The notes under the pieces: generated by a model
What the model saw: only the letters and a program-made list of their open reading frames with translations
Told to the model about the DNA's origin: nothing
Databases searched by the model: none
Part shown: piece by piece, positions 1-64,000 of the stretch
How the letters are laid out: each line of letters opens with the position of its first letter
How positions within the stretch are numbered: position 1 is the stretch's first letter
Made by a program: the position numbers and the translations under genes
NCBI GenBank assembly: GCA_025677835.1
Contig: JAIXMR010000050.1
Span: forward strand, 62,001-126,000
Reading direction: 5' to 3'
Source: Sporodiniella umbellata
Lineage: Eukaryota > Mucoromycota > Mucoromycetes > Mucorales > Rhizopodaceae
DNA: 64,000 bases

Positions 1-330
1 GAGAAGTCTGATCAATTTCCACTATATTAATAGCGCCTTTTATGAGGAAACAAAAGATGAAGGCTACTTTTGGGATAACGTGTGAACAAATAGGACTTTT
101 TCAAAAGCAGTAAGCACTTTATTGTCAAGTTTGGTCTGAAAAGGAAAAAAAAAAAAAAAAAAAAAAAAACAGGAAATGCGCCATAGACTAGAGCGAACCA
201 AAATGTTTATTTCAGAAACTATTCGTCGGTAAGGCAAATGTCTTTGACTGCTCATGTGGCTAAACTTTTAGATTTTCGGATAGTTTGTAAACTTTGGGTG
301 TCTAATGAGTCAGACAGAGTAGCGGCCAGG

Positions 331-621
331 TTATGTGCGAATCTGTAAAGAGCAAAGGTGCAGAATCTGTTTTGGTTGAGAATACTCATGTGAGTATGAC
401 ACATCTGTCTTGAATATATTTATCTTGGTGTTGGATACAGTAGTGTATGTGCTAAAAAGACGGGTGAGACGATAGAGGTCAGTGGAAAAACGTAGAAAGG
501 TTGATATACCGCTTGCATAGACTAAGGTTTTAATTCGAAGAAGGGAAGGCGCTTTACAATGGAAAGACAGCAAGAAAGTTGATGGAAATCTAAACCTTGC
601 AGATTTGACATACAAAATCAA
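331..621 (-). pseudogene. LINE reverse transcriptase fragment (left arm mirror)
   Basis: Mirror of 17194-17484 with an open frame on the minus strand and the same NTKINIFKT motif. Two of the base differences from the right arm are the CpG/TpG-type transitions at 401 and 465. No start, promoter or downstream LINE domain is intact here. Confidence 0.48.
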
Positions 622-3119
622 GAGTTATATGAATGGATCAAAGGCCGCATGGAACAATAAAGAGGACTAAAGACTACTGTATCCGGGACCTCTAGGCTGA
701 TCCAGGGGGCTAGTCAAATGAGTTTTATTAACTGTTTATATTTGGTTCTGAAAGAAAAGACAGTCTATGGCTTATAAAAGTTCAGATGCCTGTATCGCGA
801 TTCTAAAGCAAATAGGATGAGCTTGATCATAGGCCTTCTATTGACCCAACAGTAGACATACTTCATCTGATCAGGGGTATTTGACTATTTTCTTGGTAGC
901 TTTTGTTGTCATGCCAATGTTCTATATAGAGCGATATGGTACAAGTAACTGTTATATATATATATATATATATTTGGGTAATACTATGGCAGATATGCAT
1001 CGTACGCTGATTGAGTGATCCATCAAACATCTCAACATTGATGTCAGTAGATAGTTACTATTCGCTTCTTCTTAGAACTATTTTATATGTAACTATCTAA
1101 TCTTAGTACATACTAAAGTCGATTAGACATATCAATAAAAACCTGTAAGATAGAAAAGAGAAAGGCTAAAAACCACTACAGGTGCCATCTCTACAGTCAG
1201 CTCTTTTGAAGACCAACTATTTATAAAATTTCTGTAGACTCTTACTTGGTAACTTGACAGTGATCATCAAATTGTATTCTTTTAGTAGTACAGGCGCTTT
1301 TTAGAGGCAACAAAACTTGTCTCCTCGACTTGTATAGCCCTCAAAATGGTTTAATAATTAGTGTTTGTATTTTTAACAAAAAAATACAAGATGTCAGCAA
1401 AGCTATAAGCAAAAACAGACTTAATATATATACATGATCTAAGAAAATAGCATGTCATAAATGTCTACTGCTATTAAAACGAATAGCTGCAATTTTATAA
1501 AGACTTTGATTACAAATACAAGCTACTCAAGAAGGCATTACATTTATCTTTATCTTTATCTTCTACAGTAGATAAAAGCCTAGAGTCTAAACTAAACTTT
1601 GTTAAGTGTCTACTGAGAATTATTCTAGAGCCTATGTAGTATCTAACGATTGTTTATTAGGTATATCATATAAAATGCAATCAATCAGCAGCAGAGGTCA
1701 AAAATAAAATAAAAATAATAATAAAAGAAAAAAAAAAAGACTATAATACTTCTAAGGAAAGCTAGACAGTGAAAATACAAACTTTGTGGGCGCGTGGTCT
1801 TATGTTTGTGTAGAGCAATAGCGAACAACACTAAAAAAAAAAAAAAAAAAAAAAACAGCCCATAGGAGACATGAGATATTTTACTTTTTTTTTTTTTTTC
1901 CGTAAAGGATGTGGTTTTATTAACTAAAGGTATTAAAATCCATATATCGTTGATCTTGTACGTCACAGTGAGAGGTATGTATTTGTTATGTGCTTAGGTT
2001 GCGGCATTGGATGAGGGTCTTGGTGATCACTTTTTATGTCTCACACACTACATCGCCGAAAAGTCCAATGTCAGTACAAACAGCATACTGTCAGCAGCAT
2101 GCAGGAACATAACATTAACAACTTGCGGTTGTTGATATAGTTAAAAGACATCAGTCTCAATCAAACGTTCTCCATGTCTTTAGGCTGGAAATTCAGGTAA
2201 AGTGTAAAACGAACCAGGTTTATTTCTATATAGGCCATTTCTTCACGCAAGCCGTTGGAAGGTAAGCGCCACTCCTGTCCTGATCTTACACAGCTAGAAT
2301 AGAAGAACTATAGTATCACCATAACAGCCACCCGCCCAAGAGTACAGTTTTCTATACTATAAGGATCTCCCCCTAGGCTCGACCTTCAAGTTCCAAAATT
2401 TTATCCACATACTGTATGATGAAGTCGTATTAGTGTAAGGTAACAGTTTTGCCATTTGACTTTGACCGTATTGCTTAGGGTAGAAGTCCATTCGTATTGA
2501 TAGTCTCTGAAGCCATTCTATGTATGGTTTATTATCGACCTGACCTTTCTCGGGGGTGTTCAGGATGAGCGGCCAAGCTAAAATAGCAAGGAATTGTCGC
2601 ATTTAACGTGTTTGTAACGTCTCTTATTGTACAACTGGATTTAACGCCGCCTTCCAAGATAAGAGGATACAATAAAGTGTACTTGAGACCTGATTTTAGT
2701 CTTTGATAGAAAGACTGGTATATACACGAGCAGATTCGTCGGTAAAGTTGCTTGGGTAACAACAGAGTACGAAGAAATTACCATAGCTTAGAAATAATGA
2801 GAGAGTTAGTTATTATCCCCCTTTTCCTGTGCAGACAGCTGATGTTAAGCGTAAAAATAACACTGGTATTGAGCTGCCCTTTCTTCAAACGCACGGCACC
2901 AAATGACAGAACCAGTTACTGGGAACCCCGAGTAGTGAGTTGGTTAATGTGACAGGCGGTCATGTTGATTTGTACTATCATGTTCCAACAAAAGTTGATT
3001 CCAGGAGCTAGGTATGGTTCTGCTCAAAGTAATGGCCTTCGTCTTCTTTATATTCGTTTTCGCATTGGACACTTGACTGTATTAACTCAGATGGTATTGT
3101 ACACTAAAGAAATCTGTAG

Positions 3120-3364
3120 ACAAAGATAAAAACACGCATTTGATCCGCATATGTGAGCATCTTAGCTGGGGACATTGACTACGGCATAGTGTTCTTGCAG
3201 AAGCGGTATCCTGTTATTATATCGTCTTACAGGATATGTTGCAGTAGTGACTCTAGGGCTACGTTAAAGAAGAAAAATGAGAGGAGATTGCCCTGACCTA
3301 AACCTCGTCCCTGTTTGATCACTTCTTTAAAATATCCATTGACACTAGCTTGGACGTTGTTACC

Positions 3365-3395
<31 letters not shown>

Positions 3396-3510
3396 TATGT
3401 AATGGACTTGATCCACGTTTCAAGGAACTCAGCTTTTTTCAGAACGAAACGTAGATAGAGTAGATGTACCCGATTGTAGGCTTTCTCTTGGTCCAGAAGA
3501 AATGACGCAC
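3120..3510 (-). pseudogene. Decayed L1-type LINE reverse transcriptase (left arm mirror)
   Basis: Mirror copy of the reverse transcriptase relic at 14310-14710. The DQEKAY segment lies near 3470-3498 and the YADQ segment near 3131-3160 on the minus strand. It has the same lesions, including the poly(A) block at 3364-3393 that corresponds to the T run of the other arm but differs in length. Shared lesions show that the element was already dead before the arm duplicated, or that the arms have been homogenised since. Confidence 0.72.
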
Positions 3511-4226
3511 TTTTTCATCAAAACTCGCTCTTCAATAAATAATAACATCTGCTAAATAAGAGTTAAACGAGGAATATAGTGTTTGACTGAGAATGTATCA
3601 ATATACTTTTGATGCCTTTTTTTTCTTTTCCTTTCTTTGACTTTGTCCCTATCATTTTGTTATTATACAGTGGATCACACAACTATAGCCTTTTGTTTCG
3701 TTCTAAAAGCTACAGTGTATTTCGTTTTGAGAGAAGCCTTGCCTTGCCACTTTGTTGTTTTTCATTACAATGACAAGGACTTTTTTTATAGAAGCCCCAT
3801 TTGGTTTCACTTGATTGATCATGTCAACAAAAAGAGTTTTTTTTATTGCTTTTTTTTTTAATAATATCTTGTTGAATACTCTTTGACTCAACTTTTCTCT
3901 GCTCCCCCCCCTTTTTTTTGTCTTACTGAGAGCTACTTCTTTCTACACTAAAAAAAAAAAAAAGAAAATGGGGCCAACAAGGTAATGCCTGATCACCAAT
4001 GTGGCTTTTGTTTCGTTTTTATATACTAAGAGCCGCAGAGCGCCTCTCTCTATTTTTGCTTTTCTTTGTTCTCACCTTATTGTTGTTGTGTGTTTCAGCA
4101 AGCTTGTTTTTAGAGATGCCTCTTCTTACTTATTACTGATTGTGAAGCAAGAAATTGAAAAGAAGCCTTGTTGCCGGTATTTCTTTATCAAAGTATCTGT
4201 TTTTTTACTCATGTGTATATCCGACA

Positions 4227-4591
4227 TTGTTGAAGCTATAATGAAGATCGTTGTGTAAGATGCTGTTTGATGATTAGTACTATACTTTTTTTTTTTTTTT
4301 TTTTGTGGTAAGCAAAGACAAAGAAAATGTTGAGTGACAACATTAGGACGTATTGTAGAGGAGATTGAATAGTAATCCAAATTAGTTGTCAGCACACAGA
4401 AACCCTTTTAGAATCGCCGCTTATCGTTAACGGCAATTTTGGAAGCAGATAGAAGGAGGCTAAAAATAAGTATCTGACTTTGTACTCCGACTTTTTTTGA
4501 CTAACATTCATTCTCAGCGTCTGTAGCGAACGGAAAATAACCCGATACAGTAGTCACGTGACACTTGTGGCGGCAAAGGTAGTGCTTTATG
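4227..4591 (+). repeat. Dispersed 365-bp repeat, copy A
   Basis: This unit begins at the GAAGCTATAATG segment and ends at GTGCTTTATG. It recurs as copy B in the right arm and as copy C at 19407-19770 outside the arms. It includes a T run of variable length near 4286-4303, GTGGTAAGCAAAGACAAAG, the palindrome GTCACGTGAC near 4555-4562, and a GCGGCAAAGG segment. No protein is recognisable and no clear target-site duplication or TG..CA ends are seen, so a solo LTR, SINE or other repeat cannot be decided. Confidence 0.85.
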
Positions 4592-4668
4592 CTGAGCATA
4601 AAGGACTATTCGAAATTTCCTTGACACACTTTTTTTTTTTAGTGTGTGAATATTTTCACACTAAGAAA
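4585..4668. repeat. Hairpin cluster at the edge of repeat copy A
   Basis: A perfect 19-nt palindrome, CTTTATGCT-G-AGCATAAAG, spans 4585-4603. It is followed within 50 bp by two short inverted pairs: ACACAC(T-run)GTGTGT around 4625-4647, and TAGTGTG(10-nt loop)CACACTA around 4641-4665. The mirror copy lies around 13155-13240. Copy C of the dispersed repeat ends inside the left half of the first palindrome. Confidence 0.7.
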
Positions 4669-4982
4669 ACACAAAAAGGTTAATATTTTTTTTAAAAAAA
4701 GACACTAGAATACAGCTTAACTTTGAAACGTACAGCCCTACAGGTATATATTTCAAAGTCAGTAAATTGAATATTTGTAGCCTATTCCACCATGTTGTAA
4801 AGATTTGAAAAAAACAAATAAAATAAAAGACAAAACAAAACGAAAAGCGCATAGACATATATCAGTATATGAATTTTTTATACAGATAGAACTAAGTAGG
4901 CAACTTGAAGGCTGCATATTCCTGAGTTGAAATTTTGTATAATCCGCTGAACTTTTTTCCCTTGTACCCCTTCAATATGGTT

Positions 4983-5027
<45 letters not shown>

Positions 5028-5307
5028 CTCCTGAAAAAAAGGGGTCAAAACAAAACAAAATAAGCCCAATTTTTTTTTTTTTTTTTTTTTTTTTGAAGAA
5101 AATACCGAATACTTTGCAAGTTTTGTAAGCAGTTTATACTTGTACTTAGCATTCATTTTTTTTTTTTTTTTTTTTTTTTGTTTCTGATAAAAATGTTTCT
5201 TAATTTTTGTATCTAGAAGTCTTAAGAATTTCTAAAAATACAAAAATAACGATACTTTTTTAAGGTTTAATGACTCAATTATGATAATAACAAAAAAAAA
5301 AAAAAAA

Positions 5308-5327
5308 GGGAGAGAATTTTGTAAAAA

Positions 5328-5359
<32 letters not shown>

Positions 5360-5390
5360 AAAAAAAAGGGAAAAAATTTTGTTAAAAAAA
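5308..5390. repeat. Tandem GGGAGAGAATTTTGT/CAAAA unit, two copies
   Basis: The left arm has two units that begin GGGA.A.AATTTTGT and are separated by CAAAA repeats and A runs. The corresponding part of the right arm (12422-12535) has three units. Purely low-complexity sequence with no coding sense. Confidence 0.75.
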
Positions 5391-5699
5391 ACCCCCGTAT
5401 GATACAATACAAAATTTTATATATAAATTCTTTTTTTTTCTTTTCTTTTTTTCTTTACTTTACTTTTACAAAAGTTTTTTAAAGTTAGTAAAATATATAA
5501 TTCATTTACGTGTCTCTAACAATTATATTTATTTGTACATATATGTCGTTCTAGTAGATTTAGTGATATTCAGCAAGACTTGCTCTCAAGACCCTTTTTT
5601 TTTAAGGTATAGCCTGCAATAAAGAACTACTTATACTTATACACATACACTGTGTTATCTGATAGGACACTTGGTAGTCTAGGTGGTTACGCATTTTTC

Positions 5700-5952
5700 T
5701 TGTAACACCTAAGAAGGCGGCCACCGAAGCACCCGCCGCACACCTTTGCATGGATTCGAATGCATGCTCTGCTTTGACAAAGGTCGATGCAGTTTTGGCG
5801 GTATGGGGCTGACTACCAACTATCAGATCTGCGGGGAGAGTTTAGAGGAAATGACCTCACTATCGGGCGATTTGGTGCCCGTTGTCGAACCACTTCCGGT
5901 AGCTGCAAGAGCGAAAGAACGGGTCGCGATTCTCTTCCCCAACACAATAACA
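5700..5952. other. GC-richer island of unknown origin (left arm)
   Basis: About 250 bp with clearly higher GC than its surroundings, bounded by A runs. Plus-strand frames give MHGFECMLCFDKGRC and a second overlapping open frame (MQFWRYGADYQLSDLRG). On the minus strand FVKAEHAFESMQRCAAGAS is open. I cannot assign any of these to a family. The composition suggests a relic of coding sequence or a captured transposon piece. The mirror is 11866-12118. Confidence 0.4.
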
Positions 5953-6116
5953 AAAAAAAAAAAAAAAACTAGTGTCCTTCATAAATCAAATAAATTGAGT
6001 CTTTCGTCTTTTCTTTTTTTTTTTTTTTTTTTTTACTTCATATCAATAAATTTGAAACCTAGTACTATTTCTGTATCTTAATTTTCTCAAAAATGTTTAC
6101 ATTTCTTTGGTTCGCT

Positions 6117-6147
<31 letters not shown>

Positions 6148-8140
6148 GAATCATGTCTCTCCATGTTAAGCATTTGTGCAATGCAATCTGCCATACTGCA
6201 AAAACAACTTTCTTATACACTGAAGATATAAAAAAAGAAGCAAATAAACGAGCTGTAAAAGGTTTTTTTTTAAAAAAAATTGCTAATGCAGCTAAAACCA
6301 TATAGAGATTTGTGTCATGTCAAATTTAACAATGCAAAGCTTTTTGAATGACCTTACCTTTTTTTTTCATACCCTTTTCTCTTTAAAGTACAGCGAAACA
6401 AAAGCAAGCGTTTTTAGTATACTTGAGTCTAAAAGACTTGAATGCCTACTATAATCAAGATCACTTTTCTCAATGCCAAGAATGCTTTGAAATGCAAAAA
6501 AGGATTTTTTTAAAAAAAAAAAAGAAAAAAGCTAAAAACAGTAAAAACAATACCAATAATATCATAAATGGTTTCAAACAAGAAAAAAGAAAGAAAACTG
6601 TGAACATTGCAAGTTGGGCTAATCTGCAAAGTTGGTACATTTCTTAAGCAATTAGCGGTCTAGATCTAGAAAAAAAGTTATGTGTACCCTCATATAAGCT
6701 TTGGTGATTCCAAATAAAACCAAAACAAGCAGAGAATAAAAATGAGCACCCTACCCTTTTTTTTTTTTTTTTTTGTAATCAAAGACTATAGGATTTGTGT
6801 GCCTGGACAAACAGTTATTGAGCTACTTTTCTAGCTCCGAATGAATTTAGGCTTCAGTTCATCAGAAGCTATCAAAAAACAAGACAAAGCAAAAATCGTT
6901 TTGGAACTTGCAATTTAGTCTAAACTTAGCTTCAATAAAAAGCCTTATAAAATTACACTTGGTTTTTTCTGTTTACCTAAATTGGCTCTCCTCATTTTTA
7001 ATGATGACAGTAGAATCTTGTTAATTGAAACCTTCATTACAACAATATATCGTTTTGCAGTCAAAATTTTGCCACTGTATATAAAAGTACTCCAAGTGGT
7101 CTCTAGGTGACTACAGGAAGTTTTATAGAGAAATTGTGTGTCATAAATATTATAGCTTCAAGCTTTTGTTATATGGTTATGCGGAGATAAAAATCCGGCT
7201 TGACAAGCGGAGACTATTTTCAAATATGTCAACTGTAACTCTTAGCTATAACGAATAAACGAACTTTGTTTTGCTTTCATTTTCTTTTACTATACCAAAA
7301 GCTAAAGAAAACTAAAACTCTATATAAAGCCCCCGTTAGAGTTTTTGTTTGATTTCAAGCATCAAGATGCTGGATTGTCTGATTAGTGACATTCATTACT
7401 GTTCTTATAAGCCGACTCAAGGTTGCTTTTTTTCAAGAAATAGTAGAAAAGGTTCAGAAAACAGTAAAAATAAAAAAATACATATTAAAGCGAAATGCTT
7501 TGGAAATGAAAGCTATTTTAAAAAGAAATATCGACTTTTTGAATCTGTTGCAATTCAAATGTTTACATGATGCCATTGACATGATGTTCAAAAGATCTCA
7601 TACAGCCTTATTTTATTTTTTTTGTAAATTTCTTTCAAGCTCTACAAGATTGCGCTTTTAATTAGAAACATAAATAAAAAATACGATTTTTTTTTCGCTT
7701 CTGTTATACATAAGAAATTATACCAAAAAAAAAAAAAAAAAAAAAACAAAGCAAACTAAACTAAAATGCAAGCAAAAGTTCGAAAAAACTTAAAATTTTG
7801 TTGCTAAGATATAAAGCTGAAAATAATCAATATACAAATAAGCAAAATTATACCAGATTTTCACAAAAACTATGTAGTAGCACCAGTAAAAAAGAAAAGC
7901 AAAGTTGCTAGCTTTCACTGAGTTTTTTATACAACGAATAGCATTTGTAACAAATGTTGTACAAACATTTTGTATATGATATTTATCAAATATCAGCTTG
8001 TTTTTGTAGCTATCTTAGTACTGTGCTGTCAATATGCAACCAAAAAATACAGAATAAAAATAAAAATAAAAAAACCAAAAACAAACAAAAAGAAAAGTTA
8101 TTTGGGCCAATTGGTTTTTTTTATTACATTGAGAACCAAG

Positions 8141-8305
8141 CTATGGAACTGCTTGATCCTCAACGTCAACTGAGTGCATTGTCTGCACAGGGTCTTCTGG
8201 CACCAGAGCAGACGCGATTTCGAGGGACAACAAGACACCCTCGTTCAATATAGGCAGTGTTTGCCTGGTTTCTTGTTGAGGCACGGTTTGTTCTTCGTAG
8301 TCCAT
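8141..8305 (-). CDS. Small 54-residue ORF, unknown function (left arm mirror)
   Basis: Mirror of the ORF at 9503-9667, identical in sequence, reading away from the central spacer. The opposite strand of the same island is also open (MELLDPQRQLSALSAQ...). Because the composition itself creates open frames, coding status is uncertain. Confidence 0.3.
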   Translation of the reverse strand: MDYEEQTVPQQETRQTLPILNEGVLLSLEIASALVPEDPVQTMHSVDVEDQAVP

Positions 8306-8541
8306 CTTGTTAAATTTATGTGATAATTCTTCATTCGGTTGAGCAAAACGTCTACCATTTATACTAAATCAGTTTTCACAATTTGGATCAAAGCCTAGTA
8401 ATCTTTATACTTTTAAAAACCCCACATAGAAGCGATACTTTAACCGTCGAGGGTTTATAGTTTTTTTTAAAGTTCATAGCTAACAAAAAGCGCTGTTCAA
8501 TCAACAGTACACTGTCGATTAAAAGATGAGAACAGAAAGAC

Positions 8542-9266
8542 ATGATTGTGGAGCTTGTACTGGTTTTTTCTATACATTTCAGTATTGTTATAAAAACTTT
8601 AAAACAAACTCGGAAAAAATTTTTAGTATCACTTTATATAAAACTTGTTGCTGAGCAATGCTACTTGCTTTTTTAAAAACTATACTTACTAAACATTATT
8701 GAGCTTAAAAATAGTTTATTTGGTTTCTTTGAAAATAAAACACGGTTAAATTTTAAAAATAGCCATAAAAGCTGCATTTTTTTAACACACAAAATTCTTT
8801 GCTACCATTTCGACTTTTCCTTTTTTTTATTTATAAACCAAAACTCACATTTAAAAAGTGATTAAGCGTTTTAAAATAATGGTATGATATGACTTGTAAT
8901 AATTGTACGCACTACGTTATTAATCATGAAGAAAAGCTGCATTTAAAGTCTACATTGTCAAAATTCTCAGGGTAATGCACACAAATGCTTTGCAGAGTTG
9001 GAAAGTTTTTTTTTTTTGTTACTAAAATAAAAATGTTTTTTCAATGTTTCTAAACAATAAAAAAATTGTTGCAATTTTAATTTTGGGTATGTACACAAAA
9101 AAGACTAACGTTATATGAAAAAAAAAATTGCTAAACCCTATGATTTTTTTCAAAGACAATACAAAGCCTAGAAAAAGTATGTAAAATACTTTATAAAAAA
9201 GCAGTTTTTACTGTGTTTATCAGCTACATTATTGTGACCGTATACATTAAATTCTCTCTATACCAC
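8542..9266. other. Unique AT-rich spacer between the inverted arms
   Basis: About 725 bp that is not mirrored, lying exactly at the centre of the inverted repeat. Sampled lines are roughly three quarters A+T, with T runs and A runs of 6-10 nt, and no open reading frame of useful length on either strand. It has no match to the neighbouring repeat units that I can see. Its position and composition make it the candidate core of a centromere-like or replication-related structure, which is an inference. Confidence 0.6.
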
Positions 9267-9502
9267 GTCTTTCTGTTCTCGTCTTTTAATCGACAGTGTA
9301 CTGTTGATTGAACAGCGCTTTTTGTTAGCTATGAACTTTAAAAAAAACTATAAACCCTCGACGGTTAAAGTATCGCTTCTATGTGGGGTTTTTAAAAGTA
9401 TAAAGATTACTAGGCTTTGATCCAAATTGTGAAAACTGATTTAGTATAAATGGTAGACGTTTTGCTCAACCGAATGAAGAATTATCACATAAATTTAACA
9501 AG

Positions 9503-9667
9503 ATGGACTACGAAGAACAAACCGTGCCTCAACAAGAAACCAGGCAAACACTGCCTATATTGAACGAGGGTGTCTTGTTGTCCCTCGAAATCGCGTCTGC
9601 TCTGGTGCCAGAAGACCCTGTGCAGACAATGCACTCAGTTGACGTTGAGGATCAAGCAGTTCCATAG
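9503..9667 (+). CDS. Small 54-residue ORF, unknown function (right arm)
   Basis: An ATG-initiated ORF of 54 codons encodes an acidic peptide beginning MDYEEQTVPQQE and ending VEDQAVP. It stands out because its base composition is near 50% GC inside very AT-rich DNA, and because it is unchanged between the two arms. No family is recognised. It may be the first exon of a longer gene, a transposon fragment, or a chance ORF in a GC island. It starts about 235 bp outside the spacer. Confidence 0.3.
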   Translation: MDYEEQTVPQQETRQTLPILNEGVLLSLEIASALVPEDPVQTMHSVDVEDQAVP

Positions 9668-10145
9668 CTTGGTTCTCAATGTAATAAAAAAAACCAATTG
9701 GCCCAAATAACTTTTCTTTTTGTTTGTTTTTGGTTTTTTTATTTTTATTTTTATTCTGTATTTTTTGGTTGCATATTGACAGCACAGTACTAAGATAGCT
9801 ACAAAAACAAGCTGATATTTGATAAATATCATATACAAAATGTTTGTACAACATTTGTTACAAATGCTATTCGTTGTATAAAAAACTCAGTGAAAGCTAG
9901 CAACTTTGCTTTTCTTTTTTACTGGTGCTACTACATAGTTTTTGTGAAAATCTGGTATAATTTTGCTTATTTGTATATTGATTATTTTCAGCTTTATATC
10001 TTAGCAACAAAATTTTAAGTTTTTTCGAACTTTTGCTTGCATTTTAGTTTAGTTTGCTTTGTTTTTTTTTTTTTTTTTTTTTGGTATAATTTCTTATGTA
10101 TAACAGAAGCGAAAAAAAAATCGTATTTTTTATTTATGTTTCTAA

Positions 10146-10457
10146 TTAAAAGCGCAATCTTGTAGAGCTTGAAAGAAATTTACAAAAAAAATAAAATAAG
10201 GCTGTATGAGATCTTTTGAACATCATGTCAATGGCATCATGTAAACATTTGAATTGCAACAGATTCAAAAAGTCGATATTTCTTTTTAAAATAGCTTTCA
10301 TTTCCAAAGCATTTCGCTTTAATATGTATTTTTTTATTTTTACTGTTTTCTGAACCTTTTCTACTATTTCTGAAAAAAAGCAACCTTGAGTCGGCTTATA
10401 AGAACAGTAATGAATGTCACTAATCAGACAATCCAGCATCTTGATGCTTGAAATCAA
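10146..10457 (-). CDS. Hypothetical 103-residue ORF (right arm); frameshifted in left arm
   Basis: An open frame begins MISSIKMLDCLISDIHY and is Lys/Phe-rich. In the left arm (7349-7661, plus strand) one extra A after the T run near 7433 breaks the frame into two overlapping ORFs. The region is very AT-rich, so a lysine-rich ORF of this size can arise by chance, and no family is recognised. It is recorded because the indel gives a direct arm-to-arm difference. Confidence 0.2.
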   Translation of the reverse strand: MISSIKMLDCLISDIHYCSYKPTQGCFFSEIVEKVQKTVKIKKYILKRNALEMKAILKRNIDFLNLLQFKCLHDAIDMMFKRSHTALFYFFCKFLSSSTRLRF

Positions 10458-11657
10458 ACAAAAACTCTAACGGGGGCTTTATATAGAGTTTTATTTTTCT
10501 TTAGCTTTTGGTATAGTAAAAGAAAATGAAAGCAAAACAAAGTTCGTTTATTCGTTATAGCAAGAGTTACAGTTGACATATTTGAAAATAGTCTCCGCTT
10601 GTCAAGCCGGATTTTTATCTCCGCATAACCATATAACAAAAGCTTGAAGCTATAATATTTATGACACACAATTTCTCTATAAAACTTCCTGTAGTCACCT
10701 AGAGACCACTTGGAGTACTTTTATATACAGTGGCAAAATTTTGACTGCAAAACGATATATTGTTGTAATGAAGGTTTCAATTAACAAGATTCTACTGTCA
10801 TCATTAAAAATGAGGAGAGCCAATTTAGGTAAACAGAAAAAACCAAGTGCAATTTTATAAGGCTTTTTATTGAAGCTAAGTTTAGACTAAATTGCAAGTT
10901 CCAAAACGATTTTTGCTTTGTCTTGTTTTTTGATAGCTTCTGATGAACTGAAGCCTAAATTCATTCGGAGCTAGAAAAGTAGCTCAATAACTGTTTGTCC
11001 AGGCACACAAATCCTATAGTCTTTGATTACAAAAAAAAAAAAAAAAAAGGGTAGGGTGCTCATTTTTATTCTCTGCTTGTTTTGGTTTTATTTGGAATCA
11101 CCAAAGCTTATATGAGGGTACACATAACTTTTTTTCTAGATCTAGACCGCTAATTGCTTAAGAAATGTACCAACTTTGCAGATTAGCCCAACTTGCAATG
11201 TTCACAGTTTTCTTTCTTTTTTCTTGTTTGAAACCATTTATGATATTATTGGTATTGTTTTTGCTGTTTTTAGCTTTTTTCTTTTTTTTTTTTAAAAAAA
11301 TCCTTTTTTGCATTTCAAAGCATTCTTGGCATTGAGAAAAGTGATCTTGATTATAGTAGGCATTCAAGTCTTTTAGACTCAAGTATACTAAAAACGCTTG
11401 CTTTTGTTTCGCTGTACTTTAAAGAGAAAAGGGTATGAAAAAAAAAGGTAAGGTCATTCAAAAAGCTTTGCATTGTTAAATTTGACATGACACAAATCTC
11501 TATATGGTTTTAGCTGCATTAGCAATTTTTTTTAAAAAAAAACCTTTTACAGCTCGTTTATTTGCTTCTTTTTTTATATCTTCAGTGTATAAGAAAGTTG
11601 TTTTTGCAGTATGGCAGATTGCATTGCACAAATGCTTAACATGGAGAGACATGATTC

Positions 11658-11691
<34 letters not shown>

Positions 11692-11767
11692 CGAACCAAA
11701 GAAATGTAAACATTTTTGAGAAAATTAAGATACAGAAATAGTACTAGGTTTCAAATTTATTGATATG

Positions 11768-11799
<32 letters not shown>

Positions 11800-11865
11800 G
11801 AAAAGACGAAAGACTCAATTTATTTGATTTATGAAGGACACTAGTTTTTTTTTTTTTTTGTTATT

Positions 11866-12118
11866 GTGTTGGGGAAGAGAATCGCGACCCGTTCTTTCGC
11901 TCTTGCAGCTACCGGAAGTGGTTCGACAACGGGCACCAAATCGCCCGATAGTGAGGTCATTTCCTCTAAACTCTCCCCGCAGATCTGATAGTTGGTAGTC
12001 AGCCCCATACCGCCAAAACTGCATCGACCTTTGTCAAAGCAGAGCATGCATTCGAATCCATGCAAAGGTGTGCGGCGGGTGCTTCGGTGGCCGCCTTCTT
12101 AGGTGTTACAAGAAAAAT
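11866..12118. other. GC-richer island of unknown origin (right arm mirror)
   Basis: Mirror of 5700-5952 with near-identical sequence. On the plus strand the frame FVKAEHAFESMQRCAAGAS followed by VAAFLGVTRKMRNHLDYQVS is open from about 12014 to 12160 and reads like coding sequence, but upstream stops break it (TGA TAG near 11987). No homologue is recognised. Confidence 0.4.
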
Positions 12119-12421
12119 GCGTAACCACCTAGACTACCAAGTGTCCTATCAGATAACACAGTGTATGTATATAAGTATAAGTAGTTCTTTATTGCAGGCT
12201 ATACCTTAAAAAAAAAGGGTCTTGAGAGCAAGTCTTGCTGAATATCACTAAATCTACTAGAACGACATATATGTACAAATAAATATAATTGTTAGAGACA
12301 CGTAAATGAATTATATATTTTACTAACTTTAAAAAACTTTTGTAAAAGTAAAGTAAAGAAAAAAAGAAAAGAAAAAAAAAGAATTTATATATAAAATTTT
12401 GTATTGTATCATACGGGGGTT

Positions 12422-12535
12422 TTTTTTAACAAAATTTTTTCCCTTTTTTTTTTTTTGTTTTGTTTTGTTTTTTTTACAAAATTTTCTCCCTTTTTTGTTT
12501 TGTTTTTTTTTTTTACAAAATTCTCTCCCTTTTTT
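12422..12535. repeat. Tandem unit, three copies (mirror of 5308-5390)
   Basis: The right arm carries three units of the type ACAAAATTxTxTCCC separated by GTTTT repeats, against two in the left arm. This is the largest non-homopolymer length difference noticed between the two arms. Confidence 0.75.
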
Positions 12536-12801
12536 TTTTTTTTGTTATTATCATAATTGAGTCATTAAACCTTAAAAAAGTATCGTTATTTTTGTATTTT
12601 TAGAAATTCTTAAGACTTCTAGATACAAAAATTAAGAAACATTTTTATCAGAAACAAAAAAAAAAAAAAAAAAAAATGAATGCTAAGTACAAGTATAAAC
12701 TGCTTACAAAACTTGCAAAGTATTCGGTATTTTCTTCAAAAAAAAAAAAAAAAAAAAAATTGGGCTTATTTTGTTTTGTTTTGACCCCTTTTTTTCAGGA
12801 G

Positions 12802-12850
<49 letters not shown>

Positions 12851-13233
12851 AACCATATTGAAGGGGTACAAGGGAAAAAAGTTCAGCGGATTATACAAAA
12901 TTTCAACTCAGGAATATGCAGCCTTCAAGTTGCCTACTTAGTTCTATCTGTATAAAAAATTCATATACTGATATATGTCTATGCGCTTTTCGTTTTGTTT
13001 TGTCTTTTATTTTATTTGTTTTTTTCAAATTTTTACAACATGGTGGAATAGGCTACAAATATTCAATTTACTGACTTTGAAATATATACCTGTAGGGCTG
13101 TACGTTTCAAAGTTAAGCTGTATTCTAGTGTCTTTTTTTTAAAAAAATATTAACCTTTTTGTGTTTTCTTAGTGTGAAAATATTCACACACTAAAAAAAA
13201 AAAGTGTGTCAAGGAAATTTCGAATAGTCCTTT

Positions 13234-13598
13234 ATGCTCAGCATAAAGCACTACCTTTGCCGCCACAAGTGTCACGTGACTACTGTATCGGGCTATTTTC
13301 CGTTCGCTACAGACGCTGAGAATGAATGTTAGTCAAAAAAAAATCGGAGTACAAAGTCAGATACTTATTTTTAGCCTCCTTCTATCTGCTTCCAAAATTA
13401 CCGTTAACGATAAGCGGCGATTCTAAAAGGGTTTCTTTGTGCTGACAACTAATTTGGATTACTATTCAATCTCCTCTACAATACGTCCTAATGTTGTCAC
13501 TCAACATTTTCTTTGTCTTTGCTTACCACAAAAAAAAAAATATAGTACTAATCATCAAACAGCATCTTACACAACGATCTTCATTATAGCTTCAACAA
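13234..13598 (-). repeat. Dispersed 365-bp repeat, copy B (mirror of A)
   Basis: Reverse complement of copy A in the right arm. At four sites where A differs (positions equivalent to the cacaCa, ggCaatt, gaCttt and aataAcc variants of A), copy B agrees with copy C instead. Its T/A run is shorter (about 10 nt against 18). Coordinates derive from the local pair sum of 17825. Confidence 0.85.
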
Positions 13599-14309
13599 TG
13601 TCGGATATACACATGAGTAAAAAAACAGATACTTTGATAAAGAAATACCGGCAACAAGGCTTCTTTTCAATTTCTTGCTTCACAATCAGTAATAAGTAAG
13701 AAGAGGCATCTCTAAAAACAAGCTTGCTGAAACACACAACAACAATAAGGTGAGAACAAAGAAAAGCAAAAATAGAGAGAGGCGCTCTGCGGCTCTTAGT
13801 ATATAAAAACGAAACAAAAGCCACATTGGTGATTAGGTATTACCTTGTTGGCCCCATTTTCTTTTTTTTTTTTTAGTGTAGAAAGAAGTAGCTCTCAGTA
13901 AGACAAAAAAAAGGGGGGGAGCAGAGAAAAGTTGAGTCAAAGAGTATTCAACAAGATATCATTAAAAAAAAAAGCAATAAAAAAAACTCTTTTTGTTGAC
14001 ATGATCAATCAAGTGAAACCAAATGGGGCTTCTATAAAAAAAGTCCTTGTCATTGTAATGAAAAACAACAAAGTGGCAAGGCAAGGCTTCTCTCAAAACG
14101 AAATACACTGTAGCTTTTAGAACGAAACAAAAGGCTATAGTTGTGTGATCCACTGTATAATAACAAAATGATAGGGACAAAGTCAAAGAAAGGAAAAGAA
14201 AAAAAAGGCATCAAAAGTATATTGATACATTCTCAGTCAAACACTATATTCCTCGTTTAACTCTTATTTAGCAGATGTTATTATTTATTGAAGAGCGAGT
14301 TTTGATGAA

Positions 14310-14710
14310 AAAGTGCGTCATTTCTTCTGGACCAAGAGAAAGCCTACAATCGGGTACATCTACTCTATCTACGTTTCGTTCTGAAAAAAGCTGAGTTCCT
14401 TGAAACGTGGATCAAGTCCATTACATACCTTTTTTTTTTTTTTTTTTTTTTTTTGGTAACAACGTCCAAGCTAGTGTCAATGGATATTTTAAAGAAGTGA
14501 TCAAACAGGGACGAGGTTTAGGTCAGGGCAATCTCCTCTCATTTTTCTTCTTTAACGTAGCCCTAGAGTCACTACTGCAACATATCCTGTAAGACGATAT
14601 AATAACAGGATACCGCTTCTGCAAGAACACTATGCCGTAGTCAATGTCCCCAGCTAAGATGCTCACATATGCGGATCAAATGCGTGTTTTTATCTTTGTC
14701 TACAGATTTC
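14310..14710 (+). pseudogene. Decayed L1-type LINE reverse transcriptase (right arm)
   Basis: Frame translation gives a recognisable non-LTR reverse transcriptase core. Motif A region LLDQEKAYNRVH lies near 14318-14355. WIKSITY, then GNNVQASVNGYFKEVIKQGRG and LSFFFFNVALE follow at about 14405-14590. A YADD-box equivalent, MLTYADQMRVF, is near 14657-14690. The second catalytic aspartate of YADD is replaced by Q, stop codons interrupt the frame, and a 24-nt T run is inserted in the coding sequence. It is clearly dead. Recognition rests on the L1-clade motif order known from fungal LINEs. Confidence 0.75.
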
Positions 14711-17193
14711 TTTAGTGTACAATACCATCTGAGTTAATACAGTCAAGTGTCCAATGCGAAAACGAATATAAAGAAGACAAAGGCCATTACTTTGAGCAGA
14801 ACCATACCTAGCTCCTGGAATCAACTTTTGTTGGAACATGATAGTACAAATCAACATGACCGCCTGTCACATTAACCAACTCACTACTCGGGGTTCCCAG
14901 TAACTGGTTCTGCCATTTGGTGCCGTGCGTTTGAAGAAAGGGCAGCTCAATACCAGTGTTTTTTTTACGCTTAACATCAGCTGTCTGCACAGGAAAAGGG
15001 GGATAATAACTAACTCTCTCATTATTTCTAAGCTATGGTAATTTCTTCGTACTCTGTTGTTACCCAAGCAACTTTACCGACGAATCTGCTCGTGTATATA
15101 CCAGTCTTTCTATCAAAGACTAAAATCAGGTCTCAAGTACACTTTATTGTATCCTCTTATCTTGGAAGGCGGCGTTAAATCCAGTTGTACAATAAGAGAC
15201 GTTACAAACACGTTAAATGCGACAATTCCTTGCTACTTTAGCTTGGCCGCTCATCCTGAACACCCCCGAGAAAGGTCAGGTCGATAATAAACCATACATA
15301 GAATGGCTTCAGAGACTATCAATACGAATGGACTTCTACCCTAAGCAATACGGTCAAAGTCAAATGGCAAAACTGTTACCTTACACTAATACGACTTCAT
15401 CATACAGTATGTGGATAAAATTTTGGAACTTGAAGGTCGAGCCTAGGGGGAGATCCTTATAGTATAGAAAACTGTACTCTTGGACGGGTGGCTGTTATGG
15501 TGATACTATAGTTCTTCTATTCTAGCTGTGTAAGATCAGGACAGAAGTGGCGCTTACCTTCCAACGGCTTGCGTGAAGAAATGGCCTATATAGAAATAAA
15601 CCTGGTTCGTTTTACACTTTACCTGAATTTCCAGCCTAAAGACATGGAAAACGTTTGATTGAGACTGATGTCTCTTAACTATATCAACAACCGCAAGTTG
15701 TTAATGTTATGTTCCTGCATGCTGCTGACAGTATGCTGTTTGTACTGACATTGGACTTTTCGGCGATGTAGTGTGTGAGACATAAAAAGTGATCACCAAG
15801 ACCCTCATCCAATGCCGCAACCTAAGCACATAACAAATACATACCTCTCACTGTGACGTACAGGATCAACGATATATGGATTTTAATACCTTTAGTTAAT
15901 AAAACCACATCCTTTACGAAAAAAAAAAAAAAAAGTAAAATATCTCATGTCTCCTATGGGCTGTTTTTTTTTTTTTTTTTTTTTTTTAGTGTTGTTCGCT
16001 ATTGCTCTACACAAACATAAGACCACGCGCCCACAAAGTTTGTATTTTCACTGTCTAGCTTTCCTTAGAAGTATTATAGTCTTTTTTTTTTCTTTTATTA
16101 TTATTTTTATTTTATTTTTGACCTCTGCTGCTGATTGATTGCATTTTATATGATATACCTAATAAACAATCGTTAGATACTACATAGGCTCTAGAATAAT
16201 TCTCAGTAGACACTTAACAAAGTTTAGTTTAGACTCTGGGCTTTTATCTACTGTAGAAGATAAAGATAAAGATAAATGTAATGCCTTCTTGAGTAGCTTG
16301 TATTTGTAATCAAAGTCTTTATAAAATTGCAGCTATTCGTTTTAATAGCAGTAGACATTTATGACATGCTATTTTCTTAGATCATGTATATATATTAAGT
16401 CTGTTTTTGCTTATAGCTTTGCTGACATCTTGTATTTTTTTGTTAAAAATACAAACACTAATTATTAAACCATTTTGAGGGCTATACAAGTCGAGGAGAC
16501 AAGTTTTGTTGCCTCTAAAAAGCGCCTGTACTACTAAAAGAATACAGTTTGATGATCACTGTCAAGTTACCAAGTAAGAGTCTACAGAAATTTTATAAAT
16601 AGTTGGTCTTCAAAAGAGCTGACTGTAGAGATGGCACCTGTAGTGGTTTTTAGCCTTTCTCTTTTCTATCTTACAGGTTTTTATTGATATGTCTAATCGA
16701 CTTTAGTATGTACTAAGATTAGATAGTTACATATAAAATAGTTCTAAAAGAAGCGAATAGTAACTATCTACTGACATCAATGTTGAGATGTTTGATGGAT
16801 CACTCAATCACGTACGATGCATATCTGCCATAGTATTACCCAAATATATATATATATATATAACAGTTACTTGTACCATATCGCTCTATATAGAACATTG
16901 GCATGACAACAAAAGCTACCAAGAAAATAGTCAAATACCCCTGATCAGATGAAGTATGTCTACTGTTGGGTCAATAGAAGGCCTATGATCAAGCTCATCC
17001 TATTTGCTTTAGAATCGCGATACAGGCATCTGAGCTTTTATAAGCCATAGACTGTCTTTTCTTTCAGAACCAAATATAAACAGTTAATAAAACTCATTTG
17101 ACTAGCCCCCTGGATCAGCCTAGAGGTCCCGGATACAGTAGTCTTTAGTCCTCTTTATTGTTCCATGCGGCCTTTGATCCATTCATATAACTC

Positions 17194-17484
17194 TTGATTT
17201 TGTATGTCAAATCTGCAAGGTTTAGATTTCCATCAACTTTCTTGCTGTCTTTCCATTGTAAAGCGCCTTCCCTTCTTCGAATTAAAACCTTAGTCTATGC
17301 AAGCGGTATATCAACCTTTCTACGTTTTTCCACTGACCTCTATCGTCTCGCCCGTCTTTTTAGCACATACACTACTGTATCCAACACCAAGATAAATATA
17401 TTCAAGACAGATGCGTCATACTCACATGAGTATTCTCAACCAAAACAGATTCTGCACCTTTGCTCTTTACAGATTCGCACATAA
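17194..17484 (+). pseudogene. LINE reverse transcriptase fragment, post-YADD region (right arm)
   Basis: A 96-codon open stretch contains LFSTYTTVSNTKINIFKTDA, which fits the conserved region after the YADD box of L1-type reverse transcriptases, where a pattern like Y..aSn.KiN..KT is expected. It lies about 2.5 kb beyond the YADQ relic, so it is probably from a second, separately broken element. The mirror copy at 331-621 differs by at least two amino acids (TRLF against ARLF, TDVSY against TDASY). Confidence 0.5.
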
Positions 17485-17815
17485 CCTGGCCGCTACTCTG
17501 TCTGACTCATTAGACACCCAAAGTTTACAAACTATCCAAAAATCTAAAAGTTTAGCCACATGAGCAGTCAAAGACATTTGCCTTACCGACGAATAGTTTC
17601 TGAAATAAACATTTTGGTTCGCTCTAGTCTATGGCGCATTTCCTGTTTTTTTTTTTTTTTTTTTTTTTTTTCCTTTTCAGACCAAACTTGACAATAAAGT
17701 GCTTACTGCTTTTGAAAAAGTCCTATTTGTTCACACGTTATCCCAAAAGTAGCCTTCATCTTTTGTTTTCTCATAAAAGGCGCTATTAATATAGTGGAAA
17801 TTGATCAGACTTCTC

Positions 17816-20760
17816 CTAATCATTCACTTTCATAATTTGGGAATCTCTATCCTATATTGCTTGATTTACGGTATTAGACTCCATCTTTTCGACAGCGTAA
17901 CACCTTAATTTACTGTTGTCTCGAGTTTATCAATCACCAAAAGATAGAAAGAGTGCTTTTCTTTGTCAGCAATCCTCGCGCTATGCTGGCTTCCCATGTT
18001 CAAGACCCCATCCAATACGAACACTGTCAAATTTTCAAGCAACGCCTTCCTTGGCGTGTATTGACAGAAGATCTGTCACGAATGACCATTGAGACATAAA
18101 CCACCCTTCGAGCTCCAACACTCTTCTTCAGATCTATAATCAATAGCACCAACTGGGGGTGTTCAATGTCTGCATGGTATTTGAGAAGAAACAGATCCCG
18201 GACTTTCTACTATCCTCTAGTAAATAGTAAATCCTTTCACAATCTAGACACCTACTGCACATAACTTTCCAATTGTTTTTGTGGCTTCCATATACCCTTT
18301 CACAGCCAGTTTATTGAGTCCATTGAGCTGATTTTGTTATGTTTTTCAGGCTAGTTTACCTTGTTTGAAAGTGGAACGTAGGCTGCAATTACCTTTTTTT
18401 ATGCTTCTGTTAGTTTAAACACCAAAGGTAGGAAATACATCAGAGACCATTATGTCGATCCACCCTTCTATCTTGCCTCTCTGTATACCGTTTTTTTTAC
18501 CCTTGATTATTTCCGATTATAGTACAGAGCTTCTAAGCTTTTTTCAATACAATACATAGCTTGTACTGCCAAGACTATACGATTTCCACACAGACCCATA
18601 ACCTACGACAGCATCAGACCTCTCCTAGCAAATACCATTGACTATATTCATAGCCAAAGTAGAATAACATTTATTTGACTCGATAGTTTTCTTAGCCAGC
18701 CTTTAACATATATTTTTGCTTGGTAACTCTCAAGCATGTGAAGCAGATAACACTCATCCTTTTACTAACCAAACCCCTGACAGGTCTAAACAGCTCTACA
18801 GAGATTTTTCAGTTCGTGATCCTCTTTTCTACCACTTGTTTTTTTCAAGTGCATATATTCTACATATAACTCACCAAACAAAGCTGTATAGGTCTGCTAC
18901 TCTCTAAAGCTCCTTTGAGATCTTGTGTCCGGTGGCCAGGTTTCTCAGTGAATGTCTCTATACTTTGAATTCTCACAAGTTGAAAAAAGCAACCTACTTA
19001 ATAGCGTGTCAGCAACAGGTACTGTTTCTTTTTTTTTCTCTTTTCTAAGCTTGTAACAAAATGCATCGTTATACTGGTTGTAATGTAGAACATTTGAAAA
19101 CAAAGAAAAGAATGTTGTCAAAAGTACTATTTTATTGTCAATGCTTTCTTTGTAGTAAAGAGTGTATAACGTCTTTTTTTCTTTCATCCTTTTTCTTTTT
19201 CTTTTCTTTTCTTTTTTCTTTTTTTGCTTTTCTGTACTCTCTCTTTCCTGCCTTCTTGCTGTTTGCTTTTTGGTAATTTTCTCTTACATCTTTCTACTCA
19301 TCGTTCGCTGACTGTAAGATTAAATCAAAAATAAACCTTGTTAAAAAAAAAAGTTCATTAGCATGTTTTATCTCTTTTTTTAAAAAAAGTAATGTGATGT
19401 AGCTAGTACTATTGAAGCTATAATGGAGATCGTTGTGTAAGATGCTGTTTGATGATTAGTACTATACTTTTTTTTTTTTTTTTTTGTGGTAAGCAAAGAC
19501 AAAGAAAATGTTGATGACAACATTAGGCGTATTGTAGAGGAGATTGAATAGTAATCCAAATTAGTTGTCAGCACAAAGAAACCCTTTTAGAATCGCCGCT
19601 TATCGTTAACGGTAATTTTAGAAGCAGATAGAAGGAGGCTAAAAATAAGTATCTGACTTTGTACTCCGATTTTTTTTGACTAACATTCATTCTCAGCGTC
19701 TGTAGCGAACGGAAAATAGCCCGATATAGTAGTCACGTGACACTTGTGGCGGCAAAGGTAGTGCTTTATGACTTCGTTCATAGTAGGTAGCAGTCATGTA
19801 AAAGACTTTTATATATTAATCTTTATAAAAACCTCTAACTGTTAGCTACTCAATACAGTGATACTAGGTCAAGTTTACAGTCAACAGACCTGGTCTATGT
19901 AATATAAAAGTAAGGTAAAAAAGAGCCAAAAAAAAAAAAAAAAAAAAAAAAAAAACAGCACAATCGTTTTTTTTTACCCTTACTTTTTTTCTAAGTCTCC
20001 AAATATTACTAAAAAGCATCTGTAGTAGATATTGAAAAACTTGGACATCTTTGCCGTAAACGTTGTATGCCAACTGAAATGCTCATAAAAAACTACTCTA
20101 AGACCATTTAAAAATTTGCTTTGCTATGAACAGATATCAATTTTTGATGTAAGTTTTTTTATATATTACTAAGCATTAGCAGTATATGAAAAAAAGTTAT
20201 TACTCACACAAAGCAGTTTGGCTTTTGGATATGTTGCCTCCTTTTGGCGCTTTACAAATGTAGTATTTTTTCAAGCCAGCTGTTTAGGCGTCTATAGCGT
20301 ATTTCACCATGGTAAAAAAAACAAACAAACAAATAGTATACAAACTAGATATTGAAAAAAAATAGCAAGTATACTTGAAAAAACTTACTGGAACTTAGTA
20401 AGGAATTTGATTAATCAAGACTGACTATCAAAGTATAGGTCTTTATATTAGAACCATAGGAGTTTTATTATGCATTTGGTACTCCTTATAATCTAACATT
20501 ACATTCCATGGATAGTGTATAGTATGTGAAAAGCTTGAAAAAGTGCTCTTTATTTTCTAATTTTTTTGCTACCTAATTTGCTAAGTACAATTTACTAAAG
20601 GCTGTAGTAATCCGCCTTTTTTTTTTTTTTTTCGAAAGGCTAGCTCAGTCAGAAAAAAGCTCAGCGTCTATAGAGTGAGCGACCAATTTATTAATCTTGT
20701 TTTTTCTTAGACTCCTTAAATTTTAATCGATCAACCTCATTCGTCATCTCACCAGCCTTT
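17816..20760. other. Gene-free region with transposon-like debris
   Basis: No supported gene. Moderately GC-balanced sequence at 17816-18960 translates into many short, stop-broken stretches that may continue the LINE debris of the right arm, but no diagnostic motif is clear. The stretch 19140-19280 is a C/T-rich tract. Copy C of the dispersed repeat is at 19407-19770. Long A or T runs are at 19928-19955 and 20616-20632. Confidence 0.5.
19407..19770 (+). repeat. Dispersed 365-bp repeat, copy C (outside the inverted repeat)
   Basis: A third copy of the unit at 4227-4591, in the same orientation as copy A. It starts at ATTGAAGCTATAATGGAG and ends abruptly at GTGCTTTATG, after which the sequence is unrelated. 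Compared with A and B it has single-base deletions in the GTTGATGACAAC and TTAGGCGTATT segments. The flanks share no homology with the arms, which defines the unit boundaries to within a few bases. Confidence 0.85.
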
Positions 20761-20813
20761 TTTTTTAATTTGAATGGTCACGTACTTTCACGTGATATGC
20801 AGCTCAAAAAAAG

Positions 20814-21035
20814 TATAAAAAGAGGGCAGTTTTTTGCAAAAAATTAAAAGTTTGAAGCATTCCTAAGCTATAAATTGGGAACGAGGAATTAAAAACTCTT
20901 CCGCGTGTTAGTGCGACAAACTACCTCCTTGGCAGAGGTGCAATATCTGCGAGGTCAGACGAACTTTCACCTCCCCGTGGTTGACCTTGGAAATCATAGT
21001 CTCTTGACTGTGAGCTAGGAAAAGTTCTTTTTTTT
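20814..21035 (+). ncRNA. Candidate structured RNA gene, unidentified
   Basis: A TATA box (TATAAAAAG at 20814-20822) follows two CACGT-type sites (20778-20783, 20789-20795). About 185 nt of normal-composition sequence then ends in an 8-T run at 21028-21035. The body contains potential stems GGCAGA..TCTGC (about 20930-20950) and GGTCA..TGACC (about 20953-20988), and has no ORF. It does not match the conserved parts of U1, U2, U4, U5, U6, U3, 5S, RNase P or SRP RNA that I know. The layout suits a small RNA transcribed by Pol III or by an snRNA-type promoter, but the identity is open. Confidence 0.3.
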
Positions 21036-22735
21036 ATATATATATATATGTCTACATATATATATATATATATAGCAAAATAAAATGAAAAATCTCTAAA
21101 AAATTTTGGTTCATAAATCTATATACTCTAAAGCTTATTACTTTGCTAGCTCTTGAGTCTATTAAAAAAAGGATCTGAAGGATTTTGAGTACAGAGCTTG
21201 AATAGCAGTGAACATCTCTGGCAATACAATTAAGTCACCGATTACATCTCCGCTTTTTTTTAAAGAGTAGACGCGTCTTGAAAAAAAAAAAAAAAAAACA
21301 GTGTTAGTACTACTACAATTTCTTGCTTGTAACCAATAACCGCAACAGCCTCTTTTTTTTCTCTCATCAAAAACTACTTGAGATGCAAAAGGGGATGTTC
21401 GTCTTTTTTTTTTGTAGCCTTGTCGGTTTTTTTATTTGGCAGAAGACTCTCATCCCACCAAAACACTTTTTTAATGGCAAAGCAATAACAATCAGAGAAT
21501 TGTTTCCTTTCTTTTGAACTGTTACGGCGCCTTTACCTCTTGCGTTTTTGACAAATGTATCAAGCAGCAAAAGACCTAAAAGCATTTGAGGAATCTTGGT
21601 TTTACTTGAAACCAATGTGACAAATGTTAACATTGCAGTGTTTATAGAAAGCTTTAGCTAAACATCAGTGACAAGACTTGCTTCATCAGCCTTGCGTAGA
21701 GTAAACGTTAGATCTTGAGTTATAACAAGTTCTTAGTAAAAGAGGCCTAAAAAAAAAAAAAAAAAAAAAAACGCGAAATCTTTGTGTTTAGCATGCCAAG
21801 GAACTTACAAACAGCTGCTTAGTGATTAAAGTCGGCTACTATCAAATTGTCGAGTTTAGTAACTGGAAATGTCTGTAAAACAGTGCTAGTAGCTTTCAAG
21901 GATAAGCATACAGAAAAATAGCACCAGAATATCCCAGGACTTGATTTTCAACAATGGAGTCATCCCTATTGAGATGTGCTGATGTTTGCTTTTACATTTG
22001 GCTTAAGCCTATTATAACACCGGTTTTCCTACCACCTATGAATCTCAAGAAAAAGACCAGTACCTTGTTAGATAGAAAAGGACTCATATAGACCAACTAG
22101 GCTAACTATGGTTCGACACTAAAATCATGCTCTGTACATCATATACAAAGAGTCATTTTTGGCCGAGTTAAAGGGCAGAGAAGAGTGAGCTATCATTACT
22201 GGGTAGCCGAGAGCCGCTACAAGTCTTCTAAGGAAAAGGGTAGCTCACTTTGAATACCACAGGTCATCCCAGTCTGTCAAACGTGGCTATAGAAAGGCAG
22301 TGCATTTTATCGAAAAAATTTGTAAATCCAGTAGGTATCAGCTTATTCATTTTCTCTTTCTTTCTTTCCTTTAGTACATGCTAATGCATTACAAAAATTG
22401 CTAATCTTAGAATTTGAACAAAAACAGCGTATAGCGGCTTGTGCTTAGAAATCAAAAATCTTAGCATCATGTAAACCGACAATTTGAATATTCCACTACT
22501 GCTTCCTACCGCTCATAATACTTGTCTTATCCTCCCATATCTGTAAAAACTCTCCTTCAGGCGACATATATAGTACCTAGATGGCCCATGTTTCTGATTC
22601 CAAGCCTTTAGGGTACCAATTACCTATAGTCTTAGAGAAGTTCGATTTTTAAATATAGGCAGAGGGCAACCATACTCAAAGAAGCAAACCAGTAAACTGC
22701 TTCAAAAAGAACTAATTTAAAAACAACCAACACTC

Positions 22736-23080
22736 TTAGAGAAAGTCCACCTCAACAAATGAACACTCTGTCATATCTAAGAGGTCAACAGTAGCAATAA
22801 GCGCGGGATCTCTATTTTGAGCCATCTTTTTGATGCAGTATCGCGAACCTTTAAGCTTTGGATGTACTATTTGGTAGCAATAGTAGGACACCATACGTTG
22901 GCTGAAAAAGATAATTGTTTCATAGTGTTTATATACTAGCTGAAAGCAGCTCCCTCCTCTGCAATTGTAGGATTTTACGCCATTGTCAACCTGTGTTTCT
23001 TTGTCACCAATGACTAAGAAAACAGTACCTTTCCTATGACAAACCAAAATGAAAGAGTGTCTCCTGTGAGTGTTTAACAA
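22736..23080 (-). CDS. Orphan 114-residue ORF, unknown
   Basis: An open frame from MLNTHRRHSFILVCHRKG to SFVEVDFL, with mixed, protein-like composition rather than a homopolymer pattern. Segments such as FLVIGDKETQVDNG and LIATVDLLDMTECS look plausible for a real protein, but I recognise no domain. There are no visible neighbouring exons. It could be a fragment of a transposon ORF or a young gene. Low confidence that it is expressed. Confidence 0.25.
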   Translation of the reverse strand: MLNTHRRHSFILVCHRKGTVFLVIGDKETQVDNGVKSYNCRGGSCFQLVYKHYETIIFFSQRMVSYYCYQIVHPKLKGSRYCIKKMAQNRDPALIATVDLLDMTECSFVEVDFL

Positions 23081-25016
23081 TTTTTATCTTAATTTTCCCC
23101 ATTCTTACTATAGCTAAAGTTGTAAAAAAAAAAAAAAACGTTTGAAATACAACCGTTCATTGTTTTAATAAGAAATGGAAAAGACTTTTTTTTTCTATTG
23201 CTTTCATACAAATATTTCGCTGCAAACTGTTGGTATATTAACCAGAGTATGGTATCCTAAATAAAAAATTACCCTTCTAAATTTTTTTGGGTAAACAATA
23301 CTCTTATCCTTAATATACGTTATGAGAAACATTTGCATAAAATGGATTGCCGTTTTAATCAATAGGCTCCCGAAAAAACCAAAGAGTGGTGGAGTTGTTT
23401 TTTGTAGTCAAATATATATCGTATACACAAGATACAACTATACAAATAAAAGTCAAGCGAAATATAAGCATAAACCGAGAAGTTGGTATTGTAAAAGTTC
23501 ATTCAGAAAAGAGTCTGCTGTTGATAACTTCAGTACTTTATATTGTATGCGCTAAACCTCTTTGCAGGGTTTTTTTATAGAACGTTAATAAGACTTACCG
23601 TATGGATGGCCTAAGGCCATTGCGTTATGAGGATACTGTATAAATTATTTCAACCGAAGAATCGAATTCAGTCAAACTAGCATATATCAGCCCTTTAGTT
23701 TTTTAAACAGCATCAACATTTACTGTGAATTTTTTGGCTTGAATTCTTCACTGAAAACAACTATACTTGTAGACTTAAAAAGCAGTGTTGGCCTTTCTAT
23801 ACAAAACTAAGATACTAGAAAAAAAGAAAATATAACTATACTACATACGACATATCTCTACTCTTTTAAAGCAAAACCGAACCCTGTTTTGGGTATCAGC
23901 TATCAGAGGGCATTTATATTACAGTTAGCTATATGAATTGGTACCACACACAACTACAACTTTCGAAAACAAATAACATGAACAATCTCGAAAAGTTTTT
24001 ATCAAGGGAATTGCAAGTCTCGTTTTTTTTTTTAAAAAAAGCTATATTTTATTGATATTCATAACGTTACAAGAGTTTAAAACTATTGAAAAGAAAAAGT
24101 AAGTAATTGTTTTTTTTTTTTGCTAGCATTTTAAAAGAGTGCTCATCGATCTTGGTGATATTTATTAGCTTCATTGTTTCTCAGAAGTAGCAAATATTTT
24201 TATAATCATTGCAATCTTTTTTTTTTTTTTTGTTCACACTGTTTTTGACGGGTACTTTACCTTTTGTTTGTAGATTGGATAAAGAACAATTAGAGGCAAG
24301 ATTTTTCTTATAAGCTTTTAAGAATGGGACTGTTAGGCTAACACAGAAAATTTTTTTATTTAAAATTCCGAGCTACATATAAGCCACTGCCATTTAATTA
24401 ATATTCACGAGTATCTTCTGATATAGGCAGACAGGCGACAATTAGTGGTGACAAAAAGTACTATCGATATGGTCGCTGATAGATGGGTCACCTCGAAAAC
24501 TTTTTAATATATTTTACTAAAAAAAAAAAAAAATAAGCGTGAGCCACTGTTATATGGATCTTCATGTTTTTGCCATAAAGCTACCTGAGAAGTAATGTAG
24601 CTCACGTAGCAGCCTTATTGTATTGAAAAAAAGCATCATTGAATACATGAGCCCAAAGCGTTCTCCATATACTGAATGTGCCACAAGTTATGGCTTTCAA
24701 GATATTATGTTTACACCATTCTTAGACTCGTAAATTTCTGCTCAAAAGGCTTCATTTACGCCCCACTCTTGATAGTTCGGGCTTTTCCGCAAAGCGGGAA
24801 ACGAGGATATACCAGGCGTTTTGTTTGAGCGAAATAGGTGTAATAACCGAGCGAGGTCGAGTCTTATTGTCCTAGAAGGTTTGCCTCATTAGAAACATGT
24901 TGTATGGAAAGCTCCAGATCACATTTCGTGCTGAGTTTGTTATAGAGCTTTTCAAAAGCTTCTTTTTGTGTCAAGAACATGAGGCTGACAAGTCTATCAA
25001 AAGAAGGTAGTGCTGA

Positions 25017-25411
25017 CTATGTCAACAGGATGTCATCGAGTATTCCCGAAAACCTCAGAATGTTATAAGTGGGTACTGTTTTACAGTACGATTCAACGTA
25101 AATCTGTCTGATGTTGGTTAGGATTTTGCGAAAAAAAAAAAAGAAACCCCGCTCAAAAATATGTTTATTCCTTAGTTTTCTCGTCATGGTAGAGGCATTG
25201 AAAGTCTCAGGATTGGGTTTTCCGTCAGCCACGTTGAAGCTGTATACATCTTTGTGCCCAAAACGTCTCGTTTGACTATATACTTTGGCTGGACCATTGT
25301 AGTTGATAACAATTTAAAGAAACCAAGGTTTTCAGCGTCGTTGCCTTTTTCTTTACACACATACAGATACAAGTTCTTTTGGTTTATGCATTCATACTTC
25401 CAAAGCATCAA
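25017..25411 (-). pseudogene. Frameshifted ORF remnant, unknown family
   Basis: Two overlapping minus-strand frames read as one protein if a frameshift near 25215-25235 is allowed: LWKYECINQKNLYLYVCKEK...YIVKRDVLGTKM, then VADGKPNPETFNASTMTRK...HIFERGF. A 12-nt A/T run follows at 25130-25141 and a stop at 25017. The protein-like composition continues across both frames, which suggests a decayed gene or transposon ORF. No family assignment is possible by eye. Confidence 0.3.
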
Positions 25412-27711
25412 AATTTGCTCTACTGGTGCTCACTCTGCGGTTTTGAAGCACTTGTCAAAAAAATTTTGATTGTAGCTTGGCCTGTATTGTTGGACAGTAT
25501 AGTTCTTCATAAATGATTTCTGTACTATCCAAAAGGTTTCTCTTGAAGCGCTCAATTTATTCATTGAGCAATTCAAACTCCTCTATCATTGTCGCTCTCT
25601 AATAGTTTGGCAGACTCAGGCATTGCAACATTCGGCAAACTCTCTTCGCTTTAATTTCAACCGAAACACTTGGTTTTCAGTTGGCGTTTCCGCTTTTTTT
25701 TTTTTTTCTGTTAGCTGGGTTTTGATGGATTAGTTTATTATGATTTTGTTTGAAGTGAAATGCTCTCTGTTTTTCAAGTTTCTGTGTTTGTGTGTGCGTA
25801 TATTAATCTGCCTTCTTCTCTTATGTGGTTGAAAGAATCCATATATCAAAACGCTCAGTCGGCTAAATTTGTCTATACACTTGACCGTTGGTAGTTTCTT
25901 TGTACAATCGCTCTAGTTTGCAAAATCTTCTATATTGGGTCAGACAATTTCTTAGTCCTATTCTATTCTTTAGTCGCTTTTCTGTAGATGTACTGAAAGT
26001 AGTGAGGAGCTGTACCTTAAACTAAAGCTATCTACAATTACAAAAGGTCAATTTTTGTGCCGTGAGCGGCCTGCAAATATTCTATGTTGGAACTATTTCT
26101 ATATGCCGGTACGTTTCTCGTTTTATATATGCTATGAAAAGTCTCAGTCCTGGAGATGTTAAATTAGCCGGACTATTCCAGTGTATAAATGCTTTTTATT
26201 AACCTATGCATAAAGAATCATTTCAGAAATGATTAGTTACTCAGTTGCGTATTTCAATCTAGTATGTAGTGTAGCTGCTGCAGTAGCTTTTGCGTTCTGT
26301 TGCGGTAGTTAGAACGTACTATACATATACAGGGAACGACTAAAATAATTCAAAACTACAGACAGTATTTGCTTATTTTTTTTTTTAATTTCCTAAAGTA
26401 ATCCGAGATGGAAATCGGATACTGGTCATAGTCAAGAACAAGTTGAAACAAATTCTAATGCAGCTGGGAGATTCAAGATGACAGTACCTACTAAAACCAC
26501 ATTTTTGGCAAATGTTTCGGTAGTTTTTTAATGATGGCATTATTTGTACATTAGGCGTGTATAACAGTTAATATACCAGCTTTTTATTAATAGTAACACT
26601 ATATACAACACTTCTGATGCCCAGGATTCGACCGAAAGCCCTAGATATAGGCACACCCTATAAAATTTAAAGAGTGCTTGCTTCTTTTATACAAAGTACT
26701 TGAAAATACATTATGTATACCCACACTTGCGAATCATTTAACTTGGGCATTAAAAGCTTTAATTGAGCCGATCAAAGGTTGGTTTGTTTATTCCAGTACC
26801 TTATAAACAAAGAAAAGCTCAGTATGTGGTTGGTTTTTTCTTTGTTAACACCCATTTCATGTGTACTCTGCATTAAACAGCTAGCTTAATATTAAGGCTT
26901 CTGTAAATTGGACCTTTATATAAAGTTTTTTTAAAAACTTTAATGGCTCAGTTTTGAGTCCCAAAGCACCTCAAACAGGTTTATTTTGGATTTGGAGTAT
27001 TCTAATATTCAATTTTCTTTTAAAGAAAGAGAACAAACATCTAAACTTTATGGAGTGTAACTAAGAATATTCGAAATCCTTCTTGAGAGATAAAGTAGCC
27101 TTTTGCAGGTTCTATTTTCATCGAGCAATGCTATAATTGCCTCAAAGATTGTATAGCAGCTTTTGGTTGATCTATAATTGAGTGATAAGGGTAATTATAT
27201 CTGCTTTATGAATGTATACTTACTGGTCTAGACAATCGGTTGCTTCATAACTACTTTTTTAATATTGGTTTTAATGTTTCTTTTTTATACTCAAAACGAT
27301 ATTAGAGTATACTTATTACTTACTTGAAGCACCTGTCAATAAGAAAATAGTATTACACATTCGTTTGATGTTTCTCTAAAAACACTTTGGTGATATTTAC
27401 TTTTTGAATAGAAGAAATATGCTGCAAAAGTTTCTATAATGCTGTTCACTCAGTCAATGTTCAGTGTTTGTTATTAGTAATTGATAGCAAGGCCGTTTTT
27501 TATGCTCAAGTAACATCCAAAAGCTTGTCTTGTATTTCAAGGAAGCATGTTTCTGGGGCAATTTTTCTTTTGAAAGAGTACAAGATAGATACATTGCAGT
27601 CACATAAAAAAACTGAGCAAACGCAGAAGAAAACTTTAAAGAAACCACAAAAAATAGCTCACCTTATTGGCTGCTCTCTTTCTCTTTTTTTTTTTTCTTT
27701 TTTTTTTTTTA

Positions 27712-28545
27712 ATGAGTGTCAAAGGTCGGAAGCGGGCATCAAGAAGATTGGCAATTAAAAGAGAAGATGAAGCAAACAAGCTATCTAAGAGTCGCAAAGA
27801 ATCCAAAAGCCGTAAAGAGCCTAAAACTCGCTCAAAGAAGAAACGCAGTACTAGCCCTTCTGCTCCCAGTATTGAGAGTAAACTAAGTGCACATTTATCT
27901 CGTCCACGAAGTTCTATCGAGGCTGCTATGCTTCTAGTCAACTTCAACCAGGCCGTACCTACAAATCATCAACAGAGTAAAAGAGAGCTTTCCCTTTGTT
28001 TTGCAAACTAAAGTTTGATAATAGAGCAAGAGGAACCAAGCGATAATCACCCAAAACAAGCGCATGATAAAAATACGACTTGTCAAAACACCAACCCCCT
28101 TAATAAATCAGAGACAATACCGTCAGTGCAACCTAGCTACTATCCGCCGCAGCCACCCCCTCTACCCATGCCACCTCAAATGATTCAACATTCTATGGCA
28201 CCTAATCCTTATTATTACATGGTTCCTCATTACTATTACCCATATCCTGCGTGTCCCCCGTATTTACCTCCTGTTGAGTCTCTACAAGGAACAGCTATGA
28301 AAAGGCATAAAATAATAGATAAGAATGGAGTTGTTCACTATGCTCTTCCAGAAGCTCGTAGACAAAGATTAAGGTTCCCAGATGATCAATATACACCAAA
28401 ATGGGTTCGATACGATAAACAATTTAAGGAAGGTCTTTGTGATACATGTGTGCCTGGCAAATGGCTACAGCTTAAAAATAGCGCTTTCTGGTAAAGATAT
28501 ATGAGTATTTTTTTTTTTGCATAGTTTTTATTCACTGTCAAAAAA

Positions 28546-28576
<31 letters not shown>

Positions 28577-28878
28577 CTACATCCATACATCTGTATGAAT
28601 ATCAGGTATCATAAACAGTTTTTCCATGGTATCTCATCTGTTACAGGCAAGCAATTTACCGAGCCAGTTGAGACTCGTTGGCTGGATCAAGAGTTATTGG
28701 AAGGACTTTGCCATCAGTGTAAAAAGTGGGTGCCTGTAAACAATATGAGAAGGCAGGGCAGTGTAGTATGGTATCGACATGCACATAAGGTAACACTTTG
28801 TAGAGATGTATTTAAATGCTAAACAATTTGTAGTGCCACGTCTACAACAAACCGCATGCTATATTGAATCTAGCTTAA
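27712..28878 (+). CDS. Rua1 C-terminal (DUF4451-type) domain protein
   Basis: Exons 27712-27976, 28025-28490, 28606-28789 and 28834-28878 give 319 residues. The N-terminus is Lys/Arg/Ser-rich (KGRKRASRRLAIKRED), followed by a Pro/Tyr/Met-rich low-complexity region (about residues 130-180). The C-terminal third is the conserved domain first described at the end of the Ustilago regulator Rua1: FPDDQYTPKWVRY, GLCDTC.PGKWLQLKNSAFW, YHKQFFHGISSVTGK, GLCHQCKKWVPVNN, then WYRHAHKCH. Paired CxxC and the final CH suggest zinc binding. Probably a nuclear transcription regulator; targets are unknown. Intron 2 (28491-28605) is swollen by a 20-nt A run plus a CA repeat, and the last exon supplies only KCHVYNKPHAILNLA. 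Confidence 0.85.
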
Positions 28879-29315
28879 ATATGCTTTTTGTTTTCTGTCC
28901 TTCAGTAAGTCTTCTTTACTGCTCAATGTAAATACAAAATAAAATACCCCTAAAATCCTCAATGTTGGAGATATAGTGTTGATTTCGTTTAGAGACTAAA
29001 GTTTGTTTTTTTTTTCATTTCGACTCTTTTTGTGGCACTCTCAATTGACTTGAAATTGCCAAAAATACAATAAAGCTAACCTGCTTTAAACATATCGCAC
29101 ACTTCCGATCCTTGGTAGTAGATGATATAAATACGCATGGCTTTTTTTTTTTTTTTTGTTGTTGTTGTTATCTATTCATTTCATCTTTTGGGTAACAAGC
29201 ATTTTTTTTTTTTTTTTCTTGTTCAGAAACTGCAAACACAATGGGCGATCATAGCATCAGTAAAAGAAAAAGAAAAAGAAACAGGAGTTCAATGAGAGTT
29301 TTTCTGTTTATTTAT
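28879..29315. other. Convergent 3' spacer
   Basis: About 440 bp between the stop codons of the Rua1-domain gene and prolidase. T runs lie at 29142-29157 and 29201-29218, a GTT repeat follows the first, and AATAAA-like signals occur near 28940 (aataaaatac) and 29068. Nothing else seen. Confidence 0.5.
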
Positions 29316-30790
29316 TTAAGCCATCAATGCCTCAATTTCATCAATCTCTTTAGGGGCAGTTGTTAAGTTGATAAAACCATCATCGGTAATAAAGATGTTA
29401 TCCTCAATACGAACGCCGCCAACGGGCTTAAACTTGTTAAGCATCTCCTTATTGATATATTTTCCAGTAATGGGGTCGTTCAAGACAGGGTCGATCAAGA
29501 AATCACAGAAATAGACGCCAGGCTCTACCGTTACTACGAAGCCTGTCTTCAGATCGCGGTGCATACGCATATAACGGATTCCGGGCTCATCAATACGTTC
29601 TGTGCCCTCAGGATAGCCAGCTACATCATGCACATCTAAACCAAGCGAGTGACCAATACCGTGAGGGAAAAAGGCAGCAACCACATGGTTCTTTACAATT
29701 TCTTGTTTGTCGCCTACGAGAATACCAGCTTTCATCAAGCCATCACAAGCAACATCCATAGCCACTCTGTGAATCTTTTCCCAAGCAACACCTGACTTGC
29801 AGTGTTCAAAGCAAGCCTGGATTTTTTTTTTTTTTTTTTTTTTGGTGTTAATATCCGTTTTTTGTTGTTGTCTAAAGATCAAACCTTTTGCATATCAAGA
29901 ACAATCGAGTAAATAACGCGCGCTTCAGGGGAAAACTTTCCGCCGACAGGGAAAACTCTGGTAATATCTGAAGCATAGCAGTCCACTTCACATCCCGCAT
30001 CTACTAAAATGAGATCTTGAGAATTAACCAAGGGGGCGTTGTTCTTGTTATAGTGAAGGGTAGCGGCGTTTTTGCCTACACCAACAATAGGGTAGTAAGA
30101 TTGAAAGAAAGCACCATGGCGAGCAGATTCATATAGAAACAGAGCATGTAATTGAGCTTCGTTCGAGCCCACTTGGGAAGCTTTCATCAACTATGTAGAA
30201 TTTTAGGCACCAAAAGGAAAAAAAAAAGAGGACACACTCTTTTGTAAAGAACTTACTTTGACATGGGCATCCGAAGAGATTTTGTTGGCCTTGCGAATGA
30301 TTTCTACTTCCCAATCCGACTTGATAATACGAGCTTCAGAAAAAGCAGTATAGAGAGCACGCTTTTGTTGCTCGGAACACAAGTTGACTTGAGCACCCAA
30401 ACCTTCTGTGGGTGTTATGGGCAAAGTATAAACAGTGGATGCTTGTGATAGAATGGACTCCATTTGGTCTACATAGATTGCTTCGTCCACATCGTATTTT
30501 CCAACCAAGGTTTGAAGATCGTCTGGTAGACCCATCCACATGACGTCGTCAGGGTTCAAGTTAGGAGAGACCAGTTGAATCTTGTGAGAGGCGATATCAA
30601 TCAAGACATGGAAACCAGGCTCAGCAAGGCCAGTAACGTAGAAAAAGTTGGATTCTTGACGGAATGCAAGTTCAACGTCAGTGTCATCTCTTTCAGAAAG
30701 CACTTGTCCCTTGAGATAGATAAGACCTTCTTTGGCTTCAAAGAGATTTAAAATTTTTTCAACGTTTTGACGGGTGTGTGTAACAGACAT
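29316..30790 (-). CDS. Prolidase (Xaa-Pro dipeptidase), M24B family
   Basis: Exons 30257-30790, 29885-30190 and 29316-29816 give 446 residues. Cytosolic metallopeptidase that cleaves Xaa-Pro dipeptides in proline recycling. The N-terminal creatinase-like domain (about residues 1-175) is followed by a pita-bread catalytic domain with all five metal ligands: Asp in LILVDAGCE, Asp in YASDITRVFP, His in FPHGIGHSLGLDVHD, Glu in TVEPGVYF and Glu in VRIEDNIF. MSVTH at 30790 is preferred because the in-frame extension upstream is AT-rich and not conserved-looking. Intron 2 (29817-29884) contains a 23-nt A run on the sense strand. Length fits eukaryotic prolidases, not the longer aminopeptidase P. Confidence 0.93.
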
Positions 30791-31173
30791 CGTGCGAAAA
30801 GAAAAGAAAAAAACAGTCTTTCGCAACTGATCGCTTTACAGAAAAGAAACCGGAGCTTGAATGGTTGAGTAAGCTGTTTTTTTTTTTTTTTTTTTTTTTT
30901 TTTTTGGGTTATCAAAAAGGAAAGGGTCGATAACAATGTAAACTATGGAAGCTTTCGGTTTTCAAATAAAATTAAAATAAAAAAAAGCAAAAATGATTCG
31001 TAGCCAAAAGTAGTTTTCTTGAGAATCTTCAAAACCCTATCTGTGTAGCTACAAGTGGTCAGCTTGTATGTTTTTGGTAACATCTAGATCTGGGGGAACC
31101 CCAGACACATAAAGTTCAAATGTTTATTAAAGTTTCGAAACAACACCTAGAGGAGGGGTGTTTTTGATGTGGT
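30791..31173. other. Prolidase promoter and GS-like 3' region
   Basis: About 380 bp between the prolidase start and the stop of the GS-like gene, both on the minus strand. A 25-nt T run at 30881-30905 (A run on the transcribed sense side) lies about 90 bp upstream of the prolidase ATG. Otherwise nothing recognised. Confidence 0.45.
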
Positions 31174-32295
31174 TTAAAGACCAGTGACAAAATCAAAAAG
31201 ACTTGGGGGGCTATAGTTAAAAGAGGATTTTACAATGATTGCGGCCACTTCATAAGGATCAATATTCGATGCCGGCCGTCTGTCTTCCATATAGCCTTTT
31301 CCATCTAAAGCTACCTTTCTCGGTATACGAATAGATGCACCTCGATTTCCAATGCCATATGAAAAAACGCTGATATGACCTGTTTCATATTCTCCCGTCA
31401 ACCTTAGATGGTTATCTTGACCGTATACTTGAATGTGTTCAAAATGTTTTTCGCTCATGTTTTCCAAAGCAGCCTCGATGGCTTCTAAACCACCTTGCTC
31501 ACTTCTCATCTCATTGGTCGAAAAATCTACAAGCATTTAGTTGTGTGGTCTTCTTTTTGAATCATAATACGTACTTGTATGACATCCCGAAGGGTTCCAT
31601 GCACCCTGAATTGCTTTTGGGTGTAAGTTGACTATGTAACCGAAATCTTCAGCCACACGCTCCAGGATATATCTTGCTACCCATAGCTCGTCACCAATCG
31701 CTACCCCTTCACAGGGCCCTATTTGATATTCCAGTTGACTGGGCATGACTTCAGCGTTGCATCCACAGAGGGTAAGACCTGCATACAAACAGGCTCTGTA
31801 ATGTGCCTCCATCACATCTCTACCAAACACCCTTCCTGCCCCAATACCGCAGTAATACTCCCCCTAAACTAGGGAATGAGTGTATGTTTTTTTTTTTTTT
31901 TTTTTTTTTCTTGATTGACTTACATTCACTTCAGGCTGTCCATGTATTGGCCATCCCAAGGGCTTTTGTGTTTTGGGGTCAAACAAGACGTATTCTTGTT
32001 CGATACCGAACCAAGGCTCGAGATGGGCATAATGATCCATTATCTGTTGACATGAAACGCGTGTAGACATTTGACAAAGTACCAGCTTACCGTCCGGTCG
32101 GAACGGGTCGTCATACATAGCGATGGGTATTAAAGGATCCTGTCGTTTGAGCAAGTCAATCAAGTGCTCGTCCTCTTCAATCAAAAGCAATGGTATATCT
32201 GATAGCTGAGTGGGTATAATCTCTAACGTCTTGGATTTAGACCTTAGTTCGTTGTCTTTGTCAACAAAGATATATTCAATAGGCGTCTTTGGCAT
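31174..32295 (-). CDS. Divergent glutamine synthetase-like protein (GS-II fold)
   Basis: Exons 31924-32295, 31575-31863 and 31174-31526 give 337 residues. The C-terminal catalytic region is clear: [76 protein letters not shown] and [14 protein letters not shown]. Metal and substrate residues in these blocks are kept. The N-terminal domain departs from the family: the DGSSTGQA signature that contributes across the subunit interface is absent, replaced by [19 protein letters not shown]. The ATP-site signature reads [15 protein letters not shown], not the usual KP.....NGAGCH form. So it may be a paralogue with altered substrate or activity. It is divergent with RPB6, 214 bp away. Confidence 0.88.
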
Positions 32296-32509
32296 ACTTT
32301 GAAACAAAAACCAAAAAAAAAAAAAAAAAAAAAAAAAGCAGATAAAGAAAAAAGATGAGAAATAATGTCTATTTTTTCTATCGTGATCTTGCTTATCTTG
32401 TTTCGTGTGACATTTCTGATCCTCTGTGACTGTATCTATGACGAAACGAGCCCAATTTTTATTTTTTATTTTTTATTTTTTTTTCTTTCTTTTGATACAT
32501 ACTTTCCTA

Positions 32510-32613
32510 ATGGATTACGAAGACGACGATTTCCAAGAATACCAAGAGTAAGTAGGTAGCGTGTTTATTTGACATGTAAAAGCGCGTTTGTGCATACATG
32601 TTTGTGCACACAT

Positions 32614-32655
<42 letters not shown>

Positions 32656-33253
32656 GTATACATTTCTGGCAATCAATATAACCATTTATTTCTTCTCTAT
32701 ACAAAGTTATGAAGCCTTTGGAGAAGAAGAGGTCTTTTTTCACAAAAAAAAAAAAAAAAAAAGGGGAAAGAAGATAGAGGAAACAGATACTTACACACGT
32801 TTTTAGCCTTATGAAGAGCCCGTTCTTGAGGAAACCGTATATGATGATCAGCAACAAGTGTATGAGGAGATGACGGATGAACCTTCATCTGACCGTATTG
32901 ATATTCTGAACGATGTGATGACAGGAGGTGCTGGGACACAACGCGAACAATCGCCTGATCCTAATGAAAGAACTGAGCGATTGACTACCCCTTACATGAC
33001 AAAATACGAAAGGGCTCGCGTCTTAGGAACTAGAGCTTTACAGATCAGGTAAGATAGAACAACGTTGTGTAAGGGACTAAAATAGACATTCAGTTTGAAT
33101 TCTCCCGTGATGATTGAATTGAATGGCGAAACGGATGCTTTGGTGATTGCCAACCGAGAGTTACGAGAAAAACGGTTGCCATTGATTATACGTCGCTATA
33201 TGCCAGATGGCACATACGAAGACTGGAAAGTTAGAGAGTTAATTGTGGATTAA
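32510..33253 (+). CDS. RPB6: RNA polymerase I/II/III common subunit RPB6 (RPABC2)
   Basis: Exons 32510-32547, 32707-32731, 32807-33048 and 33094-33253 give 154 residues. A highly acidic N-terminal tail ([11 protein letters not shown]...) precedes the conserved Rpb6 core: [61 protein letters not shown] and the end KVRELIVD. This is a shared subunit needed for assembly of all three nuclear polymerases. Exon 2 is only 25 nt and depends on a non-ideal GTCTTT donor; without it the acidic exon 1 cannot join exon 3 in frame. Intron 1 holds CA and TA microsatellites (32605-32655), and intron 2 holds an A run (32743-32761). Confidence 0.92.
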
Positions 33254-33273
33254 ACACATTTGATGGCGTTTAC

Positions 33274-33309
<36 letters not shown>

Positions 33310-33376
33310 TATGCACACATACAGACATACTTGCACATCCAAAATAAAGAGAGAGAAAAGAAAATGTATATTTGTT

Positions 33377-33762
33377 TTATTGTACGTTTCTTTGTTGTAA
33401 GCCTTCGGTGTTTACATTGACCGAGCTTCCTGTTGGGGTGCCTGCTACAATACCCTTATAATCGAGGCGATAGATTTTGGGAGGCAGGCCTTTGCCAAAC
33501 TTGCGGTTGATGTGGTTGGAGCATAAGAGGCCAGTGAACATAACAAAAAGATGAACGGGTATCATTGAGAAAGCCACAATCCAGGTAAGCCGGAGTGCTT
33601 CTTTTGTAAACGTTTGATACTTGAACTTGCATCCGGGCAGTAAAGTACGAGGGAAACATTTGTTTGATCTCTCATGAAGGTCAGAGAACGATTTGTAACC
33701 ACAACAGTGAAGCTATAAATAAATAAAACCAGTCAGTCTGTGTAATCTCACTGTGTGTGTGT

Positions 33763-33806
<44 letters not shown>

Positions 33807-34525
33807 GTTAGCCTGAAGACGGGCTCTGCCATCAGAGTCCAAGCCATAACGCCATTGATAGGAAAGTTTGCCTTCAATATTCCATTTGTTTTTACGATAA
33901 GCAGTATAGCCAATAGCTGCAATCATACCAAAGCAAGGCCACATGAAGAGGTTGTACCAGGTGAGTACAGCTCTGTTATTGAGCATGATACCCACAAAAC
34001 CCAGAAGCGATGTAAACAAACAGACAGTACCAGTAGCAAGGGTTACTGTATATATATATATATAAGATAGGGTTTAATAAAGGTTTGAAAAATAAAGGAT
34101 TTATCTCACAATAAAGAATAGGTTGTTGGCCTACTAAAATCACTTCTGCACGTAGATAGACTAATAAAACAGTAAGTGACCGCTACAAGAAGAAAATGGA
34201 TCTTTACATTTAAAGATAGTTACAAGCGTCAAAAGAAGCGTGACAAGGCCATAACAGAAAAGCTATAATAAAGGTTGTTTAGAACCAAAAAAAAAAAAAA
34301 AAAAAAAAAAAGAACGCTTTTTACCAGTGTGTTTGAAAACAACAGCCACCACTTGTGTTTTGACCAGCGCTGCTTCTTCTTCAGGGTAGGATCGATCCAT
34401 TGCCTTTTCATGGTGTGAAGGCTTTCCATTGAGTTGTTTGACATGAAGGATTCGGTGCGCATCCAGGGCAACACAGGTCGTTGTAAATCATTCTCGAGCT
34501 GAACTGATGTTGAACTGCCGTACAT
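33377..34525 (-). CDS. Fungal tetraspanin (Tsp2-like)
   Basis: Exons 34325-34525, 34224-34262, 34110-34182, 33807-34045 and 33377-33712 give 295 residues. A hydrophilic N-terminus of about 55 residues is followed by four membrane segments: WWLLFSNTLLFCYGLVTLLL, a segment around LATGTVCLFTSLLGFVGIML, a third in LTWYNLFMWPCFGMIAAIGY, and a last around WIVAFSMIPVHLFVMFTGLL. The large extracellular loop carries the diagnostic CCG at about residues 187-189 (LHCCGYKSF) and further Cys (KCFPR, LPGCKFKY). The motifs YLRAEVILV and EGKLSYQW match basidiomycete/zygomycete Tsp2-type proteins. Likely a plasma-membrane organiser. Intron 4 (33713-33806) is dominated by a T/A run of more than 40 nt. It converges on RPB6 (123 bp between stops). 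Confidence 0.88.
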
Positions 34526-34682
34526 TGATTGATGTGGAACAGAGAGAAGAAGAAGAAGAAAAAAGAAAGAGCATTCTCTGGGTTCAAGTGCTAAAAATAT
34601 CTAGGCGGTGTTACCTGTCAATGATTGGCATTGATGTTTATTATGAAAAAGAGGGAAAAAAAAAAATTTTTTTCATTGGTGC

Positions 34683-35108
34683 TCAAGCTAACGACCCATA
34701 ACCTGACGGTTTTCGAGTATGTCTCGCGATGATTCTTTCGTTTTTTTCGTACTTGTCGCCAACATAAAGGGCAGCGCCCACCACATTAGTCCACATGAAC
34801 AGTAGGTTAAACAAGGGCACTAATTCCAGTGCAACAGCTACAGCACCAAATTGGCAATAGGCTGATCGGGATTTCCAGGCAAGACGTCTTGACTGGCTGA
34901 CATTTAGACCTCTGAATTCCAAATCGTAGTGAATGTGATGTCCCCAGCTTTTGAAACGATTTAGTCCTATTTCTTTGTTGTATGTATGTTTACCAAGCGA
35001 CCCATCCATTGATGGTGCAAGCAATAACAGTGCCTACCACAGGAATCAAATGCAGCGGCGCTGTAATGATTAAAACCAAGATCTAATTTTGATCTCATAC
35101 GTTACTCG

Positions 35109-35139
<31 letters not shown>

Positions 35140-35655
35140 CTTTTTTTTTTTTGGGGTCTACTTGCCTGTGCTATTAACAATAACCAGATCAACACAATAC
35201 CCGAAGAAATTCCTCTACAGCAAAGACGCATACCTGAGACGGGCACTCTGGAGAGAAACATTCTGTCAAGACCCCGACACCTCAACGTGGCGTCAAACAA
35301 GGCGTCTTGAAAGATGGGTAGAACGATAGCAAAAGCCAACAGATCAAGCAAAGCAGACTCAAGCAGCACAAATAGCACAGAGACTGTCCAAGCAAGCCAA
35401 GCAGGGCAATGAGCCTGAATGAGGGCATGGGCTTGAAGTGGTAATAAATAAACAAAGGAGATCACAAGCGAGATGAGTCCAAAGACAAGTGTGAGCAGAA
35501 ACGGACACAGGCTTTTGGCCCAAAGCTTTGTTTCAAACAAGGAATTGAATTACATCAAAGCCCCTCTTTTTTTTTTTTTTTTTTTTTTGCCTTACTTGAG
35601 GATGAGAAAGAAAATAAGCAATCCCTGCCACTGGGTATGTGTAAGACGGGGCCAT
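34683..35655 (-). CDS. Rrt8/EI24-like integral membrane protein
   Basis: Exons 35596-35655, 35234-35525, 34994-35060 and 34683-34947 give 227 residues. Exon 1 encodes MAPSYTYPVAGIAYFLSHPQ, joined to LWAKSLCPFLLTL, which matches the FLSHPQLW opening of fungal outer-spore-wall/lipid-droplet (Rrt8/Lds) proteins of the EI24 superfamily. Four or so hydrophobic segments follow, then PLHLIPVVGTVI, HYDLEFRGL, and VALELVPLFNLLFMWTNVVG near the C-terminus, all typical. Function in this group is poorly known (lipid droplets, spore wall). Intron 2 (35061-35233, 173 nt) contains A runs and might hide a small extra exon, so the middle of the protein is the least certain part. Confidence 0.78.
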
Positions 35656-35874
35656 AAATAATTATGCAGAAAGAAAGAAAAAAATACAAGGAAAAAAGTT
35701 TCAAATTATGCGATATTTTTTATAGAGTGAGAAAAGGCTGTTTTTTTTTTTTTTTTTTTTTTTTTTTGAAAGAGAAGTGGGAAGGAGGGAGGGAGGGGGG
35801 GGGGAAATATATATTTAACAAAAGTTGGTTTCAACGAAAAAGAAAGTAATAAAATAAAAAAAATGAAATGTAAA
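35656..35874. other. Short spacer between CHD and Rrt8-like genes
   Basis: About 220 bp, with a T run of 27 nt (35741-35767), a GGGA/GGAG purine stretch ending in nine or ten G (35783-35801), and no ORF. Confidence 0.4.
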
Positions 35875-38666
35875 CTATAAAGCTTTTTCGCTACAAGTAT
35901 GAGTCTCCTCCTTTTGTTCTAATGATTCTTGTTGTGTTCTTTCATCAGCCTTTCCCTCTACAGCGGTAGACACTTGGTGTAGCGCCTCTTGCTCTTGAAC
36001 GGCTTCTAACTTTTCTTCTTTGGGCTGCTCTATTTCTTCTTTGACAATTTTTTCTTCCAAGGTTTCCTTTGGCTTTTCGATGCTTTCTTTAGCAACCTCT
36101 AACGGTTCTTGGACAGGTTCCGATGCAGTGTTCTCTCGTTTTTCTGCCATGGGTTCTGACGCTGTTTCCTTTTCGTCTACAGACACAGTTACTTTTTTGT
36201 CCATGTTGGCTTGCTCGAGTGATTCCTCCGTTGGTTCTTCTTTGGCCTGAGTGAGTTGTGTGGGAGAAGTCTCATCCGACATAGGCGTCATTGGGTTGAG
36301 ATGAGCCGGCTCTTCTTTAAGGTGTTCAGTCAAAACGTCTTCCATCGGTTCTTCTGTCAATGGCTCTTGGGAGGCTTCTTCTTTGGTAGAGGCACCCTCT
36401 TCTTTGACAGCCTCGGTCATTTTCGAATCTTCCATGGGGGCTGCAGGTTTGGAGTCTTGTTCAGGCTCTTCTTCTTCTTCAGGCTCTTCTTTAACAACCT
36501 CTGCCGTGTTGGGTTCCTCATCGGCAGGTTCTTCTGCAGCCGCTTCTTCAGTCTTGCGCTTTTTGGTACGACGGCTGGCGCCTCCTTGACCGCGCTTCTG
36601 AGCGGGTTGTTTGGACCTGGTACGGGTATTTCCTCCACGTCTTCTACGTGTCGTGGTGGCCTTTTCTCTCAAGAAGGCAGCAATGATACGTCGAAGGCGC
36701 ATGCCGATATCCGCTTTGGAGGGCCAGACATAGACCTTGGTGTCTATCAGCTCATCGTCGTCCGTTTCCTCAGCCTCCGGTTTATCTTCGTAGTCACTGT
36801 CCTCGTCTTTGGTACCAAAGGCAGATGCTTTCTTTTCCTCAGACTCGAGCGTTTCATCTGTCTTGGACTCGTCATCATCAGCGCCGTCTGTTTGACTGTC
36901 ATCGTACTTTTTGCCATAGAAGCAGAATTCGGGGTCGTTGCGGATAGCCAGGTACTGTTGATATCCGTGTTTTAAAATGCCCAGCAAAAGATCACGGTCT
37001 TCGTTGGCTTTCCACCAGCTGGCGGGAGAAGATCCAGTGACATGAGGGATTTCGAGTTTTTTGGCCTCTTCCCAGTCATCAGGCACGATTGTATCGCGAA
37101 TCGTGTTGAGCATCTGAATACGAAGCAGGATGTTCCGTCCTTTGCGCTCAATATGGTCTGCGTAATCAGGAGGGGTCAAGAAGGTGCGGTATTCTGCCAT
37201 CTGTTTCTTGCTGGCTCCTACATAAGGAATCGTTTCGTGTTTGCGATGCTCTTCACGTGAGTCTTTGGTGAGAATCTCCTCAATGTCTTCTGCAAGCCGG
37301 CGATCCTCTTCGTTTCCTTTACTTACCACCGTCAGTCCTTTTCGCATCAACAGTCGAGTGACTGCTTTGAGGTCTTTTTCAGACCGACGTGGGAAATGGG
37401 TCGCCATCGACTCCCAGCTGCCGTAGCCATAAATCATCAACTTTCGCTCGTACTTTGTTTTCTCTGACAAGGTCCAAGGGCGAGGTTGGTCGTTGCCACG
37501 GCCGCGTCGGCCAGTCTTGGTTTCCTCTTCCTCTTCATAAGCAGCGTCCGAGTCGTTATCGTTAGACGAGTAGGATCCATCTGCGGTGCGGGAGCCAAAG
37601 CGTTGTACCTGCCGTCTTCTGCGTGAGTGTTTGATGATCAGCGTGTTCTCATCCGGTTTCACGGTCGTGTCGATATCGGCCTTGGAAGCCCATTTTTCCC
37701 AAAAGTCAGGATCGTCCAGGTCGACACCCAGATTATCGTCGTCAGCAGAAAACGTGGCTTTAGAGAACACAGAGCCTTTCTCATTGCCTTCGTGACGAAT
37801 GACTTTGGTACGACGTTCGAGAATCTGATCAATGTCTTCTTCACAGAATTTGGCACTTTCTTCGTCGTTGAGCATAGCGCCATAAGCGCCTTTCTTGAGT
37901 AAATCTTCAATTTCTTGTCGGTTGAGTTCAGAGGTTTTGTTGGTGTTACCATCGTCGTGGGTACCCATCACGGCCTTATCAAGACCCAACTTCATACCCG
38001 CACGGTCAAACATGTCTTTTTCGTAAGTGTTGGCACAAATCAAGCGATAGATTTGGACGGGTTTTGTTTGACCGATACGGTGACATCTGGCCTGAGCCTG
38101 TAAATCGTTCTGAGGGTTCCAATCGCTGTCAAAGATAATACAGGTGTCTGCAGCCTAGGTGTTACAAAAGGAGTAAGTTGGCATTCATTTTCTTTAAAAT
38201 CTCTCCTTGTCTTACAGTCAAGTTGATGCCCACACCACCCGCACGTGTACACAACAGAAACACAAAAGACTCTTCGATAGGAAGTGTCGAGAAACGATCA
38301 ATGGCAGCCTGACGTTGATCGCCTGGAATGCTACCGTCGATACGTTCATGAGCGTAGTTACGTCCACGAAGATAATCAGCCAAAATATCCAGACAGCTGG
38401 TAAATTGAGAAAAGATCAAGACTTTGTGATTGCCCACAATCAACTTTTTCAAAAGCTTATCAATCAATACCAATTTACCAGAGGACTGCACTAGGCAATT
38501 GAATTGCTCCACTTGACCCTTGGCGTTGTTATCGTATGTGATCACCTCTTCGGCACCTTCCAGTAAATAAGGATGGATACAACATTTGCGAAGCTGCATC
38601 ATGATATTTCGAAGATGGGGCATATCCTTATTGTCTATCAATGGCATGTCAATTTTAAAGAAAAGG

Positions 38667-38703
<37 letters not shown>

Positions 38704-40954
38704 TATGTTACTTTTGGAGCCTCTTCTCAAGAAACTGAAATTCTTTTCCAAAATGGCACGGTACCATTTCTTTTGAGGGTTGGTCAATTCAACCTCAATG
38801 ACAGTTTCTTCTTTGACAGGGATTGTTTTCTCTACGTCTTCTTTGAAACGACGCAACATGATAGGTTTCAGCAAGGCTTGAAGTTTTTCAACTTCTTGTG
38901 CCGAACTGAGATTACCGTATTCTCTAAAAAAGTAGGATTCATCATCATAGATATGAGGTGCCATAAAATGAAGCAGACTGTAGAGTTCGCCCAGGTTGTT
39001 TTGCAAAGGGGTGCCGGTCAAGAGCAACTTGTGATCCATATAGAAAGTACGCAGGACTTCGAGCACCTTGGAATTCTTGTTTTTCAAACGATGGGCTTCA
39101 TCAAACACACCACAACGCCAAGGAATATCTTTCAAAGTGGCAGCGCTAGCAGAAGCCATTTCGTAGGTGGTGATAAGCACGTCGAATTTGTATTTACCAG
39201 GGATGGCCCGGCCTTCGATATCTTGATAGTAGAATTCGGTTTCCATGATCAGGCTACGTGCTGTGTTACCACCACGGAAATCGACCACGTTCAAATCAGT
39301 CCAGGCCTGGAAAGCACGCGTCCAATGGGGGATTGTAGAAAGCGGGGCGATGATCAAGAAAGGACCTCGGATACCGATGTTGTGGTATATGTCGTTCAAA
39401 AGCGCTACGGATTGTACGGTTTTTCCTAGCCCCATTTCATCTGCCAGAATACAGGATCGGAAGGTGTAATAACAGTATCTGAGCCAGTTCAGACCTTCGA
39501 GTTGGTAGTTACGCAGCGAGTTACTGTAGCGGAACAAGGGTGATGAATCGTACTGAATAAAACGCGTCATGTCTGGTCTTTGAGGGGTAGGCGCCATTTT
39601 ATAGGCTGGTACCTGCTTTCGAGCAATGAATTCATCCAACTTGACGCCGTCCACACGTCGGACATCCTCTTCTGTTTCCCAAGTAGATAGGTCGTAAAAC
39701 AGTGCATTCCATTTCACAAGATAATAGACTTTACTTTCTCCTGTGGCTGGATCCTCTAATTCACCATCATCAATCACTCGATCAATCTAAGGTTTGCAGG
39801 GTGAGTGACTTTTTTTTTTTTTTTTTTTTTTTTGGGTACCTTGAGATATTCTTGATAATCCTCTCCTTTATCACCTTCCTCATGATATTTCTGCAAGAAC
39901 TTCTTGACGCGATGTTTACCCAGATGTTCATTCTCGACATTTTCAATGGGCACCCATTCCACATGAAGGAAACTGGTATTTTTGTACTTGATCAACAATT
40001 CCTCTTTACCATACATCTTTCGATAATCCAATATTTTTTCAAACGACCGTGTGCCTAAAGGAATCGTGACCGGTTCATCCGGATCGTTGGCTTGCGCGCT
40101 ATTTTTTTTGCCACCTGAGCTATCATCACTCAGGACAGCAGGATCTTCTTCATCCGAAGTGATATCCTTTATTTTACAGGATGTTTGTGTTTAGTCTCAA
40201 GCGCTATGTTTAATAATAATAAAAAGAAACTTACAAATTCAGCTTCATCTTCATCGGTAGATTCTTCATACATTCGCTTTTTTTTGGTTGCAGCACGCGC
40301 AGGACGTTTGGGTCTCGCGTTCATTTCTGCCATAGCGCGTTGTTGTAAAATATACTGTTGTTGTTGCTGCAGTTGTTGTTGTTGCAACATGTATTGCTGT
40401 TGCCTTTGCATATGTTGACGACGATGGAGCTGTTGTTGATAGGCTTGCATGGCTTGGGGCGAAAGTTGTTGCTGAGGGTAATTCTGATATTGTTGGTAGC
40501 CCATATAAGAAGGTTGTTGTTGCGAGGAAGGCTGTCTAGGATTCATATGGTTCATCATGGCTTGTTGCTGATGTTGTGATGGTGGCTGTTGCTGTTGTTG
40601 TTGTTGTTGTTGTTGAGAATACAATAAAGAAGAATTGGAATTTGCCAGCAGATTGCTCATAACCATAGGAGATTGCTGTTGCTGTTGTGGCTGTGGTAAA
40701 GGAGGACGATTGGCTTGAGAATAGCTATTGTAACTCGCTTGATTATAGCCTCCTTGCGCCTGTTGCGACATGAAATTATTGTTACGTAAATAGTTCATGG
40801 GTGCTTGCTGTGGGCGTTGATGATGTTGCTGATGAGGCTGTTGTTGTTGTTGTTGCTGAGGTTGTTGCTGATGACTCGCAGTCTGTTGAAACTGCTGCTG
40901 ATAGAAAAAAGTAGGGTCCATATTAAAAGCAGGATTATATGACATTACGTTGCT

Positions 40955-40989
<35 letters not shown>

Positions 40990-41062
40990 GCTGCTGCTGC
41001 TGGTTTGGACTACCATAGGCAGACGAGCCAAGAAAATTTTGAAAGACATCCCTTTGAGCCAT
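35875..41062 (-). CDS. CHD chromatin remodeller, CHD6-9/kismet-like
   Basis: Exons 40235-41062, 39840-40166, 38712-39786, 38216-38634 and 35875-38154 give 1642 residues. Residues 1-276 are a Gln-rich region with long Q runs. Tandem chromodomains follow (about 315-385 and 390-460: [36 protein letters not shown]). The SNF2 ATPase has [26 protein letters not shown], then [12 protein letters not shown] and [12 protein letters not shown] in the C lobe. [18 protein letters not shown] and, near residue 1230, [20 protein letters not shown] resemble the CHD7 group rather than CHD1. The C-terminal 400 residues are Glu/Lys-rich with basic patches ([16 protein letters not shown]). Probably an ATP-dependent nucleosome remodeller. 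The start is the first ATG of the Q-rich exon; introns 2 and 3 hold long A or T runs. Confidence 0.92.
40300..41010 (-). repeat. CAA/CAG (poly-Gln) microsatellites in the CHD gene
   Basis: Several in-frame Gln runs, the longest around 40954-41001, written in mixed CAA and CAG codons (TTG/CTG on the plus strand). Shorter runs lie around 40580-40615, 40670-40692 and 40840-40875. They expand the N-terminal low-complexity domain and probably vary in length between strains. Confidence 0.85.
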
Positions 41063-41151
41063 CTTTCAAAAAAAAATAAATGTTTTTAAGGATGGATTTC
41101 AAAAAGTATAGAGCAATAAAAGAAAAAAAAAAATTGTTTTTTTTTCTCCTA

Positions 41152-41187
<36 letters not shown>

Positions 41188-41646
41188 TATTTTGAGAAAT
41201 AAAATAAAATAATTCAGCGTGTTGCTATTGGCTCTTTTTTGTTTTTGCAATTTTGAAAAAAATATTTATTTACCGCTGGAGAAGAGCCCTGGAATGAATG
41301 GAAGGCCAACACAAAGGATTTCATATTCCTTCTCACGTAAACAATTCCTTGATAATAACAAAGAATTCAGCTTTTGTTTCTAGGATTGCTTGACACCTGA
41401 TAGGTTGAAAATCGCTTGTGATTTAAGGAAGCCGCGATAAAATGTGTAGAAGTTTACAAGACCTTCGGAGATCTTGTTTTTACTAAAGCCCATCTGAGAC
41501 TTATCTTGACAAGTCCGGTTTGTATGAGTGATATTGGCTGGGTGGTGCCAAGTTAGCCTGATTAAGCTTTGACGTATTTTATATTTCTATTTTTTTTTTT
41601 TTTTTTTGGGAAAATTTATTTGTTTTTTTCTTTTAAAGCACAACTC
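41063..41646. promoter_or_regulatory. Shared divergent promoter CHD / Vps34
   Basis: 584 bp between two start codons on opposite strands. T runs occur at 41158-41186 and 41590-41607 and a short A run at 41128-41133. Specific factor sites are not identified. Confidence 0.45.
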
Positions 41647-44589
41647 ATGGATTTTTCATATTGTTTAACAAAAGACGTTCATACTCAAGTATCAATAAGA
41701 ATGTGCGTGTGCAATAAGAAATGCTTTGTTTACAAGAGGGTGGATGCATGAGCAACGATTGACTCTTTTTTTTTTTTTATATAATAAAAGATCAACATTA
41801 GAAGGAAAAAGCAGTTGGTTACGAGCCGAAAAGTAATTGTATATAAAACAAAGAGATGAAAGTTAGTTTTAAAAAGAAAGCCTAGTAAGCCTCTTTCGGA
41901 TCTTTATGTTACTGTTCAACTTTATGGAGACAATAAGCCCTTGACGGTACCTGTTCGAACGAGCTATAAGGCCTTTAAGAACCATTGGAGGTAAGCGGGA
42001 TGTCAGCAGCTGTCTTTATTAAACAGCACAGTTGGAATGAATGGCTCACGCTGCCTATCAAGTACTGTGATTTACCTTCTTCTGCTCAATGGGCTATGAC
42101 TGTCTGGCATTCGGAAGGGCCACGTAAAGTGAAGGCGGTAGGAGGCACGACGCTTCAAGTCTTTGGGAAACACAAGTAAGAATCAGGAAAAGAGAGAGAG
42201 AGAGCGGTTTGACTGATGGACGGTAGAACACTGCGAAGAGCGAAACACAAACTGTACCTGTGGCCTGATTGTGAAGCGGATGGTATGCAAGAGAGCAGCA
42301 CGCCGAGTAAAGCGAAAAACAAAGATGGGATGGATCAGCTTGAAAAGGTAAGCGTGTGTGGTATGCAAAGCTGTTTTTTTTAAAAACATAAAGGATAGTT
42401 GATGAAACGGTACGATTGTGGGGATATCCAACGGGTAGAATGGTTAGATAACCTAGCGTTTCGACAGATCGAAAAGACACACAAGGTAAGTGTTAAGAAC
42501 AAGAGATAGGGGTGACTAAGCGTTAGTAGGAAGCATCGAATGGATGGGAAGGACTTGCACTGTATGTAGATCTACCTAAATTTGACTTTCCGGTGGTGTA
42601 TGGTGAGATGGAATATAACCTGCCAGATCCTTCGCTGGATACGCTAGGGATAAGCGAACAAGCACCGCTGGTGACTACGATACAGGCGGGTGTGGGTTCA
42701 GAAGCCAAGTATGGGGTTGTGCTTGATTCTGACTTGCATCGCGATAACCCAGTGGAGGCCAAACATCGACGGTTGGTACGTAGCCATCGTAGCGGACCTT
42801 TGGATCGAGAGCTGAAGCCGAACCCAAAGATTCGAGACGAATTGAACGTAAGGGATCAAAGGGGAAGGAAAGGTGTGTTTGTAATGTTATTTTGCGTAGA
42901 GCCTGATGGCCTACCCGCCTACGAAGACGCTGACGTCGGAAGAAAAGAACCTGATTTGGAAATTCCGATTTTATCTGACGCGCGATAAACGAGGGCTGAC
43001 CAAGTTTTTGAAATGTGTGGTATGGACGGATACGACAGAAGTGCGGCAGGCGGTAGAGCTGTTACCGCTGTGGGTGGATATCGATGTGGATGACGCGTTA
43101 GAACTGTTGGGCAAAGAGTTTCAGAACCGGTCGGTTCGGTCGTATGCGGTACAGCAATTGAAGAAGGCGGATGACGATGATCTGTTGCTCTATCTGCTTC
43201 AGCTTGTGCAGGCGCTCAAGTTTGAATACTACAACGATCGAGGGGTGGATCACGACTCTTCTTTGGAAAAGTTTTTGATCCATCGTTCGTTCAGCAACCC
43301 GGTACTGGGCAGTTACTTTCACTGGTAAATAGAGAAAAGAAAGGGAGAAAAGGTGATTGACGATAAAAAGGTACGTGATGGCCGAATGCGAAGATCCTAC
43401 AGTGCACAAGATGTATGCCAAAGTGACGTACGATTACTTTAATGCGTTGATGGAAGCGCCCGGCGGGCATGTACGACGTGGAGAACTTCGAGAACAGGGC
43501 ACACTCATCCAAAGACTGTCACAGGTCTCACTGGAGATCCGGTCGATCAAAGAAGGCCGAGCCAAGAAAGAGGAACGCCTGAAAGCAATCCTGGGAGACC
43601 CCAAAGGCCACCTGTACCGTTTTCCACCCATTCCACTCCCATTGGACCCGACGCAGAAAGTGTATGGGACGATTCCCGAAAAATCTGGAGTGTTTAACAG
43701 CAATCTGCAGCCGTTAAGGATTACGTTTATTCGTGAAGATGAAAGTGAATACCCAGTGATATTCAAGACGGGTGACGACCTTCGCCAGGATCAGCTGGTC
43801 ATTCAGATTATTCTGTTGATGGACAAGTTGATGCAGAAAGAGAATCTGGATCTCAAGCTGACCCCCTACAAGGTATTGGCGACCGGTTCAGAGCATGGTT
43901 TGATGCAGTTTGTGCCCAGTGCCTCGTTAGCGGCTGTATTGAGCAAGCATCAAAACGGTCTGTTGGGTTATTTCAAGCTACACCATCCTAGTCAAGCGCC
44001 AGGACATTTCCAAGGGGTGGATCCTAACGTGATGGAGACCTATATTCGAAGTTGCGGTATATACAAAAAACAAAAACAAAATAGAGTAAACGCTGATCCA
44101 GCCAGACTTGTAGCGGGCTATTGTGTGATTACGTACCTCTTAGGCGTAGGGGATCGTCATCTGGATAACCTGTTACTTTCGCCTGATGGACATCTATTCC
44201 ATGTAGACTTTGGGTTTATTCTAGGCCGAGATCCCAAACCGTTTCCACCCCCGATGAAGCTCTGTAAGGAGATGATTGAAGCGATGGGAGGAGCAGATTC
44301 GGCCTATTACCTCAGCTTTCAACAGTACTGCTATACCGCCTTTACCACCCTTCGCCGGAACGCCAACCTGATTCTCAACCTGTTTGCCCTGATGGTGGAC
44401 GCCAATATACCCGACATCAAAATCGAACCGGACAAGGCCGTGCTCAAAGTACAAGAAAAGTTTCGCCTCGACCTTTCAGAAGAAGCAGCCATTGCCTATT
44501 TTCGTGGTCTGATCTCGGAGAGTGTTCATGCGCTCTTTCCACAACTCATGGAAATGGTTCACAAGTCTGCTCAGTATTGGCGAAGATAA
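41647..44589 (+). CDS. VPS34: Class III phosphatidylinositol 3-kinase Vps34
   Basis: Exons 41647-41702, 41802-41832, 41881-41990, 42032-42175, 42227-42347, 42399-42485, 42530-42847, 42900-43324 and 43371-44589 give 836 residues. It makes PI3P for endosomal sorting and autophagy. The start [11 protein letters not shown] is typical. A C2 domain (about 1-170: [30 protein letters not shown]) is followed by [20 protein letters not shown]. The PIK helical domain starts [19 protein letters not shown]. The kinase domain (about 550-836) has [14 protein letters not shown], the catalytic loop [31 protein letters not shown] and the end [11 protein letters not shown]. Micro-exon 2 (31 nt) and its flanking introns are the weakest part of the model; an alternative first splice is possible. 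Confidence 0.93.
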
Positions 44590-44786
44590 TCCTTTGTTAA
44601 CCACAGACATTCAATCAATAAACAGATGGAGAGGGGACAACACCCTAAAAGTATGAAGCCTACAGAAATAATTCCCATGGCAACAGAATGCCTTAGAGAT
44701 AGATGTGTGTGTGTGTGTGTGTGTGTGTAAATAGTTTTATTAGAAAAAAGCTTTGAAATATGTAAAGGAATGGGTGGCTCGTATTA

Positions 44787-44823
<37 letters not shown>

Positions 44824-44967
44824 GGGTATATACATTTTGAAAGGGAAAGAGAATATTCTCTAAAGGAATGTGAGGCTATATAGTAGGGAAAGGGGGGTGG
44901 AAGTGAGAGAAAGGAAGTCTTTTTTTTTTTTTTTTTTTTTTTTTTTTCATAGAAAAAACCATAGAAG

Positions 44968-44999
<32 letters not shown>

Positions 45000-45070
45000 C
45001 AGTCTATAAGAGAAAAAAAAAAAAAGAGAAGGGGGGGGGGTATTTTTGTATAGATATGTATATGTGTGTA

Positions 45071-45105
<35 letters not shown>

Positions 45106-45154
45106 TTCTTTGAGAACATAGAAAAAGAGAGGGAAGGCAATTGAAAGAAAGTGC
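44590..45154. other. Convergent 3' spacer rich in microsatellites
   Basis: About 565 bp between the Vps34 and Cdc24-like stops. It contains (TG)n at 44706-44728 and 45063-45103, T runs at 44791-44822 and 44921-44947, A runs at 44970-44994, and a purine-rich GGGG stretch near 45033-45041. No ORF of interest. Confidence 0.6.
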
Positions 45155-47024
45155 TTAGATACTGACGGCAAGGTTAACGATATGGGAGGCGGCTTCAAAG
45201 GCCATGACAACATCGTCGTCAGAGTTAATGGTGATCAGGTCATTTTCTTCATCCCAGTATTTGAGACGAAGCAGGTCTCCAGGCTCTAGAACGGTCTTTA
45301 GCTTGGCCTTGATCTTTTCCATGAGTTCATGAAAAGAGATGCGTGCGGGCGGGACGATGACATAGAACATACCGTTGAATTCAAAGCGGATCTTGACAGT
45401 GGTAGGTTCGAGGGGTGTACTGGAGAGGATATCACCCAGCTTGGTGGATTTGGGCTCGATCCAGGCCTTTCGGAAAGAGGCTTCGATCATCTGATTGGCG
45501 CGCAAGAGGTTGGGATTACTTTGGGATCGAAGGCGGCCCGGGAGAGGGCGAACGTCTGCGGCGGGCTGTGAGTGCGAACGACCCGTGTGGAGCAGTGGGT
45601 GATGGAGGGCATCTTCAGGAAGCTGGGGGGCATCTTCGGATGGGTAGCATTGGCCATGATGCGAGCGACTGGGCGAGGGCGGTAGGGAAGGGGGTGGCGA
45701 GGCTGGGTAGTACGTGGGATGATAAAAGCCGGCCTCGGTCTGGGTGGCATGGGATCGAAGCAACGGCAAGAGGTTCAAAGCGGGGACAGGACGGAGGGGG
45801 TGGCTGGAGAAAGAACCGGAACGCGAGGACCGCATATCCTCCTCATCCTCCTCCTCTTCTTCTTCTTCTTCTTCTTCAGCATCCGACAGGTCTGTATAAG
45901 GGCCTCTGGGTAGGATTTCGCTGGTGTGTTCGTCCAAGGCGCAGGTACGGATACGGTCAAAGGCGTTTGACCAGAGACTGAGCTGCTCTTCGTTACGGTA
46001 CCGGATCGAGAGATGTTTGGCCTCGCGCGTACTGAGGCTAAGGTCGATCTGCAGCGACCCCGGCTTGGTCAATACACTCTCGATCGCGATAGCCTCGATC
46101 ATGGTTTTAGGCGTCAGACTGCCACGGCCTCGGTTACGACGTGTGCGGTTCTTGGCTTCCTTGCAGAGCAGAAGCGAGCGCTCGAACAAGAACAAGTGGT
46201 ATTCGCGTTCGGTGCGATGGTCTAGCGAGGCCTGTAGTTTCTCACAGAGCACCAGATTGCCACAGCCTTCGAGCGAGAGTGATTCCATGTGCTGTTGAAG
46301 CTCACGGACGGTCTGGTTATTTTCGTGCTGACGTTGGGTTTCGTTGACCTTTTCTGCCACACGTCGGATCGCATCCACCGCCAACAGGGTTTCTTGGTAA
46401 AAGGGCCATTCAGGATCCGTGCTCCTCACCAGTTCTTGAAGCAGTAAAGGATATTTGCAGATCCGTTGCACTGGCTTGATCAATAAGGAAGGCAGTTCAT
46501 AGGTCGGGTCTAGCAGGCTTGCCAGTCGCATCAACTTGGGTGTTTCCTGTACCACCAAATCCTGGGCAGAGTAATAGTTGGCACAGTAAGGCTCATAGAC
46601 CGAAAACGCCTGCTCGGTCTGAAGAAAGAGCTGGCCCACCCGCTGCTCTCGAGGGGATTTCTCTGCCATGTTTTCAAGCCCGATCAAGAACCGTCGTTGG
46701 AAATCCAAGAGGGAGTTCAGGTTGCCAAACAGATAATGGAGGGTGTCAGGCGAAAGAATCTTTTGGTGTTGTAACTCCCACATGTAATCCTAACGTGGTT
46801 ATATCAGTCTCTAATCCAAGCAGTGCTCTTTTTTTTTTTGTTTATATACCTGAAGTGTCTCCATAGCGTTTACGTATTTTCTTTCTGTCTCCAAAAGCTC
46901 CATAAAGACATTATCGCGTGTGTCTCTGGGGCCATTGGGGTCTGAGTTTCGATTCAGGGAGCGCACGGTGATGGTGCCACGCTCTTCTAGCCTTTGTAAA
47001 AGTTGATGCAAGGTGTGCACTACC

Positions 47025-47055
<31 letters not shown>

Positions 47056-47540
47056 TTTAAGAGTGAATAAGACACAGCGTTAGGGAGGAGGAGGGGCTTT
47101 ACTCTGACGATACCGTTGGTACCGTTTGAAAAGACGTCGCCGATCGAAAACATGTCCATCTCCTTGAAAGCCAACTTGTCACGGCAGGCGACGATGAAAT
47201 GGTAGACGGCGGCTTTAGAGACGTTGGTGGCGTTCAAGTTGGCGGTTGGGGCAATCGTCAATGGCTCTGTAGGGTTGAGAGCGTTGTAGATCTTTAGGAG
47301 AGGAAATCCGAGCTGACAGATGCTGGTAAGCTTCGAGAGTGGGTCGGTGGTTTCCTCCAGATTCTGAAGAAACGGCGTCATGCCTTCGACTAGGCTCAAT
47401 CTATCGAGAACCGAAAGGCAGTTGTGATACAATGAGTTTGTGTTCACTGGCCTGAGGGCTGGCAAGGGCGGTGTGAGAGGTACATCCATCAGATTGACCG
47501 AAGAAGGTGGATTTCTTCGGTTGAGTGTTAAGGTGGACAT
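45155..47540 (-). CDS. CDC24: Cdc24-like Rho guanine nucleotide exchange factor
   Basis: Exons 47103-47540, 46850-47023 and 45155-46789 give 748 residues. It activates Cdc42 for polarised growth. The N-terminal CDC24/calponin-like domain (about 25-150) has LYHNCLSVLDRLS, CQLGFPLLKIYNAL, VYHFIVACRDKL and MFSIGDVF. The DH domain (about 175-370) has NVFMELLETERKYV, LLIKPVQRICKYPLLLQEL and VAEKVNETQR. A PH domain follows (REYHLFLFERSLLLCKEAK). After it come a Glu run, a Pro/Ser/His-rich linker and a C-terminal PB1 domain (KIRFEFNGMFYVIVPP, LLRLKYWDEENDLITINSDD), which in yeast binds Bem1. The order matches fungal Cdc24 exactly. Intron 1 (47024-47102) carries a 25-nt A/T run just before its acceptor. 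Confidence 0.94.
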
Positions 47541-48471
47541 AATGTGTCAATAGGTGGACTAGCAAAGTCGTTTCTTATTTTTTAAAAAATAAAAAAATAA
47601 AAAAGAAAGAAAAAAATAAATAAAAAAAATAGATAAAAAGGAAAAATAAAATAACAAACTAAAATACAAAAATAATTAAATAAGGGGTCAAAGGAGAGAC
47701 AAACAAAGACAAATAACTAAAAATATCAAAAAAGGACGGAGAAAAACTTTAAAGGAACGTGAAAATCTCTTTTTTTTTTTTTTCTCTATCCTCAAAATGC
47801 ATTCGAATAGGTTAGTTTATAAATAAAAACAAAGACGTACATTCTAATTTCAATTCTAAATTTTTTTATTTTTTTATTTTTTTTTTTTTTTTATTATTTT
47901 TCCCTAAACGCTTGCCTTCTCCCTGGACTTGAGGTCCGTTCAAACTCCATTCTAGATGGTCCACCCCTTAAAGCAGTCCAAACAGGGAGGCAATCCTTTT
48001 GGATAGATCTAATATATATGGAGATTCCCATACGGTTACACCGGTTGTCACTTTACCGTCAAGTTTCATTCTCGTTTTTACAACACCGCCTCATGCCTTG
48101 TTCGATGTCGCTTTTCAAACAGAGACACTTTGCATCCAATTGTCTGTGCAGGTAGTTTTGTGTCTTTAGTGCTCTGGCCGCACGTCATCTGTACTCTTCC
48201 GCACTTTTCTCTCTTTCATTGTCCACAACATTCTCTGTGTTTACTTTTTGGCTTAGGGTAACCACCATGCATATGTGACACCTTGCGCTTAAGCTTTTTG
48301 TCAAACCACGCTCTCTTTCTTTCCGAAGCATGCCGACCTTGCCTAGATGTCTGTGAGCTTGGCTATGCTATGGACAAAAGGAATAAAAAGGCAAAAAGGG
48401 TTTTGGCCCCCCGGTTTGTTGTGTTTTATTAAAAAAAAAAATAATAATAATCATTGTCATGAAAAGGGTGT
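47541..48471. other. Intergenic region, Cdc24-like promoter and RPL5 3' flank
   Basis: About 930 bp. The part next to the Cdc24-like ATG (47570-47660) is a long A/T-rich block with AAATAAAA repeats, followed by T runs at 47769-47783 and 47866-47892. The rest (47930-48420) is of mixed composition with stops in all frames. No RNA gene recognised. Confidence 0.5.
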
Positions 48472-49712
48472 TTAAGCACTGAAAGCAGCCTTAGCAGCAC
48501 GGACCTTAGATTCACGTTGCTTCTTGGTAAGACGAGCTTGCTTCTTGTAGTGTTGAGTGGTCTTCTTTTCCTTCTTTTCGGCAGGCATGGGGTTTTCACG
48601 GATAGCGGCGTGAGCTTCAGTGTACATGTCTTCGACAGCATCGGAGGTGATGCCGTTCTTGATGAAGGTAGCGAATTGCTTCTTGTAACGTTCTTCATCT
48701 TCTTCTTCGAGGTATTCCATGTATTCAGCAACATGGACACCAAAGATGTAGTTACGGAGAAGTTCATCATCGTTGGTCTTGGATTCGATATCGAAACCAG
48801 GGAAACGGTTACCGCTGTGGGGAACAAAGATACCACCATCAGAAGCACCCTTCATAGCACCAAACACACGGGCACCAGTGGAAGTACGAGCCAAACCGAC
48901 ATCAAGGAAAGCCTTGAAAGGACGGGGAGCTCCTTCAGCAGCTTCGATCATTTGAACGGTACCGTCAGGTTCAGCAAAACCTTCGTACTTGTCAGCCAAA
49001 CCGAGCTTGGTCAAAGTACGACGGGCCAACAACAAACCGGTAGCATAGGCAGCGGCCCAGTTGGTCAAACCACCCTTAATACCGTAACGGGGTAATTCGT
49101 GAGCATAGGCAGCAGAGAGAACAAAATCACCTTGGAGCTTAGCATAGATGATTTGACAGACAATGTCCTTGTTGGTGAAACGAACAACCAATCTGTACTT
49201 GGGAGAGTTGTACTTGTTCTTGGCTTGAACCACAAGTCTCTTACGAGCATAGTAATCAGTCTTACCCTCTAAGAAAAAATTTTTTTTTTTTTTTTTGCGA
49301 AAAAAAACTCGGTCAGTTGCCTTATTCTTTCCTATCTACTTCACGTTCTCGTTTACCTCTTCTTCTACGGTACTTGACTTGGTAACGCTTGAAGTAAGCC
49401 TTGTTCTTTTGTTGCTTAACGAAGGGCTACAGGAAAAATAATGACGGTTAAACCCAAAATTTCTACTCTTTGCTTATTCAAACGCTTGTATAAACACAGA
49501 CACACACACACACACATACAAAAGGCGTAGTCCCTCCTGTTTCAATTCCCCATCCAATGTTGAAGGATGCTAAGTTGAATTAACATTGCTTATTTTTTTT
49601 TTTTTTTTTTTTTTGAAAGATATCAATCCATCATCCATCCACTGTAATGCCCATGTATGTGTATGTATATGTATCTATAGATATGCGTGTATTCAAGTTT
49701 GATATATACCAT
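48472..49712 (-). CDS. RPL5: 60S ribosomal protein L5 (uL18)
   Basis: Exons 49710-49712, 49357-49426 and 48472-49268 give 289 residues. It binds 5S rRNA in the large subunit. Exon 2 and the start of exon 3 encode [20 protein letters not shown] and [16 protein letters not shown], the invariant N-terminus. Further blocks are [41 protein letters not shown] and [17 protein letters not shown], and the C-terminus is basic. Because the family begins M-P/A-F, the only fitting model puts the ATG alone in exon 1 (ATG followed at once by GTATAT), then a 283-nt intron (49427-49709). That start is inferred; the rest is certain. Confidence 0.92.
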
Positions 49713-50036
49713 TTCGACTAATGTGGTTAAAAAAAAGGAAGGAGTCTTGACAGCACAGAGTTCGTTCTTGTCTTTGACCGTAATTCAAGTGCGCTTCTTT
49801 CCCCTCAGGTCTTTGTTCGGCGCTTTTTTTTTTTTTTTTTGGGTGGTTTGGGCCGGATTGGCAGTCACTTTGGGCTCAGAAAAAAAAAAAAAAAAAAAAA
49901 AAAAAATCAACGAAACATCGGAAAAATAATTTTGAAAATAAGGAGAGAGAGATTTTTATATATAGCGTCAATTATGTACAAACAAAGTATTAAGTGAATG
50001 AGGAGGGGTAAAAAGAAAAAAAAAAAAATTTTTTTT
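49713..50036. promoter_or_regulatory. RPL5 upstream region
   Basis: About 325 bp between the proposed RPL5 start and the Alba-gene stop. T run 49824-49841 and A run 49880-49906 lie 110-200 bp upstream of the start codon. Such dA:dT tracts are common in promoters of highly expressed fungal genes. No defined factor site is seen. Confidence 0.4.
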
Positions 50037-50558
50037 CTATTCGTAAGCAGCAGGACCCAAAGGCACTTGGTGGCCTGAAGTGGACTCAAGATCAGGCAAA
50101 ACGTCGATGGATAGGTGAATAATAATCACTGGGATTTTCTTTTTCAGTTGAATACTAAACACGCGCAATAAGTCAATAACAGTTGGATAGATAAACAAAT
50201 ACCTTTCTAATCCCTTTGGTTGGCCCTCGATAGGATCCCATTGTTCTACTACCTCATCTGTACCAAGCTGTGTGTACTGGTGTAAGGTGCCCATCATCTT
50301 TCTTTTAATGATCTCCACCACAGTTACTGCCTTGTTCACAGATGATCCTTTGCCTACAAGCACAATCGACTTTTGTTGTTCTTCCTGTTCTATCCGTATC
50401 AGGACAGCTTCTTTCGTACTTGTTTTATACCTGAAGCTTTTTTAACCCTACTTCCACATACGTATTGATCTTGCTGTGTGTTATACGTATTTCATTGACT
50501 CCTGCCGGCTTTTCTTCTTTACTCTCTATTGACTTTGCACTTCTCTGATAGTTCTCCA
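50037..50558 (-). CDS. Alba-domain protein, RNase P/MRP Rpp25/Pop6-like (5' end unresolved)
   Basis: Exons 50431-50558 (5' incomplete), 50203-50384 and 50037-50154 give 142 visible residues. The Alba fold is clear: NEIRITHSKINTYVEVGLKK, then LVGKGSSVNKAVTVVEIIKR, the canonical GxGxAxxKAVxVAEIIKR element, followed by GTLHQYTQLGTDEVVEQWD. Eukaryotic Alba proteins of this type are subunits of RNase P/MRP. Introns are 46 and 48 nt; the second is a multiple of three without a stop. The frame upstream of 50558 has no ATG before a stop and an acceptor sits at 50559-50560, so an upstream exon must supply the start. One option is that it contributes only the A of a split ATG before TG-GAG-AAC. Confidence 0.8.
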
Positions 50559-51809
50559 CTAAAATAGAATAAGTCTCGTTTCAATAATAATAATAATAAT
50601 AAAAAAAAAAAGTTTTCAGTCTCTGGTTCATTTTGGTCTCATAGATGCTAAGGGTTACGTTTTCTTTTCTTTTTTTTTTTTTTGTAAAATGAAAACAAGA
50701 GGGTTGTGTATAGACGCGGTGTAGATAAAGACTCTCTTTGTCAGAGAGCGATCTTGCTTCCGATATCCATCCCAATGACAAGTTCTAAGGTACATTTGGA
50801 TTCATTGACAGAAGCTTGTTTGTCAATATTGAGCCATCCTTTACCAGCAATGTGTTTACTTCTTAAATCATAGTTGGTCTAACAATCACTCACTCGCTCT
50901 TTGTTTGGCCTTACGCTTTATATTCATTTCTTTTGAAAATAAAGCAAGATTTCAAACATTGTCGCGTCATTGACACAACACACTCTAGTTCTTTTTTCTC
51001 ACAAAAAGAGAGTAGAAAAACGAAGCATCTCGAACCTTTTACGGAATCATCCTTTTACTTTTTTTTTTCTTTTTTGGCTGACGCCAACTTTTTCTAATAA
51101 TAATAATAATAAAACACCTTACTTTTACGTTCTAAAGAAAACAAATAGGAAAAAAGAGAAAAAAATTTTTTTTTTTTTTTTTTTGGTAGAGTTCATATGA
51201 GTTTCAAATTGACTGAATGGGATGTCTAGAACAAACTAGCAACCGAGAAAAGCATAGGACGAATAAAGACTTGGGTTAAAAACGATTACCAAGCAAAAGA
51301 TGACTTAATAAGACATTCAATGCAAGCCATCGAACCATAAAGAAATCCTTAGTTGAGAAACTGTTGTAACTATTAAAAACAACCTTAAAAAGTATAGGAA
51401 AAGAATGATGGGAGGGTGAAACACAAATAGAATAGGCTTGGAAAATGCAAGCATCTGTTGAGAGTTTTATTATTATTATTATTATTGTCACTATTATCAT
51501 TATTATTGTTGTTGTTGGTGCATTTGACAATACAAAAGTATGTCTGTGCATGATTTTGTGTAATCCGGACTTGTTATGCAGAGCACAAACATAGTTGACA
51601 TATTAGCTGTCCCTTGTACTAACACTTTGTATAAGAAATCAAAAAAAAAAAAAAAAAAAAAAAAACCGTGAGTAGTCAATCTACCTTTCTATTAAGCCAA
51701 AATGTTTTGAATAAAATAGAAAGGCTATGAAATAAAAGACACTATGTAAGTCATGTCTATTTTTTTCCTTTTTTTTTTTTTCTTACCCCTTAACCTTTTC
51801 TAAAAGTCA

Positions 51810-51853
<44 letters not shown>

Positions 51854-51878
51854 CATTTTGAATCCAACAAACCTTGTC
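50559..51878. other. Divergent intergenic region, Alba gene / mitochondrial RNase
   Basis: About 1.3 kb. It must contain the missing first exon of the Alba gene (minus strand, probably within 50560-50850). TAA/TTA microsatellites occur at 50583-50600, 51097-51113 and 51464-51487. A 26-nt A run is at 51640-51665 and a 43-nt T run at 51811-51853 ends only 25 bp before the exoribonuclease ATG. No other ORF or RNA gene recognised. Confidence 0.5.
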
Positions 51879-54635
51879 ATGCTTCGACTGTTAGTTAGAC
51901 AGGCAACTCGTCATGCGAGTCGATCTTCACTATTCTGTCAAATTGCTCGGTCAAAACATAGTCTTGCTTCAACGGCTGTGCCTATTTCAAAAGATCTAGC
52001 AGAGATCAAAACATCCAACACTCTCGCAGTCGATCCTGTCAAACTGCCATCGACTAATCACTTGGTTTTTAAAATCGGCGATTACGTAGAAGCTGTGAGG
52101 TAGATAATAGACTGGGTTTATTACCATGACCTGATTTTTTTTTTTTTTTTTTTTTTTTTGGTGAATAGAGGAAATCAATATAGCGGTTTGGTAGTAGGCG
52201 TTCGACAAGCCAGTGGCAAATTACAACGTGTGACTCTATTGCTTCGAAATGGAAAGAAACTGACATTCATGAGCGATTCTATTTTATTCTGTGCTCCTTC
52301 TTTTGACCGATCCATCCGATTACCTCCGGGTGTCAGTCAACTCAGCCTTCTTTCCCAAGATGTAGATGGGGTGTTGGAAGAGATCCCTCAAGAGTACACT
52401 CGGGTTGTTGCCGACTATCAGATAAGACTGAGGCTAGGTAGAGCTCAAGCACACATGAAACTTCTTTCACTTCCTGCTGCCTTTGAGGGGAAAAGCAGCG
52501 TATCCTTAGATAGTCTGTCCGAATTCGTATTTCAGTCCAAAGAGGCCAACTATCGCCATATCGTCTTTAACCATCTTCTGTCTGAGAACATAAAGTTTGT
52601 ACCTGCCAGTTCCACAATGGGGTCTGAGGATTGGATCCTGCGTAGTCCAAAAGAGATTAAACGGATCAGTACTGTCATTGCAGCCATCCGAGGCCGAACC
52701 CCAGATTACATACAGTTTCTTTCAAAGGTACGTATCATGCTCCAGTTCTATCAAAGCCATGCGGATCCTTTGCTCGGCACCATCCCCTCTCAGGCTGTAG
52801 ACGTCTTCTCTCGCTCAGCACCCATTCTGACTGACATGGACCGTGATTTCTTAAACTTTGTGACGGACTGGGTACGCTCCCCAAATTCGATCGATACCTC
52901 CCCCTATGAAGTCTTTGTGCCCAATTTGCTCAAAGCATTGAAGGTCTATGACAACCTGTTCTTTGACAAAACGCTTGCTACGCGTTTCTTGACAGAGATG
53001 GGGATGTTCAAACCTTGGGATAACGTTCAGATGTTGAGTAAGGGCCATGTGGCAGAAGAATTCTTTTGGACAGACCGTGCCAAAGAGGCAGACAGCAAGA
53101 TGGCTCAGTACGCCAATGCCTTTCTCTCAGGTGAACAACCGGATCCTGCAGATATCTGTGGCTCGATCCGTCACGATTTTGGCGATTTGCCAGTATACAC
53201 GATTGATGACCCCTCAGCCAAAGAAATTGACGACGGTGTCTCGATTGAACAGATACCAGGTGAAGATGCCACTTGGCTTCATGTACACGTAGCTGATCCC
53301 ACAACCTATATTCACCCAGAACACGAACTGGCCCCTTTGATTCAACGTCGTGTGGAAACTCTCTATCTAACTGAACGTCATTTCCCTATGTTGCCCGAAT
53401 CGCTTTCCTCCAAGAAATTCAGTTTGGGCGATACTGCACAAAAGAATGCAAACGGACAGCAAAATGCCATGACCTTCAGTACCAAAGTTAGCCGAGAAGG
53501 CGAGCTCCTGGACTATACCGTACGCCCTAGTTTGGTCAAGAATGTGCGCAAGGTATACTACGATGATGTTGACCGCTTGCTTTCCCCCATCGCTCGCATC
53601 GACTCAGAGCCTCTGATCGATACTCGCAGGTCGTTTTCTCACCCTTCAGATGTGCTGTTTAGCAAAAACACATACAAGGATACACTCCAACCCACTTTTG
53701 AAAAGGATCTCCTCGCTCTTTACGAACTCTCCCAACGCCATCTGACTGCGCGTGTTCGACAAGGTGCCATTGCTTTTGCAAGACCCTCACCTACCATCAG
53801 TATTCTTCAAGAACTTGATCTGCCCGCAATTCAATACAACGTGCCCGAGTATGCCTCCTCGCTTCCTCCGCTCCGTCTCAGCCTTTCTAATTTCCACCGC
53901 TCCCCTTCCCGTCAGATGGTGGCAGAGACCATGATCATGGGTGGCCGTGTGGCCAGTCTATTTGCCCGCGATCAAGGCATCAATATCCTTTACCGTTCGC
54001 AGGTTTGGCCAGCCGATGCTTCTCCAGGAGACCTCGCACTCCGTCAGAAGCTCTCTGAAGCCTGCGATCCAAACACAGGCTTTCTTGGCTACCGAGAAGC
54101 GCTTCCTTTCATGCGTATTTTCCCACCTGCCACCCTAAGCACAACGCCAGGACTACCCCATGCCACCATGGGTATCCAGGACGGCTATAGTAAAGTGACC
54201 TCACCCCTGCGTCGCTACACGGACGTACTTGCTCATTGGCAAATCAAGGCGCATCTTTTGAAAGAGAAGGCCTTCTTCACGCGTCAACAGCTGGACGCAA
54301 TGATTCCCACTCTCGAAACACGCGCCAAACGATTGAAGGCATTACAGAAACAAAATACTGATTTTTGGGTGGTGCATCTGATCCATCGCCTCAGCGCCGA
54401 CGCACTCTCCCTCCGGAATCGTACTTGGGACTGTACGATCAACACCGTAAACGAGAACGCATTAACTCAGCTCGGAGGAAATATGGTGGTTGCCTTTGGT
54501 ACCCTTCTGGATTTCGGTATTCGAGCACGTATCGAAAATGTTCCAAGACAACTTGATTTAGGAGAGACGGTCAAAGTACGTATCTCTAAAATTGATCAAA
54601 CAGACGGTAGAATCTCCTTGCAGCTTGCTGAATAA
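51879..54635 (+). CDS. Mitochondrial RNB-domain exoribonuclease (Dss1/Cyt-4-like)
   Basis: Exons 51879-52099 and 52169-54635 give 895 residues. The N-terminus MLRLLVRQATRHASRSS is Arg/Ser-rich without acidic residues, a typical mitochondrial presequence. The RNB domain begins RHDFGDLPVYTIDDPSAKEI, followed by DDG, VHVADPTTYIHPEHE, and MPESL-type block FPMLPESLSSKKFSLG. The C-terminal part has YSKVTSPLRRYTDVLAHWQI and an S1-like end (KVRISKIDQTDGRISLQLAE). In yeast the relative Dss1 is the 3'-5' nuclease of the mitochondrial degradosome. One of the four acidic positions of RNase II is Glu here (AKEIDD), as I recall it is in this subfamily. The intron (52100-52168) has a T run before its acceptor. 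Confidence 0.9.
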
Positions 54636-54912
54636 AATGCTTTGTGCTGGTCACCACCACCATCCTTCAAGCTGATCTTGTTGTTTTCTTTATATAGCAA
54701 TAAAATAATCTCAAAAACAAACATACCTTCACTGCATCGCTTCTAACAAATGTAACTCAAAAGCTTAAAAAACGTGTCTGTCATATCAAAATGTCTCCCT
54801 TTCAACACTATCCTTTCAAACTCAGGGTGTTAAATAAAAAAAAAAAAAAAAAAAAAAAAAAAGCTTGTAAATTTTTTCATCTCCTTTTTTTTTTTTTTTT
54901 TCATTCAAAAAG
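54636..54912. promoter_or_regulatory. CCT5 upstream region
   Basis: About 280 bp between two plus-strand genes. Contains an A run (54837-54862) and a T run (54887-54901) immediately before the CCT5 ATG; an AATAAAATAA segment near 54700 may be the poly(A) signal of the RNase gene. Confidence 0.35.
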
Positions 54913-56780
54913 ATGTCTAATCCTCAAATCGATCCTAACTCTGCCGTTTATGCTACTGACGAATATGGTAGACCTTTCATCATTGTTCGTGAAGGTCAAC
55001 AAAAGTCCAGATTGCACGGTTTAGATGCCATCAGAGTAAGAATAAATAATAACAAAAAAAAAAAACACGTGTAGTTTAGTAACCAAGTCATCTCTCTTTT
55101 TTTTTTTTTTTTTTTTTAGTCTCACATCTTGGCCGCTAAAGCTGTTACAAGCATCATCAAGTCTTCATTAGGACCTCGAGGTTTAGACAAGATTTTAATC
55201 TCTCCTGATGGTGATATTACAGTTACCAACGATGGAGCTACTATTCTGGATCAAATGTCAGTTGAACATCAAATTGCTAAATTATTGGTTCAACTTTCCA
55301 AGAGTCAAGATGATGAAATTGGTGATGGTACCACAGGTGTTGTTGGTAAGTTCAATCTCGAGTCATTTCTTGGTGCAAAGTTCTCATCTTTTTTTTTTTT
55401 TTCAAAGTTTTGGCTGGATCCTTGTTAGAACAATGTGAACAACTTTTAGATCGTGGTATTCATCCCATTCGTATTGCGGATGGTTTCGAACGTGCTTGCG
55501 CTGTTGCTGTTGAACATTTAGACAAAATTTCAGATACCATTGAATTCAGCAAAGACAACTTAGAAAACTTAAAGAAGACTGCTATGACTAGTTTAGGCAG
55601 TAAAATGTAAGCTTTTTTTTTCAATGTTTTTTTTTTTTTTTTTTTTTTTTTCTTAATTGTTTCTAATGCTTCTATTCTTTTTCATAGCGTATCCAAATGC
55701 CACGAACAATTTGCTGATATTGCAGTTGATGCCATTTTGTCAGTTGCCGATTTGGAAAGAAAGGATGTTGATTTCGAATTGATTAAGGTAGACGGCAAAT
55801 TGGGAGGATCTTTAGAAGACACACTTCTGGTTCACGGTGTTGTTGTAGACAAGGATATGTCGCATCCTCAAATGCCTCGCGAAGTGCGTGATGCCAAACT
55901 TGCCATCTTGACCTGTGCTTTTGAACCTCCTAGACCCAAGACAAAGCATCAATTGGATATCACCAGTGTAGAGGAATACGAAAAATTGAAGGCTTACGAA
56001 CAAGAAAAGTTTGAAACGATGATCCAACAAGTCAAAGACTCGGGTGCTAACTTGGTCATCTGTCAATGGGGTTTCGATGACGAAGCTAATCACTTGTTGT
56101 TGCAAAACCAATTGCCTGCTGTGCGTTGGGTCGGTGGCCCTGAAATCGAATTGATTGCCATTGCTACCAACGGTCGTATCGTGCCCCGTTTCGAAGACCT
56201 TTCAGCTGACAAACTTGGTAAAGCTGGTGTTGTACGTGAGTTGACCTTCGGTACTACCAAAGATAAAATGCTGGTAATTGAAGAATGTGCTAATACCCGT
56301 GCTGTCACTGTTTTTGTTCGTGGTGGTAACAAGATGATTATCGATGAAGCCAAGCGTTCTCTTCATGACGCTATGTGCGCCGTTAGAAACTTGGTCCGTG
56401 ACAACCGTGTTGTTTATGGTGGTGGTGCTGCTGAAATCAGTTGCTCTTTGGCCATTTCCAAGGTAGCTGATGATATCTCGTCTATTGAACAATACGCCAT
56501 GCGCGCCTTTGCCGACGCTTTGGATGCCACGCCCCTTGCTTTAGCTGAAAACTCTGGTTTGCCACCTATTGCCACTTTGGCCGAGGTCAAGTCTGAACAA
56601 GCCACGACAAACAATGCCCAGTTAGGTGTAGACTGTCTTTACAAGGGTTCCAACAATATGAAGGATCAACACGTTTACGATCCTCTTATCTCCAAGCGTC
56701 AACAGTTCTTGTTGGCTACCCAACTTGTCAAGATGATCTTGAAGATTGACGATGTTATTACCACTACTGAACAGATGTAA
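54913..56780 (+). CDS. CCT5: Chaperonin TRiC/CCT subunit epsilon
   Basis: Exons 54913-55035, 55120-55345, 55408-55606 and 55688-56780 give 546 residues. It is a subunit of the cytosolic group II chaperonin that folds actin and tubulin. The apical and ATPase blocks are intact: [39 protein letters not shown] (split by intron 2), [10 protein letters not shown], and [15 protein letters not shown] near the C-terminus. The epsilon identity is supported by the N-terminal [20 protein letters not shown] and by RLHGLDA. All three introns have T runs directly before the 3' splice site or in the middle. The gene converges with IMP dehydrogenase. Confidence 0.95.
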
Positions 56781-57619
56781 AATAAAGAAAACAAAGCAAC
56801 AATCAAAATCAAAAAGCATTCATCGTTAATAAAAATATATAAAAAGAATTAAACTCTATTGTAAAATGTTCAAAACAAATTGTCTTTCAAAATCTTCTTT
56901 ATTAAAACGGTACACTAAGTGAACTGATGAATCAATAAGAAAAAGGAGTGTTTTGGCTGATTCATAAACAGCTGCTTATATCAAGTATCACTTTGTTCCT
57001 CTACTAGGCTTTCTTTGTTTTCATTGTCACTCCTATCGCAAAGCTACCGAGCTGCCTGTGTATATCAAGGTTTTCATTTGGTTTGTCGTGATAATTGTGA
57101 GGTCTATTGGATATTCCATAGATAAAAAGCCTCAGTCCTTTCGATTACAGTAAAAAGAATGTGCCTGTTTCTTAGTCTAGTCTTCACTGTAAGTACAGTA
57201 AGAAAAATGCAGAGTGTCAACACAGTTTGAGCGTGTAATGACAAGGGCTATGGCTTTGGGCTGTTTTGGTATATCCTGCACAATTTTTAGGTTCTTTTTT
57301 AAAGCACATGCCCATAACTAAAGCTATGACGAAAAGCCATATAAATTTTGGAGATATTTATCGTATTTGAGACATATAAAAAAAAAAAAATCATTGCTCT
57401 CGTTATAAACATAGCTACCAAAGAATGATAGATGAATTGATTTTTAAAGGCATTACTGTGACAATATCATCCATCTTTGGTTGAAAGCCTATTTTCAAGA
57501 CGGGCTTTTTTTTTTTTGGTGAATATGCTTAGGTTATCAAGGTCTATCTAGTTTTGTGTTTAATTTTATTTTTATATACAACAATTTCCAAAAATGAAAT
57601 TAAAAAAAAAAAGAAAAAC
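56781..57619. other. Convergent spacer CCT5 / IMP dehydrogenase
   Basis: About 840 bp. AATAAA-type signals follow each stop (56780-56790 side and the IMPDH side near 57595). Short A/T runs occur at 57379-57391 and 57508-57519. No gene or RNA recognised. Confidence 0.5.
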
Positions 57620-59253
57620 TTAAGAGAAAAGCTTCTTTTCGAAAGAGTGAAGACCATGAACGCCACCTTCCATTTGAGCAGCAGCAGTACGCTTTTCAAA
57701 GCGAACCTTTCCATCGTAAACGGACTCTCTCAAGTCAGAGACACTTGTACAGCCAATGTCTTGCAAGGAGTGTTGAACACCAGTGACGAGATAACCAACG
57801 AACTTGCGAGCGCTGCCCTTATCCAATACGTTACCAACAACGCCTTGGGCAACCTTGACAGCATCTCCTTCCGAGAAATAACGCTTTGTGGCAGCATTTC
57901 CATCCTTACCAGATTTTTGGCTCATAGCATCAATTGAACCCATACCACGATAGCGCTTAAGACGTTGTCCTTCGTGATAAAAGTACTCACCAGGAGTTTC
58001 ATTCGTACCAGCCAAGAGACCACCCATCATGACAGCACCAGCACCAAGAGCAAGGGCTTTGACAATGTGGCCTACATTACCAACACCACCATCAGCAATA
58101 GTAGGAACGCCGAAACGACGAGCGAATTCGGAGACACGATAAACAGCAGTGGCTTGAGGACGACCGCAAGCCATGACTTCTTGAGTGATACAGATAGAAC
58201 CCGAACCCATACCAATACGAAGACCATCAGCACCGGCTTCGATCAAGTTGGCAGCCTGTTCACGAGTGACAACGTTACCAGCAATGACATCCAGCTTGGG
58301 GAAGTGTTGCTTGGTCCAGCGGACCATCTCAATTTGGTAGATAGAATTACCTTGAGAAGAATCCAAGACAACAACATCCAAACCGGCTTCGACCAAGAGA
58401 GCCAAACGTTCTTTATCGTCAGGACGGGTGCCGATAGCAGCGCCAACCAAGAGTTGCTTGGATTGAGCACTCTTGGAGGCGTTGGGGTAGTTTTGGTTCT
58501 TCAAAAGATCAGAACGGGCCAAGAGAGCAACAAGAGCGCCTTCAGCATTGACAATGGGAAGCTTACCCTTCTTGGAAGAGCATAAGATCTCGTTTGCCTC
58601 CTTCAAGGTGATACCTTCTTGACCAACAACGAGATCCTTGGTCATAATATCCTTCAAGGGGGTGTTATCGTCCGTATGGAATTGAATATCACGAGCAGTG
58701 ACAATACCAAGCAACTTGCTGTGAAGCTCACCGTTCTCTGTGATAGGAACCCCACAGAAACCAAACTTTTCCTTAATGAACTTGACATCAGAAACAGTGT
58801 GGTCAGAAGACAACACAACAGGATCCGTGATGAAGCCATTTTCAAACTTCTTGACAGCACGGACCATCTTGGCTTGTTCTTCGGGAGAACAGTTATGGTG
58901 GATAATACCAATACCGCCGGTCAACTAACATCTCTCTTTTAGCCCTTTTTACCCTCACAAAAAAAAAAAAAAAAAAAAAAACTTACAGCCATAGAAATAG
59001 CCATGTCGGCTTCAGTGACAGTGTCCATAGGAGAAGACAAAAAGGGAGTCTTAAGAGAAATGTTCTTGGTGATCTTGGACTCTAAAGAAGCTTTTTCAGC
59101 AGCAAAGTTAATGTAACCAGGCAAGACCAAGAAATCATTATAGGTCAAGCCACCGCTGATCTGTTCATCCATCAAGGCTTCAACAGAAAGACCGTCACGG
59201 CGACCGTATTCTTTTAAAACAGAATTGGCAGTAGAGGAATCAAGATAGGACAT
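57620..59253 (-). CDS. Inosine-5'-monophosphate dehydrogenase
   Basis: Exons 58987-59253 and 57620-58924 give 523 residues. It catalyses the NAD-dependent oxidation of IMP to XMP, the committed step of GTP synthesis. N-terminus: [20 protein letters not shown] and [15 protein letters not shown]; then [20 protein letters not shown]-domain pair (about 115-235) interrupts the barrel. The catalytic Cys loop is [18 protein letters not shown], with [17 protein letters not shown] for phosphate binding and SKGD-type region [16 protein letters not shown]. The flap region follows. The intron (58925-58986) is built around a 22-nt A run. A TATA-like TATAAAAG lies on the minus strand near 59338-59345, about 90 bp upstream of the ATG. 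Confidence 0.96.
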
Positions 59254-59820
59254 TTATTTAAATAAAAAAAAAGGGTGGAAAATTTGGAGGGGAATAGGTT
59301 TCCCCCCTTCAAAAAAGAGATCGAAAGACGCAAGGTCTTTTATACTTTTACCGCTCTAAAAAAAAAATTTTTTGTGAAACTAGTGACTTGCATCTTGATT
59401 ACTTTTGATTGGTAGGTGCTAGTGCCGTGACCTAGTTATCTACCTGCAACGTTTGCACAAACTTCGAGAGCATATGTGTAGCCAAACCTATAGCTTTTTT
59501 TTTTTAATAGAATGATGACAGCTTTCAAAGAAATAGTTAATGAGAGCTGAAAAAAGAATTGCCCCAAACTTGGCTCTTTGGGTCCTTTTTGGCCAAGAAT
59601 ACCTGTACACCAAACCGCAGTGCTCTAATAGAAATTAGCTTTTTATCAAGTGACTCCAACTCTATTTTTACAGATCAGGTTGAGGTTGGTCTACATGACA
59701 TGTTGAGCAGAGTTTATTTCGATAGATTAGTTTGAAACCTATAACCGGCTCTCGCTCAGTTAACACCTGGTAACAAAAAACCATCTTTGAACGCAGATCA
59801 TCTTGACTTGGCGTAGAAGA

Positions 59821-60132
59821 ATGCCAAATCAAATAGAACAGCAAACATTGAGACACTTGGAATTCAATCTTGGACGCGGCGTATCAAAAGTGAGTCGCTC
59901 CCTCTATAGAACAGACCCTACATTTTACTTGAACGCATCCTGCGTAGCTTAACAAATAAAAAACCCACACACACATACACACTTTGGCTTACTGGTTTTG
60001 AAATATTAAAGCACAGAAGATACAGATGCTGATGTATCACATTGGTGAGTAATCTCTAGAAAGATTAGACTATGTAATCATATCATCAAGCTTGGTAATT
60101 TAACGATCGTAGAAAACTTTGTCCGTGTTTAG
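59821..60132 (+). CDS. Candidate three-exon microprotein, unknown
   Basis: If 59821-59889, 60017-60044 and 60113-60132 are joined, a 38-residue protein starting MPNQIEQQTLRHLEFNLGRG and containing KKIQMLMYHIG results. Both donors are good (GTGAGTCG, GTGAGTAA) and both acceptors are AG after pyrimidine/purine mix. The strong donors and protein-like text are the only support; no family is recognised and chance is a real alternative. Confidence 0.25.
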
Positions 60133-60352
60133 AATAAAAGTTGTCTTTAAAAAGAAAATCTCGCTATACAATGTCTTTGAATGATCTAACGGAGTCCAAG
60201 GTGAGACCGATGACATTGATAACGAATCGAGCCATACTAAAAAACAAAGGCCTATCCTTATCTTGATGTGTCCTGTTTTTATTTCCATTGCTAGTTAAAC
60301 CTTAGAAATATATACATCTACACATTTTACGTCTTCCCATCTGACGCAGTAT

Positions 60353-60389
60353 GAATACCGCCTTATCGAGATAAAGATGGGCGGTATTC
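60353..60389. promoter_or_regulatory. Nested hairpin with GATA sites
   Basis: GAATACCGCC (60353-60362) pairs perfectly with GGCGGTATTC (60380-60389) around a 17-nt loop. The loop itself contains TTATC-GA-GATAA (60363-60374), a smaller inverted repeat of two WGATAR sites. It lies about 560 bp downstream of the RING/LON gene stop (minus-strand gene) and about 1.1 kb upstream of the IMPDH ATG. Confidence 0.5.
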
Positions 60390-60944
60390 GATCAAAAGAA
60401 TAAAGCTGAAAGAGGAGTGTAGAGAGTGTTTGCCGCTTCTTACTAACCTACTGACTATAAACAAAACAATAGAAACTAACTGCAAGAAGAAAAAAAAAAA
60501 GAAACCGACGTAATCAGGGTCGATTCCATTAAGGGAAAATAGGATCTTTTCCGTCGAGAGGAAAAAAGTAGTAACTATTTTAGGTAGTATGGACAACAGA
60601 CCAAATAGGGTTCTTTCTTGGTGTATCAAGCGTACTCTACTCTTTGGTTGAAATTTTTTGTTTTGAGGTTTTCAAGTGTGTTTTGTTTCTGCAGATTAAG
60701 TAACTTGTTTCCAACAAAAGCAGGGTGTTTAAGACGTGATTTATACAAAAAGCCCTGTCTGTTCATTGATCTTAAAAGCCTTTCAATGTACGTTCGAAAA
60801 GTTAAAAAAAAAAAAAAAAGAAAAAAAGGACAAGCTTACTGAAGTGGACGAATAAGTTTAAAGTGCTGTTAGTATATGCATGAAAAGATTGAATAAAAGG
60901 AATAAAGTTTATTTATTTATTTTTTATTATTATTATTATTATTA

Positions 60945-61970
60945 TTATTGGCCAACTTGAACTGGCTTCATAGGTTTGCTCTGGTTTGACTGGATTTGTA
61001 ATTCTCCTATCCAATCTGATATCAAAGCAAGTCGATCCGACAGCTCAATTGTTTTCAACAAACTCATGCGTTCGCTGTTACCTATAGGCAGCACAATGGC
61101 TGTCCACCAGCAGAGAGCACCTGGCTCTTTTGGAAGTGGGCCGTGTAAGTTTTGTACGGAATTTAACCAAACGGGACCCAGCAGCCCTGTAGCTGCATTA
61201 CAAAACGAGTTGGATGGTGCGCAGTGGGCTAAGCCTTGAATGAAATTGTAAATATCATCACTCATACGACTTTCCATCATTTCCTTTTCTTTGACCAACA
61301 GGAGTCCAGAAGGAGTGATAGTAAACCGTTTGAAACCTAGGACTTTAATCCATTTAGATTCGACCGCCACAATTTTGACGAGCGTGCCGGTTTGTGCAGA
61401 CCCGCAAACGACAGGGATATAGAGAGATTGTGTCAGATGGTCGGCGATGGGTGTGAGTTGGGCGGGTGTAGGGAGATGGAGACGTTGGGTGGGTAAGATG
61501 CAAAATTCTAGAGAAAGAACGGGTATCGGGGTAGCTTGGCTAAGCAATGGCTCTGCTGAGATAGGAGACAGTAGGCTTTGTATGAGGTGGTTGATGGGCT
61601 GCTGTTGTATGTAACTATAGCTCGGTAGTCGCATTGAGCACGTCGGACATACATTACTGGAAATTCTGTGTTGAAGTAGACATAACCGACAAAAAGTGTG
61701 GCCACAGTGGTTAGTAACAGGCTGATTCAACGTGTGTTTTTCAGACGAACAGGTCAACTTGTCCGAGCCTCTTAGAAGTGTAGCAATCAACTGGTCTTGG
61801 TGCAAGTCCGGCCCAAATAAGTGTTTTTCTTGACTGCAGCTAGCTACTGGACAAACAAAGCTGTCGTCTGTAGTTAGAGGCAAACAATCTTGACAGAGTG
61901 TGTATCCGCAAGATAGTGTGATGGGGCTCTTCAGTGCGCTTTGACAGGCCGCACAGATAAATGTATTCAT
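60945..61970 (-). CDS. RING-RING-LON domain protein (LONRF-like), single exon
   Basis: A single-exon ORF of 341 residues. Two RING-type zinc fingers come first: CAACQSALKSPITLSCGYTL with CQDC (residues 6-45), and CSSEKH..VTNHCGHTFCRLC with CPTC (about 74-115). The second half (about 150-330) is a Lon N-terminal (substrate-binding) domain: IPVLSLEFCILPTQRLHLP, VGCG-like VVCGSAQTGTLVKIV, FTITPSGLLL and the end ELSDRLALISDWIGELQIQ. The layout matches LONRF ubiquitin ligases but is much shorter than animal members. The stop lies in an ATT microsatellite that gives about eight in-frame TAA codons in a row. Confidence 0.87.
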   Translation of the reverse strand: MNTFICAACQSALKSPITLSCGYTLCQDCLPLTTDDSFVCPVASCSQEKHLFGPDLHQDQLIATLLRGSDKLTCSSEKHTLNQPVTNHCGHTFCRLCLLQHRISSNVCPTCSMRLPSYSYIQQQPINHLIQSLLSPISAEPLLSQATPIPVLSLEFCILPTQRLHLPTPAQLTPIADHLTQSLYIPVVCGSAQTGTLVKIVAVESKWIKVLGFKRFTITPSGLLLVKEKEMMESRMSDDIYNFIQGLAHCAPSNSFCNAATGLLGPVWLNSVQNLHGPLPKEPGALCWWTAIVLPIGNSERMSLLKTIELSDRLALISDWIGELQIQSNQSKPMKPVQVGQ

Positions 61971-62700
61971 AATTTGAAGAAATCAAGAAAATAAAATAAA
62001 ATAAAAATAGAAAAAAAACAATAATCATCGCAAATTAGATTTTCATAGTCCAATAAATAGTCTACTTTGTTTTATTTTGGTTTTTGCTACAAATCATCCT
62101 GATCTGCATTTTTCTCGATTTTTACAATTACTTTTTTTAAACTGCCGATTTTGTTTTGTAAAGTTCATTACAAGCACTTTTAGGAGTGCATTGGGGAACA
62201 AAAACTAAAGTCGTGGCATCGAACACGACCTTCTTTACTCAATGAAATAACCTTGGAAAGTATTTCGATTATGGGTTTACTGCCCAAGCAATTACGTATA
62301 CTACGTGCTACCTTAGTAGCTAGAAAGAGATAAAACAGGTATCAGGTTTAAAACAGTAACAAAAGGATAGATACACAGACATACAAAGCGGATAAGGATA
62401 AGGCATATTAAAGGCATGTAGTTTCGTTCACCTCTAGAAATAGGCCCTAAAAAAATAAAAAGAAAGTCATGAAATTCTACAGCCACTCGTTTGACAGGCT
62501 TCCTTTACAAGATACCTGTTTCTTTTACAAGAATAAGCAGGTTGTTTCAATGACCGTCAGGCTTAAGAAGGTTGTATGCAAAAATAAAAATAAAAAATTT
62601 ATTGGCAATCCCTCCCTTTTCTTTCTTTGTACAGAGGATCCCATTTTCTGTAGACAGGAGCACTTCAGGACCCCTCAAAGTGTTCATACTCTAATAGGAA
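61971..62700. other. Intergenic region with possible small gene
   Basis: About 730 bp between the RING/LON start and the WDR75 stop. A minus-strand stretch at 62180-62446 reads as two joined exons (see next entry). The rest is AT-rich. Confidence 0.4.
62180..62446 (-). CDS. Candidate small spliced gene, 3' exons only
   Basis: Exons 62432-62446 (15 nt) and 62180-62319 join in phase to give PISRATKVARSIRNCLGS, KPIIEILSKVISLSKEGRV and RCHDFSFCSPMHS, then stop. The 112-nt intron has a good GTGAAC donor and a TTTCTAG acceptor, and an ATTTTTTTAG acceptor precedes the 15-nt exon. The protein text is balanced and unlike the AT-rich background. An upstream first exon was not found. No family is recognised. 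Confidence 0.3.
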
Positions 62701-64000
62701 TTACCAGTCTATATTAGAAGGATCTTCTTCCTCAGATTCGTCTTCGCTTGAGGAGTCATGTGTGATAACTACAGCTTTTTTGTCCAGTGGTCGGCCGCCT
62801 ATAGAACATATTAGAATAAAAATTTAATGAAACATTCGCTTTTTTTTTTCTTTAGTAATTTTACCCAGCTCTGTGTTAAAATAGGTTAATAATGAGGGGA
62901 AATCGACCTCGGGAGTATTTATAATTGTGTGTTGGATTTCGTCTACTTTTCCGGTCTCTTCTTCTTTTGTATCCAATTCCATAGCCACAGGCAATGGTTG
63001 TTCAGGCTCAATACGAAGAGACATGATAGATGCCATAAATGAGTCGTAAAGATTCTCTACTTGTGGAAGTACATGGCTGGGTGCAGAAAGTGATCCGTCT
63101 TCTCTTCTAGTCTTTTCTTTGCGTTGCGATACCATTGCTTCATCGCGAATCTGTTGTACTGTCTTGAGACGGATACGCATTTGCTCTTCAGTCTCACGCT
63201 CTTCGCGGCGCACACCGTACATTTCGTTCAACATTTGACGTTCTTCAGCTTCTTCTTGGTGTACAACTGTTCCTGGGAACTGTTGGGAAACTCCGAGAGA
63301 GTAGATTGCCATCTCGTACTTGTTATTAAGAGTTACTAAGCTGGAAGGATTGGCGCCTTCGTCGTGTTCGTTGGGAAGCCATGCAATAGCTAAAGAAGTA
63401 TGCTTAAAGTGTTTGAGGGCTACAGGAATATTCGAGCTAGGGTTAAAGACAACTACGCGGGATTCGCTACCGCTGTTGCGTACCACAGCAAATTGATTTG
63501 ATGATACATCCACAGCTAAATGGCTGACTTTCATCTTGACACACCACCACACTTTGCATGTTAATAAGTTCCAGACGAGCAAGCTTGTGGGGGTCACAGC
63601 AATCATAAAGGGACTGCTTTCTCCCAAAAAGCTCAGTTGGACGACTTTTTCAGTGGGCTGAGTCAAAATGGCCTGAATTGAGTTCAAATAGGGATCCCAG
63701 AGAGTAATGGCCTCGTCAAAAGCGACAGCCAAGACACTACCATCAGCTGAAAAAGCAGCAGCCTGAGCTTCGCTATCCCGATAGACACCTACAGAGCGAC
63801 ACATCCATTCGTTTTTCATACTCCAGACTTTAAATGTTTTATCCTCTGATGTTGTAATAGCCATAGGTTCCAAGCTTTTAGGGTTAAATGTGAGTGAGGT
63901 AATTCTCTTAGTATGAGGATAGTCTACACGGGTGTGAAGCTTATAGTCTTGTGTATCAGGGTCCCAACGCCAGAATTTGAGGAACAGCTCAGGTGTAGTC
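62701..64000 (-). CDS. WDR75/Utp17 (Nan1)-like U3 snoRNP WD-repeat protein, 5' cut by window
   Basis: Exons 62865 to beyond 64000 and 62701-62798. It is a component of the t-UTP/UTP-A part of the small-subunit processome, acting in pre-rRNA transcription and early cleavage. The visible part starts inside the second propeller (LKFWRWDPDTQDYKLHTRV, RITSLTFNPKSLEPMAIT, TSEDKTFKVWSMKNEWMC, AAAFSADGSVLAVAFDEAIT), continues with NKYEMAIYSL and a charged C-terminal extension (ERQMLNEMYGVRREERETEE). The last exon adds GRPLDKKAVVITHDSSSEDE and an acidic end NIDW. An in-frame stop at 62824 lies within the intron if the GTAAAA donor at 62864 is used; the splice restores the expected acidic tail. The start codon is outside the window. 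Confidence 0.85.

What the first reader, a model, noticed from the sequence alone, without database searches (positions are those of the whole stretch)
1..27711. Centromere-like architecture: AT-rich unique core between 8.5-kb inverted repeats in a gene-free LINE block
Seen: a 725-bp unique, roughly 75% A+T core lies exactly at the centre of two near-identical inverted arms of at least 8.5 kb. The arms contain dead L1-type reverse transcriptase. The whole 27.7 kb has no confident gene, and an ordinary gene-dense region begins abruptly afterwards. Known: core-plus-inverted-repeat centromeres occur in Schizosaccharomyces pombe and Candida tropicalis. In Mucor, small AT-rich kinetochore-binding cores of under 1 kb lie in gene-free pericentric DNA with LINE1-type elements. 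Inference: this window may include a centromere, combining a Mucor-sized core with a long inverted repeat.
Basis: partly seen in the sequence, partly recalled or inferred. Interest (0 to 1): 0.88.

Follow-up and report, generated by a model that had tools for sequence, protein, structure and literature searches.

The report
Possible inverted-repeat centromere in a mould
A 32-kb stretch without recognised protein genes in the mould Sporodiniella umbellata holds two 12.7-kb mirror-image copies around a small AT-rich centre, a layout known from some yeast centromeres; it may be where one chromosome attaches to the spindle, but DNA alone cannot prove it.

Summary
The window lies on a 169,512-bp contig whose COG4 protein is filed as Sporodiniella umbellata (Mucorales). 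Two 12.7-kb arms (window -4099..8544 and 9264..21939) are mirror images with 49 substitutions in 12.6 kb (0.39%), around a 719-bp spacer of 25% GC. From the COG4 start to the next coding start is 32 kb with no protein gene that I could recognise; one C/D snoRNA (SNORD24) lies in the right margin. Each arm carries two dead L1-type RT fragments pointing away from the centre. The four arm stretches tested (7.8 of 12.7 kb) occur nowhere else in the genome. None of the 11 histone matches is a CENP-A and no CENP-C was found.

A centromere is the single best explanation (about 0.45), close in plan to the fission-yeast and Candida tropicalis/C. sojae type. A young inverted segmental duplication in a gene desert is nearly as likely (about 0.38). 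Against a centromere: no convincing motif shared with other sampled blocks, LINE fragments within 1-3 kb of genes on other contigs, inverted repeats also on contig C194, and one block per chromosome not shown. Kinetochore ChIP or Hi-C would decide.

The parts
1..8544 (+). Left arm of the inverted repeat, inner part; the arm begins outside the window at -4099 (contig C145:57901)
   Evidence: Self-BLAST of the contig; 98.7% identity to the right arm
8545..9263 (.). Unique spacer/core, 719 bp, GC 25.3%; most AT-rich 200 bp at about 9001-9200 (GC 0.20)
9264..21939 (-). Right arm of the inverted repeat (mirror image of the left arm)
2887..3502 (-). Dead L1-type LINE reverse transcriptase fragment, left arm, pointing away from the core
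   Evidence: RVT_1 E=4.4e-4, below the Pfam cut-off; tblastn 44-48% to the LINE on C90
400..918 (-). Second, more diverged LINE RT fragment, left arm, pointing away from the core
14318..14965 (+). Mirror copy of the first LINE RT fragment, right arm
16894..17415 (+). Mirror copy of the second LINE RT fragment, right arm
4230..4591 (+). About 360-bp segment present twice in each arm (other copies at -1953..-1599, 13242-13595 and 19412-19770)
21940..27711 (.). Right margin: single-copy DNA without a recognised protein gene, outside the repeat
   Evidence: (21950-27670, only match is itself)
24140..24213 (-). SNORD24 C/D-box snoRNA gene inside the right margin
   Evidence: Rfam RF00069, 44.5 bits
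27712..28494 (+). First coding sequence to the right of the block; its second part matches Rua1_C just below the cut-off (24.3 against 27 bits)

Best explanation
The block is most likely the centromere of its chromosome in Sporodiniella umbellata. The kinetochore would assemble on or near the 719-bp AT-rich spacer and the innermost arms (inferred). The two 12.7-kb arms would be its pericentric flanks: DNA without protein genes, with LINE remains, probably silenced through small RNAs as in Mucor (inferred), and kept nearly identical by recombination between the two arms (inferred from 0.39% divergence in arms that share the same old, dead LINE fragments). In plan it is a chromosome-specific inverted repeat around a unique core, in a lineage without CENP-A. 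Shown: the anatomy, the near-identity, that the four arm stretches tested are unique to this locus, the AT minimum at the centre, the lack of recognised protein genes, and no detected CENP-A or CENP-C. Not shown: any centromere function.
For: Exact mirror symmetry about a unique core. Lowest 5-kb GC window of the contig at the centre; the core is as AT-rich as only 3.2% of 725-bp windows in the block and 0.1% in the rest of the contig. Gene gap of 33.5 kb against a next-longest 7.06 kb in the contig. Both LINE fragments of an arm point away from the core (by symmetry the other arm adds nothing independent). Arms unique to the locus in the four stretches tested, 7.8 of 12.7 kb, like the chromosome-specific inner repeats of fission yeast (recalled). 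Lower divergence near the core: 6 substitutions in the inner 3.6 kb against 43 in the outer 9 kb, P about 0.005, but the cut was chosen after seeing the data. All 11 histone matches were read: three H3 genes of the same sequence, one further H3-type gene (two matches), two H2B, three H2A, one H2A.Z, no CENP-A; no CENP-C_C match. This is consistent with the loss of CENP-A reported for all Mucorales examined (PMC9089191, section 6 read). Predicted C. sojae centromeres have a similar scale: about 2-kb core, 3-12-kb inverted repeats (PMC7292649, passages).
Against: No convincing motif is shared by the core and other sampled blocks (six shuffles each): C43 and C194 lie within the shuffles, C149 scores 17.2 against shuffles of 15.4-16.7, but two genic control stretches score the same (17.0, 17.1). 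Mucor cores share a 41-bp motif; it is unknown whether any sampled block is a centromere. LINE RT matches are spread over 25 contigs (44 matches, 4 of them here) and several lie within 1-3 kb of genes. Inverted repeats also occur on C194. A snoRNA gene lies in the right margin. Only 13 of the 24 other LINE-bearing contigs were looked at, over 7-37 kb each, so one block per chromosome is untested. The core is only moderately more AT-rich than the inner 2 kb of the left arm (25% against 31% GC).
Confidence: 0.45

Rival explanations
1. A young inverted segmental duplication inside a gene desert with old transposon remains. One arm was copied once in inverted orientation by a replication or repair accident; it has no function and will decay.
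For: 0.39% divergence, the same dead LINE fragments in both arms, sharp outer ends with no obvious homology beyond them. The genome makes other inverted duplications: C194 has 2-2.6-kb inverted copies around a small gene-like frame (no Pfam match). The tested arm stretches are not a repeat family.
Against: Does not explain why the largest gene gap of the contig, its AT minimum and the symmetry centre coincide, nor 32 kb without recognised protein genes. No other inverted repeat of 300 bp or more in the sampled stretches of 13 of 14 other contigs (166.9 kb in all; the exception is C194).
Confidence: 0.38
2. The block is a centromere or pericentric block, but the inverted repeat is incidental: the centromere is of the Mucor kind, with a motif in the arms or spacer, and a recent inverted duplication happened inside it.
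For: Same facts as for the centromere reading; no inverted repeat is mentioned for Mucor centromeres in the section and passages read, so symmetry need not matter in this order. The Mucor centromere paper itself was not available.
Against: The symmetry centre coincides with the unique AT-rich core, which an accident would not favour.
Confidence: 0.1
3. Assembly artefact (fold-back or chimeric join).
For: Long palindromes are a known artefact of some long-read assemblies (recalled); reads could not be examined.
Against: Each outer end runs into different DNA: an apparently complete COG4 gene on the left and 5.7 kb of single-copy DNA plus another gene on the right. The arms differ at 49 bases, mostly transitions, which a fold-back of one molecule or a join of two alleles would not give together with different flanks.
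Confidence: 0.05
4. A hairpin RNA source: read-through across the spacer gives a 12.7-kb double-stranded RNA that Dicer cuts into small RNAs against LINEs.
For: Mirror arms with LINE fragments; Mucor silences pericentric Grem-LINE1s by Dicer-dependent small RNAs (PMC7377519, passages). Compatible with a centromere.
Against: The LINE fragments are only 27-56% identical in protein to the better-preserved LINEs compared, probably too far for direct base-pair targeting. No transcription data.
Confidence: 0.02

Closest known systems
Mucor circinelloides/lusitanicus mosaic centromeres
   Same: Same fungal order; no CENP-A detected; core of about 1 kb or less; pericentric DNA without protein genes and with L1-type LINE sequences (PMC9089191 section 6; PMC7377519 passages)
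   Different: Long mirror arms, not mentioned for Mucor in the texts read; only degenerate LINE fragments here; no shared core motif found; LINEs of this genome are also outside such blocks
Schizosaccharomyces pombe cnt/imr centromeres
   Same: Unique central core between innermost inverted repeats specific to that chromosome (imr; recalled); 32 kb in all, somewhat below the 40-100 kb quoted in PMC7292649 (passages)
   Different: No outer dg/dh-type repeats shared with other loci were found in the stretches tested; S. pombe uses CENP-A (recalled)
Candida tropicalis / C. sojae homogenised inverted-repeat centromeres
   Same: Core of about 2-3 kb flanked by 3-12-kb inverted repeats in ORF-free DNA (PMC7292649, passages)
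   Different: C. tropicalis centromeres are alike between chromosomes; here the arms tested occur at one locus only. Core is smaller (719 bp). CENP-A present there
Grem-LINE1 retrotransposons
   Same: L1-type element; the better-preserved copy on C59 has a zinc-knuckle frame (zf-CCHC, 21.7 bits, cut-off 20.8) and an endonuclease match (Exo_endo_phos_2, 28.3 bits, cut-off 27.4), the kinds of domain named for Grem-LINE1 in PMC7377519 (legend of Fig 7)
   Different: In the block only RT fragments remain; the family assignment was not tested against Mucor sequences

Membership tests
Mucor-type mosaic centromere | Kinetochore proteins (Mis12, Dsn1; names recalled) bound to the core | not testable with these tools
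   Needs ChIP
Mucor-type mosaic centromere | No CENP-A in the genome | tested here: met
   All 11 histone matches read, none a CENP-A. Limits: histone H4 did not appear in that list, so the search does not catch every histone and a strongly diverged CENP-A could be missed
Mucor-type mosaic centromere | No CENP-C in the genome (recalled as part of the Mucor description) | tested here: inconclusive
   No CENP-C_C match, but the control genomes shown are prokaryotes, so there was no positive control
Mucor-type mosaic centromere | AT-rich core of about 1 kb or less | tested here: met
   719 bp, 25.3% GC
Mucor-type mosaic centromere | Core motif (41 bp) shared by all chromosomes | tested here: inconclusive
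   The core's only match is itself; no convincing shared segment in C43, C149 or C194. The Mucor motif's letters were not available
Mucor-type mosaic centromere | Gene-free pericentric DNA with L1-type LINEs | tested here: met
   32 kb without a recognised protein gene, two LINE RT fragments per arm; one snoRNA in the right margin
Mucor-type mosaic centromere | LINEs concentrated in pericentric DNA | tested here: inconclusive
   44 RT matches on 25 contigs, 4 here; on C42, C125, C135 and C170 within about 1-3 kb of genes
Core-plus-inverted-repeat centromere (S. pombe / C. tropicalis type) | Unique core flanked by long near-identical inverted repeats in gene-free DNA | tested here: met
Core-plus-inverted-repeat centromere (S. 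pombe / C. tropicalis type) | Repeats shared or alike between chromosomes | tested here: not met
   Four arm stretches (1361, 3331, 1551 and 1561 bp) match only this locus apart from low-complexity hits; applies to C. tropicalis and to S. pombe dg/dh, not to S. pombe imr (recalled)
Core-plus-inverted-repeat centromere (S. pombe / C. tropicalis type) | CENP-A on the core | tested here: not met
   No CENP-A found in the genome; so it can only work like one, not be one
Any monocentric centromere | One such block per chromosome | tested here: inconclusive
   13 of 24 other LINE-bearing contigs sampled over 7-37 kb, none with this layout; C43 has a 12-kb gene gap with a dead LINE and no inverted repeat. 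The assembly is in 198 contigs

The most novel reading that the evidence does not exclude
A mucoralean fungus without CENP-A has evolved, or kept, fission-yeast-like centromeres: a sub-kilobase AT-rich core held between long chromosome-specific mirror arms that recombination keeps alike. Inverted-repeat geometry would then be a centromere design that does not need CENP-A.
Probability: 0.33. Interest if true: 0.85.

Novelty: new variant of a known kind. Interest (0 to 1): 0.55.

Why it matters
How chromosomes choose a kinetochore site without CENP-A is open, and Mucor is the only mucoralean with mapped centromeres that I met in the literature searched (listings; section and passages). If this block is a centromere, a mirror-arm layout exists in a lineage without CENP-A, which would point to DNA geometry or arm-to-arm recombination, rather than the histone, as the shared ingredient. 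If it is not, it shows that ORF-free DNA with inverted repeats, features by which yeast centromeres have been predicted together with synteny, is not enough.

Tried and rejected
Arm against the whole genome in one piece: swamped by low-complexity hits and did not list its own copy, so I did not use it and tested four smaller stretches instead. C194 as a second core-plus-arms block: I read it as copies of a small gene-like frame, intact in several copies and without a Pfam match, next to a PLU-1/PHD gene; I judged it a repeated gene cluster, but this is my reading of open frames. C49/C149 as the two broken arms of a second block: rejected, genes lie on both sides in C149 (Glyco_transf_15 and ADH_N matches) and the shared 7.4 kb there lies between 466-bp direct repeats. 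Target-site duplication at the outer ends, as for a giant terminal-inverted-repeat transposon: none seen by eye in the junctions. Telomere or subtelomere: genes on both sides; TTAGGG/CCCTAA only 14 and 20 times in 169.5 kb, although another telomere repeat is reported for Rhizopus stolonifer (PMC13111411, passages), so the count alone is weak.

In 21 Mucorales/Umbelopsidales species named in both listings, the two listed contig lengths agree in 1 (Radiomyces spectabilis). In many of the others the listed contigs are short or from another assembly; of 8 species with both contigs over 1 Mb (Phycomyces blakesleeanus left out, because its listed contigs seem to come from different assemblies), 1 agrees. 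No control pair of ordinary neighbours was run, so I draw only the weak conclusion that the two genes are not shown to be linked in most relatives.

CENP-T_C search: 8 matches. Three over the cut-off lie beside the H3 genes and are probably H4 (not read), three coincide with the H3 genes, and one weak pair on C119 was left open. It tells nothing about CENP-T. The Mucor centromere paper is not held.
Full report
WHAT IT IS IN. The window is contig C145, 62001-126000, of a 25.95-Mb genome in 198 contigs. The COG4 protein whose listed contig has the same length, 169,512 bp, is filed as Sporodiniella umbellata (P0001). This species belongs to Mucorales, in which CENP-A is reported absent from all species examined (PMC9089191, section 6 read).

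THE OBSERVATION. I joined the window to the DNA left and right of it and compared the contig with itself. The inverted repeat is 12.6-12.7 kb per arm, not 8.5 kb, because the window cuts the left arm: window -4099..8544 and 9264..21939, 98.7% identical counting gaps, with a 719-bp spacer 8545-9263. Aligned base by base, the arms differ by 49 substitutions (42 transitions, 7 transversions) and 36 indels, 30 of which are length changes of a homopolymer. The spacer has 25.3% GC; 3.2% of 725-bp windows of the block and 0.1% of the rest of the contig are as AT-rich. The lowest 5-kb GC window of the contig starts at contig 70300, on the centre; at 0.295 it is lower than in the sampled stretches of 13 other contigs.

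GENES. The left border is COG4: by homology its start lies at -4351, 252 bp from the arm. The right border is a coding frame that begins at about 27,712; its second part matches Rua1_C slightly below the cut-off. In between, 32 kb, I recognised no protein gene. With frames of at least 150 aa the gap is 33.5 kb and the next longest in the contig is 7.06 kb; with 120 aa one frame without a Pfam match splits the gap into 10.3 and 21.9 kb. Of nine frames sent to Pfam, eight were from the block and its margin and one from COG4. One block frame matched RVT_1 at E=4.4e-4 (below the curated cut-off), three gave sub-threshold chance-like matches, four gave none, and COG4 was recognised. A SNORD24 C/D snoRNA stands in the right margin at 24140-24213 (-), so the block is free of recognised protein genes, not of genes.

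LINES. Each arm has two L1-type RT fragments, at 400-918 and 2887-3502 (-) and mirrored at 14318-14965 and 16894-17415 (+); they point away from the core. They are 27-56% identical to the better-preserved LINE frames compared and carry stops, so the element died long before the arms were last made alike. The RVT_1 family search found 17 places in the genome and none on this contig. A LINE RT query gave 44 matches on 25 contigs, 4 of them here. I looked at 13 of the 24 other contigs, over 7-37 kb each; on C170 the stretch lies between its LINE matches. On C42, C125, C135 and C170 frames with Pfam matches (kinase just under the cut-off, Alg9-like, kinase and epimerase, polysaccharide deacetylase) lie within about 1-3 kb of the LINE. 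C90 and C59 showed no gene frame of 150 aa or more besides the LINEs in the 7-8 kb seen. C43 has a 12-kb gap without a clear gene between 46.1 and 58.2 kb, with a dead LINE but no inverted repeat. None has the C145 layout.

UNIQUENESS. Four arm stretches (window 2000-3360, 10100-11650, 12860-14420, 17690-21020; 7.8 kb) match only the two arms, apart from low-complexity hits and an internal 360-bp repeat of the arm. The right margin is single-copy. A search with a whole arm was swamped by low-complexity hits and is not used.

KINETOCHORE GENES. The histone search gave 11 matches, all read: three H3 genes of the same protein sequence, one further H3-type gene (two matches), two H2B, three H2A and one H2A.Z; none is a CENP-A. 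H4 was not in that list, so the search is not exhaustive. CENP-C_C gave no match, without a eukaryotic positive control. CENP-T_C gave eight matches, six of them at the histone clusters. This agrees with the published loss of CENP-A; I did not prove absence.

HOW IT MOST LIKELY WORKS. I read the block as a centromere at 0.45: kinetochore on or near the spacer, silenced arms with LINE remains as pericentric flanks, and arms kept alike by recombination between them. Steps shown are the anatomy, the near-identity, the uniqueness of the tested arm stretches and the AT minimum. Kinetochore binding, silencing and conversion are inferred. Divergence is lower near the core (6 substitutions in 3.6 kb against 43 in 9 kb, P about 0.005), but I chose the cut after seeing the data. 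The main rival, a young functionless inverted duplication, explains the near-identity as well and is helped by the inverted copies on C194. It does not explain why symmetry centre, AT minimum and the largest gene gap coincide. An artefact is unlikely because the two outer flanks differ and the arms carry real differences.

AGAINST THE READING. The best ungapped segment shared by the core and other blocks is no better than shuffled cores for C43 and C194; for C149 it is slightly above six shuffles (17.2 against 15.4-16.7), but two genic control stretches score 17.0 and 17.1. LINEs are not confined to such blocks. One block per chromosome is untested. COG4 and an aminopeptidase gene right of the block are on contigs of different listed length in 20 of 21 relatives named in both listings, many of them uninformative and without a control pair.

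KNOWN RELATIVES. In order and core size it is nearest to Mucor's mosaic centromeres; in geometry to S. pombe cnt/imr (recalled) and to the C. tropicalis/C. sojae type (PMC7292649, passages). It cannot be filed as the latter: the arms tested are not shared between loci and no CENP-A was found. It can work like one. The search listings showed no report of inverted-repeat centromeres in Mucorales; only that library was searched, I read passages or one section of seven of its papers, and the key Mucor paper is not held.

CHECK. 

Noticed in passing
window 24140-24213 (-): A SNORD24-like C/D snoRNA stands alone in DNA with no recognised protein-coding host gene.
   Followed up: partly
window 4230-4591, 13242-13595, 19412-19770 and -1953..-1599: A 360-bp segment occurs twice in each arm and had no match elsewhere in the genome; possibly a small non-autonomous element.
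   Followed up: partly
L026, L022, L023, L027 (C194:14001-51000): Several copies of a small gene-like frame (no Pfam match) in direct and inverted orientation, 89-99% identical, make 2-2.6-kb inverted repeats.
   Followed up: partly
L021/L025/L028 (C149:155660-166050) and L020 (C49:48334-55541): A shared block of about 7.4 kb (89-96%) with LINE fragments and, in C149, a 169-bp tandem repeat; in C149 it lies between 466-bp direct repeats (97.9%) and between genes.
   Followed up: partly
L024 (C55:8001-11800): Tandem array with a unit of about 470 bp close to a LINE fragment at 12.6-13.0 kb.
   Followed up: no
L037, L036, L038 (C43:46050-58200): A 12-kb AT-rich stretch without a clear gene and with a dead LINE, between a long coding frame and a protein kinase gene: a second gene-poor block, without inverted repeat.
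   Followed up: partly
G000:C119:90213-90308 (+) and 93173-93268 (-): Two equal weak CENP-T_C matches (23.5 bits, below the cut-off) in inverted orientation 3 kb apart.
   Followed up: no
L014 (C58:30001-40000): A Ty3/gypsy-type element with two long open frames (RVT_1, RNase H and integrase domains), in the last 12 kb of the contig, which ends with a LINE.
   Followed up: no
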